A stretch of DNA of 64,000 bases from contig NZ_CP012332.1 of the NCBI RefSeq assembly GCF_001263175.1, forward strand, positions 62,001-126,000, read 5' to 3'. Positions 1 through 64,000 of the stretch are shown here, in pieces (position 1 is the stretch's first letter; each line of letters opens with the position of its first letter). This DNA comes from Vulgatibacter incomptus. GTDB lineage: Bacteria; Myxococcota; Myxococcia; Myxococcales; Vulgatibacteraceae. The notes under the pieces are model-generated. The model did not search any database, had not been told where the DNA came from, and saw only the letters and a list, made by a program, of their open reading frames with translations. Position numbers and translations under genes: made by a program.

Positions 1-2
1 TC

Positions 3-3000
3 TGCACCGTTGGTGATGTCTGCAACGAGGTCGGCGAGTGCGTCGGCAAGCTCCCCAACGACTGCGGCCTCGAGGCCACCGACTGCAGCGAGGTCTCCTG
101 CGACGAGCTGAGCGCGAGCTGCTCCCTGGTTCCCTTCGCCGATGGCACGAGCTGCGAATCTGGCGACCTCTGCGAGATCGCGGCCTGCCAGGCCGGCGAA
201 TGCGTGGTCACGCCGAAGGACTGCTCCGCGATGGGCTCGGCTTGCACGGCCGGCATCTGCGATCCGGTCGACGGCTCCTGCGGCGCCGAGCCTCTGGACA
301 TGGGTACGTCCTGTGACCTCGCCGGGCTCGGTCAGTGCGAGGTGGCGGCCTGCGACGGCGCCGGCTCCTGTCTCGCCGAGCCCCTCGACGCGGGCACGTC
401 GTGTTCGCTCGCCGGCCTTGGCCAGTGCCAGTTCGCCGCCTGCGACGGCGCCGGTGCCTGCGAGGCAGAGGCACGCCCCGCCGGGACTGCGTGCTCGCTC
501 GGCGGCCTCGGGCAGTGCCAGACCGCCGCCTGCGATTCGGCCGGCGCGTGTGCGGCACAGAACGTGTCCGACGGGACCGCTTGCAACGACGGCGACCGGT
601 GCACCTTCGCGGATGCCTGCATGGCCGGCTCCTGCGCAGGCACGTACGACGGTCCTGCCTGCATGGCAGCTGCGACTCTCTACCTCGAGGGCTTCGAGGA
701 CTGCGCCAGCTCCGGCTGGACTCTCGCTGGCGAGTGGGAGTGCGGGACGCCGACCTCGGGTCCGAATCAGGCCCGCACCGGCACCGGCGTCGTCGCGACG
801 AAGCTCGCGGGCACCTACGGAAACAACGCCAGCTTCGCGACGTCCACGGCGACCTCTCCGGTCATCGATCTGAGCGGTGCCTCGAGCCCCGTCCTCGCCT
901 TCTGGGTATGGATGCATACCGAGGGCAACTCGCCCTACGACGGATTCAACGTGAAGGTCCGCCGTGCAGGCGAGACCGGATTCACGCTGGCGGACGACGT
1001 CTCGCCGTCCTACCGCGGGGTGATCGACTCGCAGCCCGCCTGGGTCGGCTACGACCGGAACTTTGGCTGGCGGCGGTTCGCCGTAAATCTGAGCGCCTTC
1101 GCCGGCGACTCGATCGAGGTGCAGTTCGGCTTCCGAAGCGATGGCAGCGGGGCCTACGACGGGGTCTTCATCGACGATCTCTCGGTCGCCGAAGACGTCG
1201 CGGATTCCGTCGCGATCCTTCCGAATGGCCTCCCCCGTGCAACCGTCGGCCATTCCTTTGCGGCGAACCTCAACCGGGCCGGCGGATCGAACGCCGTCTC
1301 CTGGAGCATCGTCGGCGGCGCGAACCACGACTGGATCGCTATCGACTCCTCGACGGGCGTGCTCTCCGGCGTGCCTTCGGTCTCGAACGTGGGTCCCGTC
1401 TCCGTCACCGTCCGCGTCGAGGACGGCATCCTGTCGCTGAACTCTGCCGAGGCGACCCTGACCACCTCGGTCGAGGATCCGGGAGCGCTCCTCCTCTACC
1501 GCAGCGATCTCGAGGGTGATTGCTCGAGCTGGACGCTCGGCGGCGACTGGGAGTGCGGGACGCCCACGAAGGTTGGGCCCCCGGGGGCCCTTTCGGGCGA
1601 GACCTGCCTCGCGACCCGCCTGTCCTCGGATTACAGCTCCAGCCAGAACTACGACACGGCCACCGCGACCTCGCCTTTGATCGACCTGACCCAAGCGAGC
1701 CATCCGCTGCTCCGCTTCTGGGCCTGGGTCAGGACCGAATCGTCGGGAACCTCGTACTACGACGCGTTCAACGTCAAGGTGAGCACCAACGGAACCTCCT
1801 TCAGCCTCCTCACGGCAGTCGACCCTCCCTACACTGGCACGGTCAACAGCGAGCAGGCATGGTCGGGCGACCTCGTCGCCTTCGGCTGGAGGGAGTACCA
1901 GGCCGATCTCAGCGAGTACGCAGGCCAGAGCGTGAGCCTGCGTTTCGCCTTCCGGAGCGACTCGAGCGGCAATCTCGAGGGCGTCTACATCGATGACATC
2001 TCCATCGTCGAGGCGGCGGCCAATCCTGTCTCGATCGCCACTCCCGTGCTCCCTGACGGCACCAGCGGCCGACGGTACCTCGCCAGCATGAGGAAGATCG
2101 GCGGCTCGAACGAGTCGAGCTGGAGCATCGTCGGCGGTTCGAACCACGAATGGCTCTCGATCGACGCCGCGACCGGCGCCCTCTCGGGAACCCCGGCCAC
2201 GTCGAACGAAGGCCCGGTCCACCTTCAGGTTCGGGTCGAGGAGCCTCTCAACCCGTCGAACTTCGCGGTGGCCGAGTACGACTTCGAGGTCCGGGCCCCC
2301 ATTCCCGGCGTCTACCTCGACGAATCCTTCGTGAACTGCGCCGCCTGGACCATGAGCAGCGATTGGCAGTGCGGGGAGCCAAGCAACGTAGGGCCGGCCG
2401 CGTGCCACTCGCCGGGCGGTTGCATCGCAACGAACATGTCCGGGGACTATACGAACAACATGGCCTGGGCCTCCGCCATCGCCACGTCGCCGGTGATCGA
2501 CCTCACCGACGCGACGGATCCGAAGTTCACCTTCTGGGCCTGGATCCGAACCGAGTCGGGCAACGACGCGTTCAACGTGAAAATCAGCCGGAACGGCGGC
2601 CCGTTCACGGTCCCGACCTCGGCGCAGGTCTCGCCCGCGTATTACACGAGCCTCATCGCGAGCGAGAACGGCTGGTCCGGCGACCTCTCCAGCTGGCGGC
2701 CGTACGCCATCGACATCTCCTCGTACACGGGTTCCACGATCCAGGTTCGGCTCGCGTTCAGGAGCGACGGCAGCCTCGTCTATCCCGGCGTCTACGTCGA
2801 CGACCTGTCGGTGACGGAACGGTATAGGGATCCGCTCTCGATCACGACGTCTCCGAACCTCGGCAGGACCTTCGTCGATCAGCCGTTCGTCGCCGTGCTG
2901 GCCCGAACCGGAGGTTCCCGTGAGGCGACCTGGTCGCTCGTCGACGCTCCGGCGTGGATGGAGATCAATCCGGCGACGGGCGTCGTCTCCGGAACGCCCA

Positions 3001-6000
3001 CGGCGAGCGAAATCGGGCCGCACACGTTCACGGCGCGCGTCGAGGAGCCGCAGTTCCCGGAGAACTTCGCCGAGGTGGAGTTCCAGGTGGTGGTCGCCGA
3101 GCTCGGGGCCGGGCAGTATGCCGACACCGATTTCGACGCGAGCCCCAGCGGCTGGACGCTCCGCGGTGAGTGGGAGTGGGGCACGCCGTCCAGCGTCGGA
3201 CCGTCGAGCTGCCATTCGGGCAGCGGCTGCATCGCGACTCGGATCGCCAGCAACTACGGCAACGACGCCGCGTACGACACGTCGACCGCGGACTCCCCGC
3301 CCATCGTCCTCGCGGGAGCCACCGAGCCGATGGTGGTCTCGTTCTGGGCCTGGAGCCACACCGAGGCGGGCTACGACGGCTTCAACCTGAAGGTCAGCAA
3401 CGACGGCGGTGTCACCTACGTGCCGGTGACGGACGTGAGCCCGGTGTACGACGGGACGGTCGATTCCCAGCAGGCGTGGAGCGGCAACAAGTCCGCGAGC
3501 GGCTGGCAGAAGATCAGGGCACGGCTCCCTGCCTCGTACACGGGAGAGACGATTCGACTCCGCTTCGCGTTCCGCTCCGACGGCAGCTCGAACTACGCGG
3601 GCGTCTACATCGACGACGTCATGGTCCAGCAGGAGTCGACCGATCCCCTCGAGATCGTCACGACCCGCCTCAACAACGGCCTCCCCGGTATCCCCTGGAT
3701 GGGGAGGCTCGCGAAGAGCGGCGGATCGACGGCCTCGACCTGGAGCCTCGTGAGCGGTCCCTCGTGGATGCAGATCGACCCGCAGACCGGCCTGCTCTCG
3801 GGGACTCCGCCTGCCCTGGCCACCCATTCCGTGACGGTCCGGGTCTCCGAGCCGGCCACACCCGCCAACTTCGCGGAAGCGACGTTCTCGCTCGACATCC
3901 TCTCGCCGCCGACCGAACCCTACTACGAGGCGGATTTCACCTCCGACGGCGGGTGGACGGTGGCCGGCGAGTGGCAGCGTGGGGTCCCCACGAGCGGGCC
4001 CGGCGCCTGCCGCTCGGGCGGGGAATGCCTCGCCACGCGGCTCGCTGGAAACTACGGCAACGACGCGACCTGGGCGGGTTCGATCGCAACCTCGCCGACG
4101 ATCGATCTCTCACAAACGGTGGAGCCGCTCGTCACGTTCTGGGCCTGGGTCAAGACCGAGGGGCCGAACTGGGACGCGTTCAACCTGAAGATCAGCCGCG
4201 ACGGCGGGCCGTTCGAGCTGCCCGCTGCCGCCCAGGTGTCGCCGGGCTACACCGGGTCCCCCGACGGGCAGCTCGGGTGGGGCGGCGATCTGACCCCGTG
4301 GCGCCGTTACGTGGTCGACATCTCGGCCTACGCCGGATCGACGATCCAGCTCCGTTTCGCGTTCCGCAGCGACGGCGGCGGAACCGACGCGGGCGTGTAC
4401 ATCGACGACCTCGCGATCTCGACGGCCGGGATGAACCCGCTGTCGATCGAGGGCAACCTTCCCGCGGTCGTGTCCGTCGGGATGCCGCTCGTCGCCACCT
4501 TCGAGCGTGACGGCGGATCCTCGGCAGCACAGTGGACGTTCACTCCGCTTCAGAACGCCTCCTGGCTCACCTTCGATCCCATCCGCCAGGCGATCTCCGG
4601 CACACCGACCGCCGCCGACGTTGGCCCCGTCTCGTTCATGCTCCGCCTGGAGGAGCCGGCGTTCCCATCGAACTTCGCCGAAGAGTCCTTCGAGTTCGAG
4701 GTCGTGTCCCTCCCGCCGGGCGTTGCGTTCAGCGATGACTTCGAGGGCCCCGCAAGTTGGACGCTCCGAGGGGACTGGGAGCTCGGCACCCCGAGCAACG
4801 TCGGGCCTGCATCCTGCCACTCGGGTTCGACCTGCCTCGCCACGAAGCTCTCGCAGAACGCCTCCCCGAGCATGTCGATCACCGGTAACTACGTCGAATC
4901 GCCGCCGATGATGGTTCCCGCGGGGGCTCCCTCGAAGCTCGCCTTCTGGGCGTGGATCGAGACCTCCAACGCTCGGTTGAATTGGTTCCAGGCTCAGATC
5001 CTGGGAGATTCCTACGAAGTCCCGGCTGCCGCCGCGGTCTCGCCGGCCTACGTGAACTCGTCGAACAGCGGCGCCTGGGGCGGTGATCTGAGCCAGCTCG
5101 GATGGCGAAAGTACTCGATCGATCTGTCGGCCTACGCAGGTCAGACGATCCGGGTGGCGTTCATCTTGAGCACCTCGAGCGGTTACATCGGCGCAGGCGC
5201 CTACGTCGACGACGTGACAATCGAGTGGGCGGATCAGGTCGGGCCGTCCATCGTCGAGGACATGCTCGCGAGCGCCTACGTGGGCGTGCCGTACACCCAG
5301 CGGATGTTCCGCACCGTGGGGCCGGCGGCCGTCACCTGGAGCATCGCCGGGGGCGTGAACCACACGTGGCTCACGATCGATCCGACGACCGGCGTGCTCA
5401 CGGGGACCCCGGGCCTTGGCGACATCGGCCCGGTCTCGGTGGTTGTGCGGGCGGAGGATCCCAACGATCCGGACGCGGCCGACGAGAGGGAGCTCGTCTT
5501 CGAGGTGAGCGGAGCGGAGGTCTACTTCGCCACCGGCTTCGAGGGCGCCTGCCCCAACGACTGGGTGCTGACGGGCGACTGGGAGTGCGGCACGCCGAGC
5601 TCGGTGGGCCCCGCGACTGCGTTCGGAGGCAACCAGTGCATTGCCACGAAGATCGCGGGCAACTACTCCAACGACCGCACCTACGCGGGCTCGAACGCGA
5701 CGTCCCCGGACATCGACCTGACGAGCGCCATTTCGCCCGTCCTCTGGTTCCGGATGTGGACGTACACCGAGGGCAGCACCTACGACGGCGCCAACGTGAA
5801 GGTGTCGGCGAGCGGTGGAACCTTCGCTCTGCTGGCCGACCCGGACCCCGCTTATGTGTTCACCATCAAGAGCGAGCGCGCCTGGGGTGGCGAGCACAGC
5901 GGGTCGGGTTGGCGGCTCGTCCGGGTCGACCTGTCGGACTACGTTGGAGAGGTGGTGCGGCTCCAGTTCGGGAACGCCAGCGACGGCTCGGGCGTGTACC

Positions 6001-6044
6001 CCGGCGTCTACATCGATGACCTGGTGGTCGTCGAGGCCGACTGA
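3..6044 (+). CDS. Giant cysteine-rich MAM/He_PIG repeat protein, copy 1 (5' truncated by window edge)
   Basis: The frame is open from the first bases, so start, signal peptide and Gly linker lie outside the window; 2013 residues are visible. Codons before the first internal ATG/GTG match the Cys-rich stalk of the next copy, which shows that the gene really begins upstream. Order seen: EGF/disintegrin-like Cys motifs, three 30-residue repeats of type GTSC..LAGLGQC..AACD.AG.C, then seven jelly-roll units (each with a GW-L-GEW-x-CGTP opening, a DGFNVKV core and a GVYIDDL end) separated by six Ig-like units with the He_PIG signature (WLSIDP.TG.LSGTP..GP). Units 4 to 6 have lost the Cys of CGTP. 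The protein ends directly after the last YIDDLVVVEAD, with no sorting tag. By comparison with its neighbours it is probably an outer-surface lipoprotein for adhesion or substrate binding; no catalytic motif is visible. Function is inferred from domains only. Confidence 0.85.
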   Translation, partial: CTVGDVCNEVGECVGKLPNDCGLEATDCSEVSCDELSASCSLVPFADGTSCESGDLCEIAACQAGECVVTPKDCSAMGSACTAGICDPVDGSCGAEPLDMGTSCDLAGLGQCEVAACDGAGSCLAEPLDAGTSCSLAGLGQCQFAACDGAGACEAEARPAGTACSLGGLGQCQTAACDSAGACAAQNVSDGTACNDGDRCTFADACMAGSCAGTYDGPACMAAATLYLEGFEDCASSGWTLAGEWECGTPTSGPNQARTGTGVVATKLAGTYGNNASFATSTATSPVIDLSGASSPVLAFWVWMHTEGNSPYDGFNVKVRRAGETGFTLADDVSPSYRGVIDSQPAWVGYDRNFGWRRFAVNLSAFAGDSIEVQFGFRSDGSGAYDGVFIDDLSVAEDVADSVAILPNGLPRATVGHSFAANLNRAGGSNAVSWSIVGGANHDWIAIDSSTGVLSGVPSVSNVGPVSVTVRVEDGILSLNSAEATLTTSVEDPGALLLYRSDLEGDCSSWTLGGDWECGTPTKVGPPGALSGETCLATRLSSDYSSSQNYDTATATSPLIDLTQASHPLLRFWAWVRTESSGTSYYDAFNVKVSTNGTSFSLLTAVDPPYTGTVNSEQAWSGDLVAFGWREYQADLSEYAGQSVSLRFAFRSDSSGNLEGVYIDDISIVEAAANPVSIATPVLPDGTSGRRYLASMRKIGGSNESSWSIVGGSNHEWLSIDAATGALSGTPATSNEGPVHLQVRVEEPLNPSNFAVAEYDFEVRAPIPGVYLDESFVNCAAWTMSSDWQCGEPSNVGPAACHSPGGCIATNMSGDYTNNMAWASAIATSPVIDLTDATDPKFTFWAWIRTESGNDAFNVKISRNGGPFTVPTSAQVSPAYYTSLIASENGWSGDLSSWRPYAIDISSYTGSTIQVRLAFRSDGSLVYPGVYVDDLSVTERYRDPLSITTSPNLGRTFVDQPFVAVLARTGGSREATWSLVDAPAWMEINPATGVVSGTPTASEIGPHTFTARVEEPQFPENFAEVEFQVVVAELGAGQYADTDFDASPSGWTLRGEWEWGTPSSVGPSSCHSGSGCIATRIASNYGNDAAYDTSTADSPPIVLAGATEPMVVSFWAWSHTEAGYDGFNLKVSNDGGVTYVPVTDVSPVYDGTVDSQQAWSGNKSASGWQKIRARLPASYTGETIRLRFAFRSDGSSNYAGVYIDDVMVQQESTDPLEIVTTRLNNGLPGIPWMGRLAKSGGSTASTWSLVSGPSWMQIDPQTGLLSGTPPALATHSVTVRVSEPATPANFAEATFSLDILSPPTEPYYEADFTSDGGWTVAGEWQRGVPTSGPGACRSGGECLATRLAGNYGNDATWAGSIATSPTIDLSQTVEPLVTFWAWVKTEGPNWDAFNLKISRDGGPFELPAAAQVSPGYTGSPDGQLGWGGDLTPWRRYVVDISAYAGSTIQLRFAFRSDGGGTDAGVYIDDLAISTAGMNPLSIEGNLPAVVSVGMPLVATFERDGGSSAAQWTFTPLQNASWLTFDPIRQAISGTPTAADVGPVSFMLRLEEPAFPSNFAEESFEFEVVSLPPGVAFSDDFEGPASWTLRGDWELGTPSNVGPASCHSGSTCLATKLSQNASPSMSITGNYVESPPMMVPAGAPSKLAFWAWIETSNARLNWFQAQILGDSYEVPAAAAVSPAYVNSSNSGAWGGDLSQLGWRKYSIDLSAYAGQTIRVAFILSTSSGYIGAGAYVDDVTIEWADQVGPSIVEDMLASAYVGVPYTQRMFRTVGPAAVTWSIAGGVNHTWLTIDPTTGVLTGTPGLGDIGPVSVVVRAEDPNDPDAADERELVFEVSGAEVYFATGFEGACPNDWVLTGDWECGTPSSVGPATAFGGNQCIATKIAGNYSNDRTYAGSNATSPDIDLTSAISPVLWFRMWTYTEGSTYDGANVKVSASGGTFALLADPDPAYVFTIKSERAWGGEHSGSGWRLVRVDLSDYVGEVVRLQFGNASDGSGVYPGVYIDDLVVVEAD

Positions 6045-6130
6045 GGTCGTCGCTTGAGCGCGGGGTGCGCTAGAGGGAATCGGTCCGGATGCGGTTGGGG
6101 CTGATTCCTTCCCGCGCCCCGCGGTAGGGA

Positions 6131-6163
6131 CCGAGGCGCTGCCGATGATCGGCGGCGCCTCGG
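6131..6163 (+). terminator. Hairpin downstream of copy 1
   Basis: A 15-bp stem (CCGAGGCGCTGCCGA pairing with TCGGCGGCGCCTCGG, one G-T pair) with a 3-nt loop lies 87 nt after the stop. There is no T-run, so it may be an RNA 3'-end stabiliser or attenuator rather than a classical terminator. It is the diverged counterpart of the GGGGCGCTGCC hairpins after copies 2 to 4. Confidence 0.5.
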
Positions 6164-6365
6164 CGCAGGAGGGGTTGGGATCGATGCGTAATTCTTTCCC
6201 CGTTTCGATCGGACGCCCCTACATTGCGAACGAACACTTCGGAAACTGTCAGATAATTGCTATGGCGCCATAATGTTGAAGCACAAAGCATTTGTTGGGC
6301 TTGGCTGGTAAGTTGCCGGTATTGCTGGGGTATTCTCCCGGGTTCCCGTCCCTGTTGTTTGCGGT

Positions 6366-6406
6366 CAAACGTTTGGGCTTGCAGTGGGATGCAATCCATC
6401 TATCGT
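6366..6406 (+). promoter_or_regulatory. Promoter with palindromic operator candidate, copy 2
   Basis: CAAACGTTTG (6366-6375) is a perfect 10-bp palindrome. It is followed by TTGCAG (6379-6384), a 16-nt spacer and TATCGT (6401-6406). The same order and spacing recur before copies 3 and 4, which is the main support. The start codon lies about 60 nt past the -10 box. Confidence 0.5.
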
Positions 6407-6426
6407 CCGTGACCATCCGTATGAAT

Positions 6427-6447
6427 CCCGACTTTTGATCCGTCGGG
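6427..6447 (+). promoter_or_regulatory. 5'UTR hairpin before the RBS of copy 2
   Basis: CCCGAC (6427-6432) pairs with GTCGGG (6442-6447) over a 9-nt loop, ending 6 nt before the GGAGG ribosome-binding site (6454-6458). Copies 3 and 4 have a hairpin at the same place with a different stem sequence, so the structure rather than the sequence is kept. Confidence 0.45.
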
Positions 6448-6467
6448 CTGGCTGGAGGTATTCGACG

Positions 6468-9400
6468 ATGCGTGGGTTGTTGGCGGTCCTATCGTTGCAC
6501 CCGGTCCGATCGTGGACGCTGGCGAGCTTGCTGGCGTTTTCGGTCGCTGCCTGTGGCGGTGACGTTGGATCCGAAGAAGGCAAGGGCGGTAGCGGCGGCG
6601 GGGGAACCGGCGGCGTTTCCGAGGGCGGCACCGGCGGCACGGCCGGCGAAGGCACTGGCGGCACGGGTGGCAAGCCCGCCGAAGGCACCGGCGGCACTGG
6701 CGGTAATGCCGGCGAGGGCACCGGCGGCACGGGTGGCAATGCCGGCGAGGGCACCGGCGGCACCGGCGGCGACGCGGGCGAGGGCGGCACCGGCGGCACC
6801 GGCGGCGGCGATCCGACGCAGTGCGCCGAGGACGCGGATTGTGCCGGGCTCGCGGTAGAACAGTGCGTTGTCGCGGTCTGCAACGACGGCAGGTACGAAG
6901 GTCCGATCGACTCCTGCGTCCTGGTCCAGGCAGAGGTCGGCGCGGCCTGTGACGACGGCCTCTTCTGCACCGTTGGCGACGCCTGCAACTTGGTCGGCGA
7001 GTGCGTCGGCAAGACTCCCAACGATTGCGGTCTCGAGGCCACCGACTGCAGCGACGTCTCCTGCGACGAGCTGACCGCGACCTGCTCCATGGTCCCCGTT
7101 GCCGACGGCACGAGCTGCGAGGGCGGCGACGTTTGTGAGATCGCGGCCTGCCAGGCCGGCGAATGCGTGGTCGCGCCGAAGGACTGCTCCGCGATGGGCT
7201 CGTCCTGCTCGGCCGGCACCTGCGATCCCGTCGATGGCTCGTGTGTCGCCGAGCCTTTCGACATGGGTACCTCCTGTACGCTCGCCGGGATCGGTCAGTG
7301 CGAGGTCGCTGCCTGTGACGGCGTCGGCGCCTGTGTGGCCGAGCCTCTCGGCGCGGGCACCTCCTGTACGCTGGCTGGGCTCGGGCAGTGCGAAGTGGCG
7401 GCCTGCAATGGCGCCGGCTCGTGCGCCGCGGAGAACCGTCCCGCCGGGACCGCGTGCTCGATCGCGGGCCTCGGGCAGTGCCAGACCGCCTCCTGCGATT
7501 CGGCGGGCGCGTGCGCGCCGCAGAACCTGGCAGACGGGACCGCTTGCAACGACGGCAACAGGTGCACCGTGGCGGACGCCTGTGTCTCCGGCTCCTGCTC
7601 GGGAACCTACGACGGGCCGGCTTGCCTGGCGGCTGCGACCTATCTCACCGAGGGTTTCGAGAACTGCGTCGCCTCCGGCTGGACCTTCGCGGGCGAATGG
7701 CAGTGCGGTACGCCGACCTCGGGGCCGAACGCGGCCCGCACTGGCACGGGTGCCTTCGCGACGAAGCTCGCGGGCGAGTACGGCAACAATGCGACCTTTG
7801 CGACCTCCACCGCCACCTCGGCGCCCATCGACCTCGGCAACGCGTCGAGCCCCGTCCTGTCGTTCTGGGCCTGGGTCAACTCCGAAGGCTCTTCGACGCT
7901 CTACGACGGATTCAACCTCAAGGTCCGCCGCTCGGGTGAGACCAACTTCACGCTGGCTACCGCCGTGACGCCCGCCTACAGGGCCTCGATCGGTACGCCC
8001 TCCGAGCTGGCCTGGGGCGGTCTGTTCGCATCGCTCGGATGGCAGCTGTACACCGTGGACCTGAGCCAGTACGCGGGGGATACGATCGAGCTTCGTTTCG
8101 GCTTCCGCAGCGACGGCAGCACCACCTACGAGGGGATCTACATCGACGACATCTCGATCGCGGAGGTCGATGCGCTTCCGCTCTCCTTGATCGACCGGGC
8201 TCTCCCCCTCGCCTACGTGGGTCACAGCTTCAGCACGCAGCCCAGCCGGCGTGGCGGCGGCCCCAACGTCTCCTGGACCATCGTCGATGGCGTGAACCAC
8301 GGCTGGCTGAGCATCGATCCCGCCACCGGCATGCTGTCGGGAACGCCGACGTCGGCCGACTCGGGTCCCGTCTCCATCACGGTCCGCGTCACGTCCTCGG
8401 AGCTCCTGGCCAACTTCGCGGAGAGGACCTATTCCACCCGGGTGGACGATCTCGGCTCGAACCTCCTCTACTTCAACGATCTCGAAGGGGACTGCTCGAA
8501 CTGGACGCTCGGTGGGGACTGGCAGTGCGGAACGCCCTCGATTGTCGGGCCCTCCGCCGCATTCTCCGGTTCAAACCTTCTGGCGACCCGCCTGAACGCG
8601 AACTACAACAACGATCAGACGTTCGCGACGACCAAGGCGACTTCGCCGGCCATCGACCTCACCCAGGCGAGCCATCCAAGGCTGAGGTTCTGGGCGTGGA
8701 TGAAGACCGAGTCGTGCTGCGACGGATTCAACGTCAAGGCGAGCACCGACGGCACCACCCTCGTGCCGCTGACGAACACCAATCCTGAGTTCACCGCGAC
8801 GATCGACAGCCAGGATGCGTGGTCGGGAGACAGCTCGGGCTGGAGGATGTACGAGGCGGATCTCGGAGCCTTCGCTGGCGAGACCGTCTTCCTGACCTTC
8901 GCCTTCCGGAGCGACACCAGCATCGTCGACGCGGGCATCTACATCGACGACATCGCGATCTACGAGTCCGCAATCAATCCTCTCTCGATCGTCGCAACCG
9001 GTTTGGCCGACGCTCGCCTCGGTTCCTCCTACCTGGCTCGGCTCGCCAGGCGCGGTGGCTCGAATGGCGCGGTGTGGAGCATCGTCAGCGGCACGAACCA
9101 TGGCTGGCTCTCGATCGATCCCGTCACCGGCGCCCTTTCCGGCACGCCGGCTGCCTCCAACTCGGGACCGGTCCAGATCAGGGTCCGGCTCGAGGAGACG
9201 TTGGTTCCCTCGAACTTCGCAGTGGCCGATTTCGACTTCGCGGTCGTCGAGCCCCGTCCCTTCGGTATCCTCTTCGCCGACGACTTCTCGAACTGCTCCG
9301 CAGGATGGACTCTCAACTCGGATTGGCAGTGCGGCACTCCGAGCGCCGTTGGGCCGGCCACCTGCCATTCGGAGCCCGGCTGCCTCGCCACCAACCTCAC

Positions 9401-12400
9401 GGGCAACTACCGCGACAACCTCCGCTGGTCGTCGACCGTCGCGGACTCGCCCACGATCGATCTCACTGGCGCGTCCGATCCGAAGCTCTATTTCTGGGCC
9501 TGGATGCGGACCCAGTCGGCGACGACGGACGCCTTCAACGTGAAGGTGAGCACGAACGGCGGGTCCACCTGGAGCCTGATCACGGGCGTGAGCCGAGCCT
9601 ACGACGGAACCGCCGGGGGCGAGCAGGGTTGGGGCGGCGATCGCACCACGCAGGGCTGGGAGCGCTACTCGGCGGACCTCAGCGCCTTCGTCGGCCAGAC
9701 CATCCAGCTCCGGTTCGCGTTCCGCAGCGATAGCAGCACCAACCACGCAGGCGTCTACATCGACGACGTCCTCGTGTCGGAGAGGTTCGCCGATCCTCTG
9801 AGCATCGTCACGGCCAGCGCCTTGCCCGACGCCTTCGTCGGCCGCGCCTGGTCGATGAGGCTCGCCAGGACGAACGGCTCTTCCCTGGCGACATGGTCGA
9901 TCGTCGCCGGGCCCTCCTGGCTGCAGATCGACGCCGCCACCGGAGAGCTCCACGGCACGCCCGGCCCTGGCGACGACGGAGCGGCGAACGTGACGGTGCG
10001 GATCGAGGAGCCGCTGAACCCCGCCAACTTCGCGACCAAGGACTTCACCTTCCAGGTCTTGGACCTGGCGCCGGGTGGCCTGTTCCAGGAAGGTTTCGAG
10101 TCATGCAGCGCCGGCTGGACCCTCGGCGGTGACTGGCAGTGCGGAACGCCGACGAACGTCGGACCCGCCACCTGCCATGGCGGCAGCTCCTGCCTCGCCA
10201 CGGTGCTGGACGGAAACCACCGCACCAGCCAGACCTATGCGACCAACACGGCGGACTCGCCGTGGATCGATCTGAGCGGCACGGCGAACCCCAGGCTCGT
10301 GTTCTGGGCGTGGGTGTACACCCAGAGCAACACCACCGTCGGTTTCAACCTGAAGGTCAGCACCGATGGGACCGCGTTCACGCAGCTCACGTCGGTCGCA
10401 CCCGCGTACACCGGTACGGTGAACAGCGAGCAGGCCTGGGGCGGCGACTTGTCCGCCTTCGGGTGGCGCCGCTACGAGGCCGACCTCTCGGCCTACGCCG
10501 ATCAGCGCGTCAAGCTTCGATTCGCCTTCCGGAGCGACACGTCGACCGCGAGGCCCGGCGTCTACATCGACGACCTCAAGGTCATGGAGGCCGTCTACGA
10601 TCCGCTCACGATCGTCACTTCGAGCTTGATGAACGCGTTCGGAGGCCGGTCCTACGAGTTCCCGCTCACGAAGGCCTACGGCTACGGTCCGGTCGAGTGG
10701 AGCATCGTCGGCGGCTCGAATCACCTCTGGCTGACCGTCGATCCCGCGACCGGGGTCCTCACGGGCACTCCCGCGGTCGAGGACGTCGGTCCGGTGACCG
10801 TCACCGTCCGGGTGCAGTCCACCACGGTCCCGACCAACTTCGCCGAGAAGACGTTCGCGTTCGATGTGCTCCAGCTCCTCCCGGGCCAGGTGTACATGGC
10901 CGATTTCACTGGCTGCCCTGCCGGATGGACGCTGGGCGGCGAGTGGGAGTGCGGCACGCCTGCCAACGTCGGCCCGGCGACCTGCCACTCGGGTAGCTCC
11001 TGCCTGGCGACTCGAATCTCGGCGAACTACAACAACAACGCCTCCTTCGCGACGTCGACCGCCACGTCGCCGCTCATCGACCTCGGCGACCTGTCTGCGC
11101 CCGTCCTCGCCTTCTGGGCGTGGGTGGACACGGAGGGCGCGACCACCCTCTACGACGGTTTCAACGTCAAGATTCGCCGCACCGGTGAGACCGCTTTCGC
11201 CATCGCTACCTCGGTGACGCCGGCTTACCGCGCGACGATCGACAGCCAGTCGGCCTGGGGCGGCTACAACGCGAGCCTCGGCTGGCAGCGCTACTCCGTC
11301 GATCTGAGCGCGTACGAGGGAGAATCGATCCAGGTGCAGTTCGGCTTCCGCTCGGATGGCAGCACCAACGCTGCCGGCGTCTACATCGACGACCTGCTCG
11401 TCACGACCGCCGCCGCGGAGCCCCTCGCCATCCAGAACGCCAATCTCCCCACCGGCGGGGTGGGCTTCCCCTACCAGGCGACGTTCACCAAGACCGGTGG
11501 CACCTCCGGCTCGGTATGGAGCATGGTCCCGGGCCAGAACGCGTCCTGGCTGAGCTTCGACCCCGCCACGCGGCAGATCTCCGGGACCCCGTCGGCGTCC
11601 GACGTGGGCATCGTGAGCTTCACCCTCCGCGTGGACGAGCCGAGCCTCCCGTCGAACTTCGCAGAGAGGACCTTCCAGTTCGAGGTCATCGAGCTGCCCG
11701 CTGGTGCCAGCTATGTCGAGACCTTCGATGTCGGTCCCGGCGGATGGACGCTGACGGGCGACTGGGAGCAGGGCACCCCGAGCAACGTGGGACCCGCCGC
11801 ATGCCATTCGGGCACCGGCTGCCTCGCGACGAAGCTCAACGGGAACTACACGAAGGGCTCTTCGTCGATCACCTCCACCGCGGATTCGCCGGTCATCGCG
11901 GTTCCGCCCGGTCCCGCGTCCACGCTCACCTTCTGGGCCTGGGTGAGCACGTACAATGCCAACTACGACGGCTTCAACGTGCAGATTCGCAGGTCTTCGG
12001 GGTCGAGCTTCACGGTCGCAGCCGCCGCCGCCGTGGATCCGCCGTACTCCGGAACCGCGAACAGCCAGTCGTCGTGGGGCGGCGAGCTCGACCAGCTCGG
12101 ATGGCGTCGGTACTCGGTCGACCTCTCGACCTACACTGCCGACTCGATCGTGGTCCGGTTCCAGCTCTACGCCTCCAGCTCTTTCGCCACGATCGTCGAT
12201 CCGGGCATCTACATCGACGACGTCCAGGTCCAGTACGCGCACACCGTCTCGCCGTCGATCACCGAGGTGACCGCGTCGAACGCCTGGGTGAACGTGCCCT
12301 ACACGCAGCGCGTCCCCAAGACCGGCGGCGCGGCTGCCGTCAACTGGAGCATCGTGGGCGGATGGAACCAGGGCTGGCTCGACATCGATCCGGCTACCGG

Positions 12401-13055
12401 CACCCTCTCCGGCATGCCGGGCTTCGGCGACATCGGGCCCGTGAGCGTCGTGGTTCGGGCGGAGGATCCGAACGAGCCCGACCTCGCAGACGAGCTCGAC
12501 GTGCAGTTCGAGGTCAGCGGAGCGGAGGTCTACTACAGCGAGGACTTCGAGGGCGCCTGCCCCAACGGCTGGACTCTCGCTGGTGACTGGCAGTGCGGCA
12601 CGCCGACGAACGTCGGGCCTCCTTCGGCCCACGGCGGCACCCAGTGCCTGGCCACCAACCTCTCGGGCAACTACGACAACAGCCGTACCTACGCCGGCTC
12701 GAACGCGTCCTCGCCAACCATCGACCTCTCCACCGCGGTGAGGCCGATCGCCTGGTTCCGGATGTGGACTTGGACCGAGGGAGGCACCTACGACGGGGCC
12801 AACCTCCAGATCAGCACGAACGGCGGCACGAGCTACCAGGCCATGTCCGCGGTCTCGCCCGGCTACAAGTTCACGATCAGCAGCCAGGCGGCCTGGGGCG
12901 GAAACCAGTCCGGGGCCGGCTGGAACCTCGTCCGCGCCGACCTCTCGGCCTTCGCCGGGCAGCAGGTCAAGCTGCGCTTCGCCAACGCGAGCGACGGCTC
13001 CGTGAACTACCCGGGCGTCTACGTCGACGACCTCGTCGTCGTAGAGGCCGACTGA
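6468..13055 (+). CDS. Giant lipoprotein with Gly-rich linker, Cys-rich stalk and seven MAM/He_PIG units, copy 2
   Basis: 2195 residues. The ATG at 6468 is chosen because GGAGG (6454-6458) lies 9 nt upstream and a lipoprotein signal follows directly (Arg at 2 and 14, hydrophobic core, VAAC lipobox with Cys29); the upstream in-frame start gives no signal peptide. Order: signal 1-28; GTGG/EGTGGTGG linker about 38-110; Cys-rich region with DDGLFCTVGDAC-like motifs; three 30-residue Cys repeats; then seven jelly-roll units (GWTLGGDWQCGTP opening, YDGFNVKV, FRSDGS..GVYIDDL end) with six He_PIG Ig-like units between them. Probably anchored in the outer membrane and exposed, with the Gly linker and Cys stalk as spacer. 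No protease, glycosidase or sorting motif was seen. The domain architecture is clear; the biological role is inferred. Confidence 0.9.
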   Translation: MRGLLAVLSLHPVRSWTLASLLAFSVAACGGDVGSEEGKGGSGGGGTGGVSEGGTGGTAGEGTGGTGGKPAEGTGGTGGNAGEGTGGTGGNAGEGTGGTGGDAGEGGTGGTGGGDPTQCAEDADCAGLAVEQCVVAVCNDGRYEGPIDSCVLVQAEVGAACDDGLFCTVGDACNLVGECVGKTPNDCGLEATDCSDVSCDELTATCSMVPVADGTSCEGGDVCEIAACQAGECVVAPKDCSAMGSSCSAGTCDPVDGSCVAEPFDMGTSCTLAGIGQCEVAACDGVGACVAEPLGAGTSCTLAGLGQCEVAACNGAGSCAAENRPAGTACSIAGLGQCQTASCDSAGACAPQNLADGTACNDGNRCTVADACVSGSCSGTYDGPACLAAATYLTEGFENCVASGWTFAGEWQCGTPTSGPNAARTGTGAFATKLAGEYGNNATFATSTATSAPIDLGNASSPVLSFWAWVNSEGSSTLYDGFNLKVRRSGETNFTLATAVTPAYRASIGTPSELAWGGLFASLGWQLYTVDLSQYAGDTIELRFGFRSDGSTTYEGIYIDDISIAEVDALPLSLIDRALPLAYVGHSFSTQPSRRGGGPNVSWTIVDGVNHGWLSIDPATGMLSGTPTSADSGPVSITVRVTSSELLANFAERTYSTRVDDLGSNLLYFNDLEGDCSNWTLGGDWQCGTPSIVGPSAAFSGSNLLATRLNANYNNDQTFATTKATSPAIDLTQASHPRLRFWAWMKTESCCDGFNVKASTDGTTLVPLTNTNPEFTATIDSQDAWSGDSSGWRMYEADLGAFAGETVFLTFAFRSDTSIVDAGIYIDDIAIYESAINPLSIVATGLADARLGSSYLARLARRGGSNGAVWSIVSGTNHGWLSIDPVTGALSGTPAASNSGPVQIRVRLEETLVPSNFAVADFDFAVVEPRPFGILFADDFSNCSAGWTLNSDWQCGTPSAVGPATCHSEPGCLATNLTGNYRDNLRWSSTVADSPTIDLTGASDPKLYFWAWMRTQSATTDAFNVKVSTNGGSTWSLITGVSRAYDGTAGGEQGWGGDRTTQGWERYSADLSAFVGQTIQLRFAFRSDSSTNHAGVYIDDVLVSERFADPLSIVTASALPDAFVGRAWSMRLARTNGSSLATWSIVAGPSWLQIDAATGELHGTPGPGDDGAANVTVRIEEPLNPANFATKDFTFQVLDLAPGGLFQEGFESCSAGWTLGGDWQCGTPTNVGPATCHGGSSCLATVLDGNHRTSQTYATNTADSPWIDLSGTANPRLVFWAWVYTQSNTTVGFNLKVSTDGTAFTQLTSVAPAYTGTVNSEQAWGGDLSAFGWRRYEADLSAYADQRVKLRFAFRSDTSTARPGVYIDDLKVMEAVYDPLTIVTSSLMNAFGGRSYEFPLTKAYGYGPVEWSIVGGSNHLWLTVDPATGVLTGTPAVEDVGPVTVTVRVQSTTVPTNFAEKTFAFDVLQLLPGQVYMADFTGCPAGWTLGGEWECGTPANVGPATCHSGSSCLATRISANYNNNASFATSTATSPLIDLGDLSAPVLAFWAWVDTEGATTLYDGFNVKIRRTGETAFAIATSVTPAYRATIDSQSAWGGYNASLGWQRYSVDLSAYEGESIQVQFGFRSDGSTNAAGVYIDDLLVTTAAAEPLAIQNANLPTGGVGFPYQATFTKTGGTSGSVWSMVPGQNASWLSFDPATRQISGTPSASDVGIVSFTLRVDEPSLPSNFAERTFQFEVIELPAGASYVETFDVGPGGWTLTGDWEQGTPSNVGPAACHSGTGCLATKLNGNYTKGSSSITSTADSPVIAVPPGPASTLTFWAWVSTYNANYDGFNVQIRRSSGSSFTVAAAAAVDPPYSGTANSQSSWGGELDQLGWRRYSVDLSTYTADSIVVRFQLYASSSFATIVDPGIYIDDVQVQYAHTVSPSITEVTASNAWVNVPYTQRVPKTGGAAAVNWSIVGGWNQGWLDIDPATGTLSGMPGFGDIGPVSVVVRAEDPNEPDLADELDVQFEVSGAEVYYSEDFEGACPNGWTLAGDWQCGTPTNVGPPSAHGGTQCLATNLSGNYDNSRTYAGSNASSPTIDLSTAVRPIAWFRMWTWTEGGTYDGANLQISTNGGTSYQAMSAVSPGYKFTISSQAAWGGNQSGAGWNLVRADLSAFAGQQVKLRFANASDGSVNYPGVYVDDLVVVEAD

Positions 13056-13067
13056 TCCGTTAGGACA

Positions 13068-13096
13068 GGGGCGCTGCCGGCCAGCGGCAGCGCCCC
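13068..13096 (+). terminator. First hairpin after copy 2
   Basis: GGGGCGCTGCCG pairs perfectly with CGGCAGCGCCCC over a 5-nt loop, 12 nt after the stop. There is no T-run directly after it; a second, T-tailed hairpin follows. The same element sits after copies 3 and 4. Confidence 0.6.
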
Positions 13097-13106
13097 GCGA
13101 CCACAT

Positions 13107-13148
13107 GAACGCCGCTCTCGGAGCTCCCGAGGGCGGCGTTCATTTTTT
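13107..13148 (+). terminator. Intrinsic terminator after copy 2
   Basis: GAACGCCGCTCTCGG pairs with CCGAGGGCGGCGTTC (one G-T pair) and is followed by ATTTTTT. This is a classical rho-independent terminator, and shows that each giant gene is its own transcription unit. Confidence 0.85.
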
Positions 13149-13429
13149 CGCCCGAAGAAGGGCGACGAGAACCACGTCGCATCCGTTCGAGCTGCGACTG
13201 TGCAAGCGGCATTCAACTCGATGACGTTGAATTCATAATGTTTCAATACATAGTATTTTTCCGAGGCCATCTTGCAGTGCGCGGGAATTGCTGGGGAAAA
13301 TCAAGTCTGTCGCCTTCGGTTGGATTGCCGATCAAACGCTTTGACTTGCAGATGGATGAAAGCCGTCTATCCTCGTCGGCCACTGGGATGTATTCCGGCT
13401 TCGAGCCGGCTGGCTGGAGGGCTTCGCCC
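13149..13429 (+). promoter_or_regulatory. Promoter region of copy 3
   Basis: Between the terminator of copy 2 and the start of copy 3. It holds an inverted repeat ATTCAAC/GTTGAAT (13211-13217, 13226-13232), CATAATGTT (13234-13242), the palindrome TCAAACGCTTTGA (13332-13344), -35 TTGCAG (13346-13351), 16-nt spacer, -10 TATCCT (13368-13373), a CCGGCT-TCG-AGCCGG hairpin (13395-13409) and GGAGG (13416-13420). Order and spacing match the regions before copies 2 and 4. Confidence 0.55.
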
Positions 13430-16400
13430 ATGCGCGCGTTGGTGTCGGTCGTTTCGTTGCAATCCATTCGAGTCTGGGCGCTGGCGATCGTGCTGGCGCT
13501 CTCGTTCGCCGCCTGTGGCGGTGACGGTCCTTCGAACAACGGCGGAAGCGGCGGCGGGGTGACCGGAGGCACCGGCGGCCCCAGCGGCACCGGTGGCAGC
13601 GGCGGCCTCAGTGGCACTGGCGGCGACGGCACCGGCGGAACCGCTGGCGATGGCACCGGCGGCACCGCCGGCGATGGCACGGGCGGCACCGCTGGCGATG
13701 GCACGGGCGGCACCGGCGGTAATGCCACGGGCGGCACCGGCGGCGATGCCACGGGCGGCACTGGGGGCGGAGATCCGAGGCTGTGTCACGACGATGCCGA
13801 CTGCGCCGAGCTCGCGGTCGGCCAGTGCGTCGTGGCGGCATGCAACAACGACGGAAGGTTCGAGGGGCCGCTCGACACCTGCGTCCTCGTCCATGCCGAG
13901 GTCGGCACCGCCTGCGACGACGGCCTCTTCTGCACCCTGGGCGACGCGTGCAACGAGGTAGGCGAGTGCGTCGGGAAGCTCCCCAACGATTGCGGCCTCG
14001 CGGCCACCGAATGCGGCGACGTCGCCTGTGACGAGCTGAGCGCGAGCTGTTCGCTGATCCCGATCGCCGACGGCACGAGCTGTGAGGCCGGGAGCCTCTG
14101 CGAGATCGCGGCCTGCGAGGCGGGCGAGTGCGTCGCCATGCCGAAGGACTGCTCCGGGATGGGCTCGGCTTGTGCGGTGGCCGCCTGTGATCCGGTTGAC
14201 GGCGCCTGCATCGCCGAACCTCTCGACTCGGGCAGGTCCTGTACGGTAGCCGGGATGGGGCCGTGCGAGGTGGCGGCCTGTGACGGCGCCGGCGCCTGCG
14301 TCGCAGCGCCTCTTTCCACGGGCACGTCCTGTACGCTGGCCGGGATCGGACAGTGCGAGGTTGCGGCCTGCAACGCCACCGGCGCCTGCGTCGCCCAGCC
14401 ACTCACCGCGGGCACGTCCTGTACGCTCGCCGGAATCGGACAGTGCGAGGCGGCGGCCTGCAACGCCACCGGTGCCTGTGTCGCCCAGCCTCTCGCTGCA
14501 GGCACGTCCTGTACGCTCGCCGGGCTCGGACAGTGTCAGGCGTCTGCGTGCAACAACGCCGGAGCCTGCGTAGCCGAGCCCCTCGCCGTGGGCACTTCCT
14601 GTGCCATCGCCGGGCTCGGGCAGTGTCAGGTGGCTTCGTGCGACAGCGCCGGCGCCTGCGCTGCACAGGCTCGCCCCGCCGGGACCGCTTGCACCATCGC
14701 GGGCCTCGGGCAGTGCAAGTCCTCGGCTTGTGATGCGGCCGGATCGTGCGCGGCCTCGAACCTCCCGAACGGAATCGCCTGCAACGACGGCAACCGGTGC
14801 ACCGTCGGGGATGCCTGCTCCGCCGGTTCCTGCCTGGGTACCTACGACAGTCCCATCTGCCAGGCTACGGCGGTCTACCTCGTCGAGGGCTTCGAGGATT
14901 GCGCCGCCTCGGGCTGGACCTTCGCGGGCGAGTGGCAGTGCGGAAGGCCGACGTCCGGCCCGGGCAGGGCCCACTCCGGGACCGGTGCCTTCGCGACAAA
15001 GCTCGCGGGAAACTACGCCAACAACGCGACGTTCTCGGGCTCCATCGCCACCTCGCCGTCCATCGACCTCAGCGGCACGGACCGCCCCCTCCTCACCTTC
15101 TGGGCGTGGGTCGACACCGAAGGCGACACCACGTCTTCGTTGTTCTGGGACGGGTTCAACGTGAAGGTTCGCCGCTCCGATGAATCCAGCTTCGCCTTGG
15201 CCACGGTGGTGACTCCTCCCTACCGTGGGATCATCTCTGGCGGCGGTGAGCAGGCCTGGGGAGGCTACTATTCGAGCCTCGGCTGGCAGCGGTACTCGGT
15301 CGATCTGAGCGCATACGCAGGTGACACGGTTCAGGTGCGGTTCGCATTCCGTTCGGACAGCAGCACCACCGCCGCAGGCGTCTACGTCGACGATCTGACG
15401 ATCTCCGAGCCCTACGCGATCCCTCTCTCGATCGCCGGCGGGTCATTGCCTGCGGTGGTGTACTCGGGCCATTCGACCGTTTCCTTGCCGCTCGGTTGGT
15501 TCGGGGATGGGACGACCTCCAGCGTGACGTGGAGCATCGCCGATGGAGTGAACCACGGCTGGCTCGCCATCGATCCGGTGACAGGGCTGTTGACCGGAAC
15601 GCCGACGTCGGCCGACGTCGGGCCCGTCTCCCTCACGGTCCGCGTTTCCGACAACGATCTCCCGGCCAAGTACGCGGAGCGGACCTTCACGACGACGGTC
15701 GAGGACCTCGGCTCGAACGTCCTCTACTACTCCGATTTCGAGTCCGATTGCTCGAGCTGGACGCTCGGCGGCGAGTGGCAGTGCGGGATACCGTCGAACG
15801 TCGGGCCGTCCGCGCCTGTATCCGGCGAGAGGCTCCTGGCGACCAAGCTCACCTCGAATTACAGCAACGATCAGTCCTACGCGACGAACGTCGCGACCTC
15901 GCGCCCGATCGACCTGACCCAGGCGGTCCATCCGAAGCTGCGGTTCTGGGGGTGGTACAAGACCGAGTCGTGCTGCGATGGCTTCAACGTCAAGGTCAGC
16001 ACCAACGGGACGACCTACACGCAGCTGACCAGCGTCGAACCGGCCTACACGAACTTCATCGACGGCCAGAACGCTTGGTCGGGCGACTCCTCTGGATGGA
16101 AGCAGTTCACGCTGGATCTTCGCGCCTACGCGGGCCAGACCGTTCGGCTGCAATTCTCCTTCCGGAGCGACGGCAGCTCCGTCGACGCCGGCGCCTACAT
16201 CGACGACCTCATGATCATCGAGGGCGCGTTGGATCCCATTTCCCTCGTCGCCACCGGCTTGCCGGACGCCCACTTCGGTTCTCGCTACGTGTCCGGCTTC
16301 GCGAGGCGAGGTGGCTCACGGCAGGCGGTGTGGAGCATCGTCAGCGGTACGAACCACGAGTGGCTGTCCATCGATCCGGTCACCGGAAACATCTCCGGTA

Positions 16401-19400
16401 TGCCGCCAGACCCGAGCTCGGGACCGGTCGAGCTCCGGGTCCGCGTGCAGGAGCCGACGCTCCCTTCGAACTCCGCCGAGGGAGACTTCAGCTTCGCGAT
16501 CATCGGCGTGCCTCGGGATCCCAACCTCCATTTCGCGGAGGACTTCTCCAACTGTCTCGCCGGGTGGACCTTCAATCCCGACTGGCAGTGTGGAACCCCG
16601 ACCACGGTGGGGCCGTCTGCCTGTCATTCGGCGCCGGGTTGCATCGGCACGAACCTCTCCGGCAACTACCGTGACAACCTCCCCTGGGGGTCGACCGTCG
16701 CCGACTCCCCCGTGATCGATCTCACCGACGCGGACGATCCGATCCTCTCCTTCTGGGCTTGGGTCAGGACAGAGGCGAGCTACGACGCCTTCAACGTGAA
16801 GGTCAGCACGAACGGTGGTGCCACCTGGAGCCTGCTGACGGGCGTGAACCGAGCCTACGACGGAACCGTCGCCGGCGAGCTGAGCTGGGGAGGCGATCGC
16901 ACCGCTCAGGGCTGGGAGCTCTACAAGGTGGACCTGGGCGCGTATGCCGGCCAGACCATCCGGCTCCGGTTTGCGTTCAGGAGCGACGGCAGCGGCAACT
17001 ACGCGGGCGTCTACATCGACGACCTCGCCATCGGCGAGAAGTCCAACGAGCCCGTGAGCATCGTCACGGCGAATACCCTGCCTGACGCCTTCGTCGACAG
17101 AGCGTGGACGACGGCCCTGGTCAAGGGCGGCGGCTCCTCCCAGGCGGCTTGGACCCTGGTCTCCGGACCCGACTGGCTGCAGCTCGACGCCGCCACCGGC
17201 CGGCTCAGCGGCATGCCGGGCCCTGGCGACGTGGGGACGATGAACCTGACCGTCCAGGTCGCCGAGCCCCGGAACCCGACCAACTCGGCCACCAAGGACT
17301 TCACTTTTGAGGTGTTCGAGATCGAGCCCGGACAGATCTGGACGTCGACCTTCGATCGCTGCTCGGCGAACTGGAGCATGGGTGGGGAATGGCAGTGCGG
17401 GACGCCCTCGAGCGTCGGCCCGTCGAGCTGCCGCACCGGTTCCAACTGCCTGGCAACGCGTCTTGCGAGCAACTACAACGACGATGCTTCCTTTACGACC
17501 TCAATCGCAACGTCGTCGCTCATCGATCTGAGTGAGGCTTCGAGCCCCATCTTGACCTTCTGGGCGTGGGTCGACACGGAAGGTTCGACGTCGTCGTCGA
17601 CGTTCTGGGACGGCTTCAACATCAAGATCCGCCGTACGGGAGAAACGACCTTCACCCTGGCCACCGAGGTGGCGCCCCCCTACCGTGGGACGCCCTCGGG
17701 AGCCTCCGAGTTGGCCTGGGGTGGCTACTACGCGACCCTTGGTTGGAAGCAGTACTCCGTCGATTTGAGCGGGTACGAGGGAGGTTCGATCCAGGTGCAG
17801 TTCGGCTTCCGATCCGATGGCGGCACCACCGCAGCCGGCGTGTACATCGACGATGTCGTGATCACCAACGGCGCATACGTGCCGCTCTCGATCAACGCCG
17901 CCAACCTCCCGATGGGCGGATCGGGCTTGCCCTACCAAGCGTCGTTCACCAAGACCGGTGGCACCGCGGCTGCGGTCTGGAGCATGGCCCCGGGCCAGAA
18001 CGCCTCGTGGCTGATCTTCGACCCGGCCACCCAGCGGATCTCCGGGACCCCGTCGGTCTCCGATGTGGGTACCGTGAGTTTCACGCTGCGCGTGGAGGAG
18101 CCGAGCCGCCCGTCGAACTTCGACGAGAAGACGTTCGAGTTCGAGGTGGTCGAGGTCTCCGCCGAACCCAGCTTCGTGGAGAGCTTCGACGATGGAGCGG
18201 ACGGCTGGACCTTGACGGGCGATTGGGAGCACGGAAGCCCGACCAACGTGGGCCCCGCCGCCTGCCACTCGGGCTCTGGCTGCATCGCGACCAAGATCGA
18301 TGCCAACTACAACAAGACCTCCTCCCTCACTTTCTCGGCGAACTACGCCGAGTCCCCGCCCGTCCTCGTTCCGCGTGGGCCCCCGTCCACGCTCACGTTC
18401 TGGGCTTGGGTCAGCACCCACAGCGGGCGATGGGACAGCTTCCAGGTGCAGGTCCGCAGGGCTTCCGAATCGAGCTTCAGCGTTCCGACCGCCGCCGACG
18501 TGGATCCTCCGTACACCGGGTGGGCCATCGCCTCCTCCTTGTCGTGGGGCGGCGAGCTCGACCAGCTCGGATGGCGCCGATACTCGGTCAACCTCGCAGC
18601 CTATGCGGGCGAGCCGATCGTGGTCCGCTTCGCGTTCAACGTGGGCACGACCAGCAACCACTCGGATCCCGGCGTCTACATCGACGACGTGCAGATCCAG
18701 CACAAGGTTTTCGTCGCGCCCTCGATCACGCCGGTCATCGTCTCCGATGCCTGGGCGAACGTGGCCTACACGCAGCGGCTGGAGAAGACCGGAGGCGCGG
18801 CGGGCGCGAGGTGGAGCATCGAGGGCGGCTGGAACCACGCCTGGCTCGCCATCGATCCGATCACCGGCACCCTCACGGGCGTCCCGGGCATCGGGAATAT
18901 CGGACCCGTGAGCGTCGTGGTGAGGTCGGAGGATCCCAACGATCCCGACCTCGCGGACGAGCTCGACGTGCAGTTCGAAGTGAGCGGCGCGCAGGTCTAC
19001 TACAGTCAGGATTTCGAGGGTGCCTGCGCCAGCAACGGCTGGACTCTCCTGGGCGACTGGCGGTGCGGCACGCCGACGACCGTCGGCCCTCGCGCTGCGC
19101 ACGGCGGCACCCAGTGCATCGCCACCAACCTCTCGGGTGACTATTCCAACAACCAGAGCTACGCCGGAAACAGCGCGACGTCGCCGATCATCAACCTCTC
19201 CGGCGCGTCTCACCCTGTCGCCTGGTTCCGCATGTGGCTCTTCACGGAGGGAAGCACGTTCGACGGCGCCAACCTCCAGGTCAGCACCAACGGTGGCACG
19301 AGCTACCAGGTCGTCACGACGACCTCTCCTTCGCCCAGGTTCACGATCAGCAGCCAGTTGGCGTGGGGCGGCGAACACTCGGGAGCCGGGTGGACCCTGG

Positions 19401-19525
19401 TTCGAGCCGACCTCACCGCCTTCGCGGGGCAGCAGGTCAAGCTGCGGGTCGGCCTCGCGACGGACGGCTCGGTGGTGTTCCCCGGCGTCTACATCGACGA
19501 TCTCGTCGTCGTAGAAGCCGACTGA
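13430..19525 (+). CDS. Giant lipoprotein with six Cys repeats and six MAM/He_PIG units, copy 3
   Basis: 2031 residues. The ATG at 13430 follows GGAGG by 9 nt and begins a lipoprotein signal with FAAC and Cys29; the longer open frame upstream is promoter DNA. Order: signal; long GTGG/GDGTGGT linker with near-identical units; Cys-rich region; six 30-residue Cys repeats (twice as many as copies 1 and 2); six jelly-roll units with five He_PIG Ig units between them. Relative to copy 2 it lacks one jelly-roll plus Ig pair (unit 4 with its following Ig); its fourth unit and next Ig match unit 5 and Ig 5 of copy 2. Very similar to copy 4 over most of its length, including long identical DNA stretches in the last two units. 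Predicted exposed outer-membrane lipoprotein; ligand unknown. Confidence 0.9.
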   Translation: MRALVSVVSLQSIRVWALAIVLALSFAACGGDGPSNNGGSGGGVTGGTGGPSGTGGSGGLSGTGGDGTGGTAGDGTGGTAGDGTGGTAGDGTGGTGGNATGGTGGDATGGTGGGDPRLCHDDADCAELAVGQCVVAACNNDGRFEGPLDTCVLVHAEVGTACDDGLFCTLGDACNEVGECVGKLPNDCGLAATECGDVACDELSASCSLIPIADGTSCEAGSLCEIAACEAGECVAMPKDCSGMGSACAVAACDPVDGACIAEPLDSGRSCTVAGMGPCEVAACDGAGACVAAPLSTGTSCTLAGIGQCEVAACNATGACVAQPLTAGTSCTLAGIGQCEAAACNATGACVAQPLAAGTSCTLAGLGQCQASACNNAGACVAEPLAVGTSCAIAGLGQCQVASCDSAGACAAQARPAGTACTIAGLGQCKSSACDAAGSCAASNLPNGIACNDGNRCTVGDACSAGSCLGTYDSPICQATAVYLVEGFEDCAASGWTFAGEWQCGRPTSGPGRAHSGTGAFATKLAGNYANNATFSGSIATSPSIDLSGTDRPLLTFWAWVDTEGDTTSSLFWDGFNVKVRRSDESSFALATVVTPPYRGIISGGGEQAWGGYYSSLGWQRYSVDLSAYAGDTVQVRFAFRSDSSTTAAGVYVDDLTISEPYAIPLSIAGGSLPAVVYSGHSTVSLPLGWFGDGTTSSVTWSIADGVNHGWLAIDPVTGLLTGTPTSADVGPVSLTVRVSDNDLPAKYAERTFTTTVEDLGSNVLYYSDFESDCSSWTLGGEWQCGIPSNVGPSAPVSGERLLATKLTSNYSNDQSYATNVATSRPIDLTQAVHPKLRFWGWYKTESCCDGFNVKVSTNGTTYTQLTSVEPAYTNFIDGQNAWSGDSSGWKQFTLDLRAYAGQTVRLQFSFRSDGSSVDAGAYIDDLMIIEGALDPISLVATGLPDAHFGSRYVSGFARRGGSRQAVWSIVSGTNHEWLSIDPVTGNISGMPPDPSSGPVELRVRVQEPTLPSNSAEGDFSFAIIGVPRDPNLHFAEDFSNCLAGWTFNPDWQCGTPTTVGPSACHSAPGCIGTNLSGNYRDNLPWGSTVADSPVIDLTDADDPILSFWAWVRTEASYDAFNVKVSTNGGATWSLLTGVNRAYDGTVAGELSWGGDRTAQGWELYKVDLGAYAGQTIRLRFAFRSDGSGNYAGVYIDDLAIGEKSNEPVSIVTANTLPDAFVDRAWTTALVKGGGSSQAAWTLVSGPDWLQLDAATGRLSGMPGPGDVGTMNLTVQVAEPRNPTNSATKDFTFEVFEIEPGQIWTSTFDRCSANWSMGGEWQCGTPSSVGPSSCRTGSNCLATRLASNYNDDASFTTSIATSSLIDLSEASSPILTFWAWVDTEGSTSSSTFWDGFNIKIRRTGETTFTLATEVAPPYRGTPSGASELAWGGYYATLGWKQYSVDLSGYEGGSIQVQFGFRSDGGTTAAGVYIDDVVITNGAYVPLSINAANLPMGGSGLPYQASFTKTGGTAAAVWSMAPGQNASWLIFDPATQRISGTPSVSDVGTVSFTLRVEEPSRPSNFDEKTFEFEVVEVSAEPSFVESFDDGADGWTLTGDWEHGSPTNVGPAACHSGSGCIATKIDANYNKTSSLTFSANYAESPPVLVPRGPPSTLTFWAWVSTHSGRWDSFQVQVRRASESSFSVPTAADVDPPYTGWAIASSLSWGGELDQLGWRRYSVNLAAYAGEPIVVRFAFNVGTTSNHSDPGVYIDDVQIQHKVFVAPSITPVIVSDAWANVAYTQRLEKTGGAAGARWSIEGGWNHAWLAIDPITGTLTGVPGIGNIGPVSVVVRSEDPNDPDLADELDVQFEVSGAQVYYSQDFEGACASNGWTLLGDWRCGTPTTVGPRAAHGGTQCIATNLSGDYSNNQSYAGNSATSPIINLSGASHPVAWFRMWLFTEGSTFDGANLQVSTNGGTSYQVVTTTSPSPRFTISSQLAWGGEHSGAGWTLVRADLTAFAGQQVKLRVGLATDGSVVFPGVYIDDLVVVEAD

Positions 19526-19537
19526 TCCGGCAGGACC

Positions 19538-19566
19538 GGGGCGCTGCCGACGAACGGCAGCGCCCC
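19538..19566 (+). terminator. First hairpin after copy 3
   Basis: GGGGCGCTGCCG and CGGCAGCGCCCC form a perfect 12-bp stem with a 5-nt loop, 12 nt after the stop, at the same distance as in copy 2. Confidence 0.6.
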
Positions 19567-19579
19567 GCACCGACACGCG

Positions 19580-19617
19580 CGCCGCCCTCGGATCTCCCGA
19601 GGGCGGCGTTCGTGTTT
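19580..19617 (+). terminator. Terminator after copy 3
   Basis: CGCCGCCCTCGG pairs with CCGAGGGCGGCG (stem ends 19608), followed by TTCGTGTTT. It is the counterpart of the T-tailed terminator after copy 2, with a weaker T-run. Confidence 0.65.
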
Positions 19618-19905
19618 CTCGGGCAAGAAGTCCGAGACAAGAGGAAACCCTGACGCATCCGTTCCGAGTGCGACTGTGCAGGTGGGATGCAATCAATTGG
19701 TAGCGTAGTCATAATGTTTCACGACGTAGGGTTTTTCCGATGCGGTCTCTTAACGCCTCGTGATTACTTGGTAAAATTCGGGCTCTCGCTTTCGCGTGGA
19801 TCGTCGATCAAACGTTTTGACTTGCAGGTGGATGAAACCCGTCTATCCTCGTCGGCCATTGGCATGTATTCCGGCTTCGAGCCGGCTGGCTGGAGGGCTT
19901 CGCCC
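19618..19905 (+). promoter_or_regulatory. Promoter region of copy 4
   Basis: Carries CATAATGTT (19710-19718), the palindrome TCAAACGTTTTGA (19808-19820), -35 TTGCAG (19822-19827), 16-nt spacer, -10 TATCCT (19844-19849), the CCGGCT-TCG-AGCCGG hairpin (19871-19885) and GGAGG (19892-19896). From the palindrome to the start codon it is almost identical to the region before copy 3. Confidence 0.55.
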
Positions 19906-22900
19906 ATGCGAGCGTTGGTGTCGGTCGTTTCGTTGCAATCCATTCGACTCTGGGTGCTGGCGATCGCGCTGGCGTTCGCGTTTGCCGCCTGTGGCAGTGA
20001 AGGCTCATCGAGCCCCGGCGGAAGCGGCGGCGGGGTGACCGGAGGCAGTGGTGGCCCCAGCGGCACCGGCGGCACCGGCGGCCCCAGCGGCACCGGTGGA
20101 ACCGGCGGCCCGAGTGGCACTGGCGGCAGCGCTGGCGATGGTACCGGCGGCACCGCAGGCGATGGCACCGGCGGAACCGCCGGCGATGGCACGGGCGGCA
20201 CCGGCGGTGATGCCACGGGCGGCACCGGCGGCGATGCCACGGGCGGCAGCGGCGGCGGTGGTCCGTTGCTGTGCGACGACGACGCCGACTGCGCCGAGCT
20301 CGCGGTCGGGCAGTGCGTCGTGGCGGCCTGCAACAACGACGGAAGGTTCGAGGGGCCGCTCAATACCTGCGTTCTGGTCCGGGCGGAGGTCGGCACCGCC
20401 TGCGATGACGGCCTCTTCTGCACCCTGGACGACGTCTGCAACGAGGTCGGCGAGTGCGTCGGAAAGCTCCCCAACGATTGCGGCCTCGCGGCCACCGAAT
20501 GCGGCGACGTCGCCTGCGACGAGCTGAGCGCGAGTTGCTCGCTGGTCCCCGTCGCCGACGGCACGGGGTGCGAGGCGGGCAGCCTCTGCGAGATCGCGGC
20601 CTGCGAGGCGGGCGAATGCGTCGCCATTCCGAAGGACTGCTCCGGGATGGGCTCGGCCTGTGCGGTGGCCGCCTGCGATCCGGTCGACGGCGCCTGCATC
20701 GCCGAGCCTCTCGACCTGGGCACGTCCTGTACGCTCGCTGGAGTCGGGCAGTGCGAGGTGGCGGCCTGCAACGCCACCGGCGCCTGCGTCGCCCAGCCTC
20801 TCACCGCGGGCACGTCCTGTACGCTCGCCGGAATTGGACAGTGTGAGGCGGCGTCCTGCAACGCCACCGGTGCCTGTGTCGCCCAGCCTCTCGCTGCGGG
20901 CACGTCCTGCACCCTCGCCGGGCTCGGGCAGTGCCAGGTGGCTTCGTGCAACAGCGCCGGCGCCTGCGCCGCGGAGCCTCGGCCCGTTGGAACCGCGTGC
21001 ACGATCGCGGGCCTCGGTCAGTGCCAGAGCGCCTCTTGCAATACGGCCGGCTCGTGCGCGGCCTCGACCGTCCCCAACGGGACCACTTGCAACGACGGTG
21101 ATCGATGCACGATCGGGGACGCGTGCGTCGCCGGCGCTTGCGCGGGAACCTTCGACGGGCCTGTCTGCCTGGCGGCTTCGACCTACCTCGCCGAGGGATT
21201 CGAGGACTGCGCCGCCTCCGGCTGGACCTTCGCTGGCGAGTGGCAGTGTGGAGCGCCGACCTCGGGTCCGGGTAGGGCCCGCACCGGCAGTGGCGCCTTC
21301 GCGACGAAGCTCGCCGGGAACTACGCCGACAACGCCTCGTTCGCGACCTCCATCGCCACCTCGCCGGCCATCGACCTCAGCGGTTCGACGAACCCCGTCC
21401 TCACCTTCTGGGCGTGGGTCGACACCGAAGGCTCGACCTCGTCTTCGACGTTCTGGGACGGGTTCAACGTGAAGGTGCGCCGCGCGGGAGAATCGACCTT
21501 CACACTGGTCACCGCGGTGACGCCTCCCTACCGTGGAACGGCCTCGGGGACCACCGAGCAGGCCTGGGGCGGCTACAACGCGAGCCTCGGGTGGCAGCCC
21601 TACACGGTCAATCTGAGCGCGTACGCAGGTGGCTCGATCCAGGTGCAGTTTGCGTTCCGCTCGGACAGCAGCACCAACGCGGCCGGCGTCTACGTCGACG
21701 ATCTGACGATCACCGAGCCCTTCGCCGTTCCGCTCGCGATCTCTGGCCGGGAATTGCCTTCGGTGGTGTACGCGGGCTATTCGACGGCCCTGCAGCTCGT
21801 TCGCACCGGAGGTGGGACCTCCTCCGTTACGTGGAGCATCGCCGGCGGCGTGAACAACGGCTGGCTCTCGATCGATCCGGTCACGGGGCTGCTCTCCGGG
21901 ACGGCTTCCTCAGCCGACGCCGGTCCCGTGTCCGTCACCGTCCGCGTGACGTCCGATGATTTCCCTGCCAACTTCGCGCAGAGGACCTTCACCACGACGG
22001 TGGAGGATCTCGGCTCGAACCTCCTCTACTTCACCGACTTCGAGACGGATTGCTCGACCTGGACCCTCGGGGGAGACTGGCAGTGTGGGAAACCGTCGAA
22101 CGTCGGGCCCGCCGCGGTGTCCGGCGACAGGCTCCTGGCGACCAGGCTGGACTCGAACTACAACAACAACCAGGCCTTCGGGACGGCCACGGCGACCTCG
22201 CCGGCGATCAACTTGACGCAGGCGAGCCATCCGAGGCTTCGGTTCTCGGGATGGTACAAGACGGAGTCGGGCTTCGACGGCTTCAACGTCAAGATCAGCA
22301 CCGACGGGACCAACTACACGCAGCTGACCAACGTCGAGCCGGCGTACACGTCCACCGTCAACAGCCAGGCTGCGTGGTCGGGAGACTCGCTGGGTTGGAA
22401 GGAATTCAAGGCCGATCTCAGCGCCTATGTGGGCCAGAGCATCAGGTTGCGCTTCGACTTCCGGAGCGACGGCAGCAACGTCGATGCCGGCGTCTACATC
22501 GACGACATCATAATCACCGAGGCGGCGCTTGATCCCGTTTCGATCGTCGCGAGCGGCTTGCCCGACGCCCACTTCGGCTCCCGCTACGTGGCCGGTTTCA
22601 CCAGGCGTGGTGGCTCGCGGCTCCCGGCGTGGAGCATCGTCAGCGGCACGAACCACGGGTGGCTCACGATGGATCCGATCACCGGAACCATCACGGGCCT
22701 GCCGCCGGACCCGAGCTCGGGACCGGTCCAGCTCCGGGTCCGCGTGCAGGAGCCGCTGCTCCCCTCGAATTTCGCAGAGGCAGACTTCAGCTTCGCGATC
22801 GTCGGTCCGCGGGACCCCGGCGTCCACTTCGCCGAGGACTTCTCCAACTGTTCTGCGGGCTGGACCTTCAATTCCGACTGGCAGTGCGGCACCCCGAGCG

Positions 22901-25794
22901 TCGTCGGTCCGTCCGCTTGCCATTCGGAGCCGGGTTGCATCGGCACAAACCTCACCGGCAACTACCGTGACAACCTCGCCTGGGCGACGACCGTCGCCGA
23001 CTCCCCGGTGATCGATCTGATCGACGCGGACGACCCTACCCTCTCGTTCTGGGCATGGGTCCATACGCAGTCGACCACGACGGACGCCTTCAACGTGAAA
23101 GTCAGCACGAACGGTGGTTCCACCTGGAGCCTGCTGACGGGCGTTAGCCGAGCCTACGACGGAACCGCTGGAGGCGAGCAGGCCTGGGGCGGGGATCGCA
23201 GCGCTCAGGGCTGGGAACGCTACAAGGTGGACCTCGGCGCCTACGCCGGCCAGACCATCCGGCTCCGGTTCGCGTTCCGCAGTGACGGCAGCACCAATCG
23301 CGCCGGCGTCTATATCGACGACCTCGTCATCGGCGAGAAGTTCAACGACCCAGTGAGCATCACCTCGGCCAGCGTCCTCCCCGACGCCTTCGTCGGAAAC
23401 CCGTGGTCGACGAGGCTCCTCAAGACGGGCTCCTCTCGGGGGACCTGGACCATCGTCTCCGGGCCGGCATGGCTGCAGATCGACGCCGCCACCGGCCGGC
23501 TCATCGGCACGCCCGGCCCAGGCGACCTGGGGACCGCAAACGTGACCGTGCACGTCGCCGAGCCCCTGAACCCGACCAACGGCGCCACCAAGGACTTCAC
23601 CTTCGAGGTGGTCGAGATCGAAGCCGGACAGGTGTGGGCGTCGAGCTTCGACCGCTGCTCGGCGAACTGGGTCCTGACCGGGGAATGGCAGTGCGGAACC
23701 CCGACCAGCGTAGGCCCGTCGAGCTGCCGCACCGGCAGCAACTGCATGGCCACTCGGCTCGCGAGCGACTACGTCAACGACGTTGCCTTCGCGGCCTCGA
23801 CCGCCACATCTCCGGCGATCGACCTCTCTGCATCGAGTGGCGCGAAGCTCACCTTCTGGACCTGGATCAGCACGGAAGAATGCTGTGATGGCTTCAACCT
23901 CAGGGTCAGCACGGATGGCGGCGCGACCTACGCACTCCACAACGCCGTGACGCCTGCCTACAACACGACCATCGACTCGCAGACTGCCTGGACCGGCAAC
24001 CGCTCCGCCCAGGGCTGGCAGATGTTCTCTGCCGACCTCGCGGCCTTCGACGGCCAGAGGATCCGGTTGCGGTTCAGCTTCCGTTCCGACGGAAGCGGCG
24101 TTGGGCCCGGGATCTACATCGACGATCTCGTGATCACCGACGGTCTCTATGTGCCCCTCTCGATCAACACGACTCCCCTCTCGCAGGGCCGCGTGGACGT
24201 GCCCTACCAGGCGTCCTTCACCAAGACCGGTGGCACCTCCCAGGCGGTCTGGAGCATGACCCCGGGCCAGAACGCATCGTGGCTGAGCTTCGACTCCGCC
24301 ACGAAGCGGATCTCCGGAACCCCGTCGGCCTCCGATCTGGGCGTCGTGAGCTTCACCCTGCGTGTGGAGGAGCCGGGCAATCCGTCGAACTTCCGCGAGA
24401 GGACGTTCCAGTTCGAGGTGGTGCAGCTCCCCGAAGGGTTCAGCTACGCCGAGGGTTTCGAAGTGGGCTCCGGGGGGTGGACCTTGAGGGGTGATTGGGA
24501 GCACGGGACCCCGAGCAACGTGGGCCCGGCCGAGTGTCACTCGGGCTCCCGGTGCCTCGCTACGAAGATCGCCGGCAACTACACGAAGGACTCCAGCCTC
24601 ACCTTCGCGACGAACTACGCGGAGTCCCCGCCCCTCGTCGTCGCATCTGGGGCTCCGTCCACGCTCGTCTTCTGGGCCTGGGTCAGCACCCACAGCGGGC
24701 GATGGGACAGCTTCCAGGTGCAGGTCCGCAGGGCCTCTGAATCGAGCTTCACCGTCCCGGCGGCCGCCAACGTGTCCCCGCCGTATTCCGGGTCCTCTGC
24801 CACTACGTCGTCGTGGGGTGGCGAGCTCGACCAGCTCGGCTGGCGCCGGTACGCGGTCAACCTCTCGGCCTATGCAGGCGACACGATCGTGATCCGCATC
24901 GCGTACAACATCGGGATTACCTCCGCCCACTCGGATCCGGGCGTCTACGTCGACGACGTGCAGATCCTGGAGACGAGTCGCGTCGCTCCTTCGATCTCCC
25001 CGGTGAAGGTCTCCGACGCCTGGGTGAACGTGCCCTACACGCAGCGGCTGGAGAAGACCGGAGGCGCGGCGGGTGCGGGTTGGAGCATCGTTGGCGGCTG
25101 GAACCACGCCTGGCTCGCCATCGATCCGGTCACCGGCACCCTCACGGGCCTCCCGGGCTTCGGCGACATCGGACCCGTGAGCGTCGTGGTGCGGGCGCAG
25201 GATCCCAACGACCTCGACCTCGCGGACGAGCTCGACGTGCAGTTCGAGGTGAGCGGGGCGCAGGTCTACTACAACCAGGACTTCGAGGGGCCATGCGCCA
25301 GCAACGGCTGGACCCTCATGAACGACTGGCGGTGCGGCACGCCGACGACCGTCGGCCCTCGCGCTGCGCACGGCGGCACCCAGTGCCTCGCCACCAACCT
25401 CTCGGGCGATTACTCCAACAACCAGACCTACGCCGGCAACAGCGCGACGTCGCCGACCATCAATCTCACCGGCGCGTTGCACCCGGTCGCCTGGTTCCGC
25501 ATGTGGATCTTCACCGAGGGAACCACGTTCGACGGAGCCAACCTCCAGGTCAGCACCAACGGTGGCACGAGCTACCAGGTCGTCACGACGACCTCTCCCT
25601 CGCCCAGGTTCACCGTCAGCAGCCAGTTGTCGTGGGGCGGCGATCAGTCTGGAGCCGGGTGGATCCTCGTCCGAGCCGACCTCACCGCCTTCGCTGGCCA
25701 GCAGGTCAAGCTGCGGATCGGCCTCGCGACGGACAGCTCGGTGGTGTTCCCCGGCGTCTACATCGACGACATCGTCGTAGTCGAAGCCGACTGA
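19906..25794 (+). CDS. Giant lipoprotein with four Cys repeats and six MAM/He_PIG units, copy 4
   Basis: 1962 residues. The ATG at 19906 has GGAGG 9 nt upstream and starts a lipoprotein signal (FAAC, Cys29). Order: signal; GTGG linker with PSGTGGTGG units; Cys-rich region; four 30-residue Cys repeats; six jelly-roll units alternating with five He_PIG Ig units. Its fourth jelly-roll unit differs sharply in its second half from that of copy 3 (CCDGFNLRVSTDGG rather than the FWDGFNIKIRR form) although the flanking modules agree, which suggests module exchange. It ends with YIDDIVVVEAD. It is the last gene of the array and faces purF. Predicted surface lipoprotein; no enzymatic motif seen. Confidence 0.9.
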   Translation: MRALVSVVSLQSIRLWVLAIALAFAFAACGSEGSSSPGGSGGGVTGGSGGPSGTGGTGGPSGTGGTGGPSGTGGSAGDGTGGTAGDGTGGTAGDGTGGTGGDATGGTGGDATGGSGGGGPLLCDDDADCAELAVGQCVVAACNNDGRFEGPLNTCVLVRAEVGTACDDGLFCTLDDVCNEVGECVGKLPNDCGLAATECGDVACDELSASCSLVPVADGTGCEAGSLCEIAACEAGECVAIPKDCSGMGSACAVAACDPVDGACIAEPLDLGTSCTLAGVGQCEVAACNATGACVAQPLTAGTSCTLAGIGQCEAASCNATGACVAQPLAAGTSCTLAGLGQCQVASCNSAGACAAEPRPVGTACTIAGLGQCQSASCNTAGSCAASTVPNGTTCNDGDRCTIGDACVAGACAGTFDGPVCLAASTYLAEGFEDCAASGWTFAGEWQCGAPTSGPGRARTGSGAFATKLAGNYADNASFATSIATSPAIDLSGSTNPVLTFWAWVDTEGSTSSSTFWDGFNVKVRRAGESTFTLVTAVTPPYRGTASGTTEQAWGGYNASLGWQPYTVNLSAYAGGSIQVQFAFRSDSSTNAAGVYVDDLTITEPFAVPLAISGRELPSVVYAGYSTALQLVRTGGGTSSVTWSIAGGVNNGWLSIDPVTGLLSGTASSADAGPVSVTVRVTSDDFPANFAQRTFTTTVEDLGSNLLYFTDFETDCSTWTLGGDWQCGKPSNVGPAAVSGDRLLATRLDSNYNNNQAFGTATATSPAINLTQASHPRLRFSGWYKTESGFDGFNVKISTDGTNYTQLTNVEPAYTSTVNSQAAWSGDSLGWKEFKADLSAYVGQSIRLRFDFRSDGSNVDAGVYIDDIIITEAALDPVSIVASGLPDAHFGSRYVAGFTRRGGSRLPAWSIVSGTNHGWLTMDPITGTITGLPPDPSSGPVQLRVRVQEPLLPSNFAEADFSFAIVGPRDPGVHFAEDFSNCSAGWTFNSDWQCGTPSVVGPSACHSEPGCIGTNLTGNYRDNLAWATTVADSPVIDLIDADDPTLSFWAWVHTQSTTTDAFNVKVSTNGGSTWSLLTGVSRAYDGTAGGEQAWGGDRSAQGWERYKVDLGAYAGQTIRLRFAFRSDGSTNRAGVYIDDLVIGEKFNDPVSITSASVLPDAFVGNPWSTRLLKTGSSRGTWTIVSGPAWLQIDAATGRLIGTPGPGDLGTANVTVHVAEPLNPTNGATKDFTFEVVEIEAGQVWASSFDRCSANWVLTGEWQCGTPTSVGPSSCRTGSNCMATRLASDYVNDVAFAASTATSPAIDLSASSGAKLTFWTWISTEECCDGFNLRVSTDGGATYALHNAVTPAYNTTIDSQTAWTGNRSAQGWQMFSADLAAFDGQRIRLRFSFRSDGSGVGPGIYIDDLVITDGLYVPLSINTTPLSQGRVDVPYQASFTKTGGTSQAVWSMTPGQNASWLSFDSATKRISGTPSASDLGVVSFTLRVEEPGNPSNFRERTFQFEVVQLPEGFSYAEGFEVGSGGWTLRGDWEHGTPSNVGPAECHSGSRCLATKIAGNYTKDSSLTFATNYAESPPLVVASGAPSTLVFWAWVSTHSGRWDSFQVQVRRASESSFTVPAAANVSPPYSGSSATTSSWGGELDQLGWRRYAVNLSAYAGDTIVIRIAYNIGITSAHSDPGVYVDDVQILETSRVAPSISPVKVSDAWVNVPYTQRLEKTGGAAGAGWSIVGGWNHAWLAIDPVTGTLTGLPGFGDIGPVSVVVRAQDPNDLDLADELDVQFEVSGAQVYYNQDFEGPCASNGWTLMNDWRCGTPTTVGPRAAHGGTQCLATNLSGDYSNNQTYAGNSATSPTINLTGALHPVAWFRMWIFTEGTTFDGANLQVSTNGGTSYQVVTTTSPSPRFTVSSQLSWGGDQSGAGWILVRADLTAFAGQQVKLRIGLATDSSVVFPGVYIDDIVVVEAD

Positions 25795-25805
25795 CCTGAA
25801 GGATT

Positions 25806-25834
25806 GGGGCGCTGCCAACCATCGGCAGCGCCCC
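25806..25834 (+). terminator. Hairpin after copy 4
   Basis: GGGGCGCTGCC (25806-25816) pairs with GGCAGCGCCCC (25824-25834), 11 nt after the stop; the fourth member of the hairpin series of the array. Confidence 0.6.
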
Positions 25835-25845
25835 GCGTCTTAGCC

Positions 25846-25878
25846 GAGCAGCGGGAGCCCTACGGGCTCCCGCTGCTC
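25846..25878. terminator. Strong 15-bp hairpin
   Basis: GAGCAGCGGGAGCCC pairs perfectly with GGGCTCCCGCTGCTC over a 3-nt loop. It lies between the convergent ends of copy 4 and purF and has no T-run; probably part of the termination region. Confidence 0.5.
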
Positions 25879-25890
25879 GAAGAGCGATGG

Positions 25891-25930
25891 AAAAACGAAT
25901 GGCGCGGGCTCTCACCCGCGCCATCGTATT
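25891..25930. terminator. Bidirectional terminator between copy 4 and purF
   Basis: ATGGCGCGGG (25899-25908) pairs with CCCGCGCCAT (25915-25924). On the + strand CGTATTTT follows; on the minus strand TCGTTTTT follows. This fits shared termination of the convergent genes. Confidence 0.75.
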
Positions 25931-25956
25931 TTCAAGCGATTGATTCGACCGGCTCG

Positions 25957-27357
25957 CTACGCCTCGACCACTCGCAGCAGCCGCTTCTCTTCCTCGACGG
26001 GGAAGGACACCGGGTACTTGCCGCTGAAGCAGGCGTCGCAGAAGCCCTTGCCGTCGCTGCCGACCGACTCGTAGAGGCCCTCGAGCGAGAGGTAGCCCAG
26101 GGTGTCGGCGGTGATGTACTTCGCGATCTCCTCCACCGAGTGCGAGGCGGAGATGAGCTCGCTGCGGGTGGGGGTGTCGACGCCGTAGTAGCAGGGCCAG
26201 GAGGTGGGCGGGCTGGAGATCCGCATGTGGATCTCCTTGGCGCCGGCCGCCCGGAGCATCTTCACGACCTTGCGGCTGGTGGTGCCCCGGACGATCGAGT
26301 CGTCGACGACGACCACGCGCTTGCCCTCGAGGACCCGGCGCAGGGCGTTCAGCTTCAGCTTCACGCCGAAGTGGCGGATCTGCTGGGTGGGCTCGATGAA
26401 GGTGCGTCCGACGTAGTGGCTGCGGACGATGCCCATGCCGAAGGGGATCCCGCTGGCCTCGGCGTAGCCGATGGCGGCCGGGACGCCGGAGTCGGGGCAG
26501 GGGATCACCAGATCGGCCTCGACCGGATGCTCCTTGGCCAGGATGGCGCCCTGGCGCGTGCGGGACTCGTACACGCTCCGTCCGAAGACGAGGGAGTCGG
26601 GCCTGGCGAAGTAGACGTGCTCGAACACGCAGCGGGCGGCGGGGGCGGGCGCGAAGGGGTGAAGGCTCTTCACGCCGTTGCGGTCGATGACCACCATCTC
26701 GCCCGGCTCGATCTCGCGCACGTACTCGGCCTCGATGAGGTCAAGGGCGCAGGTCTCGCTGGCCAGGATCCAGGCGCCCTTGAGCTTGCCCAGGATCAGC
26801 GGCCGGAAGCCCCGCGGATCGCGGACGCCGATGAGCTGGTCGTCGCTGAGGAAGAGGAGGGAGTACGCCCCGTGCACCTGCTCGAGGGCGAGCCGGATCC
26901 GCTCGGTGAGCTCTCGCTCCGGCTGCCGCGCGACGAGGTGGAGGACGACCTCGGTGTCCGAGGAGGAGAAGAAGATCGCGCCCTGGCCCTCGAGCGTCCT
27001 CCTGGCGGACTCGGCGTTGACGAGGTTGCCGTTGTGGGCGATGGCGAGGGGCTTGCCCCCGCAGTCCACGGCGAAGGGCTGGGTGTTCTTGATCCCGCGG
27101 CCGCCGGCGGTGCTGTAGCGGACGTGCCCGATCGCGGTGGAACCCGGCAGCTTGGCCAGCTTCCCGGCGTCGAAGACGTCGGTGACCAGGCCCAGCTCCT
27201 TGTGCAGGTGGAGGGAGGTGCCGTCCGACGAGACGATGCCGGCTGCCTCCTGTCCGCGATGCTGGAGGGCGTGGAGTCCCAGATAGGTGAGGTTCGATGC
27301 TTCGGGATGCCCCCAAATCCCGAAGACGCCGCATTCTTCCTTGAGCTTGTCGAACAT
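25957..27357 (-). CDS. purF: Amidophosphoribosyltransferase (first step of purine synthesis)
   Basis: 466 residues. Converts PRPP and glutamine to 5-phosphoribosylamine. The N-terminal nucleophile hydrolase domain starts at Cys9 (CGVFGI), after an 8-residue propeptide that would be removed; HRGQEAAG follows. The C-terminal phosphoribosyltransferase domain has the PRPP loop [13 protein letters not shown]. Cysteines in CVFEH, PCYYG and FCDACF match the 4Fe-4S ligands of the Bacillus-type enzyme, so this is the iron-sulfur, propeptide-bearing class. Monocistronic in this window and divergent from the ceramidase-like gene. No Shine-Dalgarno precedes the ATG and a TATAGT box lies only about 15 nt upstream, so the message may be nearly leaderless. 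Confidence 0.97.
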
Positions 27358-27371
27358 TTGCGGTGGGGAAC

Positions 27372-27377
27372 ACTATA
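27372..27377 (-). promoter_or_regulatory. Candidate -10 box of purF
   Basis: TATAGT on the minus strand, ending 14 nt before the ATG. The expected start of transcription would leave a leader under 10 nt. No good -35 box is visible 17 nt upstream. Confidence 0.4.
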
Positions 27378-27415
27378 CCCGCCCTCAATCCTCCGCCAGC
27401 GCGATCGAAATCGAC

Positions 27416-27491
27416 CAGAAGAAAAGAAGAGCGTTTCCGCGCGGAGCGCGGCTGAAGAAGTCGGGCCCGCTTCTGCGGGGCCGATTTCTTC
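27416..27491 (+). repeat. Dispersed palindromic repeat, copy A
   Basis: Begins with CAGAAGAAAAGAAGAGC and ends in a hairpin GAAGAAGTCGGGCCCGC / GCGGGGCCGATTTCTTC. It lies in the 224-base divergent gap between purF and the next gene. Related copies are at 41350-41410 and, inverted, at 45223-45300. Confidence 0.5.
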
Positions 27492-27581
27492 ATACGCGAG
27501 CGATTTGGTCGATCGGATCGACCCCGTCCCCCGATCGATCGTACAAGGGCCCGTCGTGAGGAACCCCAAGGCAGGCGTGCG

Positions 27582-28982
27582 ATGACCGTGAAGCCCCCGA
27601 GGCGCGGGAGGAAGCTCCTCCTCGCAGGCCTGTCGCTGCCTCTCTTCTTCGGGCTCGCGTCCCTGGACTGGCGCCCCGCGGCGGACGAGGTTCCGCCCCG
27701 GATCGTCTCCGCGGCCTCGCGGACGGGGATCCTTCTGGCCGGCGCAGGGAAGGCCGAGATCCGCCTGCCCGCCGACGCCACCCTCGCCGGATACAGACCC
27801 TTCGGCCGAATGGCGCGCGACGCCGGGCGCCCCGTCTACGTCCGCTCCCTCCTCCTGGAGGTCGGAGGACTCCGGACCGCGATCGTCTCGGCGGAGCTGA
27901 TGACCCTGCCTTCGTCGCTGGCCGCCGGAATCACGGAGCGCCTTCGGGCCGAGGGGGCGGGCTGCGGAATCGTCGCCGCCACCCACACCCACTCCGGGCC
28001 CGGAGGCTACGACCGCGAGGCGCTTCCCCAGGCGGTCGGCGTCGGCCGCTACGACGACGAGGTCGAGAGGGCGATCCTGGACGCGGCCTCGGCCTCCCTG
28101 GCTGCAGCAAGGGCGGAGCTGGCGCCGGCCGAGCTCCGGATCGGCGAGGACCTCGCGGGCCTGGGCTCCAACCGCGATCGGCCGGAGAGCCCGTCGGACG
28201 ATCGCCTCACGGTAGTCCGCCTCGATCGCCCGGCTGGCGGAAGGATCGCCGAGGTCGGGCGCTACTCCGCCCACCCGACGCTCCTCTCGCGCTTCGTGGG
28301 GCCGAGCGGGGACTGGCCCGGCGCCTTCATGTCCCGGGTGGAGGAGGAGGGTGGGGTGGCCATCCTGCTCCAGGGCGCAGCGGGCGACGCCCGTGCCGCC
28401 GTCGGCCGGACCCCGCCCATCGACGCCGACGATCCGATCGAGCGCTTCGCCGCGGGCCTGGCCACTCGCCTGGGCGACGTCCCTCTATTAGAAGTCCACG
28501 CCCCGGTCGCGCTCGGCTGCGCGGAGGCGGAGGTCGCGCTCCCTGCTCCCGACCTCGGCTCGATGGTCCCCTGGCCCCTGGGCCGCGTCGTCTCGAACGC
28601 CGCCTCCCTCGTCGCTCCGACCCGGGCCCCGATCACCGCCCTCCGCCTCGACGACCTCGTCCTCCTGGCGGTCCCCGGCGAGCCGACCTTCGGCGCGGCA
28701 CTGGCGGGCGAGTCCGGAGTCTCGGCGTCGGGCCTTCGGGGCCGCACGGTCTCCCTGGCCGGCGCCTACGTGGGCTACGCGCCCCTCCCTGCCGATGTGG
28801 ATGACAGGGTCTTCTCCTCCCGCTATGCATGGTTCGGTCCCGGACTGGCGGGGCGGCTCGCGCGAGGGCAGTCCGCTGCGGCCGAGGCCCTGCTCGCAAG
28901 GCCGGATCCCGAGGACTTGCAAAACGATCGCCCGGATGATCCGCGGACCCCGGGCGGTTCACCGGAGCAGCCGGGCCGGTAG
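27582..28982 (+). CDS. Neutral/alkaline ceramidase-family protein, nucleophile apparently missing
   Basis: 466 residues, shorter than typical neutral ceramidases (about 650). An N-terminal hydrophobic stretch (residues 11-28) after basic residues predicts a signal peptide or anchor. The family signature ATHTHSGPGGY is present (His135 and His137 as zinc ligands), as is the early AGAGKAEI..P segment. The catalytic loop, NAGNLSPN in the Pseudomonas enzyme with Ser274 as nucleophile, reads AAGDARAA here; Arg271 would occupy the serine position. The protein may therefore be a non-ceramidase hydrolase of this fold or an inactive binder. It is transcribed alone before the nuo operon. Family call fairly sure; activity uncertain. 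Confidence 0.7.
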   Translation: MTVKPPRRGRKLLLAGLSLPLFFGLASLDWRPAADEVPPRIVSAASRTGILLAGAGKAEIRLPADATLAGYRPFGRMARDAGRPVYVRSLLLEVGGLRTAIVSAELMTLPSSLAAGITERLRAEGAGCGIVAATHTHSGPGGYDREALPQAVGVGRYDDEVERAILDAASASLAAARAELAPAELRIGEDLAGLGSNRDRPESPSDDRLTVVRLDRPAGGRIAEVGRYSAHPTLLSRFVGPSGDWPGAFMSRVEEEGGVAILLQGAAGDARAAVGRTPPIDADDPIERFAAGLATRLGDVPLLEVHAPVALGCAEAEVALPAPDLGSMVPWPLGRVVSNAASLVAPTRAPITALRLDDLVLLAVPGEPTFGAALAGESGVSASGLRGRTVSLAGAYVGYAPLPADVDDRVFSSRYAWFGPGLAGRLARGQSAAAEALLARPDPEDLQNDRPDDPRTPGGSPEQPGR

Positions 28983-29049
28983 CGAAAAGACCGACCAGTT
29001 ACGCCTACTTGGCCGCGATTCGGGCAAGTGGCCGGGCGGGAAGTTTCGC

Positions 29050-29078
29050 TTGACAACAGATGGGTCCGAGATGATCTT
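29050..29078 (+). promoter_or_regulatory. Candidate promoter of the nuo operon
   Basis: TTGACA (29050-29055), 17-nt spacer, GATCTT (29073-29078), about 45 nt before nuoE. The -35 box is perfect, the -10 box weak. Confidence 0.45.
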
Positions 29079-29123
29079 GGGCCGCCTTTTTCCGTCCGAA
29101 TTGCAGGCAAAGGTGTGTCAACG

Positions 29124-29636
29124 ATGGCGGCGCCGTTCACTGCGGAGCAGCAGAAGAAGTTCGACGAGGAGATCGCCAAGCATCTCGCTCGGTTCCCCGA
29201 GGGCCGGAAGGCGGCAGCGATCCTTCCCGGTCTCCACATCGCCCAGGACATCCTCGGCTGGCTCTCGCCCGAGGCGATGCTCCAGGTGGCGCAGAAGTGC
29301 GAATCCACCCCGGAGCGCGTGCGCGAGGTGGCGAGCTTCTACGTGATGTACTTCCAGCAGCCCAAGGGGAAGCACGTCATCGACGTCTGCACCAACATCT
29401 CCTGCTCGCTGCGCGGCGCCGAGACGCTGATCCAGCACCTCGAGCAGAAGCTCGGCGTGCACATGGGCGAGACCACCGGCGATCAGCTCATCACCCTGCG
29501 CGAGTTCGAGTGCCTGGGAGCGTGCGGCAACGCCCCCGTGCTCCAGGTCGACTCCCGCTTCCACATGGACATGACGCTGAAGAAGGCCGATCAGCTCGTT
29601 GAAGACCTGCGCAAGCAGGCGGGGAAGAAGTCGTGA
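29124..29636 (+). CDS. nuoE: NADH-quinone oxidoreductase subunit E
   Basis: 170 residues from the ATG at 29124, which has AAAGGTG upstream and matches the normal NuoE length; an in-frame ATG at 29028 would add a charged stretch untypical of the family. Thioredoxin-like 2Fe-2S subunit of the NADH-oxidising arm of complex I. Cluster ligands are visible as CTNISC and CLGAC. Its stop overlaps the GTG of nuoF (GTGA), so the two are translationally coupled, as expected for the E-F electron-input module. Confidence 0.95.
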   Translation: MAAPFTAEQQKKFDEEIAKHLARFPEGRKAAAILPGLHIAQDILGWLSPEAMLQVAQKCESTPERVREVASFYVMYFQQPKGKHVIDVCTNISCSLRGAETLIQHLEQKLGVHMGETTGDQLITLREFECLGACGNAPVLQVDSRFHMDMTLKKADQLVEDLRKQAGKKS

Positions 29637-30967
29637 GCCAGTTCGAGCGCGTCCTCACCAAGAGCTGGGCCAAGCCGGGCAACCGGTCCTTCGCGGGCTA
29701 CAAGGCGAATGGCGGCTACGATGCCCTCCCGATGGCGCTGAAGATGCAGCCGTCGGAGATCATCGACACCGTCAAGGCTTCGAACCTCCGTGGCCGCGGC
29801 GGCGCGGGCTTCCCCACGGGCATGAAGTGGAGCTTCGTGCCCAAGGACTCGCCCAAGCCCAAGTACCTCTGCATCAACGCCGACGAGTCCGAGCCGGGTA
29901 CCTTCAAGGACCGTCTGATCATCGAGCAGGAACCGCACTCGCTCATGGAGGGGATCGCGATCGCCTCCTACGCCCTGGGTGTCCACACCTGCTACATCTA
30001 CATCCGCGGCGAGTACCTGGAGCAGGCCGAGATCCTCGAGAAGGCCATCGCCGAGTGCTACGAGGCCGGGATCTTCGGCAAGAGCGTCCTCGGCTCGGGC
30101 TGGGCCCTCGACGTCTACGTGCACCGCGGCGCGGGCGCCTACATCTGCGGCGAGGAGACGGCCCTCCTGAACAGCCTCGAGGGCAAGAAGGGCTGGCCCC
30201 GGCTGAAGCCCCCGTTCCCTGCGGTCGTGGGCCTCTTCGGCTCGCCCACCGTGGTGAACAACGTCGAGACGATCAACACCGTGCCCACCATCATCAAGAT
30301 GGGCGCGGAGAAGTACGCGGCCTTGGGCACGCCCAAGTCCGGCGGCACCCGCCTCGTCTGCGTCTCCGGCCACGTGAACAAGCCCGGGGTCTACGAGATC
30401 CCGATGACGCTCACCTTCGACGAGCTCATCCACGGCAAGGAGTGGTGCGGCGGCATCCCCGGCGGCCGCAAGGTGAAGGCCGTGATCCCCGGCGGCTCTT
30501 CCGCGCCCGTGCTCCACCACACCGAGCTCGACGTGGCCGCCGAGTACGAGGCCCTCAAGGCCAAGGACAACATGGCCGGCTCCGGCGCCGTGGTGGTGAT
30601 GGACGACTCCACCTGCATGGTCCGGGCGCTGTGGCGGATCTCCAAGTTCTACGCCGAAGAGAGCTGCGGCCAGTGCACGCCGTGCCGTGAGGGCACGCCG
30701 TGGATGGAGCGGATCCTCCGCAAGATCGAGGAAGGGCAGGGCGAACACAAGGATCTCGCGCTGTTGAAGTCGGTGGTGAACGCGATCGCGCCGTACCCGC
30801 CCATCGGCCTCGGCACGACGATCTGCGCCCTCGGCGACGCGGCGGCGCTCCCCGTCCACTCCTTCGTCGACAAGTTCCGCGAGGAGTTCGAGCAGCACAT
30901 CAACGAGCACCGCTGCCCGTTCCCGCATCCCTTCGGCATCCTCGCCGATGAGGGAGTCCGCTCATGA
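29633..30967 (+). CDS. nuoF: NADH-quinone oxidoreductase subunit F
   Basis: 444 residues, GTG start overlapping nuoE. Oxidises NADH with FMN and passes electrons to cluster N3. Visible: the Gly-rich NADH/FMN motif GRGGAGFPTG, CGEETALL, and the 4Fe-4S motif CGQCTPC with a later Cys in TTICALG. In most operons nuoG, nuoH and nuoI follow; here the ATG of nuoJ overlaps the stop directly (ATGA), so the G-H-I block is absent from this locus. Confidence 0.97.
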   Translation: MSQFERVLTKSWAKPGNRSFAGYKANGGYDALPMALKMQPSEIIDTVKASNLRGRGGAGFPTGMKWSFVPKDSPKPKYLCINADESEPGTFKDRLIIEQEPHSLMEGIAIASYALGVHTCYIYIRGEYLEQAEILEKAIAECYEAGIFGKSVLGSGWALDVYVHRGAGAYICGEETALLNSLEGKKGWPRLKPPFPAVVGLFGSPTVVNNVETINTVPTIIKMGAEKYAALGTPKSGGTRLVCVSGHVNKPGVYEIPMTLTFDELIHGKEWCGGIPGGRKVKAVIPGGSSAPVLHHTELDVAAEYEALKAKDNMAGSGAVVVMDDSTCMVRALWRISKFYAEESCGQCTPCREGTPWMERILRKIEEGQGEHKDLALLKSVVNAIAPYPPIGLGTTICALGDAAALPVHSFVDKFREEFEQHINEHRCPFPHPFGILADEGVRS

Positions 30968-31485
30968 CGCCGACCCTGGGTGTCCTCGTCTCCGAGTCGC
31001 TGCTCTTCTACCCCCTGGCGTTCGTCGCCGTGGCGGGGGCGCTCTCGATGATCCTCGCGCGTAGCCCGGTCTACGCCGCGATGAGCCTCGTGCTCACCTT
31101 CTTCGGGCTGGCCGGTCTCTACGTCCTCCTCTCCGCCGAGCTGATCGCCGCGCTGCAGATCATCGTCTACGCCGGCGCGATCATGGTGCTCTTCCTCTTC
31201 GTGGTGATGCTGCTGAACCTCGGAGAGGCGGAGCTCGAAGTGCCCAGGCTGACCCTCGGCGCCGCCGTCGGCGGCGGGGTCGCGCTCCTCTTCTGGTGCT
31301 TCTCGTACGTGGTCTTCGAGGGCTTTGGCGCTCCGCTCCCCGCCGTGCTCCCCGAGGGCTTCGGTCAGGTGGCGGAGGTCGGCAAGCTCCTCTACACCTC
31401 GTTCATCCTCCCGTTCGAGGCAACCTCCGTCCTGCTGCTGGTCGCGATCGTCGGCGCGGTGGTGGTCGCCAAGGCAAAGATCTAG
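30964..31485 (+). CDS. nuoJ: NADH-quinone oxidoreductase subunit J
   Basis: 173 residues with five predicted membrane helices. The conserved helix-3 region (AALQIIVYAGAIMVLFLFVVMLL) with its pi-bulge Tyr-Ala-Gly identifies NuoJ (ND6). Part of the membrane proton-pumping arm. Coupled to nuoF by ATGA and followed by nuoK after 2 nt. Confidence 0.95.
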   Translation: MTPTLGVLVSESLLFYPLAFVAVAGALSMILARSPVYAAMSLVLTFFGLAGLYVLLSAELIAALQIIVYAGAIMVLFLFVVMLLNLGEAELEVPRLTLGAAVGGGVALLFWCFSYVVFEGFGAPLPAVLPEGFGQVAEVGKLLYTSFILPFEATSVLLLVAIVGAVVVAKAKI

Positions 31486-31487
31486 CG

Positions 31488-31796
31488 ATGGCAACCGTAC
31501 CCCTCGCACATTACCTGGTGCTCGCCTCGGCCCTCTTCTCGGTGGGGCTCGCGGCGGTGCTCGTCCGGCGCAGCGCTCTCGTCGTCTTCATGGGCGTGGA
31601 GCTGATGCTGAACGCGGCCAACCTCACCTTCCTCGCCTTCAGCCGCGCCCACAGCGCGATGGAGGGCCACGCCATCGCCTTCTTCGTGATCGCGGTGGCA
31701 GCGGCAGAGGCGGCCATCGGCCTGGCCATCTTCATTGCCGTCTTCCGCACCCGGAAGACCGTCAACGTCGACGAGCTCGACGCGCTCAAGTACTAA
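31488..31796 (+). CDS. nuoK: NADH-quinone oxidoreductase subunit K
   Basis: 102 residues, the usual NuoK (ND4L) length, from the ATG at 31488, 2 nt after the nuoJ stop; the longer open frame reaching upstream is an antisense-like reading of nuoJ. Three membrane helices. The membrane-embedded glutamates are seen in FMGVELMLNAANL and in the AAAEAAIGLAI helix. Confidence 0.95.
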   Translation: MATVPLAHYLVLASALFSVGLAAVLVRRSALVVFMGVELMLNAANLTFLAFSRAHSAMEGHAIAFFVIAVAAAEAAIGLAIFIAVFRTRKTVNVDELDALKY

Positions 31797-31811
31797 GGGG
31801 AATCGAACTCA

Positions 31812-33845
31812 ATGGAATGGCTCGATCCATCCAGGGGACTGCCCCAGGCGCTTCACTGGATCATTCTCCTGCCCCTGCTCGGCGCGGCGGTCAACGGCCT
31901 CCTCGGCAAGCGTCTGGGCCGCGGGAACGTCCACCTCGTCGCCCTGGGCGCGATCTTCGGCGCCTTCGTGGTCTCGGCGCTGGCGCTCTACCAGGTCTCC
32001 TACGGCGCTAGCTCGAAGATCTCCGAGCTCTGGTGGCACTGGTTCACCATCGGCGGCATCCCCGTCGAGATGGCGCTCTCCGTCGATCGCCTCTCGGCGA
32101 TGCTCATCTGCGTGGTCACGGGGGTGGGCTTCCTCATCCACCTCTTCTCCACCGAATACATGAGCCACGACGAGGGGTACTGGCGCTACTTCGCCTACCT
32201 CAACCTCTTCGTCGCGGCGATGGCCACCCTCGTCCTCGGCTCGAACCTGCTCGTCATGTTCGTGGGCTGGGAGGGTGTGGGTCTCGCCTCGTACCTGCTC
32301 ATCGGCTTCTGGTACACCGACGAGACCAAGGCGTACGCCGGCCGCAAGGCCTTCGTGGTCAACCGGATCGGTGACTTCGGCTTCCTCCTCGGCATCTTCA
32401 CGCTGATCGGCCTCTTCGGCACGATCGACTTCGCCGAGCTCCAGGCGGCCTCCGCCACCCTGATCCCCACCGCCGTGCTCAAGGGCGGGATCTTCTCGGG
32501 CTGGACGATCACCGCGGCCCTCACCTTCGGCTGCCTGCTGCTCTTCGTGGGCGCCACCGGCAAGAGCGCGCAGATCCCGCTCTACGTCTGGCTCCCCGAC
32601 GCGATGGCCGGCCCCACGCCGGTGTCGGCCCTGATCCACGCGGCGACGATGGTGACCGCCGGCGTCTACATGATCGCGCGGCTCTCCTTCCTCTACGTCT
32701 ACGCGCCGGGCGCCATGGCCACCGTGGCCGTGGTGGGCGCCGCCACCGCCGTCTTCGCGGCGCTGATGGCCTACGCGCAGAACGACATCAAGAAGGTCCT
32801 GGCCTACTCCACGGTGTCGCAGCTCGGCTTCATGTTCATCGGCGTCGGCGTCGGCGCCTGGTGGGCGGCGATCTTCCACCTGGTGACCCACGCCTTCTTC
32901 AAGGCCTGCCTCTTCCTAGGCGCCGGCTCCGTCATGCACGGCATGAAGGACGAGACCGACATCCGGAAGTTCGGCGGCCTCCGCAAGGAGATGTGGCACA
33001 CGTGGGCCACCTTCGGGATCTCCACCATCGCCATCACCGGCGTGATCCCGCTCTCGGGCTTCTTCTCGAAGGACGCGATCCTCCACGCCGCCCACGCGAA
33101 CCCGAACATCTGGCACCCCTGGGTGCAGACCGTCACCTACGGCCTGGGCCTGCTGGCGGCGCTTTCCACGTCCTTCTACATGTGGCGCATGTTCAACCTC
33201 ACCTTCAACGGTGAGCGCCGCGAGATGAAGGAGCACCACGCCCACGAGTCCGGCCCGGCGATGACGGGTCCGCTCTGGGTGCTCGCCGGTCTCGCCGTGG
33301 GCGCGGCCGTCTGGGGTCTCCCCCTCGCTGGCGGGGCGCGCTTCGAGCACTTCCTCCACGGCGTGTTCGAGCCTGCCAACCGCAACTTCCAGCGGGTGAT
33401 GGAGCTCGGCGCCAAGGATCTCGGCGTCGCGGTTCCCCCGGCCGCCGGCCACGACCTGGCCGCGATGCTCCCGGGCTACCTGATCGCGCTCGCCATCGCC
33501 CTCCTGGGCTTCGGCATCGCCTGGTTCCTCTACCTCGGCCCCGGCAAGGGCAAGTCCGCCCTCATCGTCGAGAAGGCGCCTCGCCTCCACGCCGCCTTCG
33601 CCAACAAGTTCTACGTGGACGAGCTCTACGCAGCGGTCGTCATTCGCCCGCTCGGCGGCCTCGCCCGCGTCCTCTGGCAGGTGGTCGACAGCTTCACCAT
33701 CGACAAGCTGGCGGTGAACGGGACCGCGGTGCTTACGGGCTGGATCGCCCAGCTCTTCCGCTACTTCCAGGATGGAAACGTGCAGCGCTACGCCTTGGTC
33801 ATGGCCGTGTCCGCTGTCGCGATCCTCTGGGTCTTCCTCTTCTAG
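31812..33845 (+). CDS. nuoL: NADH-quinone oxidoreductase subunit L
   Basis: 677 residues, normal length. Antiporter-like membrane subunit at the distal end of complex I, with the long lateral helix at the C-terminus. Motifs: FVGWEGVGLASYLLIGFWY (with the key Glu), the GPTPVSALIHAATMVTAGVY signature, and a conserved Lys in ATGKSAQIPL. Starts 15 nt after nuoK. Confidence 0.97.
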   Translation: MEWLDPSRGLPQALHWIILLPLLGAAVNGLLGKRLGRGNVHLVALGAIFGAFVVSALALYQVSYGASSKISELWWHWFTIGGIPVEMALSVDRLSAMLICVVTGVGFLIHLFSTEYMSHDEGYWRYFAYLNLFVAAMATLVLGSNLLVMFVGWEGVGLASYLLIGFWYTDETKAYAGRKAFVVNRIGDFGFLLGIFTLIGLFGTIDFAELQAASATLIPTAVLKGGIFSGWTITAALTFGCLLLFVGATGKSAQIPLYVWLPDAMAGPTPVSALIHAATMVTAGVYMIARLSFLYVYAPGAMATVAVVGAATAVFAALMAYAQNDIKKVLAYSTVSQLGFMFIGVGVGAWWAAIFHLVTHAFFKACLFLGAGSVMHGMKDETDIRKFGGLRKEMWHTWATFGISTIAITGVIPLSGFFSKDAILHAAHANPNIWHPWVQTVTYGLGLLAALSTSFYMWRMFNLTFNGERREMKEHHAHESGPAMTGPLWVLAGLAVGAAVWGLPLAGGARFEHFLHGVFEPANRNFQRVMELGAKDLGVAVPPAAGHDLAAMLPGYLIALAIALLGFGIAWFLYLGPGKGKSALIVEKAPRLHAAFANKFYVDELYAAVVIRPLGGLARVLWQVVDSFTIDKLAVNGTAVLTGWIAQLFRYFQDGNVQRYALVMAVSAVAILWVFLF

Positions 33846-33857
33846 GAGCTGGATACC

Positions 33858-35594
<1,737 letters not shown>

Positions 35595-35626
35595 CACCAG
35601 AAGCGATTGCAACGGAAAGAACGACG

Positions 35627-37129
35627 ATGCCCCAGTTCTCCTCAGCCGACCTCCTCGCGCTCGCTCCGGCGCTCGTCCTCACGGCGGGGGCCCTCGTGCT
35701 GCTGATGCTCGAGGTCTTCCAGGACTCGGACAAGCGCGGCTACCAGGCGTGGTTCACCGCGGCCGTCGCGGGCCTCGCAGGGCTCACCGCCCTGCCGATG
35801 CTCGGCGCCGACCCGCATCCGATCGTCGCCGTGGCGGGCCGAGCCCCGTTCGCGGTGGCAGACAACTTCGGGGCCTTCATCGCCCTCATCGTCTGCGCCG
35901 GCCTCGCGATCTCCTCGCTCGTGGCGGGGAGCTTCCTCCACGCGCGCAACGCGAACCGCGGTGAGTACTACGCCCTGGCGATGTTCGGCGCCGTCGGCAT
36001 GGTGCTGCTCGGGCAGGGCACCGACCTGCTCTTCATCTTCGTGGCGATCGAGATCATGAGCGTCTCGACCTACGCCCTCGCGGCCTTCCTGCGCCGCGGC
36101 GCGAAGCCTGCCGAGGCGGCGTTCAAGTACTTCCTCCTCGGCGCCTTCTCGACCGCGATCTACCTCTACGGCGCGGCGCTGGTCTACGGGGCCACCGGCG
36201 GCAAGACCGCTCTTGCCGACATCGCCAACGCGAGCGGCGGCGGCCTCCTCCTCGCCGCCGGCCTCTGCCTGGTGTCGGTGGGCTTCCTCTTCAAGGTGGC
36301 CGCGGCTCCCTTCCACATGTGGACCCCGGACGTCTACGAGGGCGCCCCCACGCCGGTGACCGCCTTCATGGCGGTGGGCGTCAAGGCGGCGGCCTTCGCT
36401 GCGCTGGTCCGCGTGCTCACCATCGGCTTCGGCGGCGAGACCCTCGCGAGCCCCGAGACGGGCTGGGGCAACGTGGTCGGCGTCCTCGCCCTGGCCACGA
36501 TGCTGGTCGGCAACCTGCTCGCCGTTCCCCAGCGCAGCGTGAAGCGGCTCCTCGCCTACTCCTCGATCGCCCACGCGGGCTACCTGCTCCTCGGCGTCGC
36601 CGCTGCGGCGGTGCCCTCGGTGCGCGCGGTGGCGGGTGAGGGGATCCTCTACTACCTCGCCGCCTACACCTTCACCGGCGTCGGCGCGTTCGCGGTGGTC
36701 GCAGCGATCGAGCGCCTCGACGGCGAGGGGCCGATGACCTGGGACCTCGACCGCTTCGCGGGCCTCGCCAAGCGTCGTCCGGCGATGGCGCTGGCGATGG
36801 CGCTCTTCATGATGTCGCTCGCCGGCATCCCGCCCACCGCGGGCTTCATTGGGAAGCTCTACATCTTCCGGGCGGCCATCGACGCCAAGCTCTACGGGCT
36901 CGCCGTCGCCGGCGTGCTGACCAGCGTGGTGGGCGTCTATTACTACCTGCGCGTGGTGGTCTACATGTACATGCGCGAGCAGGAGGGCGTGCAGCACCCG
37001 ATCCCCGAGTCGCGGCCGGCCATGGCGGTCGCTCTCGCCGCCGCCGCCATCGGGACGGTCCTCCTCGGGATCCTCCCCTCGCTGATCGGCGACGCGGCCA
37101 GCGCGTCGGCGCTGGTCTTGGGCGGGTAG
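35627..37129 (+). CDS. nuoN: NADH-quinone oxidoreductase subunit N
   Basis: 500 residues. Third antiporter-like subunit of the complex I membrane arm (ND2). Seen: [17 protein letters not shown] with the channel Glu, [21 protein letters not shown], and [16 protein letters not shown]. Last gene of the operon; a hairpin terminator follows 30 nt after the stop. Confidence 0.97.
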
Positions 37130-37159
37130 AAGCGCTACCCCCTCATCGGGCGCAAAACG

Positions 37160-37198
37160 ACGGGGTCGGGCGAAAGCTCGGCCCCGTTTGCTGTCTTG
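37160..37198. terminator. Terminator of the nuo operon, probably bidirectional
   Basis: ACGGGGTCGGGC (37160-37171) pairs with GCTCGGCCCCGT (37176-37187) with two G-T pairs and a GAAA loop, followed by TTGCTGTCTT. On the minus strand it is followed by CGTTTTG, so it can also end the receiver gene transcript. Confidence 0.7.
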
Positions 37199-37255
37199 GG
37201 GCGGTCGGGCGCGCGGGGAGCAGCGGGATCGCGGATTGCGACCTCGTCTTTGCTC

Positions 37256-37654
37256 CTACGAGAGGGCGAGTCGAGCCGCGTGCCGCGCGCTCCTCACCAG
37301 ATCGGTGAGCGCGCTCGCCGTGAAGGGCCTCTCGAGCTGCAGCGCGGTGGGAACCTGCTTGCGCGCAGCCCGCAGCGCCTCGGGGTGGGGGCTGCAGAGG
37401 ACCGGAAACGGGAGCCCCGGCGCGGCGCTGAGGCGCTCGGCGATGCGTCCGGTGAGGAATCCGGCCAGGACGAGGGCGTCTCCGTCCTGCAGCAGGAGGT
37501 TGATGACCACGGCGTCGAAGGCGCCCCGCTCCAGGGCGGCCCTGGCGTCTGCCGTGTTGCTCGTCTCGAAGACGAGATGGCCGTCCAGGCGCATGGCGAT
37601 CGCCAGCGCGCGTCGGAAGTTGGCCTCGTCGTCCACCAGAAGTACCGAGAGCAT
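37256..37654 (-). CDS. Degenerate stand-alone receiver-domain protein
   Basis: 132 residues, a single CheY-like domain with no output domain. The acidic pair is present (VDDE, Asp8-Asp9), but the phosphoacceptor position reads VVINLLLQDGD, i.e. Asn52 instead of Asp, and the C-terminal Lys of the usual KPF motif is Arg109 (LERPF). Ser88 fills the Thr/Ser site. It therefore probably cannot be phosphorylated and may be a constitutive or scaffold pseudo-receiver. Convergent with the nuo operon and far from the histidine kinase at 40-41 kb. Coding call supported by the clear receiver fold pattern. Confidence 0.75.
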   Translation of the reverse strand: MLSVLLVDDEANFRRALAIAMRLDGHLVFETSNTADARAALERGAFDAVVINLLLQDGDALVLAGFLTGRIAERLSAAPGLPFPVLCSPHPEALRAARKQVPTALQLERPFTASALTDLVRSARHAARLALS

Positions 37655-38160
37655 GCGGAGCTCTAAGGCCTTTTCGTTTCCGCCCCGCGGGTGGCAGGGC
37701 TACGTGCGAGCCGGACGGCATCACATCGACATCGAGGATCGGGCGAATGCATCGTCCGTACCAGGGGGCTTTTGCGGCCCGATGCGATTTTTCGCGGACG
37801 AGGTGAAGGGAGCCGATCGCTTGATGCGTCTGTAGTGGGCGGAAGGGCCGAGGGAGCGGGTGAGAGCCCGCGGGAGGTAGGGCCTTCCAACCTCGAGGCT
37901 CGGGAGGGAGCCTCGGGGTGCGTCGGGGGACGCGGAGGGGGGAGCCACCAGGGGACGCGCTGAAGTTCGGCGCGGGGAAGGTGGCAGGGAGCCTGGTCGG
38001 GAGCCTGGTCGGGAAGCATCCGGCCAGGAAGCCGCCAGGAAGCCGGGAGCGGGGCTTCAGGGCCTGCCTGGGGGGCTGCTGGAGGGGGGCCGGAGCGACC
38101 GCTGGGGATCGGTTTGGGAGGCCGATCGGAGGGGCGGTAGCTCGGGCAGAAAAAAGGCAG
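37655..38160. other. G-rich region without a credible gene
   Basis: About 500 bases with a strong excess of G on the + strand, many GGG and GGGG runs and short direct repeats (GGGAGCCTGGTC twice around 37985-38010; CCAGGAAGCCG near 38024-38040). Open frames here encode only Pro/Arg-rich low-complexity peptides and are not believed. It includes the upstream region of the receiver gene. G-quadruplex formation is possible. Confidence 0.5.
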
Positions 38161-38207
38161 AAAAAAAGAGAGCGGGCTCGGCACCGGGGGGAGTGCCGAG
38201 CCCGCTC
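38161..38207 (-). terminator. Strong minus-strand terminator
   Basis: A perfect 15-bp stem (GAGCGGGCTCGGCAC with GTGCCGAGCCCGCTC, 38170-38207), followed on the minus strand by TCTTTTTTT and further T-runs. It ends a transcript coming from the NtrC-type regulator or from a promoter in the 380-base gap between them. Confidence 0.85.
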
Positions 38208-38589
38208 AGGGATGAAGTCCGGCGGCCAATGGCGCGGAAGGGGGGGGACCAACCTGCTGCCCGGCACCAGACTTCGTTCGGGGCATGTGCAGACAGCGTG
38301 CCAACGTCGTCGATCCCGAAAAGGCCCAGGATTGGCGGTTTGGCGCCCCAATACGCCCATCCGTCGCGTAGTTATCTTTCAGATTTGCGATCCTGCTATG
38401 TTGGTTTCCCAACATATCCAACAATTGCAGGCGCTTGCGCGGATTTCGTTTCTGAATTGACGGATTGCAGAAGTGAAAGATGGTCGACTCGACCTCCGCT
38501 TCGTGGAGGTGTCCCACTCGGGCCCATAGCGAGCCCCGACCGCCGCACGATCGGAGCCACTCTCGGCCCGTAGGAGCCGAGGACGAGGG
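38208..38589 (-). other. Long 3' region or possible small RNA upstream of the terminator
   Basis: 382 bases between the regulator stop and its terminator, with no believable gene. A locally AT-richer part (38360-38475) contains the inverted repeat TATGTTGG-TTTC-CCAACATA (38397-38416). A small RNA of about 200 nt starting near there and ending at the terminator would fit, but no convincing promoter was found; a long 3'UTR is equally possible. Confidence 0.3.
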
Positions 38590-39953
<1,364 letters not shown>

Positions 39954-39957
<4 letters not shown>

Positions 39958-41255
39958 CTAGCTGTCTCCTCGAAGGGTAGGAACACGTTGAAGGTGCTCC
40001 CCTCTCCCTGCCGGCTCTCGAACGTGATCGTGCCGCGATGGTCGTCGAGCACCCGCTTGACCACGGCGAGACCGAGGCCGGTGCCCGTGGCCTTCGTGGT
40101 GAAGAACGGCTGGAAGATCCGCTCGGCGAACTCGGGCGCGATCCCGCCTCCCTGATCGCGGACTTCGATTCGGATTCGCGATCCCTCCGCCTGTTCGACC
40201 CGCACCTGCAGTCTGCCGCCCTTGGGCATCGACTGGATCCCGTTGAGGAAGAGGTTGAGCAGCGCCTGGCGCATCATTCCCTTGTCGAGGGGGACGAGCG
40301 GGAGCGAGGGCGGAAGGTCGAGCGTGGTCTCCACCCGAGCGGCGGAGGTTCCGGGGTGGCTCGCGGAGACACGGAGGGCCTCCTCGATCAAGGGCCCCAG
40401 GGGCTCGAGCTGCATCGAGGGAACGCGCGGCCGCGCGAACTCGAGGAGCTCGCGGACGATCCGGTCGAGCCTCTCGGCCTCCTCCCCGACGATGTCGAGG
40501 AGCACCTTGGCGTCGCCCTCCGGGCGGAGGAGGCGCCCGAGGGATCCCAGCGAGTTGAAGATCACGCCCAGCGGATTGCGGACCTCGTGCGCCACCATTG
40601 CCGCGAGCTCCCCCAGCGCGGCCAGGCGCTCGCGCTCGACCAGCTCCTCTTGCGTTCGGCGCAGCTCCGCGTAGCTGGTGCGGAGGTCGTCGTAGAGCCG
40701 GGCATTCGCGATCGCCACCGCGATCTGGTGGGCGATCAGCGTCACGCGCTCGATCTCGGCCGCTCCCCAGGCCCGAGGGTTGCGGACGTCGTCGACGATG
40801 ATGCAGCCGATGGCGGAGTTACGGACCACCAGCGGAACGGCGAGGAGGCTCTTCTCGCCGAAGAGCTTCGTCCGGACGCCGTGCGCGTGCTCGGTGAGGG
40901 AGACGTCCTCCACCACGATCGGCTGTAGCGCACGCACCGCCTTCGCCGCCAGCGTGCGGCCCGCGAGCGGGATGCGCACGCCGCGGAACATCTCGCGCCA
41001 GGTGGGGTTGGAGCAGCCGACCCCGCGGAGCTCCTTTGAGTCGTCGTCGACGAGCAGGATGAAGGAGTTCGATGCGTCCACCATCCGCGCGAGGCTCTCC
41101 GCGGAGACGTCGAGGATCTCCTCGAGCTCGAGGGAGCCGGTGATCGCGCGCCCCACCTCGAGCATGAGCGTGAGCTCGTCCGCCCGTCGGGTCGCGCCCG
41201 CGAGGAGCTGCTCCAGCTCGCTTGTCGGGCCAGATGGGGTCGTGGTGGGCTTCAT
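39954..41255 (-). CDS. GAF-domain sensor histidine kinase, partner of the NtrC-type regulator
   Basis: 433 residues, no membrane helix, so a cytoplasmic sensor. GAF domain about 28-188; short coiled coil 188-212; HisKA with phosphorylated His223 in MVAHEVRNPLG; HATPase domain with the N box (NLFLNGIQSMP), G1 box (DQGGGI) and G2 box (GTGLGLAVVKR). The NtrB/ZraS-like kinase core and the 4-nt overlap with the downstream regulator mark them as cognate. The ligand sensed by the GAF domain cannot be told. Confidence 0.93.
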
Positions 41256-41349
41256 GGCTCTCTCACGCGCTTCGAGCGGGCGTCCGCGGCGTTTCGCCGA
41301 GGATACCCTCGATCAAGCGCGCCGGCGGCCGGGGTATTTCGCGCAAGAG

Positions 41350-41410
41350 CTCGTGACGAAATCACGAGCGCTCGCGGAGCCGAAGGCCGAGCAGACGAAA
41401 AGAAGAGCCG
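41350..41410 (+). repeat. Dispersed palindromic repeat, copy C
   Basis: Starts with a CTCGTGA-N5-TCACGAG hairpin (41350-41368) and contains GAGCAGACGAAAAGAAGAGC (41389-41408). The last 20 nt match copy A with few changes and the first 15 of them match copy B exactly. It lies in the 246-base gap between two minus-strand genes. Confidence 0.45.
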
Positions 41411-41501
41411 CGCGAGGGCGGGCGCCAGCGGCGCCACACAAGCAGAGCCGTCCGATCGCAGGGCAGGCGAGAGAGCGCCGGATCGTCCGGCGCCGAGGCG
41501 A

Positions 41502-42890
41502 TCAGATGCCGACGCCGGCCAGCTCCTCGTCCGAGGCGTCGTCGTCATCCAGGCCGCCCACGGCGCCCGGGGACGGGTTGTAATCCCACGCGAAGATGAC
41601 GAGGTCACTGGTCTCGAAGTCGTGGAAGTCCGGCCGATAGCCTCCCTTGCGCATCGCCAGCGTCGCCGTGCGGACCTCGACGGCTCCGGCCTCGAGCGCT
41701 GCCTCGCGGGCCGCCTCGAGGGTGACGCCCGTCCCGGCGATGTCGTCCACCACCAGCACGCGGTGCCCACGGAGCTCGCCCGGCATCGTCGCGGCGGCCT
41801 CGACGCCCGTGCCGGAGTCGCGGCTCCGGCGGTGGACCCGGACCGGGAAGAAGGGAAGTCCGAGCGCCGACGAGATCTCCTGTCCCGCGAAGACGCCGCC
41901 CTTGGCGACGCCGACGACGATCTCCGGATCCCAGACGCGCTTCACCTTCGATGCGATGGCGCGGCCCGAGGTAGCGATGGCCGGCCAATCGAGCTCGCGA
42001 AGGCCGTGCTGCCCACCCTGCGAGCGATCGCGGGCGGTGCGGGCGGGGCCGTTCGACGACGCGCGCGGTCGATCCAACGCCCGAATCGGCGTTCCCGTCT
42101 CGGGAGCGAGGTGCCCGTCGGCCTCTTCGCCGAGCACGTCCTTCCGCCTCTTGGAGACGGGGGCGCGCGAGGTCTTCGTGGCGGGCGCCTTCGAAGGCAC
42201 GCTTCGCTTCTTCTGGAGCGCGGGCTTGTTCGACGCGCCCTTGGAAGCGGCGACCTTTGCCGCAGGCTTCTTGGCGGCGGTCTTGGCAGTGACGGGCTTG
42301 GTCGCAGGGTTCTTCGCAGCGGCCTTGGCAGCGGCGGGCCTGGTCGCAGGCTTCTTCGAGGCGGCCTTGGCAGCGGCGGGCCTGGTCGCAGGCTTCTTCG
42401 CGGCGCCCTTGGCCGCAGGCTTCTTCGCGGCGGCCTTGGCGGCAGGCTTCTTCGCGGCGGCGGGCTTGGCGGCAGGCTTCTTCGCTGCGCCCTTTGCAGC
42501 GGCGGGCTTTGCCGCAGCCTTCTTCACGGTGGCCTTGGCAGCGGCGGACTTGGCCGCAGGCTTCTTCACGGCGCCCTTTGCAGCGGCGGGCTTTGCCGCA
42601 GGCTTCTTCACGGCGGCCTTGGCAGCGGCGGGCATTGCCGCAGCCTTCTTCACGGCGGCCTTGGCAGCAGCGGGCTTGATCGCAGGCTTCTTCGTGGCGG
42701 CCTTGGCAGCAGCCGGCTTCGCCGCAGCCTTCTTCGCAGCGGTTGCAGCGGGCTTCTTCACGGAAGCCGCTGCCCGAGCGATCGAGCTCTTCTCCACGCC
42801 GGCCTTTCCCGCCTTCCGGGCAGCGCCTCGTGCGGCGTTTTCGGGAGCACCACGAGCCTTCGTGCTTCGGGTTGCATCTCGACGCAACAT
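41502..42890 (-). CDS. Phosphoribosyltransferase with N-terminal AlgP/histone-H1-like Lys/Ala tail
   Basis: 462 residues from the ATG at 42890; the much longer open frame upstream runs antisense through leucine dehydrogenase and is not real. Residues about 36-235 are tandem KKPAAKPAAAKAA-type repeats (14-residue unit) as in AlgP and histone-H1-like proteins, expected to be disordered, basic and DNA-binding. Residues 235-300 are a basic linker. Residues 300-440 are a type I phosphoribosyltransferase domain with the PRPP loop VLVVDDIAGTGVT (from 378) and FAWDYNP near the end, as in the COG2236-like nucleobase transferases. The end is acidic (LDDDDASDEE). A nucleobase-salvage domain tethered to a DNA-binding tail is unusual. 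A candidate promoter lies about 45 nt upstream. Confidence 0.85.
   Translation of the reverse strand: MLRRDATRSTKARGAPENAARGAARKAGKAGVEKSSIARAAASVKKPAATAAKKAAAKPAAAKAATKKPAIKPAAAKAAVKKAAAMPAAAKAAVKKPAAKPAAAKGAVKKPAAKSAAAKATVKKAAAKPAAAKGAAKKPAAKPAAAKKPAAKAAAKKPAAKGAAKKPATRPAAAKAASKKPATRPAAAKAAAKNPATKPVTAKTAAKKPAAKVAASKGASNKPALQKKRSVPSKAPATKTSRAPVSKRRKDVLGEEADGHLAPETGTPIRALDRPRASSNGPARTARDRSQGGQHGLRELDWPAIATSGRAIASKVKRVWDPEIVVGVAKGGVFAGQEISSALGLPFFPVRVHRRSRDSGTGVEAAATMPGELRGHRVLVVDDIAGTGVTLEAAREAALEAGAVEVRTATLAMRKGGYRPDFHDFETSDLVIFAWDYNPSPGAVGGLDDDDASDEELAGVGI
42235..42770 (-). repeat. Tandem 42-bp repeats encoding the Lys/Ala tail
   Basis: About twelve imperfect copies of a 42-bp unit (14 residues, KKPAAKPAAAKAAV type), with some truncated units in the middle. 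Copy number is likely to vary between strains by slippage or recombination. Confidence 0.8.
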
Positions 42891-42934
42891 CCACCTCGCC
42901 GTGCAGGCCAAACGGCCATTTGAGCAGGAAGCTG

Positions 42935-42963
42935 TTTGTAGTCGACTCCCGGACCCCGTGCAA
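42935..42963 (-). promoter_or_regulatory. Candidate promoter of the phosphoribosyltransferase fusion gene
   Basis: On the minus strand: TTGCAC, 17-nt spacer, TACAAA. Transcription would begin about 38 nt before the ATG. Confidence 0.5.
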
Positions 42964-43059
42964 GACGCATTGGCCTGCGCGGCGGGGCTGATCGGCGGGC
43001 GCTTCCGACGGGCGCCCGATCCTCCGCCGCGCGCCCGCGCCGCATTGACGCGACGCGAT

Positions 43060-43088
43060 TTGACACGCTGCCGGGGCAGTCCTATACC
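43060..43088 (+). promoter_or_regulatory. Promoter of leucine dehydrogenase
   Basis: Perfect -35 TTGACA (43060-43065), 17-nt spacer, TATACC (43083-43088). The ribosome-binding site GAGG (43131-43134) and the ATG follow at normal distances. Confidence 0.7.
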
Positions 43089-43139
43089 CGCCCGCAAAAA
43101 CCCGCGGCCCATTGGGCGCGGAATGCGAAAGAGGCGGCG

Positions 43140-44204
43140 ATGGAGCTCTTCAAGGCGATGTCGGACAAGGCGTACGAGGCCGTTCACTTCTTCCACGATG
43201 CCGAGACCGGCCTCCGCGCGATCATCGCGATCCACGACACGACCTTCGGTCCCGCCCTCGGCGGCGCGCGCGCCCTCTCCACCTACGCGAACGAGGAGGC
43301 CGCTCTCGTCGACGCGCTCCGCCTCGCCCGCGGCATGACCTACAAGGCCGCCCTCGCCGGGCTCCCGCTCGGTGGCGGCAAGTCCGTGATCATGCTGCCG
43401 AAGACCCCCTTCGACCGCGCCGCGCTCTTCACCGCGTTCGGTCGCGCGATCGAGTCGATCGGCGGCCGCTACATCACCGCCGAGGACAGCGGCACCTCGA
43501 CCGAGGACATGGACAGCATCCGCCGCGGGACGTCCCACGTGGTGGGTCTCGCCAAGTCCCGCGGGGGCTCTGGTGACCCCTCGCCGTTCACGGCGTTCGG
43601 CGTGCTCCGCGGCATCCAGGCCGTGGCGAAGTTCTCCCTCGGCCGCAGCGACCTCGAGGGGCTGAAGGTCTCGATCCTCGGCGTCGGCCACGTGGGCTTC
43701 CCGCTCGCCCGCCTGCTCAAGGAGCAGGGTGCCGAGCTCTGGGTCGCGGACATCAACGACGAGTCCGTCCGCCGCGCCCAGGACGAGCTCGGCGCGAAGG
43801 CCGTGCCGACCTCCGACCTCCCCGGCCTCGACGTCGACGTCTTCGCTCCCTGCGCGCTGGGCGGCTCGATCAACGACCAGACGCTGCCGATGCTCCGCTG
43901 CAAGGCCGTCGTGGGCTCCGCGAACAACCAGCTCCTCGAGGAGCGCCACGGCGTCGAGCTCCAGAAGCGCGGCATCGTCTACGCGCCCGACTACCTGGTG
44001 AACGCCGGCGGCCTCATCAATGTGGCCCTCGAGGTCGACGGCTACGACGAGAAGAAGAGCCGCGAGCTCTGCTCGGCGATCTACGACACCATGTACATGA
44101 TCCTCGAGCGGGCGAAGGCCGAGGGCTCGCGGCCCGAGGTCGTGGCCGACCGGATCGTGGAGGAGCGCCTCGCCTCCGCCAAGAAGGCCAAGGCGATCGC
44201 CTGA
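43140..44204 (+). CDS. ldh: Leucine (branched-chain amino acid) dehydrogenase
   Basis: 354 residues. NAD-dependent oxidative deamination of leucine, valine and isoleucine to 2-oxoacids. The N-terminus (MELFKAM...IIAIHDTTFGPALGGAR) and spacing match Bacillus leucine dehydrogenase closely; catalytic lysines are Lys69 (GMTYKAA) and Lys81 (GGGKS), the GVGHVG dinucleotide motif follows, then CALGGSIN and NNQL. The 2-oxoacids could feed branched fatty acid synthesis, important in myxobacteria (known biology, not shown here). Monocistronic, with its own promoter and terminator. The symbol means leucine, not lactate, dehydrogenase (bcd in Bacillus). Confidence 0.93.
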   Translation: MELFKAMSDKAYEAVHFFHDAETGLRAIIAIHDTTFGPALGGARALSTYANEEAALVDALRLARGMTYKAALAGLPLGGGKSVIMLPKTPFDRAALFTAFGRAIESIGGRYITAEDSGTSTEDMDSIRRGTSHVVGLAKSRGGSGDPSPFTAFGVLRGIQAVAKFSLGRSDLEGLKVSILGVGHVGFPLARLLKEQGAELWVADINDESVRRAQDELGAKAVPTSDLPGLDVDVFAPCALGGSINDQTLPMLRCKAVVGSANNQLLEERHGVELQKRGIVYAPDYLVNAGGLINVALEVDGYDEKKSRELCSAIYDTMYMILERAKAEGSRPEVVADRIVEERLASAKKAKAIA

Positions 44205-44233
44205 TCCCCGCACGTCTCATCGGTTGACGTGAA

Positions 44234-44259
44234 CGAGAGCGCCCCCCGGGGCGCTCTCG
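44234..44259. terminator. Hairpin between leucine dehydrogenase and hslO
   Basis: CGAGAGCGCCCC pairs with GGGGCGCTCTCG over a very short loop, 30 nt after the dehydrogenase stop and between convergent genes. No T-run, so termination is likely but not certain. Confidence 0.55.
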
Positions 44260-44303
44260 TCGTTCGGGGATTCGGATTTCCTCGTGGCGAGGCCCCCCGA
44301 GCC

Positions 44304-45197
44304 TCAGCCCTCTCCGCCGGGCCTCATCGAATCCAGGAGGCCGAGGAGCTCCTCGGCGGTGAAGCGGTAGACCGTCTTGCAGAACTCGCAGGAGAGCTCG
44401 GCTCCCTTGTCGGTGGCCACCATCGAGAGGATCTCGTCCTCGCCGGCCGCGATCACGCCACGCTCGGCCCGCTCCCTGGAGCAGGTGCAGCGGTAGGAGA
44501 GGGGGATGTCCTCCAGCACGTCGAGCGGTCCGAAGCCCTCCAGCACCGGCAGGGCGAGCTGGGTCCCGCCGCGATCGGTGCGCCCGAGCTCGCGGCGCAG
44601 GGCTCCGTCGCGGAGCCTCTCGACGATGGTCGCCAGCGCGGCGTCGTCGCCGCCGGGCAGGCGCTGTACGAGGAGGCCGACGGCACGGGACGGCATCCGC
44701 GCCTCATCCGCCTCGACCTCGATCGCGACCGCGGTCGGCACCTGGTCCGAGGCCTCGAAGTAGCGCTCGAGGTTGCGATCCAGCCGCTGGAAGTCGAGGC
44801 CCACGGAGCCGCGGTAGAACTCGCCCGTGGGGAGCTCGCGCAGCACCGAGACGTAGCCCTCGGGGCCGATCGAGTACTCGAGATTGGACGGATCGCGACC
44901 GGGGAAGTCGACCCGCTCGGCGCGCACGTAGGCCCGCAGGTTTCCTTCCGCCGACCCCTCGGCGAACATCCCCTTCAGCGGCCCATTTCCTTCGAGCTGG
45001 AGCGTGACGCGCTGCTCGCCCTTGCCCAGGCCGCCCACGAGGGCCGCGCCTGTGAGGATCTGGGAGAGCACCATGGCGGCCGTGGGCTCGCAGCGATGGA
45101 TCGAAGCGGCGTGCTGGGACACGCCGGTGGCGAAGGCGACGAGGACCCTGAGGTCGTGCTCGGGGAGGAGCGCGCGGACGATGTGGTCGCGGGACAT
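44304..45197 (-). CDS. hslO: Redox-regulated holdase chaperone Hsp33
   Basis: 297 residues from the ATG at 45197 (MSRDHIVRALLP); the longer frame upstream overlaps the SDR gene antisense. Cytoplasmic chaperone switched on by oxidation. The C-terminal zinc switch CTC...CEFC is complete, and the substrate-binding core (LQLEGNGPLKGMFAEG, GEFYRGSVGL) is typical. Probably transcribed alone; the 139-base gap to the upstream operon holds repeat copy B. Confidence 0.93.
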   Translation of the reverse strand: MSRDHIVRALLPEHDLRVLVAFATGVSQHAASIHRCEPTAAMVLSQILTGAALVGGLGKGEQRVTLQLEGNGPLKGMFAEGSAEGNLRAYVRAERVDFPGRDPSNLEYSIGPEGYVSVLRELPTGEFYRGSVGLDFQRLDRNLERYFEASDQVPTAVAIEVEADEARMPSRAVGLLVQRLPGGDDAALATIVERLRDGALRRELGRTDRGGTQLALPVLEGFGPLDVLEDIPLSYRCTCSRERAERGVIAAGEDEILSMVATDKGAELSCEFCKTVYRFTAEELLGLLDSMRPGGEG

Positions 45198-45222
45198 GGC
45201 GCGAAGCCTACTCAGAGCGTGC

Positions 45223-45300
45223 AAAGAAATCATCCCCGCATCGCAGGGGCGATTTCTTCGGCTTCGCGTGCGCGATCGCGCCTCTTTTCGTCTGCTCGCC
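45223..45300 (-). repeat. Dispersed palindromic repeat, copy B (inverted)
   Basis: Reads on the minus strand GAGCAGACGAAAAGA (45283-45297), then a CGCG-rich middle and a hairpin AAGAAATC...GATTTCTT enclosing CCCC/GGGG. Same layout as copy A, opposite orientation. Confidence 0.5.
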
Positions 45301-45336
45301 TCCGGCTCGCAGGCGGCGGGGGGCCAAGCGAGATGA

Positions 45337-46269
45337 TCACTCGGCTGCCAGGCTCCGGATGGTCTCGCGCAGGCCGTACTCCGGCTTCCAGCCGTGCTCC
45401 TTGGCGAACCGGCTGCCGTCGATCGTGCAGAGGAACTGGATGTAATCGAGCTCGCCGGGCGGGAAGTCGGAGAGGCGGAGCTGGAAGAGGCGCCGCAGGA
45501 AGGACCGGGCGAGGATGTGGGGGACCGGCAAGGGCGACCGGCCCAGCTCCGAGAGGGCGGCGGAGAGCGGCACCTCGCCGGGGCCCACCACGTTGTATAC
45601 GCCTCGGACACCCGGCGTGAGGGCGAGCACCATGGCCCTGCAGACGTCCTCCATGTGGATGAGCTGGACCATCGGATCGAAGCCCATCAGCACCCAGGGG
45701 TGCTTCAGCCGGAGGTATCGGGTGGCCGCGTTCCGGATGGTCGGTCCCACGATGTGGACCGGCCGAACGATCACGGTCTCCACCTCCGGGTGCTTCCAGA
45801 TGAAGGATTGGGCGAGGATGTCGACCTCCACGAGGTCGCGGATCTCGCCGAAGCGCGCGGCCGCCATGAGCGGCGCGTCCTCCGTGAGGAAGTTGGTGTT
45901 GTCCGGGTGCGGGCCGTAGACGTTGGCCGACGAGAGGACGACCAGCTTCCGAACGCCGTGGCGGGCGCAATATTCGAGGGCCTTGGCGGTGCCGAGGACG
46001 TTGAAGTGGTGGAGCTCCTCCGCGCTCATCCGCGGGTCGTGGGAGATCCCCATGTGGATCAGCGCGTGGATCCGGCCCTTTCGGAAGAGGTCCTCCGCCT
46101 TGCGCTTGCGGATGTCCACGTGGTGGACGTCGAGATCCTTGGGGCGTCCGGGAAAGGGACGGCGGTCGATGCCCACGACCCGCTCCTTCCCGTGGAGCTG
46201 CTTCGCGAGCGAGCGCCCGAGGTTCCCGGAGATCCCGGTGATCGCGACGGCTGGAGAGTTCGAGGCCAT
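45337..46269 (-). CDS. Extended SDR (NAD-dependent epimerase-like) with altered active site
   Basis: 310 residues from the ATG at 46269, 4 nt after the acyltransferase stop and preceded by GGTGAG; the longer start would overlap that gene. Rossmann motif GISGNLG near the N-terminus, SSANVYGPHPD, and VRPVHIVGP as in extended SDRs. The catalytic YxxxK appears to be FxxxR (FGEIR), so redox catalysis by the standard mechanism is doubtful. Last of three co-directional genes with the deacetylase and the acyltransferase, which points to lipid or cell-envelope glycan metabolism. Substrate unknown. Confidence 0.8.
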   Translation of the reverse strand: MASNSPAVAITGISGNLGRSLAKQLHGKERVVGIDRRPFPGRPKDLDVHHVDIRKRKAEDLFRKGRIHALIHMGISHDPRMSAEELHHFNVLGTAKALEYCARHGVRKLVVLSSANVYGPHPDNTNFLTEDAPLMAAARFGEIRDLVEVDILAQSFIWKHPEVETVIVRPVHIVGPTIRNAATRYLRLKHPWVLMGFDPMVQLIHMEDVCRAMVLALTPGVRGVYNVVGPGEVPLSAALSELGRSPLPVPHILARSFLRRLFQLRLSDFPPGELDYIQFLCTIDGSRFAKEHGWKPEYGLRETIRSLAAE

Positions 46270-46273
46270 GCGC

Positions 46274-47128
46274 TCACCAGAACACGTGCTTGCGGGCACG
46301 GATCCCTTCGTTGACCATCGTCTGGATCACGGACCGAACCTGCTTCACTTTGCGTGAGAGCTCGTCGTCGTCGTCGTCGGGGCGCCCGGTGAACCGCATC
46401 GGATCGCCGAAGTGGATGTGGTACCGGACCGGAAGCGGAATCGGCACGATCGTCGGCGTGATCGGGAAGGCGGGCATCCGGAGGAGCCTGGCGGCCGGCT
46501 TGAGATCGAAGAGGGCCGGGGCCTGCTCCTCCGCGCCGATCACCGCCACGGGGACGATGGGGCTGCCGGTCTCGAGGGCGAGTCGCATGAAGCCCTGGCC
46601 GAACTCCGCGAGCTGGTAGCGCTTCGAGAAGAGCTTGTTGACCCCGCGGGTGCCCTCGGGAAAGACGAGGATCGCCTCGTCGTTCTCCAGCAGGCGGATG
46701 CAGTTCTGCGGCGTCCCCACCACCTGCCCGCACCGCGCCATGAACACCGAGACGTAGGGGAGGGTGGGGACCCACTTCTCCACCATGGAGCGGATGGCCC
46801 GCGGGCGGTTCGCCTCCGCCAGGAGCGCGGTCCCGATCATCGCCCCGTCGATCGGGAGCTGGCCGGAGTGGTTGGAGACGAGGAGCACCCGCCCCCTCGG
46901 CACCTTCTCGAGGCCGTAGGTCCGAACCCGGAAATAGTTCTTGTAGAGCCAGAGGAGGGGCCCCACCGCGGCGAGGACGTAGTCGAGATCCATCCCGAAG
47001 GGATCGACGCCGTACTCGTTCGAGCGGCGGGCCAGCGCCTTCAGCTTGCGCTCCGTCTCCTCGCCACCGAGCTTGAAAGTGAGGTTTTTCAGGCCATCCT
47101 GGAGGGCCTGGCCGATCCCCGCGGACAT
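46274..47128 (-). CDS. PlsC-like lysophospholipid acyltransferase family protein
   Basis: 284 residues. The acyltransferase motif is NHSGQLPID, a variant with six rather than four residues between His and Asp; the glycerol-phosphate-binding motif FPEGTRGVNK is clear, and IVPVAVIG follows. One hydrophobic segment near residue 55 (LAAVGPLLWLY) suggests membrane attachment. Second gene of the three-gene operon. Transfers an acyl chain to a lysophospholipid or related acceptor; the exact acceptor is not known. Confidence 0.85.
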   Translation of the reverse strand: MSAGIGQALQDGLKNLTFKLGGEETERKLKALARRSNEYGVDPFGMDLDYVLAAVGPLLWLYKNYFRVRTYGLEKVPRGRVLLVSNHSGQLPIDGAMIGTALLAEANRPRAIRSMVEKWVPTLPYVSVFMARCGQVVGTPQNCIRLLENDEAILVFPEGTRGVNKLFSKRYQLAEFGQGFMRLALETGSPIVPVAVIGAEEQAPALFDLKPAARLLRMPAFPITPTIVPIPLPVRYHIHFGDPMRFTGRPDDDDDELSRKVKQVRSVIQTMVNEGIRARKHVFW

Positions 47129-47177
47129 TCCACCATCGTAGGAGCGCGGGACCGGCGGCGCAAAGCCGAAAACCAGA

Positions 47178-48011
47178 TCAACCCAGCGACGGCGCGAGGC
47201 GGAGGGCAGCCTCCTCGAGGGTCACGACCTCGAAGTCGTGCTGGAGCCACGCGACGAGCTCGCCCAGGCGATGCCGCTTGGTCGCGGAGGAGAGGGAGAG
47301 CGCCCGTCGCTTGCGGGCGAGCTCGCGGCCCAGGCCGTCGTTCTCATCCAGGAGGTCGGCCCCCTGGAGGCGGATCCCGAGGAATGTCCTCTTCCGGAGC
47401 GAGCGGTAGAGCGCGGCCATCGCGGGTCTCGGCAGGGTGACGAAGAGGCCTCCGTCGAGGCGCCGCCGGAGGAAGGGGATGGTCGACGTCGGCAGCTCGA
47501 CGAGCTTGGCGCTTCCGGTCTGGGCGGGAGCACGGGGGTTCGGGCGGTAGGGCGTCCGGGGCTGGGCGAGGAAGCCGGGGAACGGCGCGCTCGCGTCGTA
47601 GAGCAGGCCCTGGTCTTCGAGGATCTCCAGCAGCGCCGCCGAGATCGGCCATTCGAGGAGCCGGAAGCCCAACGGGCGTCGGCCTGCGACCTCGCCGATC
47701 CTCGTGACGGCGCCGCCGATGGCGGCTCTCGTGCGCTCGTCGGCCGGGAGGAAGAGGGCGGCGATCTCGTGCCCGAGGCGTGCGGCCCCTGCGACGGCGA
47801 GCGCGGAAGCGTCATCGTGGAGATCGTCCGCGTTCGCGAAGAACGTGGCGTGCACGCCCTGCCGATCGAGGAGCTCACAGAAGCGCTCGGGAGCCCTCAC
47901 GCCCACCGCCGTCACCCCGGCGGGCGGAAGGCGTCGCTCGTCGATCCCCCCGCGCCTGCACAGGGACGGGAAGCCCTCGAGGTCGATCGAGATGCACGCG
48001 AGCTTGCGCAT
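47178..48011 (-). CDS. Polysaccharide-deacetylase-like protein (NodB fold), incomplete metal site
   Basis: 277 residues. Starts with SIDLEGF, the first motif of the Asp-x-Glu subclass of polysaccharide deacetylases; GVHATFFAN and GHEIAAL follow, then GFRLLEWP in the place of motif 3. In the HxxxH metal motif only the first His is found (HEIAALFLP), so metal binding or catalysis may be altered. No signal peptide, so cytoplasmic as read. First gene of the operon with the acyltransferase and SDR, 49 nt apart. The family call is moderately sure; activity uncertain. Confidence 0.7.
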   Translation of the reverse strand: MRKLACISIDLEGFPSLCRRGGIDERRLPPAGVTAVGVRAPERFCELLDRQGVHATFFANADDLHDDASALAVAGAARLGHEIAALFLPADERTRAAIGGAVTRIGEVAGRRPLGFRLLEWPISAALLEILEDQGLLYDASAPFPGFLAQPRTPYRPNPRAPAQTGSAKLVELPTSTIPFLRRRLDGGLFVTLPRPAMAALYRSLRKRTFLGIRLQGADLLDENDGLGRELARKRRALSLSSATKRHRLGELVAWLQHDFEVVTLEEAALRLAPSLG

Positions 48012-48105
48012 CCGGGAATCCTAGTCGAGCGGCGATCGGCGGCCGTGGCACTTCTTGCCTGACGTTTTCCGCGTGGTAGCCTCGCCGAAATTTCCCGGGG
48101 CCACG

Positions 48106-51100
48106 ATGAGAGTTGGTTGTCCAGGCTGCAAGGCCACGTTTTCGATCGATGGGGGGCGTGTCCCGGCGGGCGGCATGCAGTTGAAGTGCCCCGAGTGCGG
48201 AGCCGTCTTCCGGGTCAGCCATCCGGGCGGTGGCGCACCGGGCCCCCGAGGAGCGGCTGGCGCGGTTGGACCGGCTGGGCCCGTGCCCCTCCCGGGCGCT
48301 CCGGCGGCGGGCGGGAACGGGGCCGGCGCGGTTCCTCTTCCGGGTTCTCCGGCGACGCCGGGCATCGGCGCGGCAGGGGCGGTTCCACTTCCGGGCTCTC
48401 CGGCCACCGGGGCGCCTGGTGCCGTACCTCTTCCGGGCTCGCCGGGAAGGGGCGCGGCCGGCGCGGTGCCTCTCCCCGGATTTCCGGCAGCGCCTCGCAC
48501 GCCTCCGTTCGGCGTATCGCCGTCGCCGACGAGCGAGTTCGACTTCGGACCTCCGCCGCCGTTCGGTGAACCGCCTTCCCCGACGAGCGAGTTCGACTTC
48601 GGACCTCCGCCGCCGTTCGGTGCGCCGCCTCCGCCGACGAGCGAGTTCGACTTCGGACCTCCGTCCGCGAACCCGTTCGGCTCCTCCGTTCCCGCGACGA
48701 ACGAGTTCGACTTCGCCCCGCCGCCCGGAGATCCATTCGGGTCTCGACCTCCGGCGACGAGCGAATTCGATTTCGGGCCACCGCCGGCGGATCCGTTCGG
48801 CGCTCCGCCACCGGCGTTCGGCGAGTTCGACCTCGACCCTTCGCCCGTCGGGCCGCCGGGGATCCGGCCTCCGCCGCCAGGCGTCGACGACCCCGTCTCG
48901 GGCCTCTTCGGAACGGCGAGCGGCGATTCTCCGCCTCCGCCGGTCGATCGCGACGATCTGCCGTCCTTCGACCCCTCCGGCTTCGATCTCACGCCGCCGC
49001 CCGCGTTCGCCACGGGCGGTCCTGCTGCGGCGCATCCCTCTTTCGGCTCGGACCTGCCCTTCTCGGCGCCCCACGAGAGTGGTGACGAGCCGGACATCCT
49101 CTCGTTCCTCGGGGGCGAGACGCCACCGAAGGCGATCCCGGCTCCGTCGAGCAGCGTCCCCGCCGCGCCTCCGGTCGATCGAGCCCCGATCGCCCCGCCT
49201 CCCTTGATCCCGGCAGGCGCTCCGCCTCCTCCCAGGGTCGCCCGATCGGCGGACGCACCAGGCCCCAAGCGAACCAAGAAGCCGAAGCGCGCGCCGATTC
49301 GCCCCATCGGGCGGCGGACGCTGATCCTCGCTGGCTCCGGCGCGGCGGTCCTCGCGGTGGCAGCCGTGACGGGCTACCTCCTCCTCGGCGACGGTGCGAA
49401 TGCTACGGCAACGGCTTCCGCGCCCCTCGTCTCCCAGGTGGCGGCGGAGCTCGATCGCGATCACTTCGCCGCGGCGAAGAAGGCGCTCCTCCTCGCCGAG
49501 AGCCAGCTCGACAACGAGCCCGAGGACGGCCTCGCCCACGCGATGCAGGCCCGGGTGGCCATCGTCCTGCAGCACCACTTCGGCGCCGACTCCCCGACGG
49601 CGGCCCAGGCCCGCTCGAAGATCGCGTCCGCGGATGTCTCGCGGCCAGGATGGCTCGAGGCGGTGGCCGCCGCGTCGTTCGCCGCCGGCGAGCCGAACGC
49701 GCAGCTCTCGCGCCTCGAGCAGGAGTTGACGCGCCGGCCCGGCGACCGCGACCTCCTCGCCCTCCTCGCAGAAGGCTCCATGCTCGCCGGCAAGCCGGAG
49801 GCCGCCGAGGCCTGGCTGCTCCAGCTCCTCGGGGTCTCGCCCAAGTCCCCCCTCGCCCTCCATGGCCTCGGCCTGCTGAAGCTCCGCAGCGGCGACCCGT
49901 CCGCGGCGGCGACGCGCTTCGAGGCGGCCCTCGAGGCGGATCCGCGGCACGCGTCGTCGGCGGTGGAGCTCGCGCGGATCGCCCTCTCGAAGGGCGAGCT
50001 GGACGAGGCGGTCCGGCAGCTCTCCCGTGGCCTGGAGAAGGACGCCGCCGAGGGGCTCGGGCCGCGCGATCGCTCGAAGGCCGAGCTCCTCTTCGGCGAC
50101 GTGCTCGCAAGGACCCGCAAGCCGGCGGAGGCAGAGGCGGCCTTTCGCCGGGCTCTCGCGCTGGACGCGAAGTCGGCCGACGTGCGCCGCGCCCTCGCAG
50201 GCTTCCTTCTCTCTCGGCATCGCAACGCGGAGGTGATCGAGCTCCTCCCTGCTGCCGAGGTCCGCGGCGATCCCTCCCTGGTGGAGACCTCGGTGGTCGC
50301 CTACCTCGCTCTGGGCAAGATGATCGACGCGGATGGGCTGGTGCGGGCGCTCATCGAGAAGAAGGGCGACCAGTCGAGGAGCTGGTATCTCCAGGGCCTG
50401 GTCCAGGCGAAGGCGGGCAACGAAGCCGAGGCCGTCCGATCGTTCGAACGGGCCGTTGAGCTCGAGCCTGACGGCATCGAGGCGCTCCTCGCCCTGGCCC
50501 GTGCGGAGCGGGAGGCGGGAAAGCTCGATCAGGCAAAGGCCGCCCTGGCCCGGGCGGAGGAGAAGGCGCCGCAGAGCCACCGGATCAAGACGGCGCTCGG
50601 CGAGCTCCGGCTCGCACAGGGCGACGCGAAGTCCGCGGTCCAGGCCTTCGACGAGGCCCTGCGGCTCGACGCGTCCGACGTGGAGGCCCTCGAGGGCAAG
50701 GGCCGGGTGCTCGAGAAGCTCGGCGACCTCGAAGGGGCCCTCGCGGCCTACCAGACGGCGACATCGATCGACGACTCCTCGATCGCAGGTCACCTCGGCG
50801 CAGGCTCGCTGCTCGCGCGAAAGGGCGACGCGAACGGGGCCGTCGAGGCGCTCGAGAAGGCCAAGGCGCTGGACCCGAAGAGCCCGCGGATCCGCATCGG
50901 GCTGGCCACGCTCCGGCTGGACGCGGGCGAGCTCGACCCGGCCATGGAGGAGGTCGAAGCGGCCCTCACCTCGGACGAGTCCAGCGCCGGGGCGTGGGCG
51001 CTCCGCTCCCGGATCCTCCGGGCGCGGGGGGAGGGCGCCGCCGCAGTCGACGCGATCCGGCGGGCCGTCGCCATCGAGCCCAAGAGACCCGCGTGGGCGC

Positions 51101-51642
51101 TCGAGCTCGGGGCGGCGTTCGAGGCAGCGGCGAACCCGACCGAGGCCCTCGCCGCCTATCGGAAGGCCCTTGGCCTTGCGCCCCGCAGCGCGGACGCCCT
51201 CGAGGGCGCGGGCCGGGTGCTCCTCGCCCTCGGCGGCACCGCCGACGCCGTGAAGAGCCTGGAATCGGCCCTCGCGGCGGATCCCGCTCGAACCCGCCTG
51301 CACGTCCCCATCGGCGACGGCTACATGCGGATGCGCCGGTTCCCGAACGCGATCGCCGCGTACCTGCAGGCGGCGAAGCAGCCCGACGCCAAGGGGATCG
51401 CGTTCAAGCTGGCGCGCGCCTACCAGGAGGAAGGCAAGAGCAGCGAGGCGATCGCCCAGTTCCAGCGCGCCCTGAAGGAGGATCCGGACGATTCGAACGC
51501 GTGGCGCTACCTGGGCTTCGCCTACAAGGAGAAGAACCGGCTGGGCGAAGCGATCGGAGCGTTCAAGACCTACCTGGAGAAGTCTCCGAAGGCGGACGAT
51601 CGAGCCGAGATCGAGGACGAGATCGCCACCCTCCGGCTCTGA
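48106..51642 (+). CDS. MJ0042 zinc-ribbon, EFDF-repeat, membrane-anchored TPR protein
   Basis: 1178 residues from the ATG at 48106, which puts the zinc ribbon (Cys5, Cys8, Cys28, Cys31) at the N-terminus as in other MJ0042 proteins; an upstream TTG is possible but less likely. Residues about 60-130: GAVPLPGSPA repeats. Residues 142-246: six tandem TSEFDFGPPPPFG-type motifs. Residues 406-428: one membrane helix after a basic stretch (KRTKKPKR), giving a cytoplasmic N-half. From about 440 to the end: roughly twenty TPR units, presumably periplasmic. The layout recalls zinc-ribbon proteins of myxobacterial envelope machines such as GltJ, but with a TPR domain instead of TonB domains. Likely a trans-envelope scaffold; partners unknown. 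Confidence 0.85.
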   Translation: MRVGCPGCKATFSIDGGRVPAGGMQLKCPECGAVFRVSHPGGGAPGPRGAAGAVGPAGPVPLPGAPAAGGNGAGAVPLPGSPATPGIGAAGAVPLPGSPATGAPGAVPLPGSPGRGAAGAVPLPGFPAAPRTPPFGVSPSPTSEFDFGPPPPFGEPPSPTSEFDFGPPPPFGAPPPPTSEFDFGPPSANPFGSSVPATNEFDFAPPPGDPFGSRPPATSEFDFGPPPADPFGAPPPAFGEFDLDPSPVGPPGIRPPPPGVDDPVSGLFGTASGDSPPPPVDRDDLPSFDPSGFDLTPPPAFATGGPAAAHPSFGSDLPFSAPHESGDEPDILSFLGGETPPKAIPAPSSSVPAAPPVDRAPIAPPPLIPAGAPPPPRVARSADAPGPKRTKKPKRAPIRPIGRRTLILAGSGAAVLAVAAVTGYLLLGDGANATATASAPLVSQVAAELDRDHFAAAKKALLLAESQLDNEPEDGLAHAMQARVAIVLQHHFGADSPTAAQARSKIASADVSRPGWLEAVAAASFAAGEPNAQLSRLEQELTRRPGDRDLLALLAEGSMLAGKPEAAEAWLLQLLGVSPKSPLALHGLGLLKLRSGDPSAAATRFEAALEADPRHASSAVELARIALSKGELDEAVRQLSRGLEKDAAEGLGPRDRSKAELLFGDVLARTRKPAEAEAAFRRALALDAKSADVRRALAGFLLSRHRNAEVIELLPAAEVRGDPSLVETSVVAYLALGKMIDADGLVRALIEKKGDQSRSWYLQGLVQAKAGNEAEAVRSFERAVELEPDGIEALLALARAEREAGKLDQAKAALARAEEKAPQSHRIKTALGELRLAQGDAKSAVQAFDEALRLDASDVEALEGKGRVLEKLGDLEGALAAYQTATSIDDSSIAGHLGAGSLLARKGDANGAVEALEKAKALDPKSPRIRIGLATLRLDAGELDPAMEEVEAALTSDESSAGAWALRSRILRARGEGAAAVDAIRRAVAIEPKRPAWALELGAAFEAAANPTEALAAYRKALGLAPRSADALEGAGRVLLALGGTADAVKSLESALAADPARTRLHVPIGDGYMRMRRFPNAIAAYLQAAKQPDAKGIAFKLARAYQEEGKSSEAIAQFQRALKEDPDDSNAWRYLGFAYKEKNRLGEAIGAFKTYLEKSPKADDRAEIEDEIATLRL

Positions 51643-51686
51643 TCGACTCTGCTATATCGACCACTCGCGACTCGAGGAGCGGACAC

Positions 51687-52229
51687 ATGGGGTTCAAGGA
51701 GCGCCGGACAGATGCCGAGGCGACGCTGCGAGCGGCGCGGAGCGCTGCGGTCGATGGGAGGGCCCCGCCTCCGAGGGCGCTCGAGTCGGACGGATACGCG
51801 TTCCTGCTCGCCGACGTGGATCTGCAGGTGTCGATCCTCGGCCGTCCGATCGGTCCGGTCGAGCTCTCGATGTCGGAGCTTCGCGGGAAGCTGCAGGCCT
51901 GCGCCGGTGCGCCCCCGTATCGGACGGAGGCGGCCAGCGAGGCCTACACCTACCCGTTGCTCCTCTGCGGCTTCGACGGCCAGGTGACCGAGGCCTACCT
52001 CTTCGCGGGCAGCGACGGCCCGATGCTGGGCGGCGACGAGGCCAAGCGCCCGGACTGGCCCAGGGTCATCGCCGCGCTGGAGGCGGCGCTCTCGCGGATC
52101 GACGCGGTCGACTACGAGGACAAGGTCTACGACCCGGACGCCGAGGCGTGGATCTACTACGGCGTGCGCGGGGGCGAGTCCTTCGAGGAGGCGGTGGAAG
52201 GCGAGGATCCGCCGGAGTGGGCGGACTAA
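51687..52229 (+). CDS. Conserved-looking hypothetical protein
   Basis: 180 residues; ATG at 51687 with GAGGAG 7 nt upstream, 44 nt after the TPR gene and possibly co-transcribed. No recognised domain, signal or membrane helix. Acidic C-terminus (SFEEAVEGEDPPEWAD). The segment FLLADVDLQVSILGRPIGPVEL and a central YTYPLLLCGFDG look like beta structure. Codon use is like its neighbours. Function not known. Confidence 0.75.
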   Translation: MGFKERRTDAEATLRAARSAAVDGRAPPPRALESDGYAFLLADVDLQVSILGRPIGPVELSMSELRGKLQACAGAPPYRTEAASEAYTYPLLLCGFDGQVTEAYLFAGSDGPMLGGDEAKRPDWPRVIAALEAALSRIDAVDYEDKVYDPDAEAWIYYGVRGGESFEEAVEGEDPPEWAD

Positions 52230-52278
52230 GAGGCGGATTTCCTGGAACGGGAGCGTCTCCGCGCGGAACGCGACGTCG

Positions 52279-53600
<1,322 letters not shown>

Positions 53601-53617
53601 AGAATCGTCATTTTCGC

Positions 53618-53646
53618 TTGCCCATCCGCAAAAGGCCATGCTAGAG
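53618..53646 (+). promoter_or_regulatory. Candidate promoter of the first tRNA-Ser genes
   Basis: TTGCCC (53618-53623), 17-nt spacer, CTAGAG (53641-53646), 64 nt before the first tRNA. The -10 box is weak, so read-through from serS is possible. Confidence 0.35.
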
Positions 53647-53710
53647 ACCGCGCCCACGCTGGATGCTTCCAGCGGCTCCCGAACGGCGCAAGCCGGGCGA
53701 GTCGCCGACT

Positions 53711-53802
53711 GGAGGAGTGGCCGAGCGGTTTATGGCGGCGGTCTTGAAAACCGCTGGGCGCTGAAAGGCGTCCCGAAGGTTCGAATCCTTCCTCCTCCGC
53801 CA
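53711..53802 (+). tRNA. tRNA-Ser (anticodon TGA)
   Basis: Acceptor GGAGGAG pairs with CTCCTCC, discriminator G, encoded CCA. Anticodon stem GCGGT/ACCGC with loop CTTGAAA; anticodon TGA at 53745-53747. Long class II variable arm and GGTTCGAATCC T-arm. Reads UCA and related serine codons. Confidence 0.95.
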
Positions 53803-53857
53803 ACGAAAAGTGAATAGCAGTACCGACGGGTGGATGGTAGGAATGCCCATCGTATTC

Positions 53858-53949
53858 GGAGAGATGGCCGAGAGGCTGAAGGCACCGGTTTGCTAAACCG
53901 GCATACGGGTCAAACTGTATCGAGGGTTCGAATCCCTCTCTCTCCGCCA
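53858..53949 (+). tRNA. tRNA-Ser (anticodon GCT)
   Basis: Acceptor GGAGAGA/TCTCTCC, discriminator G, encoded CCA; anticodon stem CCGGT/ACCGG with loop TTGCTAA, anticodon GCT at 53892-53894; long variable arm. Reads AGC and AGU. Confidence 0.95.
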
Positions 53950-53968
53950 AGAAGTGAAGGAAGAAAAC

Positions 53969-54045
53969 GGGCCCTTAGCTCAGCTGGATAGAGCGTCGGA
54001 CTACGAATCCGAAGGCCGCAGGTTCGAATCCTGCAGGGCCCGCCA
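53969..54045 (+). tRNA. tRNA-Arg (anticodon ACG)
   Basis: Acceptor GGGCCCT/AGGGCCC, discriminator G, encoded CCA; anticodon stem TCGGA/TCCGA with loop CTACGAA, anticodon ACG at 54003-54005. Its A34 must become inosine to read CGC and CGA. The modifying enzyme gene tadA starts 6 nt after the CCA. Confidence 0.96.
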
Positions 54046-54051
54046 AGTATC

Positions 54052-54516
54052 ATGTCCCCCACCGATGACCACTTTCTCGAACTTGCACTAATCGAGGCGA
54101 GAAAGGCCGCAGAAGAAGACGAGGTTCCAGTGGGAGCCGTCGCCGTCTTCGAAGGCCAGGTCGTCGGGACGGGACGAAACGCCAGGGAACGGAGGGCCGA
54201 CCCGCTGGCGCACGCCGAGCTCGAGGCGATCCGCGAGGCATCGCGGACGCTGGGCCGGTGGCGGCTGACGGGGGTCACCCTCTACGTGACCCTGGAGCCC
54301 TGCGCGATGTGCGCAGGGGCGGTGGTGAACGCCAGGGTCGATCGCCTCGTGTACGGCGCGAGCGACCCCAAGGCCGGCGCGGTAGGGTCTCTCTACGAGC
54401 TCTGTACCGACCGGCGGCTGAATCACCGGGTGGAGGTGGTGAGCGGGGTGAGGGCCGTCGAGGCCGGGACCCTCCTCACGGAGTTCTTCCGCCGCAAGCG
54501 TGCGGCGGCGCGGTAG
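54052..54516 (+). CDS. tadA: tRNA adenosine(34) deaminase
   Basis: 154 residues. Deaminates A34 of tRNA-Arg(ACG) to inosine. Zinc and catalytic motifs are complete: HAE (His54, Glu56) and PCAMC (Cys84, Cys87). The ATG lies 6 nt after the CCA of its own substrate tRNA, with no Shine-Dalgarno, so it is probably co-transcribed with the tRNA and released by 3' processing as an almost leaderless message. An antisense open frame here is a shadow. Confidence 0.95.
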   Translation: MSPTDDHFLELALIEARKAAEEDEVPVGAVAVFEGQVVGTGRNARERRADPLAHAELEAIREASRTLGRWRLTGVTLYVTLEPCAMCAGAVVNARVDRLVYGASDPKAGAVGSLYELCTDRRLNHRVEVVSGVRAVEAGTLLTEFFRRKRAAAR

Positions 54517-54520
54517 TTTC

Positions 54521-54611
54521 GGAGAGATGGCCGAGCTGGTCGAAGGCGCCTGACTCGAAATCAGGTGTACCGGTAACGGTACCGGGGGTTCGAATCCCTC
54601 TCTCTCCGCCA
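54521..54611 (+). tRNA. tRNA-Ser (anticodon CGA)
   Basis: Starts 4 nt after the tadA stop. Acceptor GGAGAGA/TCTCTCC, discriminator G, encoded CCA; anticodon stem CCTGA/TCAGG, loop CTCGAAA, anticodon CGA at 54556-54558; long variable arm. Reads UCG, a frequent codon in this GC-rich DNA. Probably co-transcribed with tadA. Confidence 0.95.
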
Positions 54612-54676
54612 GTTTTTCCCGGGAAACCGGGCGCTAGAATCGAAAAGGTGCGGCCCGAGCCGCGCCGGCAGAATTG

Positions 54677-54766
<90 letters not shown>

Positions 54767-54780
54767 GTTTCGTGGATTGC

Positions 54781-54879
<99 letters not shown>

Positions 54880-54929
54880 ACCATCTGGACGTCCCCCGGG
54901 CCTGAAGGTCCGGCGTGCGAGTTCTCGAG

Positions 54930-54973
54930 AGCGGGAGAGGATCCAAATGGATCCTCTCCCGCTTTCGTCTTTT
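54930..54973 (+). terminator. Intrinsic terminator after the SRP RNA
   Basis: AGCGGGAGAGGATCC (54930-54944) pairs perfectly with GGATCCTCTCCCGCT (54949-54963), followed by TTCGTCTTTT. Confidence 0.9.
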
Positions 54974-55002
54974 AAGGGCGCCTTCGTGCGCCCTTTCGTT
55001 TT
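54974..55002 (+). terminator. Second, tandem terminator
   Basis: AAGGGCGC (54974-54981) pairs with GCGCCCTT (54988-54995) over a 6-nt loop, followed by TCGTTTTC. It backs up the first terminator and separates the RNA genes from dnaX. Confidence 0.75.
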
Positions 55003-55053
55003 CGCAAGGGAAGGGCTACACCACGGGCTCGATTCCGCAAGGAGGCCCGCCCC

Positions 55054-57189
55054 GTGAGCTACCTCGTCCTCGCCCGCAAGTGGCGGCCCCAGGCGTTCGG
55101 CGACGTCACGGGCCAGGAGCACGTCGTCCGGACGCTGGCCAACGCCATCGCCCAGGGCCGGCTGGCCCACGCCTTCCTCCTCTGCGGGCCCCGGGGCGTC
55201 GGCAAGACCACCACGGCTAGGCTCCTCGCCCGGGCGCTCAACTGCGAGAGCGGCCCCACCGCCCAGCCCTGCGGCACCTGCGTCCCCTGCAGGGAGATCG
55301 TCGCCGGCTCCTCCGTGGACGTGGTGGAGATCGACGGCGCGTCGAACAACGGCGTCGACAGCGTTCGCGAGCTTCGGGAGGCCGCGCGCTACCTGCCGCA
55401 GCGGGATCGCCACAAGGTCTTCATCATCGACGAGGTCCACATGCTCTCGGTGGCGGCGTTCAACGCCCTGCTGAAGACGCTGGAGGAGCCTCCTCCCCAC
55501 GTGAAGTTCATCTTCGCGACCACCGACCCCCAGAAGCTGCCGGAGACGATCCTCTCGCGGGTCCAGCGGCACAACTTCCGCCGGGTGCCGGCAGCCAAGA
55601 TGGTCGGCAGGCTCCGCGGGATCTGCGACGAGGAGGGGATCACCATCTCCGACCGCAGCCTCGGGCTCATCGCCCGCCAGGCCGACGGCGGCATGCGCGA
55701 CGCCCTCTCGCTCCTCGACCAGCTCCTCTCGTCGGTGGGGATGGAGATCGACGACGCCTCCGCCGAGGAGGCGCTCGGGCTCGTGGATCGCACGGTGGTC
55801 CACGCCGTGGCGGACGCGCTCCTCGATCGCGACGGTAAGCGGATGGTCGAGCTCCTCGCCGGGGTCTACGAGAGGGGCATCGAGGCGAAGCGGCTCTGCG
55901 AGGAGCTCGCGCTCCAGCTGCGCGACCTCGTCTACGTGAAGGCGGTCGGGAGCGCGCCGGCGGATCGCGGGGACGCCGAGGAGCAGGCGCTGCGGGAGCA
56001 GGCGGCGAAGGCCGATCCCGAGCATCTCGCGCGGCTCTTCGATCGGGTCCACGGCTCGATCCGCGAGCTCTCCTTCGCGGCGCAGCCCCGGCTCGCTCTG
56101 GAGGTGGCGCTGCTCTCGGCGGTCCACATGGCGCCGGCGCAGAGCCTCGCCGCGGTGGCCGCGCGTCTCGAGGCCGTGGCGGCGGGGTTGGCGGGGAATG
56201 CGCCTTCGCAGAGTGCCCAGGCTGTCGGCACCCGGCAGGCGGCTCGCCCTCCTGCAGCGGCCCGATCGCAGGGCGCGCCGTCGGCGGCTTCGGCAGCTCC
56301 TGTGCCTCCTGCATCTCCTGCACCTCCTGCGGCCAGGCAGCCGACGCCCCACGCGCCTTCGCGGCAGCCCATGGGGCGGCCTTCGTCTCCTCCTGTCCCC
56401 GAGGACGATCTGATCGGCCAGGTGGAGGCCCTCGCCCGTGCCCGTGCGGCGCCGAGGCAGGCGGGCGGACGGGCGCCGGGACGCGGCGCTCCTGCGGGCG
56501 GCAGCGACGACGAGGGCGAAGGCGGCTCTTCGGGGCCGTTCGCGGCTTGGGACGAGCCTTCACCGCCGCCGTTCGCGCCCGGCCCGGAGCGTGCGTTTCG
56601 CGGGGACGAGCCGCCGCCCTTTGCTGGGGCGGAGCTGCAGCGCGCTCCCGCCTTCCGGGGCAACGAGACCCCGTTCCCGCCCGATTTTCCGGAGATCCCT
56701 TCGCGGATCTTCGCTCCGGAGGCCTCGCCAGGGGGCTGCGCGACCAACGAGTGCGGCGAGCCCGCAGGAATGGACGATCCCTCCCTCGGGATCCGCGAGC
56801 GGTGGAGGCGCGCCCTCGAGTGGCTGCGCGGCAAGGACTCGATGGCTTGCACCTTCCTCTCGGAGGGGCGGCTCGCCTGGCTCCGTGAGGGTGAGGTGGC
56901 GGTGGGCTATTCGCGGGAGCAGGCCTTCTTTCGCTCCCAGCTCGAGAGCCCCGCCTCGCGGAGCGCGGTCGAGGAGCTCCTCGCCACGTATTTCGGGAGG
57001 CCCACGAGGCTTCGGCTCCAGGACGCGGCGGAGGACGCCGGTTCGTCGGTGGCCGAAGAGGATCGGAGGTCCCGGGACGATCGGGCGCGGCGTCTCCGCT
57101 CCGAGGCGAGGGAGCATCCGTCGGTGCTGGCCGCGCTTTCCGTCTTCGGCGGCGAGATCGACGGCATCGACGTGTTGGAAGAGCGGTAG
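55054..57189 (+). CDS. dnaX: DNA polymerase III subunits gamma/tau
   Basis: 711 residues, GTG start with GGAGG 8 nt upstream. Clamp-loader ATPase: Walker A GPRGVGKT (45-52), four-Cys zinc site (Cys64, 73, 76, 79), DEVHMLS, and LSRVQRHNF in the arginine-finger region. Residues about 370-560 are a Pro/Ala/Arg-rich linker, then a tau-like C-terminal domain. No obvious A-rich slippery site for making gamma by frameshift was seen. First gene of dnaX-ybaB-recR-sixA. Confidence 0.96.
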   Translation: MSYLVLARKWRPQAFGDVTGQEHVVRTLANAIAQGRLAHAFLLCGPRGVGKTTTARLLARALNCESGPTAQPCGTCVPCREIVAGSSVDVVEIDGASNNGVDSVRELREAARYLPQRDRHKVFIIDEVHMLSVAAFNALLKTLEEPPPHVKFIFATTDPQKLPETILSRVQRHNFRRVPAAKMVGRLRGICDEEGITISDRSLGLIARQADGGMRDALSLLDQLLSSVGMEIDDASAEEALGLVDRTVVHAVADALLDRDGKRMVELLAGVYERGIEAKRLCEELALQLRDLVYVKAVGSAPADRGDAEEQALREQAAKADPEHLARLFDRVHGSIRELSFAAQPRLALEVALLSAVHMAPAQSLAAVAARLEAVAAGLAGNAPSQSAQAVGTRQAARPPAAARSQGAPSAASAAPVPPASPAPPAARQPTPHAPSRQPMGRPSSPPVPEDDLIGQVEALARARAAPRQAGGRAPGRGAPAGGSDDEGEGGSSGPFAAWDEPSPPPFAPGPERAFRGDEPPPFAGAELQRAPAFRGNETPFPPDFPEIPSRIFAPEASPGGCATNECGEPAGMDDPSLGIRERWRRALEWLRGKDSMACTFLSEGRLAWLREGEVAVGYSREQAFFRSQLESPASRSAVEELLATYFGRPTRLRLQDAAEDAGSSVAEEDRRSRDDRARRLRSEAREHPSVLAALSVFGGEIDGIDVLEER

Positions 57190-57238
57190 ACTCCGCGGCC
57201 GCTGAAGCAACCAGAGAAAAGAACGGAAGGACGAGACG

Positions 57239-57562
57239 ATGCCCGGCTTCGACTACAACACGCTGATGCGCCAGGTCCGCAAGATGCAGGAGGAGGCGGC
57301 CAAGAAGAAGGAAGAGCTCGCCGCCACCGTGCGGGTCGAGGGCAAGGCCGGAGACGGCCTCGTGGTGGCCACGGTCAACGGCGTGCGCGAGGTCGTCGCG
57401 CTCAAGATCGATCCCAAGGCGGTCGATCCGTCCGACGTCTCCATGCTCGAGGATCTGATCATCGCCGCCGTCAACCAGGCGATGCAGGAGGCCAAGGTCA
57501 AGGAAGACGCGGAGATGGGCAAGCTCACCGGCGGGATCAAGATCCCCGGCCTCACGATGTAG
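57239..57562 (+). CDS. ybaB: YbaB/EbfC nucleoid-associated protein
   Basis: 107 residues, preceded by GGAAGGA. DNA-binding dimer of the YbaB/EbfC family: MRQVRKMQEEAAKKKEELAAT, then a beta-sheet core (GLVVATVNG) and MLEDLIIAAVNQAMQEAK. Located between dnaX and recR as in most bacteria, 49 nt after dnaX and 8 nt before recR. Confidence 0.95.
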   Translation: MPGFDYNTLMRQVRKMQEEAAKKKEELAATVRVEGKAGDGLVVATVNGVREVVALKIDPKAVDPSDVSMLEDLIIAAVNQAMQEAKVKEDAEMGKLTGGIKIPGLTM

Positions 57563-57570
57563 GTGCCCGT

Positions 57571-58167
57571 TTGACGCCCGACCCGATTCAGCGCCTCACC
57601 GCCGAGCTCGCGAAGCTCCCCGGCATCGGCGAGAAGACGGCCCAGCGGCTCGCCTTCCACGTCCTGCGGGCCAAGGCGGACTACGCCCGGGACCTCGCGA
57701 AGGCCCTCGTGGACGTAGTGGAAAAGGTCCGGCTCTGCAGCGTGTGCTGCAGCCTGACCGAGGCGGACCCTTGCGCGGTCTGCCTCGATCCCAGGCGGGA
57801 CGGACGTCTCCTCTGCGTGGTGGAGAGCGTGCCGGATCTCCTGGCCGTGGAGCGCACCCGGGAGTTCCGGGGCCGCTACCACGTGCTCCACGGCGCGCTC
57901 TCGCCTCTCGATGGAATCGGGCCGGACCAGCTCCGGATCAAGGAGCTCCTCGCCCGGCTCGGCGGATCCGAGGTGGTCGAGGAGGTCATCGTCGCCACCA
58001 ACCCCGACATCGAGGGGGAGGCGACCGCGCTCTACCTCACCCGGCTTTTGCGGCCGGCTGGTGTGCGCGTGACCCGGATCGCCCAGGGCGTGCCCATGGG
58101 CGGAGACCTCGAGTACGCCGACCAGGTCACCCTCGCGAGGGCGTTGTCGGGCCGGCGGGAGATCTGA
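57571..58167 (+). CDS. recR: Recombination mediator RecR
   Basis: 198 residues with a TTG start (MTPDPIQRLTAELAKLPGIGEKTAQRL follows as in the family); AGGTG precedes it. Helix-hairpin-helix (LPGIGEKTAQRL), four-Cys zinc finger (CSVCC..CAVC), and Toprim domain (LLCVVESVPDLLAVE). Works with RecO to load RecA at gaps. Its TGA overlaps the ATG of sixA. Confidence 0.96.
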   Translation: MTPDPIQRLTAELAKLPGIGEKTAQRLAFHVLRAKADYARDLAKALVDVVEKVRLCSVCCSLTEADPCAVCLDPRRDGRLLCVVESVPDLLAVERTREFRGRYHVLHGALSPLDGIGPDQLRIKELLARLGGSEVVEEVIVATNPDIEGEATALYLTRLLRPAGVRVTRIAQGVPMGGDLEYADQVTLARALSGRREI

Positions 58168-58667
58168 TGCGGGTCTATCTCATGCGCCACGGCGAGGCCG
58201 CCGACGTCGGCGGCTACGACCGGGACGACGACCGGCCCCTCACCTCCGATGGCCGGCGCCGCGTGCGCCTGGGCGCGAAGCTCTGGGCCGAGAGAGGCGA
58301 TCCGGCCCCCGAGGCTTGGCTCGTCTCACCCCTGGTGAGGGCGGTTCAGACTGCCGAGATCTGCGCGTCGGCGTTCGCGTCCGAGAGCCCGATCGAGGTG
58401 AGTCGGGAGCTGCTCCCCGACGCCCGGGTCTCGGTCGCCGCGGAGCGAATCGAGAGGGAGGCCGCCTCTGCCATCGCCCTCGTGGGCCACCAGCCGCTGA
58501 TGGGAGGCCTCGCCGCCTACCTCCTCGGCCTCCGCACCGTCCCCTCCCAGGTCCAGCCCGGCGCGATCCTCGCGATCGATCTCCAGGACGAGGGCGCAGG
58601 CCGCCTCGCGTGGCACCTCGTGCCGAACGCCGACGGTCAGGGCCCGCGGATCCTCGTGCCCGCCTGA
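58167..58667 (+). CDS. sixA: Histidine phosphatase SixA
   Basis: 166 residues; start ATG overlaps the recR stop (TGATG). Histidine phosphatase superfamily with catalytic RHGE near the N-terminus, SPLVRAVQTAEI, and the second His in LVGHQP. SixA-type enzymes act on phosphohistidine of phosphorelay proteins; the exact target here is unknown. Convergent with treZ, 26 nt apart. Confidence 0.9.
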   Translation: MRVYLMRHGEAADVGGYDRDDDRPLTSDGRRRVRLGAKLWAERGDPAPEAWLVSPLVRAVQTAEICASAFASESPIEVSRELLPDARVSVAAERIEREAASAIALVGHQPLMGGLAAYLLGLRTVPSQVQPGAILAIDLQDEGAGRLAWHLVPNADGQGPRILVPA

Positions 58668-58693
58668 TCGCAGTCTTTGCGGAGGGGAGCGGG

Positions 58694-60547
58694 CTACGAA
58701 CGCTCGAAGATCCACGCGCAGGACGGCGGGAGCGCGAGGCGCACTTCGCCTGACGAGCCGACCTCGAGCTGGCCCGGCGCTTCCCCTTCAGTCCAGCCGA
58801 AGTCGGGCGAGCGGGTGTCGATGAGGCACGTCCAGCGCCCGGGGCTGAGCGGGACCGTCGCGGTCACCTTGGTTCGGCCGAGAGAGGCGATCACCGCGAC
58901 GCGCCGGGAGCCGTCATCGCTCCATCGCTCCAGCACGACGACTTTTTCGCCGTCGAGGGCCTGCACGCGGTTGCGTGCGCCGCGATCCGGGCCGCGGAGG
59001 GCCGGGTGATCGCGTCGGACTGCGAGGAGGGTGCGGTAGAGCGCGAGCATTCCGCCGTGGGGGCCCGCGGCCCGCTGCTCCAGCCGCAGGATCGCGGTCT
59101 CCATCGTCTCCTCGGCCTGCGGATCCGGCACCTCGCCCTGCCACTCGAAGGCGGCGAACTCGTGGCGTCGCCCCTCGGTCACGGCGCGGGCGAGGGCGGG
59201 GTCGGAGTGGGAGGTGAAAAAGGGGAAGGGCTGCGGGGCGGCGTACTCCTCACCCATGAAGAGCAGCGGCACCTCGGGCGCGAGCAGCAGCACGGCGGCG
59301 GCGGCCTTCGCCGCCTCGGGGCCGACGAGGGAGACGAGGCGATCGCCTCGGGCCCGGTTCCCGACCTGATCGTGGTTCTGGAGGCAGACCACGTGGGCCT
59401 CGGAGGGCATCCCGCGGCTGCTCCTGCCGTAGGCCTTCCCGCGGAAGCCGGAGAAGCGTGAGCCGTCGTAGACGAAGCCACGCTCGAGGGCGGTCGCCAC
59501 GTCCGACGCCTTTCCGTAGTCGGCGTAGTAGCCCGTCGTCTCCCGCGTGAGGATCGCGTGGAGAGCGTGGTGGAGGTCGTCGCTCCACTGCGCGTCGTGT
59601 CCCCAGCCCTCCGGCCGGGGCAGAACCGTCAGCGGATCGTTGAGGTCGCTCTCGGAGATCACGGCGCCGCCGTGAGCCTGCACCGCCTCGCCGATCTCCG
59701 AGAGCACGTGGCGCGGCCCCGAATCCCGGATCATCTGGATGGCGTCGAGGCGGAGCGCGTCGATCCCGAAATCGCGGATCCACTGGACCGCGTTGTCGAC
59801 GAAGTAGGCGCGTACCGGCCCGGACCCCGCGTCGTCGAAGTTCAGCGCCTCGCCCCAGGGTGTGTGGTGCTTCTTCGTGAAGTACGGGCCGAACTCCCGC
59901 AGGTAGTTCCCCTCCGGGCCGAGGTGGTTGTAGACGACGTCGAGGATCACGGCGAGGCCGTGCTCGTGGGCCGCGCCGACCAAGCGAGCGAGGCCAGCGG
60001 GGCCGCCGTAGCTCTCCTGCACCGCAAAGGGGTGCACGCCGTCGTAGCCCCAGTTTCGCGTGCCGGGGAAGCTCGCGACCGGCATCACCTCGATCGCGTC
60101 CACGCCGAGCTCGTCGCGCAGGTAGCCGAGGTGCGCCGCCACGCCGTCGAAGGTCCCCTCCGGCGTGAACGTGCCGACGTGCAGCTCGTAGATCACCCAA
60201 TCCGCCGGCCGTCCGAGCCGCGGGCGGGACGAGGGCCGGAAGCGGCGAACGTCCACCACGGCGCTCGGTCCGTGAACGCCCTCCGGCTGCCGCCGCGAGC
60301 GCGGGTCGGGCCGGCGTCGACCGTCGGGACAGACGAAGAAGTAGCGGTCGCCGTCGGCGACACCGTCCACCTCCGCGACGTAGAGATCGCCCACGCGCTG
60401 GAGCTCGATTCGCCGCGTGCTGCCGCCGCGCTTCCGAGGCAGCAGCTCCAGCGCGAGGGAGGCGACGCGAGGTGCCCAGACCCCGAACGACCACCCGCCT
60501 TCCGGCAGCGGATTCGCGCCGAGCGCCCACGTTCGTGCCGAGCCCAT
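58694..60547 (-). CDS. treZ: Malto-oligosyltrehalose trehalohydrolase
   Basis: 617 residues, normal length. GH13 enzyme releasing trehalose from maltooligosyltrehalose. N-terminal beta domain (FGVWAPRVASLALEL), then the barrel: DVVYNHLGPEGNY, nucleophile in ALRLDAI, acid in ISESDLND, and QNHDQVGNR. The partner synthase treY is not in the window. It follows korB after 74 nt on the same strand; whether it shares a transcript is unclear. Confidence 0.94.
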   Translation of the reverse strand: MGSARTWALGANPLPEGGWSFGVWAPRVASLALELLPRKRGGSTRRIELQRVGDLYVAEVDGVADGDRYFFVCPDGRRRPDPRSRRQPEGVHGPSAVVDVRRFRPSSRPRLGRPADWVIYELHVGTFTPEGTFDGVAAHLGYLRDELGVDAIEVMPVASFPGTRNWGYDGVHPFAVQESYGGPAGLARLVGAAHEHGLAVILDVVYNHLGPEGNYLREFGPYFTKKHHTPWGEALNFDDAGSGPVRAYFVDNAVQWIRDFGIDALRLDAIQMIRDSGPRHVLSEIGEAVQAHGGAVISESDLNDPLTVLPRPEGWGHDAQWSDDLHHALHAILTRETTGYYADYGKASDVATALERGFVYDGSRFSGFRGKAYGRSSRGMPSEAHVVCLQNHDQVGNRARGDRLVSLVGPEAAKAAAAVLLLAPEVPLLFMGEEYAAPQPFPFFTSHSDPALARAVTEGRRHEFAAFEWQGEVPDPQAEETMETAILRLEQRAAGPHGGMLALYRTLLAVRRDHPALRGPDRGARNRVQALDGEKVVVLERWSDDGSRRVAVIASLGRTKVTATVPLSPGRWTCLIDTRSPDFGWTEGEAPGQLEVGSSGEVRLALPPSCAWIFERS

Positions 60548-60621
60548 GGGGCCAAGGTGTCGCGGAAACGCACGCGTGGCAATGCGCTCGGCCTCGCCCG
60601 CCCGACCCGCTTGGGGTGTCT

Positions 60622-61620
60622 CTACGGGACGGTCCAGGTGTCGCCGGTGCCGAGGAGCTTCTCCAGATCGCCGTCGCCCAGCGTCTCGGTGACCCGGCGC
60701 TGCAGCGCTTCGTCGAGCTCGTGATGGACCGCGCGCTCCTCGGCGCGGAAGATCCCGATGGGCGTGGGGAAGGCCGGGCCCATTCCCGCGAGGAGGAAGG
60801 CGAGGGCGGGCTGCGCCTTCTCGTCCCAGACGAGGAGCTCGCTCTCCGGGACGCCGCCGTCGCCGACGGGGACGATCTCCGGCTCGAGGCCGTTCAGCCG
60901 GATCCCCTTCTTGCCGTCCTCGAAGACGAGGGGCTTGCCGTGCTCGAGGTGGAGCTGGCTCCGGGCCTTGCTCGCCTTTTCGGTGAGGGTAACGAACGCG
61001 CCGTCGTTGAAGACGTTGCAGTTCTGGAAGATCTCCACGAGCGCGGCGCCCCGGTGACTCGCCATCCGATGGAGCACGCCCTGCAGGTGCGCGGCCTCCA
61101 CGTCGATCGATCGCGCCACGAAGGACGCGCCTGCACCGAGGGCGAGGCGGATCGGGTCGAAGGGGGCGTCGATCGATCCGTACGGCGTCGATTTCGCCTT
61201 CTTCCCCGCCTCGGAGGTGGGGGAGTACTGCCCCTTCGTGAGCCCGTAGATCCGGTTGTTGAAGAGGAGGATCTTCACGTCCACGTTGCGCCGCAGCACG
61301 TGGATCAGGTGGTTTCCGCCAATGGAGAGCGCATCGCCGTCGCCGGTGACCACCCAGACCTGCAGATCGGGCCTAGTGAGCTTGAGGCCCGTGGCGATCG
61401 CCGGCGCACGTCCGTGAATCGTGTGGAAACCGTAGGTGTTCATGTAATAGGGGAAGCGGCTGGAGCAGCCGATCCCCGAGATGAACACGACCTTCTCCCG
61501 AGCGATCCCGAGCTCGGGCAGGACCTTCTGCATCGACGCGAGGATCGCGTAGTCGCCGCAGCCCGGGCACCAGCGGATCTCCTGGTTGGTCTGGAAGTCC
61601 TTGCGGGTGAGCTGGCTCAC
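60622..61620 (-). CDS. korB: 2-oxoacid:ferredoxin oxidoreductase, beta subunit (probably 2-oxoglutarate)
   Basis: 332 residues from a GTG at 61620 that overlaps the alpha stop (GTGA); the longer open frame upstream is antisense to nothing real and lies inside korA. Thiamine-diphosphate subunit: WCPGCGDY with cluster-ligand cysteines, GIGCSSRFPYY, the ThDP motif GDGDALSIGGNH...NNRIYGLTKGQYSP. Acts with korA in CoA-dependent oxidative decarboxylation. The 2-oxoglutarate preference is inferred from overall similarity. Confidence 0.92.
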   Translation of the reverse strand: MSQLTRKDFQTNQEIRWCPGCGDYAILASMQKVLPELGIAREKVVFISGIGCSSRFPYYMNTYGFHTIHGRAPAIATGLKLTRPDLQVWVVTGDGDALSIGGNHLIHVLRRNVDVKILLFNNRIYGLTKGQYSPTSEAGKKAKSTPYGSIDAPFDPIRLALGAGASFVARSIDVEAAHLQGVLHRMASHRGAALVEIFQNCNVFNDGAFVTLTEKASKARSQLHLEHGKPLVFEDGKKGIRLNGLEPEIVPVGDGGVPESELLVWDEKAQPALAFLLAGMGPAFPTPIGIFRAEERAVHHELDEALQRRVTETLGDGDLEKLLGTGDTWTVP

Positions 61621-63470
61621 GAGAGCGCCTCCTCGATGCGGGCGGCGAGGTCGCCCACCTGCAGCGGCTTGCCCTTCACTGCGTTGATCCCCACCGCGTC
61701 CACGAGGTAGCGCGCGCGGAGGATGATGGAGAGCTGGCCCAGGTTCAGCTCGGGGACCACGACCTTCTCGAAGCGCTGCAGGATCCCGCCGAGATCCATC
61801 GGCAGCGGATTGAGGTTCCGGAGGTGGACGTGCGAAACCGGCAGGCCTCGGGATCGGAGCTGCGCTGCCGCCGCCCGGATCGCACCGTAGGTTGAGCCCC
61901 ATCCCACCACGAGCAATCGTCCGTCGGGAGGCCCTTCGACTTCGAGCGGCGCGTAGTCCTGGGCGACGCGCCGCACCTTCTCGGCCCGGACCCGCACCAT
62001 CTTCTCGTGGTTCTCGGGGTCGTAGGAGACGGAGCCGGTGAGGAAGTCCTTCTCGAGCCCGCCGATGCGGTGCTCGAGACCGGGCGTGCCTGGCGCGACC
62101 CAGGACCGCGCGAGGGTCGTGTTGTCCCTCTCGTACGGGAGGAAGCCCTCCGCTTTCGTGCGCTTCGGCGCGTCGATCGGTTTCAGGTCCGCGATCTCGG
62201 GGATCTTCCAGGGCTCCTGGCCGTTGGCGAGCGAGCCGTCGGAGAGGAGGATCACCGGCGTCATGTAGCGGACGGCGATCCGCACGGCTTCGAGCGCGGC
62301 ATTGAAGCATTCACTCGGAGTCGCCGGGGCGATCACTGGAAGGGGAGATTCGCCGTTCCGCCCGAAGAGGACCTGGAGCAGATCCGCCTGCTCGGTCTTC
62401 GTCGGCAGGCCGGTCGAGGGGCCACCCCGCTGCACGTCGATCACCAGGAGCGGGAGCTCGGCCATCACCGCGAGGTTGATCGCCTCCTGCTTCAGCGCGA
62501 TCCCCGGCCCCGAGGAGGTCGTGATCCCGAGGTTCCCGCCGAAGGCCGCGCCGATGGCCGAGGATACCGCGGCGATCTCGTCCTCCGCCTGGAAGGTGGT
62601 GAAGCCGAAGTTCTTGTGGCGGGAGAGCTCGTGGAGGATGTCGGACGCGGGTGTGATCGGGTAGCTGCCCAGGAAGCCCTTCAGGCCCGAGAGCTTCGCC
62701 GCGGCGATGAGGCCCATCGCCAGCGCCTGGTTCCCCGAGACGTTGCGGTAGCGGCCCGGCGCGATCCGCGCGGGAGGCACCACGTACGTGCCCGCGAAGA
62801 GCTCGGCGGTCTCACCGAAGGCATGGCCGGCGAGGAGCACCTTCTCGTTCGCCGCGAGGATCTCGGGCTTCTTCGCGAACCGCTGCTGCAGGTGCCGGAG
62901 GATCGGCTCGGTCGGGCGCTGGTAGAGCCAGAGCATCAGACCCAGCGCGAACATGTTCTTCGAGCGGGCGATCTCCTTCGTCGAAAGCCCGCTCCCGTGC
63001 AGCGCTGCCTCGGTGAGCTTCGAGATGTCCACGCCGTGGACCACGAAGGCGTCGAGGCTGCCATCCTCGATCGGATTCGCAAGGTAGCCCGCCTTCGCGA
63101 GGTTCCCCGCGACGAAGGCGCCCGTGTTCACGATCAGCGTGCCGCCCGGGCGGAGGTCGGCCAGGTTCGAGCGCAGCGCCGCGGGGTTCATCGCGACCAG
63201 CACGTCCGGGCGATCGCCCGGCGTGTAGACGGGCTGCGAAGAAAACTGGATCTGGAAGCCCGAGACCCCCGCGAGGGTCCCGGCCGGCGCCCGGATCTCC
63301 GCGGGAAAGTCCGGGAAGGTCCGGAGGTCGTTCCCGGCAAAGGCGGAGGCGCGCGAGAACTCGCCGCCGGAGAGCTGCATCCCGTCTCCCGAGTCGCCGC
63401 AGAAGCGGATGGTGACGGTGTCCAGGACGCGGCTCGGCTTCGTCGATGAATCGGGCGGCGGAATCCCCAT
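61617..63470 (-). CDS. korA: 2-oxoacid:ferredoxin oxidoreductase, fused gamma-alpha subunit
   Basis: 617 residues; ATG at 63470 with GAGGGAG upstream. N-terminal gamma domain (FCGDSGDGMQLSGGEF..., residues 20-200) fused to the alpha domain (SGNQALAMGLIAAAKLSGLKGFLGSYPITPAS, TFQAEDEIAAVSSAIGAAFGG, TSSGPGIALKQE). This gamma-alpha fusion is common in KorAB enzymes that work without separate delta and gamma subunits. Operon with korB. Confidence 0.93.
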   Translation of the reverse strand: MGIPPPDSSTKPSRVLDTVTIRFCGDSGDGMQLSGGEFSRASAFAGNDLRTFPDFPAEIRAPAGTLAGVSGFQIQFSSQPVYTPGDRPDVLVAMNPAALRSNLADLRPGGTLIVNTGAFVAGNLAKAGYLANPIEDGSLDAFVVHGVDISKLTEAALHGSGLSTKEIARSKNMFALGLMLWLYQRPTEPILRHLQQRFAKKPEILAANEKVLLAGHAFGETAELFAGTYVVPPARIAPGRYRNVSGNQALAMGLIAAAKLSGLKGFLGSYPITPASDILHELSRHKNFGFTTFQAEDEIAAVSSAIGAAFGGNLGITTSSGPGIALKQEAINLAVMAELPLLVIDVQRGGPSTGLPTKTEQADLLQVLFGRNGESPLPVIAPATPSECFNAALEAVRIAVRYMTPVILLSDGSLANGQEPWKIPEIADLKPIDAPKRTKAEGFLPYERDNTTLARSWVAPGTPGLEHRIGGLEKDFLTGSVSYDPENHEKMVRVRAEKVRRVAQDYAPLEVEGPPDGRLLVVGWGSTYGAIRAAAAQLRSRGLPVSHVHLRNLNPLPMDLGGILQRFEKVVVPELNLGQLSIILRARYLVDAVGINAVKGKPLQVGDLAARIEEALS

Positions 63471-63648
63471 CGATGCTCCCTCGACGCCGGCTCTCGTGCG
63501 ATGCCGGCTCCCGCAGGTGGAGTACCGCCCGAGGGCATCTCCGAGAACCGCCCTCGCGGGGGCTTGCGCGAAGGCATCGTGCGATCGGTGGCCCCGGGCT
63601 TGCTCCAGGCCTCGGCGCTCCCCATCCCACTGGTGGAGGTCCCGACCG

Positions 63649-63990
63649 ATGTCCGACGACGACCGCAGGCGCTACGAGCGCCTCTACCCGCATCCCGCTC
63701 AGGGCCTCGACACGGAAGCGGCGAGGCGGCGGGTCGAGGCCCATCCGAGCGTGATGCCGCCCAACCCGGAGCCCGTCCGCTTCGGGCGCCTGCGGAACCG
63801 CGAGCGCTTCGGACTGCGGCTCGGCGCGGTGCTCGGCCTCGTCGCCGCAGGCTTCTTCGCGCCCTTCTTCGTCCGGATGCTGGGCAGGCGCCAGGCGCGC
63901 CCGTGGGAGCGCGATCAGGGGCAGCGGATCCTCTGGCGCCTGCGAAATGGACCCTTCGGCCGGCGCGTTCTTCTCGTGGCCCGAAGATGA
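63649..63990 (+). CDS. Small hypothetical membrane protein
   Basis: 113 residues from the ATG at 63649, 9 nt after GGAGG; a longer frame upstream would run antisense through the korA start and is not believed. Hydrophilic start (SDDDRRRYERLYPHPAQG), one membrane helix (about 62-82, LGAVLGLVAAGFFAPFFV), then a basic C-terminus (RRQARPWERDQGQRILWRL). Not recognised. Divergent from korA. Confidence 0.65.
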   Translation: MSDDDRRRYERLYPHPAQGLDTEAARRRVEAHPSVMPPNPEPVRFGRLRNRERFGLRLGAVLGLVAAGFFAPFFVRMLGRRQARPWERDQGQRILWRLRNGPFGRRVLLVARR

Positions 63991-64000
63991 TTGACATGCC

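Follow-up and report, generated by a model that had tools for sequence, protein, structure and literature searches.

A tandem array of giant MAM/Ig-like lipoprotein genes at the purL-purF locus of Vulgatibacter incomptus: anatomy, duplication history and a proposed binding role

How did the soil myxobacterium Vulgatibacter incomptus come to carry a row of giant lipoprotein genes, and what might their products do at the cell envelope? The DNA analyzed here (the window) was a stretch of 64,000 nucleotides, C1:62001-126000, of a complete genome consisting of a single contig (C1) of 4.35 Mb. A previous sequence-only reading had described four genes in a row of about 5.9-6.6 kb, encoding proteins of about 2000 residues with a common domain order. 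Four long plus-strand ORFs (g1-g4) with this order were confirmed, and g2, g3 and g4 measured 6.6, 6.1 and 5.9 kb from their probable ATGs (Table 1); each of these ATGs directly precedes the lipoprotein signal, has a GGAGG ribosome-binding site upstream and is later than the mechanical ORF start.

Extent of the array and anatomy of its proteins

The array did not begin at the first base of the window, where the earlier description had placed it. A whole-genome search found seven intact clustered paralogues (A-G) within C1:30-88 kb, of which g1-g4 were the last four, and one dispersed paralogue (H), giving eight intact genes of up to ~2200 residues. The bases upstream of the window, proposed as the place to look for more copies, contained B, C and the minus-strand paralogue A (C1:30-36 kb); the row extended upstream to at least C1:42 kb. 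Paralogues B-G sat between purL and purF, which are convergent in this genome, and A was separated from them by purL. The purL and purF genes of the sister genus also converged, and the 2.8-kb gap between them held a different linker-type lipoprotein gene. Beside paralogue B, on its upstream side, lay a partial duplicate of purL made of two joined pieces (93% and 88% DNA identity), which may be left over from the duplication with which the expansion started. Paralogue H contained an additional, unrelated C-terminal domain of ~130 aa, for which Pfam gave nothing above the cut-off.

On the other side of purF, the window contained a gene whose Ceramidase_alk-like product matched the Pfam family with 46.5 bits in its N-terminal part only; of the seven other genomes compared, six had a homologue next to purF. 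This gene was followed by a row of NADH-quinone oxidoreductase genes (nuoF, J, L, M and N were identified) and a pair encoding a sigma-54 NtrC-type response regulator and a histidine kinase. Long antisense ORFs were dismissed as a high-GC artefact.

Table 1. Positions of the array genes, their parts and neighboring or related loci
Feature	Window position	Genome or locus position	Strand	Remarks
Paralogue A		C1:30.1-35.7 kb	-	beyond purL from rest of array
purL		C1:37026-39284	+	left border of array, outside window
Partial purL duplicate		C1:40656-41239
Paralogue B		C1:42.1-48.6 kb
Decayed copies		C1:51454-54338 (L014 about 10455-13340)		between B and C
Paralogue C		C1:54.7-61.2 kb
Paralogues D-G (g1-g4)		C1:61.5-87.8 kb
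g1 (D)	3-6044		+	5' end cut by window edge; ATG at C1:61514, 487 nt upstream
g1 Cys stalk, remainder	3-671
g1 modules	672-6035			7 MAM + 6 Ig
Upstream element of g2	6378-6407		+	30 nt, putative promoter, CTTGCAGNNGGNTGNANNCNNTCTATYNTC
g2 (E)	6468-13055		+	2195 aa; lipobox Cys codon near 6552; GTGG-type linker
g2 Cys stalk	6822-7634			38 Cys
g2 modules	7635-13046			7 MAM + 6 Ig
Terminator-like stem-loop after g2	13105-13143		+	17 pairs, T-tract
Upstream element of g3	13345-13374		+
g3 (F)	13430-19525		+	2031 aa; lipobox Cys codon near 13514; linker
g3 Cys stalk	13784-14869			50 Cys; longest, extra 90-nt tandem units
g3 modules	14870-19516			6 MAM + 5 Ig
Replacement tract in g3 MAM4	17462-17809		+	approximate; identity drop vs g4
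Terminator-like stem-loop after g3	19579-19609		+	T-tract
Upstream element of g4	19821-19850		+
g4 (G)	19906-25794		+	1962 aa; lipobox Cys codon near 19990; linker
g4 Cys stalk	20272-21177			42 Cys
g4 modules	21178-25785			6 MAM + 5 Ig
MAM3-Ig3-MAM4 of g4	22819-24141		+	unit given to AlphaFold2
Counterpart tract in g4 MAM4	23758-24081		+	approximate
Stem-loop between g4 and purF	25899-25924			T-rich on both strands; possible shared terminator
purF	25957-27357	C1 88.0-89.3 kb	-	right border of array
Ceramidase_alk-like gene	27582-28982		+	adjoins purF
NADH-quinone oxidoreductase row	29633-37129		+
Response regulator and kinase	38590-41255		-
Paralogue H		C1:3848875-3852255 (L016:2876-6256)	-	3 MAM + 2 Ig
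Linker-type lipoprotein gene, sister genus		L080:10791-12194 (G001)		in purL/purF gap
EGF-type relative		L066:4357-6000 (G010)	-
Putative zinc-metalloproteases		L068:2169-5249; L069:1578-4487

The proteins of g1-g4 consisted of a signal peptide with a lipobox, a G/T-rich linker, a Cys stalk, and strictly alternating MAM and He_PIG (Ig-like) modules with MAM last. The linker DNA was composed of 9-33-nt repeats with a Gly/Thr-rich product, and the stalk of 90-nt units of ~30 residues with four Cys each; the number of Cys was even in every stalk examined. No Pfam match was found for the stalk, which could be described as a new domain. The module numbers in Table 1 were counted with a purpose-built profile, and Pfam gave 5-7 InhA-like_MAM and 3-6 He_PIG stretches per window protein. 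In all four proteins the proposed families scored far above their cut-offs: InhA-like_MAM (PF20773) with 188-238 bits against 26.9, He_PIG (PF05345) with 66-116 bits against 24, and also choice_anch_J (NF038128) with 139-165 bits against 30. Pfam and NCBIfam scans of the four proteins detected no M6 catalytic domain or any other peptidase family, and partial M36 matches covered the MAM part only, far below the cut-off.

The signal peptide and lipobox Cys were seen by inspection in g1-g4, as first read, with the lipobox FAAC or VAAC (for example MRALVSVVSLQSIRVWALAIVLALSFAAC in g3) and equivalents in A and C. These features support a prediction that the array proteins are lipid-anchored envelope lipoproteins. 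Type II secretion systems are able to carry lipoproteins to the cell surface, and a T2SS secretin gene was present in the genome; exposure of the proteins on the outer membrane (OM) would be consistent with both. In M. xanthus, Lys at position +2 of lipoproteins is linked to inner-membrane retention and Ala at +7 to the ECM type (PMC3222651). In g1-g4, position +2 was occupied by Gly or Asn and +7 by Ser or Thr, which, by sorting rules that come from another genus, would fit the OM rather than the inner membrane or matrix.

Upstream of C-G, five of the seven clustered genes, lay a conserved 30-nt element, which spanned from 85-90 nt to 55-60 nt before the ATG, contained hexamer-like TTGCAG and TCTAT(C/T) parts, and was more conserved than the remaining upstream region; A and B were without it. 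A genome-wide search returned exactly five matches, all upstream of array genes, and none for the reversed control. The paralogues are kin by descent, and conservation of the element alone is therefore no proof of function. Five genes with one genome-unique element nevertheless make common regulation likelier than separate control, and expression of the element-bearing genes may be common, which argues against the differential expression first suggested for the copies. Each gene had also been credited with its own promoter and terminator. For the promoter, the element before each of g1-g4 agreed with this, but a sigma-70 consensus scan found promoter-like sites no more frequent than in shuffles; for the terminator, stem-loops were present after g2, g3 and g4, but no stem-loop with a T-tract was found after g1.

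Predicted fold of the rod and stalk

The MAM3-Ig3-MAM4 unit of g4 was predicted by AlphaFold2 with a mean pLDDT of 92.7 and a pTM of 0.69, and the model was nearly all beta. It bore out the jelly-roll (MAM) and Ig assignment made from the letters. The best PDB fold matches of the model (Foldseek) were reelin repeats, followed by CBM22, meprin, InhA2 and the MAM-Ig part of receptor tyrosine phosphatases (PTP-mu), with the Bacteroides glycan-binding protein SGBP-B also among them. Whole-chain TM-scores were low, most likely because domain orientation differs. Against a viral fold library, the unit matched nothing beyond generic jelly-roll tail proteins. The AlphaFold2 model of the stalk had a mean pLDDT of 54; much of it was poor, and only the 30-residue repeats, modeled as paired short strands, were reliable.

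By both profile and predicted fold, the MAM jelly-roll resembled that of immune inhibitor A (M6) and meprin (PF20773, PF00629); unlike these, the array proteins had no peptidase domain and carried 6-7 tandem modules on a lipoprotein. Reelin, the top fold match, also presents jelly-roll subrepeats serially in a large extracellular rod, and weak Pfam Reelin_subrepeat-B matches were obtained in the window proteins. However, two subrepeats alternate around an EGF module in reelin, whereas MAM alternates with Ig in the array proteins, and close homology is not claimed.

Duplication, module exchange, decay and relatives

Adjacent genes were most similar to each other, with protein identities of 77% for F-G, 67% for E-F/G, 66% for C-D and 51-54% between A and the rest. 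In module trees, the first, second, penultimate and terminal modules grouped by position across paralogues and the middle modules were mixed; the grouping by position indicates that whole genes were duplicated. Between g3 and g4, the youngest pair, DNA identity fell from ~85% to ~55% over ~115 codons inside MAM4 and then recovered. Synonymous divergence was also raised in this tract, which favors replacement over selection. The g3 module grouped with MAM5 of g2 (UFBoot 99) and the g4 module with MAM5 of paralogue B (UFBoot 88) rather than with the g3/g2 module, all UFBoot values here being from one alignment and one fixed model; g4 is therefore the likelier recipient. No close donor for the tract was found in the genome.

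Decay was seen between B and C, where a 3' end was followed by a stalk fragment directly joined to an Ig-MAM fragment. The remnants represent at least two decayed copies. The Ig-MAM fragment had 86.6% DNA identity to paralogue C and was interrupted inside its last MAM module by an IS with IS3-like transposase ORFs.

Positive selection between paralogues was considered and rejected, dN/dS being below 1 in all pairs, a weak test because dS was near or above 0.6 for most pairs and partly saturated. No hypervariable loops were detected: the entropy difference of loops minus strands was 0.18 bits (p = 0.11), and the variation between modules was spread out.

A single-sequence scan of the genome collection matched no relatives. 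An alignment-based scan matched 46 loci, and the idea of a family restricted to Vulgatibacteraceae was dropped. Genes of ~640-960 codons with the order stalk-MAM-Ig-MAM were found in three species of Polyangium, Minicystis rosea (two loci), Byssovorax and several MAGs, and the sister-genus MAG ZC4RG40 contained one gene with 3 MAM and 2 Ig modules, its 5' end at a contig edge. The suggested comparison of copy number thus returned short forms, with one or two in most genomes, instead of the same array unchanged; the exception was a deltaproteobacterial MAG with matches on five contigs. The species was represented by a single genome and the sister genus by a single draft. No tandem arrays were seen in relatives within the flanks examined.

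The lipoproteins of Polyangia and ZC4RG40 resembled the array proteins in the lipobox, a short G/S-rich linker, a homologous Cys stalk and the MAM-Ig-MAM order, and the MAM-Ig-MAM part of Polyangia had 45-49% identity to them; they differed in the number of MAM modules, which was two in Polyangia and three in ZC4RG40 but six or seven in the array proteins. The array proteins in turn showed the architecture that defines the family, a homologous stalk and then MAM and Ig modules in alternation with MAM last. Their terminal MAM fell into a group with the ZC4RG40 terminal MAM (UFBoot 98) and, at a modest UFBoot of 64, with the one of Polyangia. In a related lipoprotein of another genome (G010), six EGF repeats stood where the Cys stalk would be, with one He_PIG and one MAM module behind them. 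A literature search found no paper on MAM with myxobacteria, He_PIG or InhA.

The Cys-rich repeat of the stalk (CDDGLxCTxxDxC...DCS) had homologues in MYXO-CTERM proteins of two other genomes (G052:C27 and G140:C1187), which resemble metalloproteases and have a C-terminal MYXO-CTERM anchor where the array proteins have an N-terminal lipid. Long runs of the array-type Cys-rich unit occurred in two putative zinc-metalloproteases with a MYXO-CTERM-like end (L068 and L069), and this repeat had no Pfam model. TraA likewise has Cys-rich repeats, together with a PA14-like domain and a C-terminal MYXO-CTERM, but neither of the latter was found in the array proteins: a Pfam scan of the four proteins, of limited sensitivity for distant PA14 homologues, gave no PA14-like domain, and the window proteins ended in VVVEAD without MYXO-CTERM, the TIGR03901 matches of the genome lying elsewhere.

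Proposed function of the array proteins

On balance, the array proteins are probably OM-anchored multivalent binding rods, either adhesins or substrate binders, that arose by lineage-specific expansion with birth-and-death evolution. Each protein would be exported by Sec and then lipidated at the lipobox Cys; the flexible G/T-rich linker and disulfide-rich stalk would hold the rod off the membrane, and its 11-13 alternating MAM (jelly-roll) and Ig-like modules would be presented outward to bind glycans, matrix or surfaces multivalently. The locus would have grown by tandem whole-gene duplication, mostly between the convergent purL and purF, after which copies would have diverged, lost or gained internal modules and swapped part of a module, with linkers and stalks changing length both ways via tandem repeats and some copies decaying. 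The surface repertoire for adhesion or binding that was first suggested kept its basis in this domain set, which is of the binding or adhesion type, and lost ground in its more specific forms of kin recognition and prey binding. MAM and Ig-like modules are also passive spacers or stabilizers in enzymes, so their presence does not prove binding, and the binding role and its ligand are proposed here from domain type and predicted fold.

Such passive modules might instead build a structural coat, a dense fibrous surface layer or spacer in which additional copies mainly raise dosage and the rods need no specific ligand. The upstream element common to five genes, the lack of significant enrichment of variation in loops and the dN/dS values would all suit a coat; however, with paralogues only 51-77% identical in protein, the divergence goes beyond the needs of dosage, and the nearest folds are often ligand-binding ones. 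We consider this explanation fairly unlikely.

The appearance of CBM22 and SGBP-B among the fold matches, and the InhA-like MAM domains known in secreted hydrolases, would agree with glycan-binding lipoproteins that capture substrate or prey polymers and so supply polymer degradation on the cell surface. Yet the identified neighbors were purL, purF, the ceramidase-like gene and nuo genes, and no polysaccharide-utilization genes were seen there, which leaves this role improbable. Prey binding, part of the original proposal, is further weakened by a review that places V. incomptus in neither of the classical nutrition types (PMC12397197). The soil metaproteome passages on Vulgatibacter that were consulted named only housekeeping and transport proteins (PMC5579227).

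It is conceivable, with a rather small probability, that gene duplication and exchange of module segments between neighbors serve as a recombining repertoire that generates new binding specificities without a TraA system, along the lines of the cassette systems that vary surface antigens. A TraA-like scheme, in which homotypic binding would let cells recognize kin or self and the diversity of paralogues would set specificity, would draw on the surface-type rods with a Cys-rich stalk, the paralogue divergence and the one exchanged module tract, but is very unlikely because the TraA-type domains were not found in the profile scans, traAB is reported absent from Vulgatibacter and its social traits lost (PMC6372800), and the spread-out module variation forms no hypervariable patch.

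The multivalent binding rods that we favor belong to an uncharacterized lipoprotein family that is spread over Myxococcota, usually short and mostly present in one or two genes per genome, compared with eight intact genes here. The series of 2, 3, 6 and 7 MAM modules, together with the purL/purF synteny, the decay and the exchange, shows how a giant array originated. If the rods bind different ligands, the locus would offer a tractable system for the diversification of bacterial surface repertoires.
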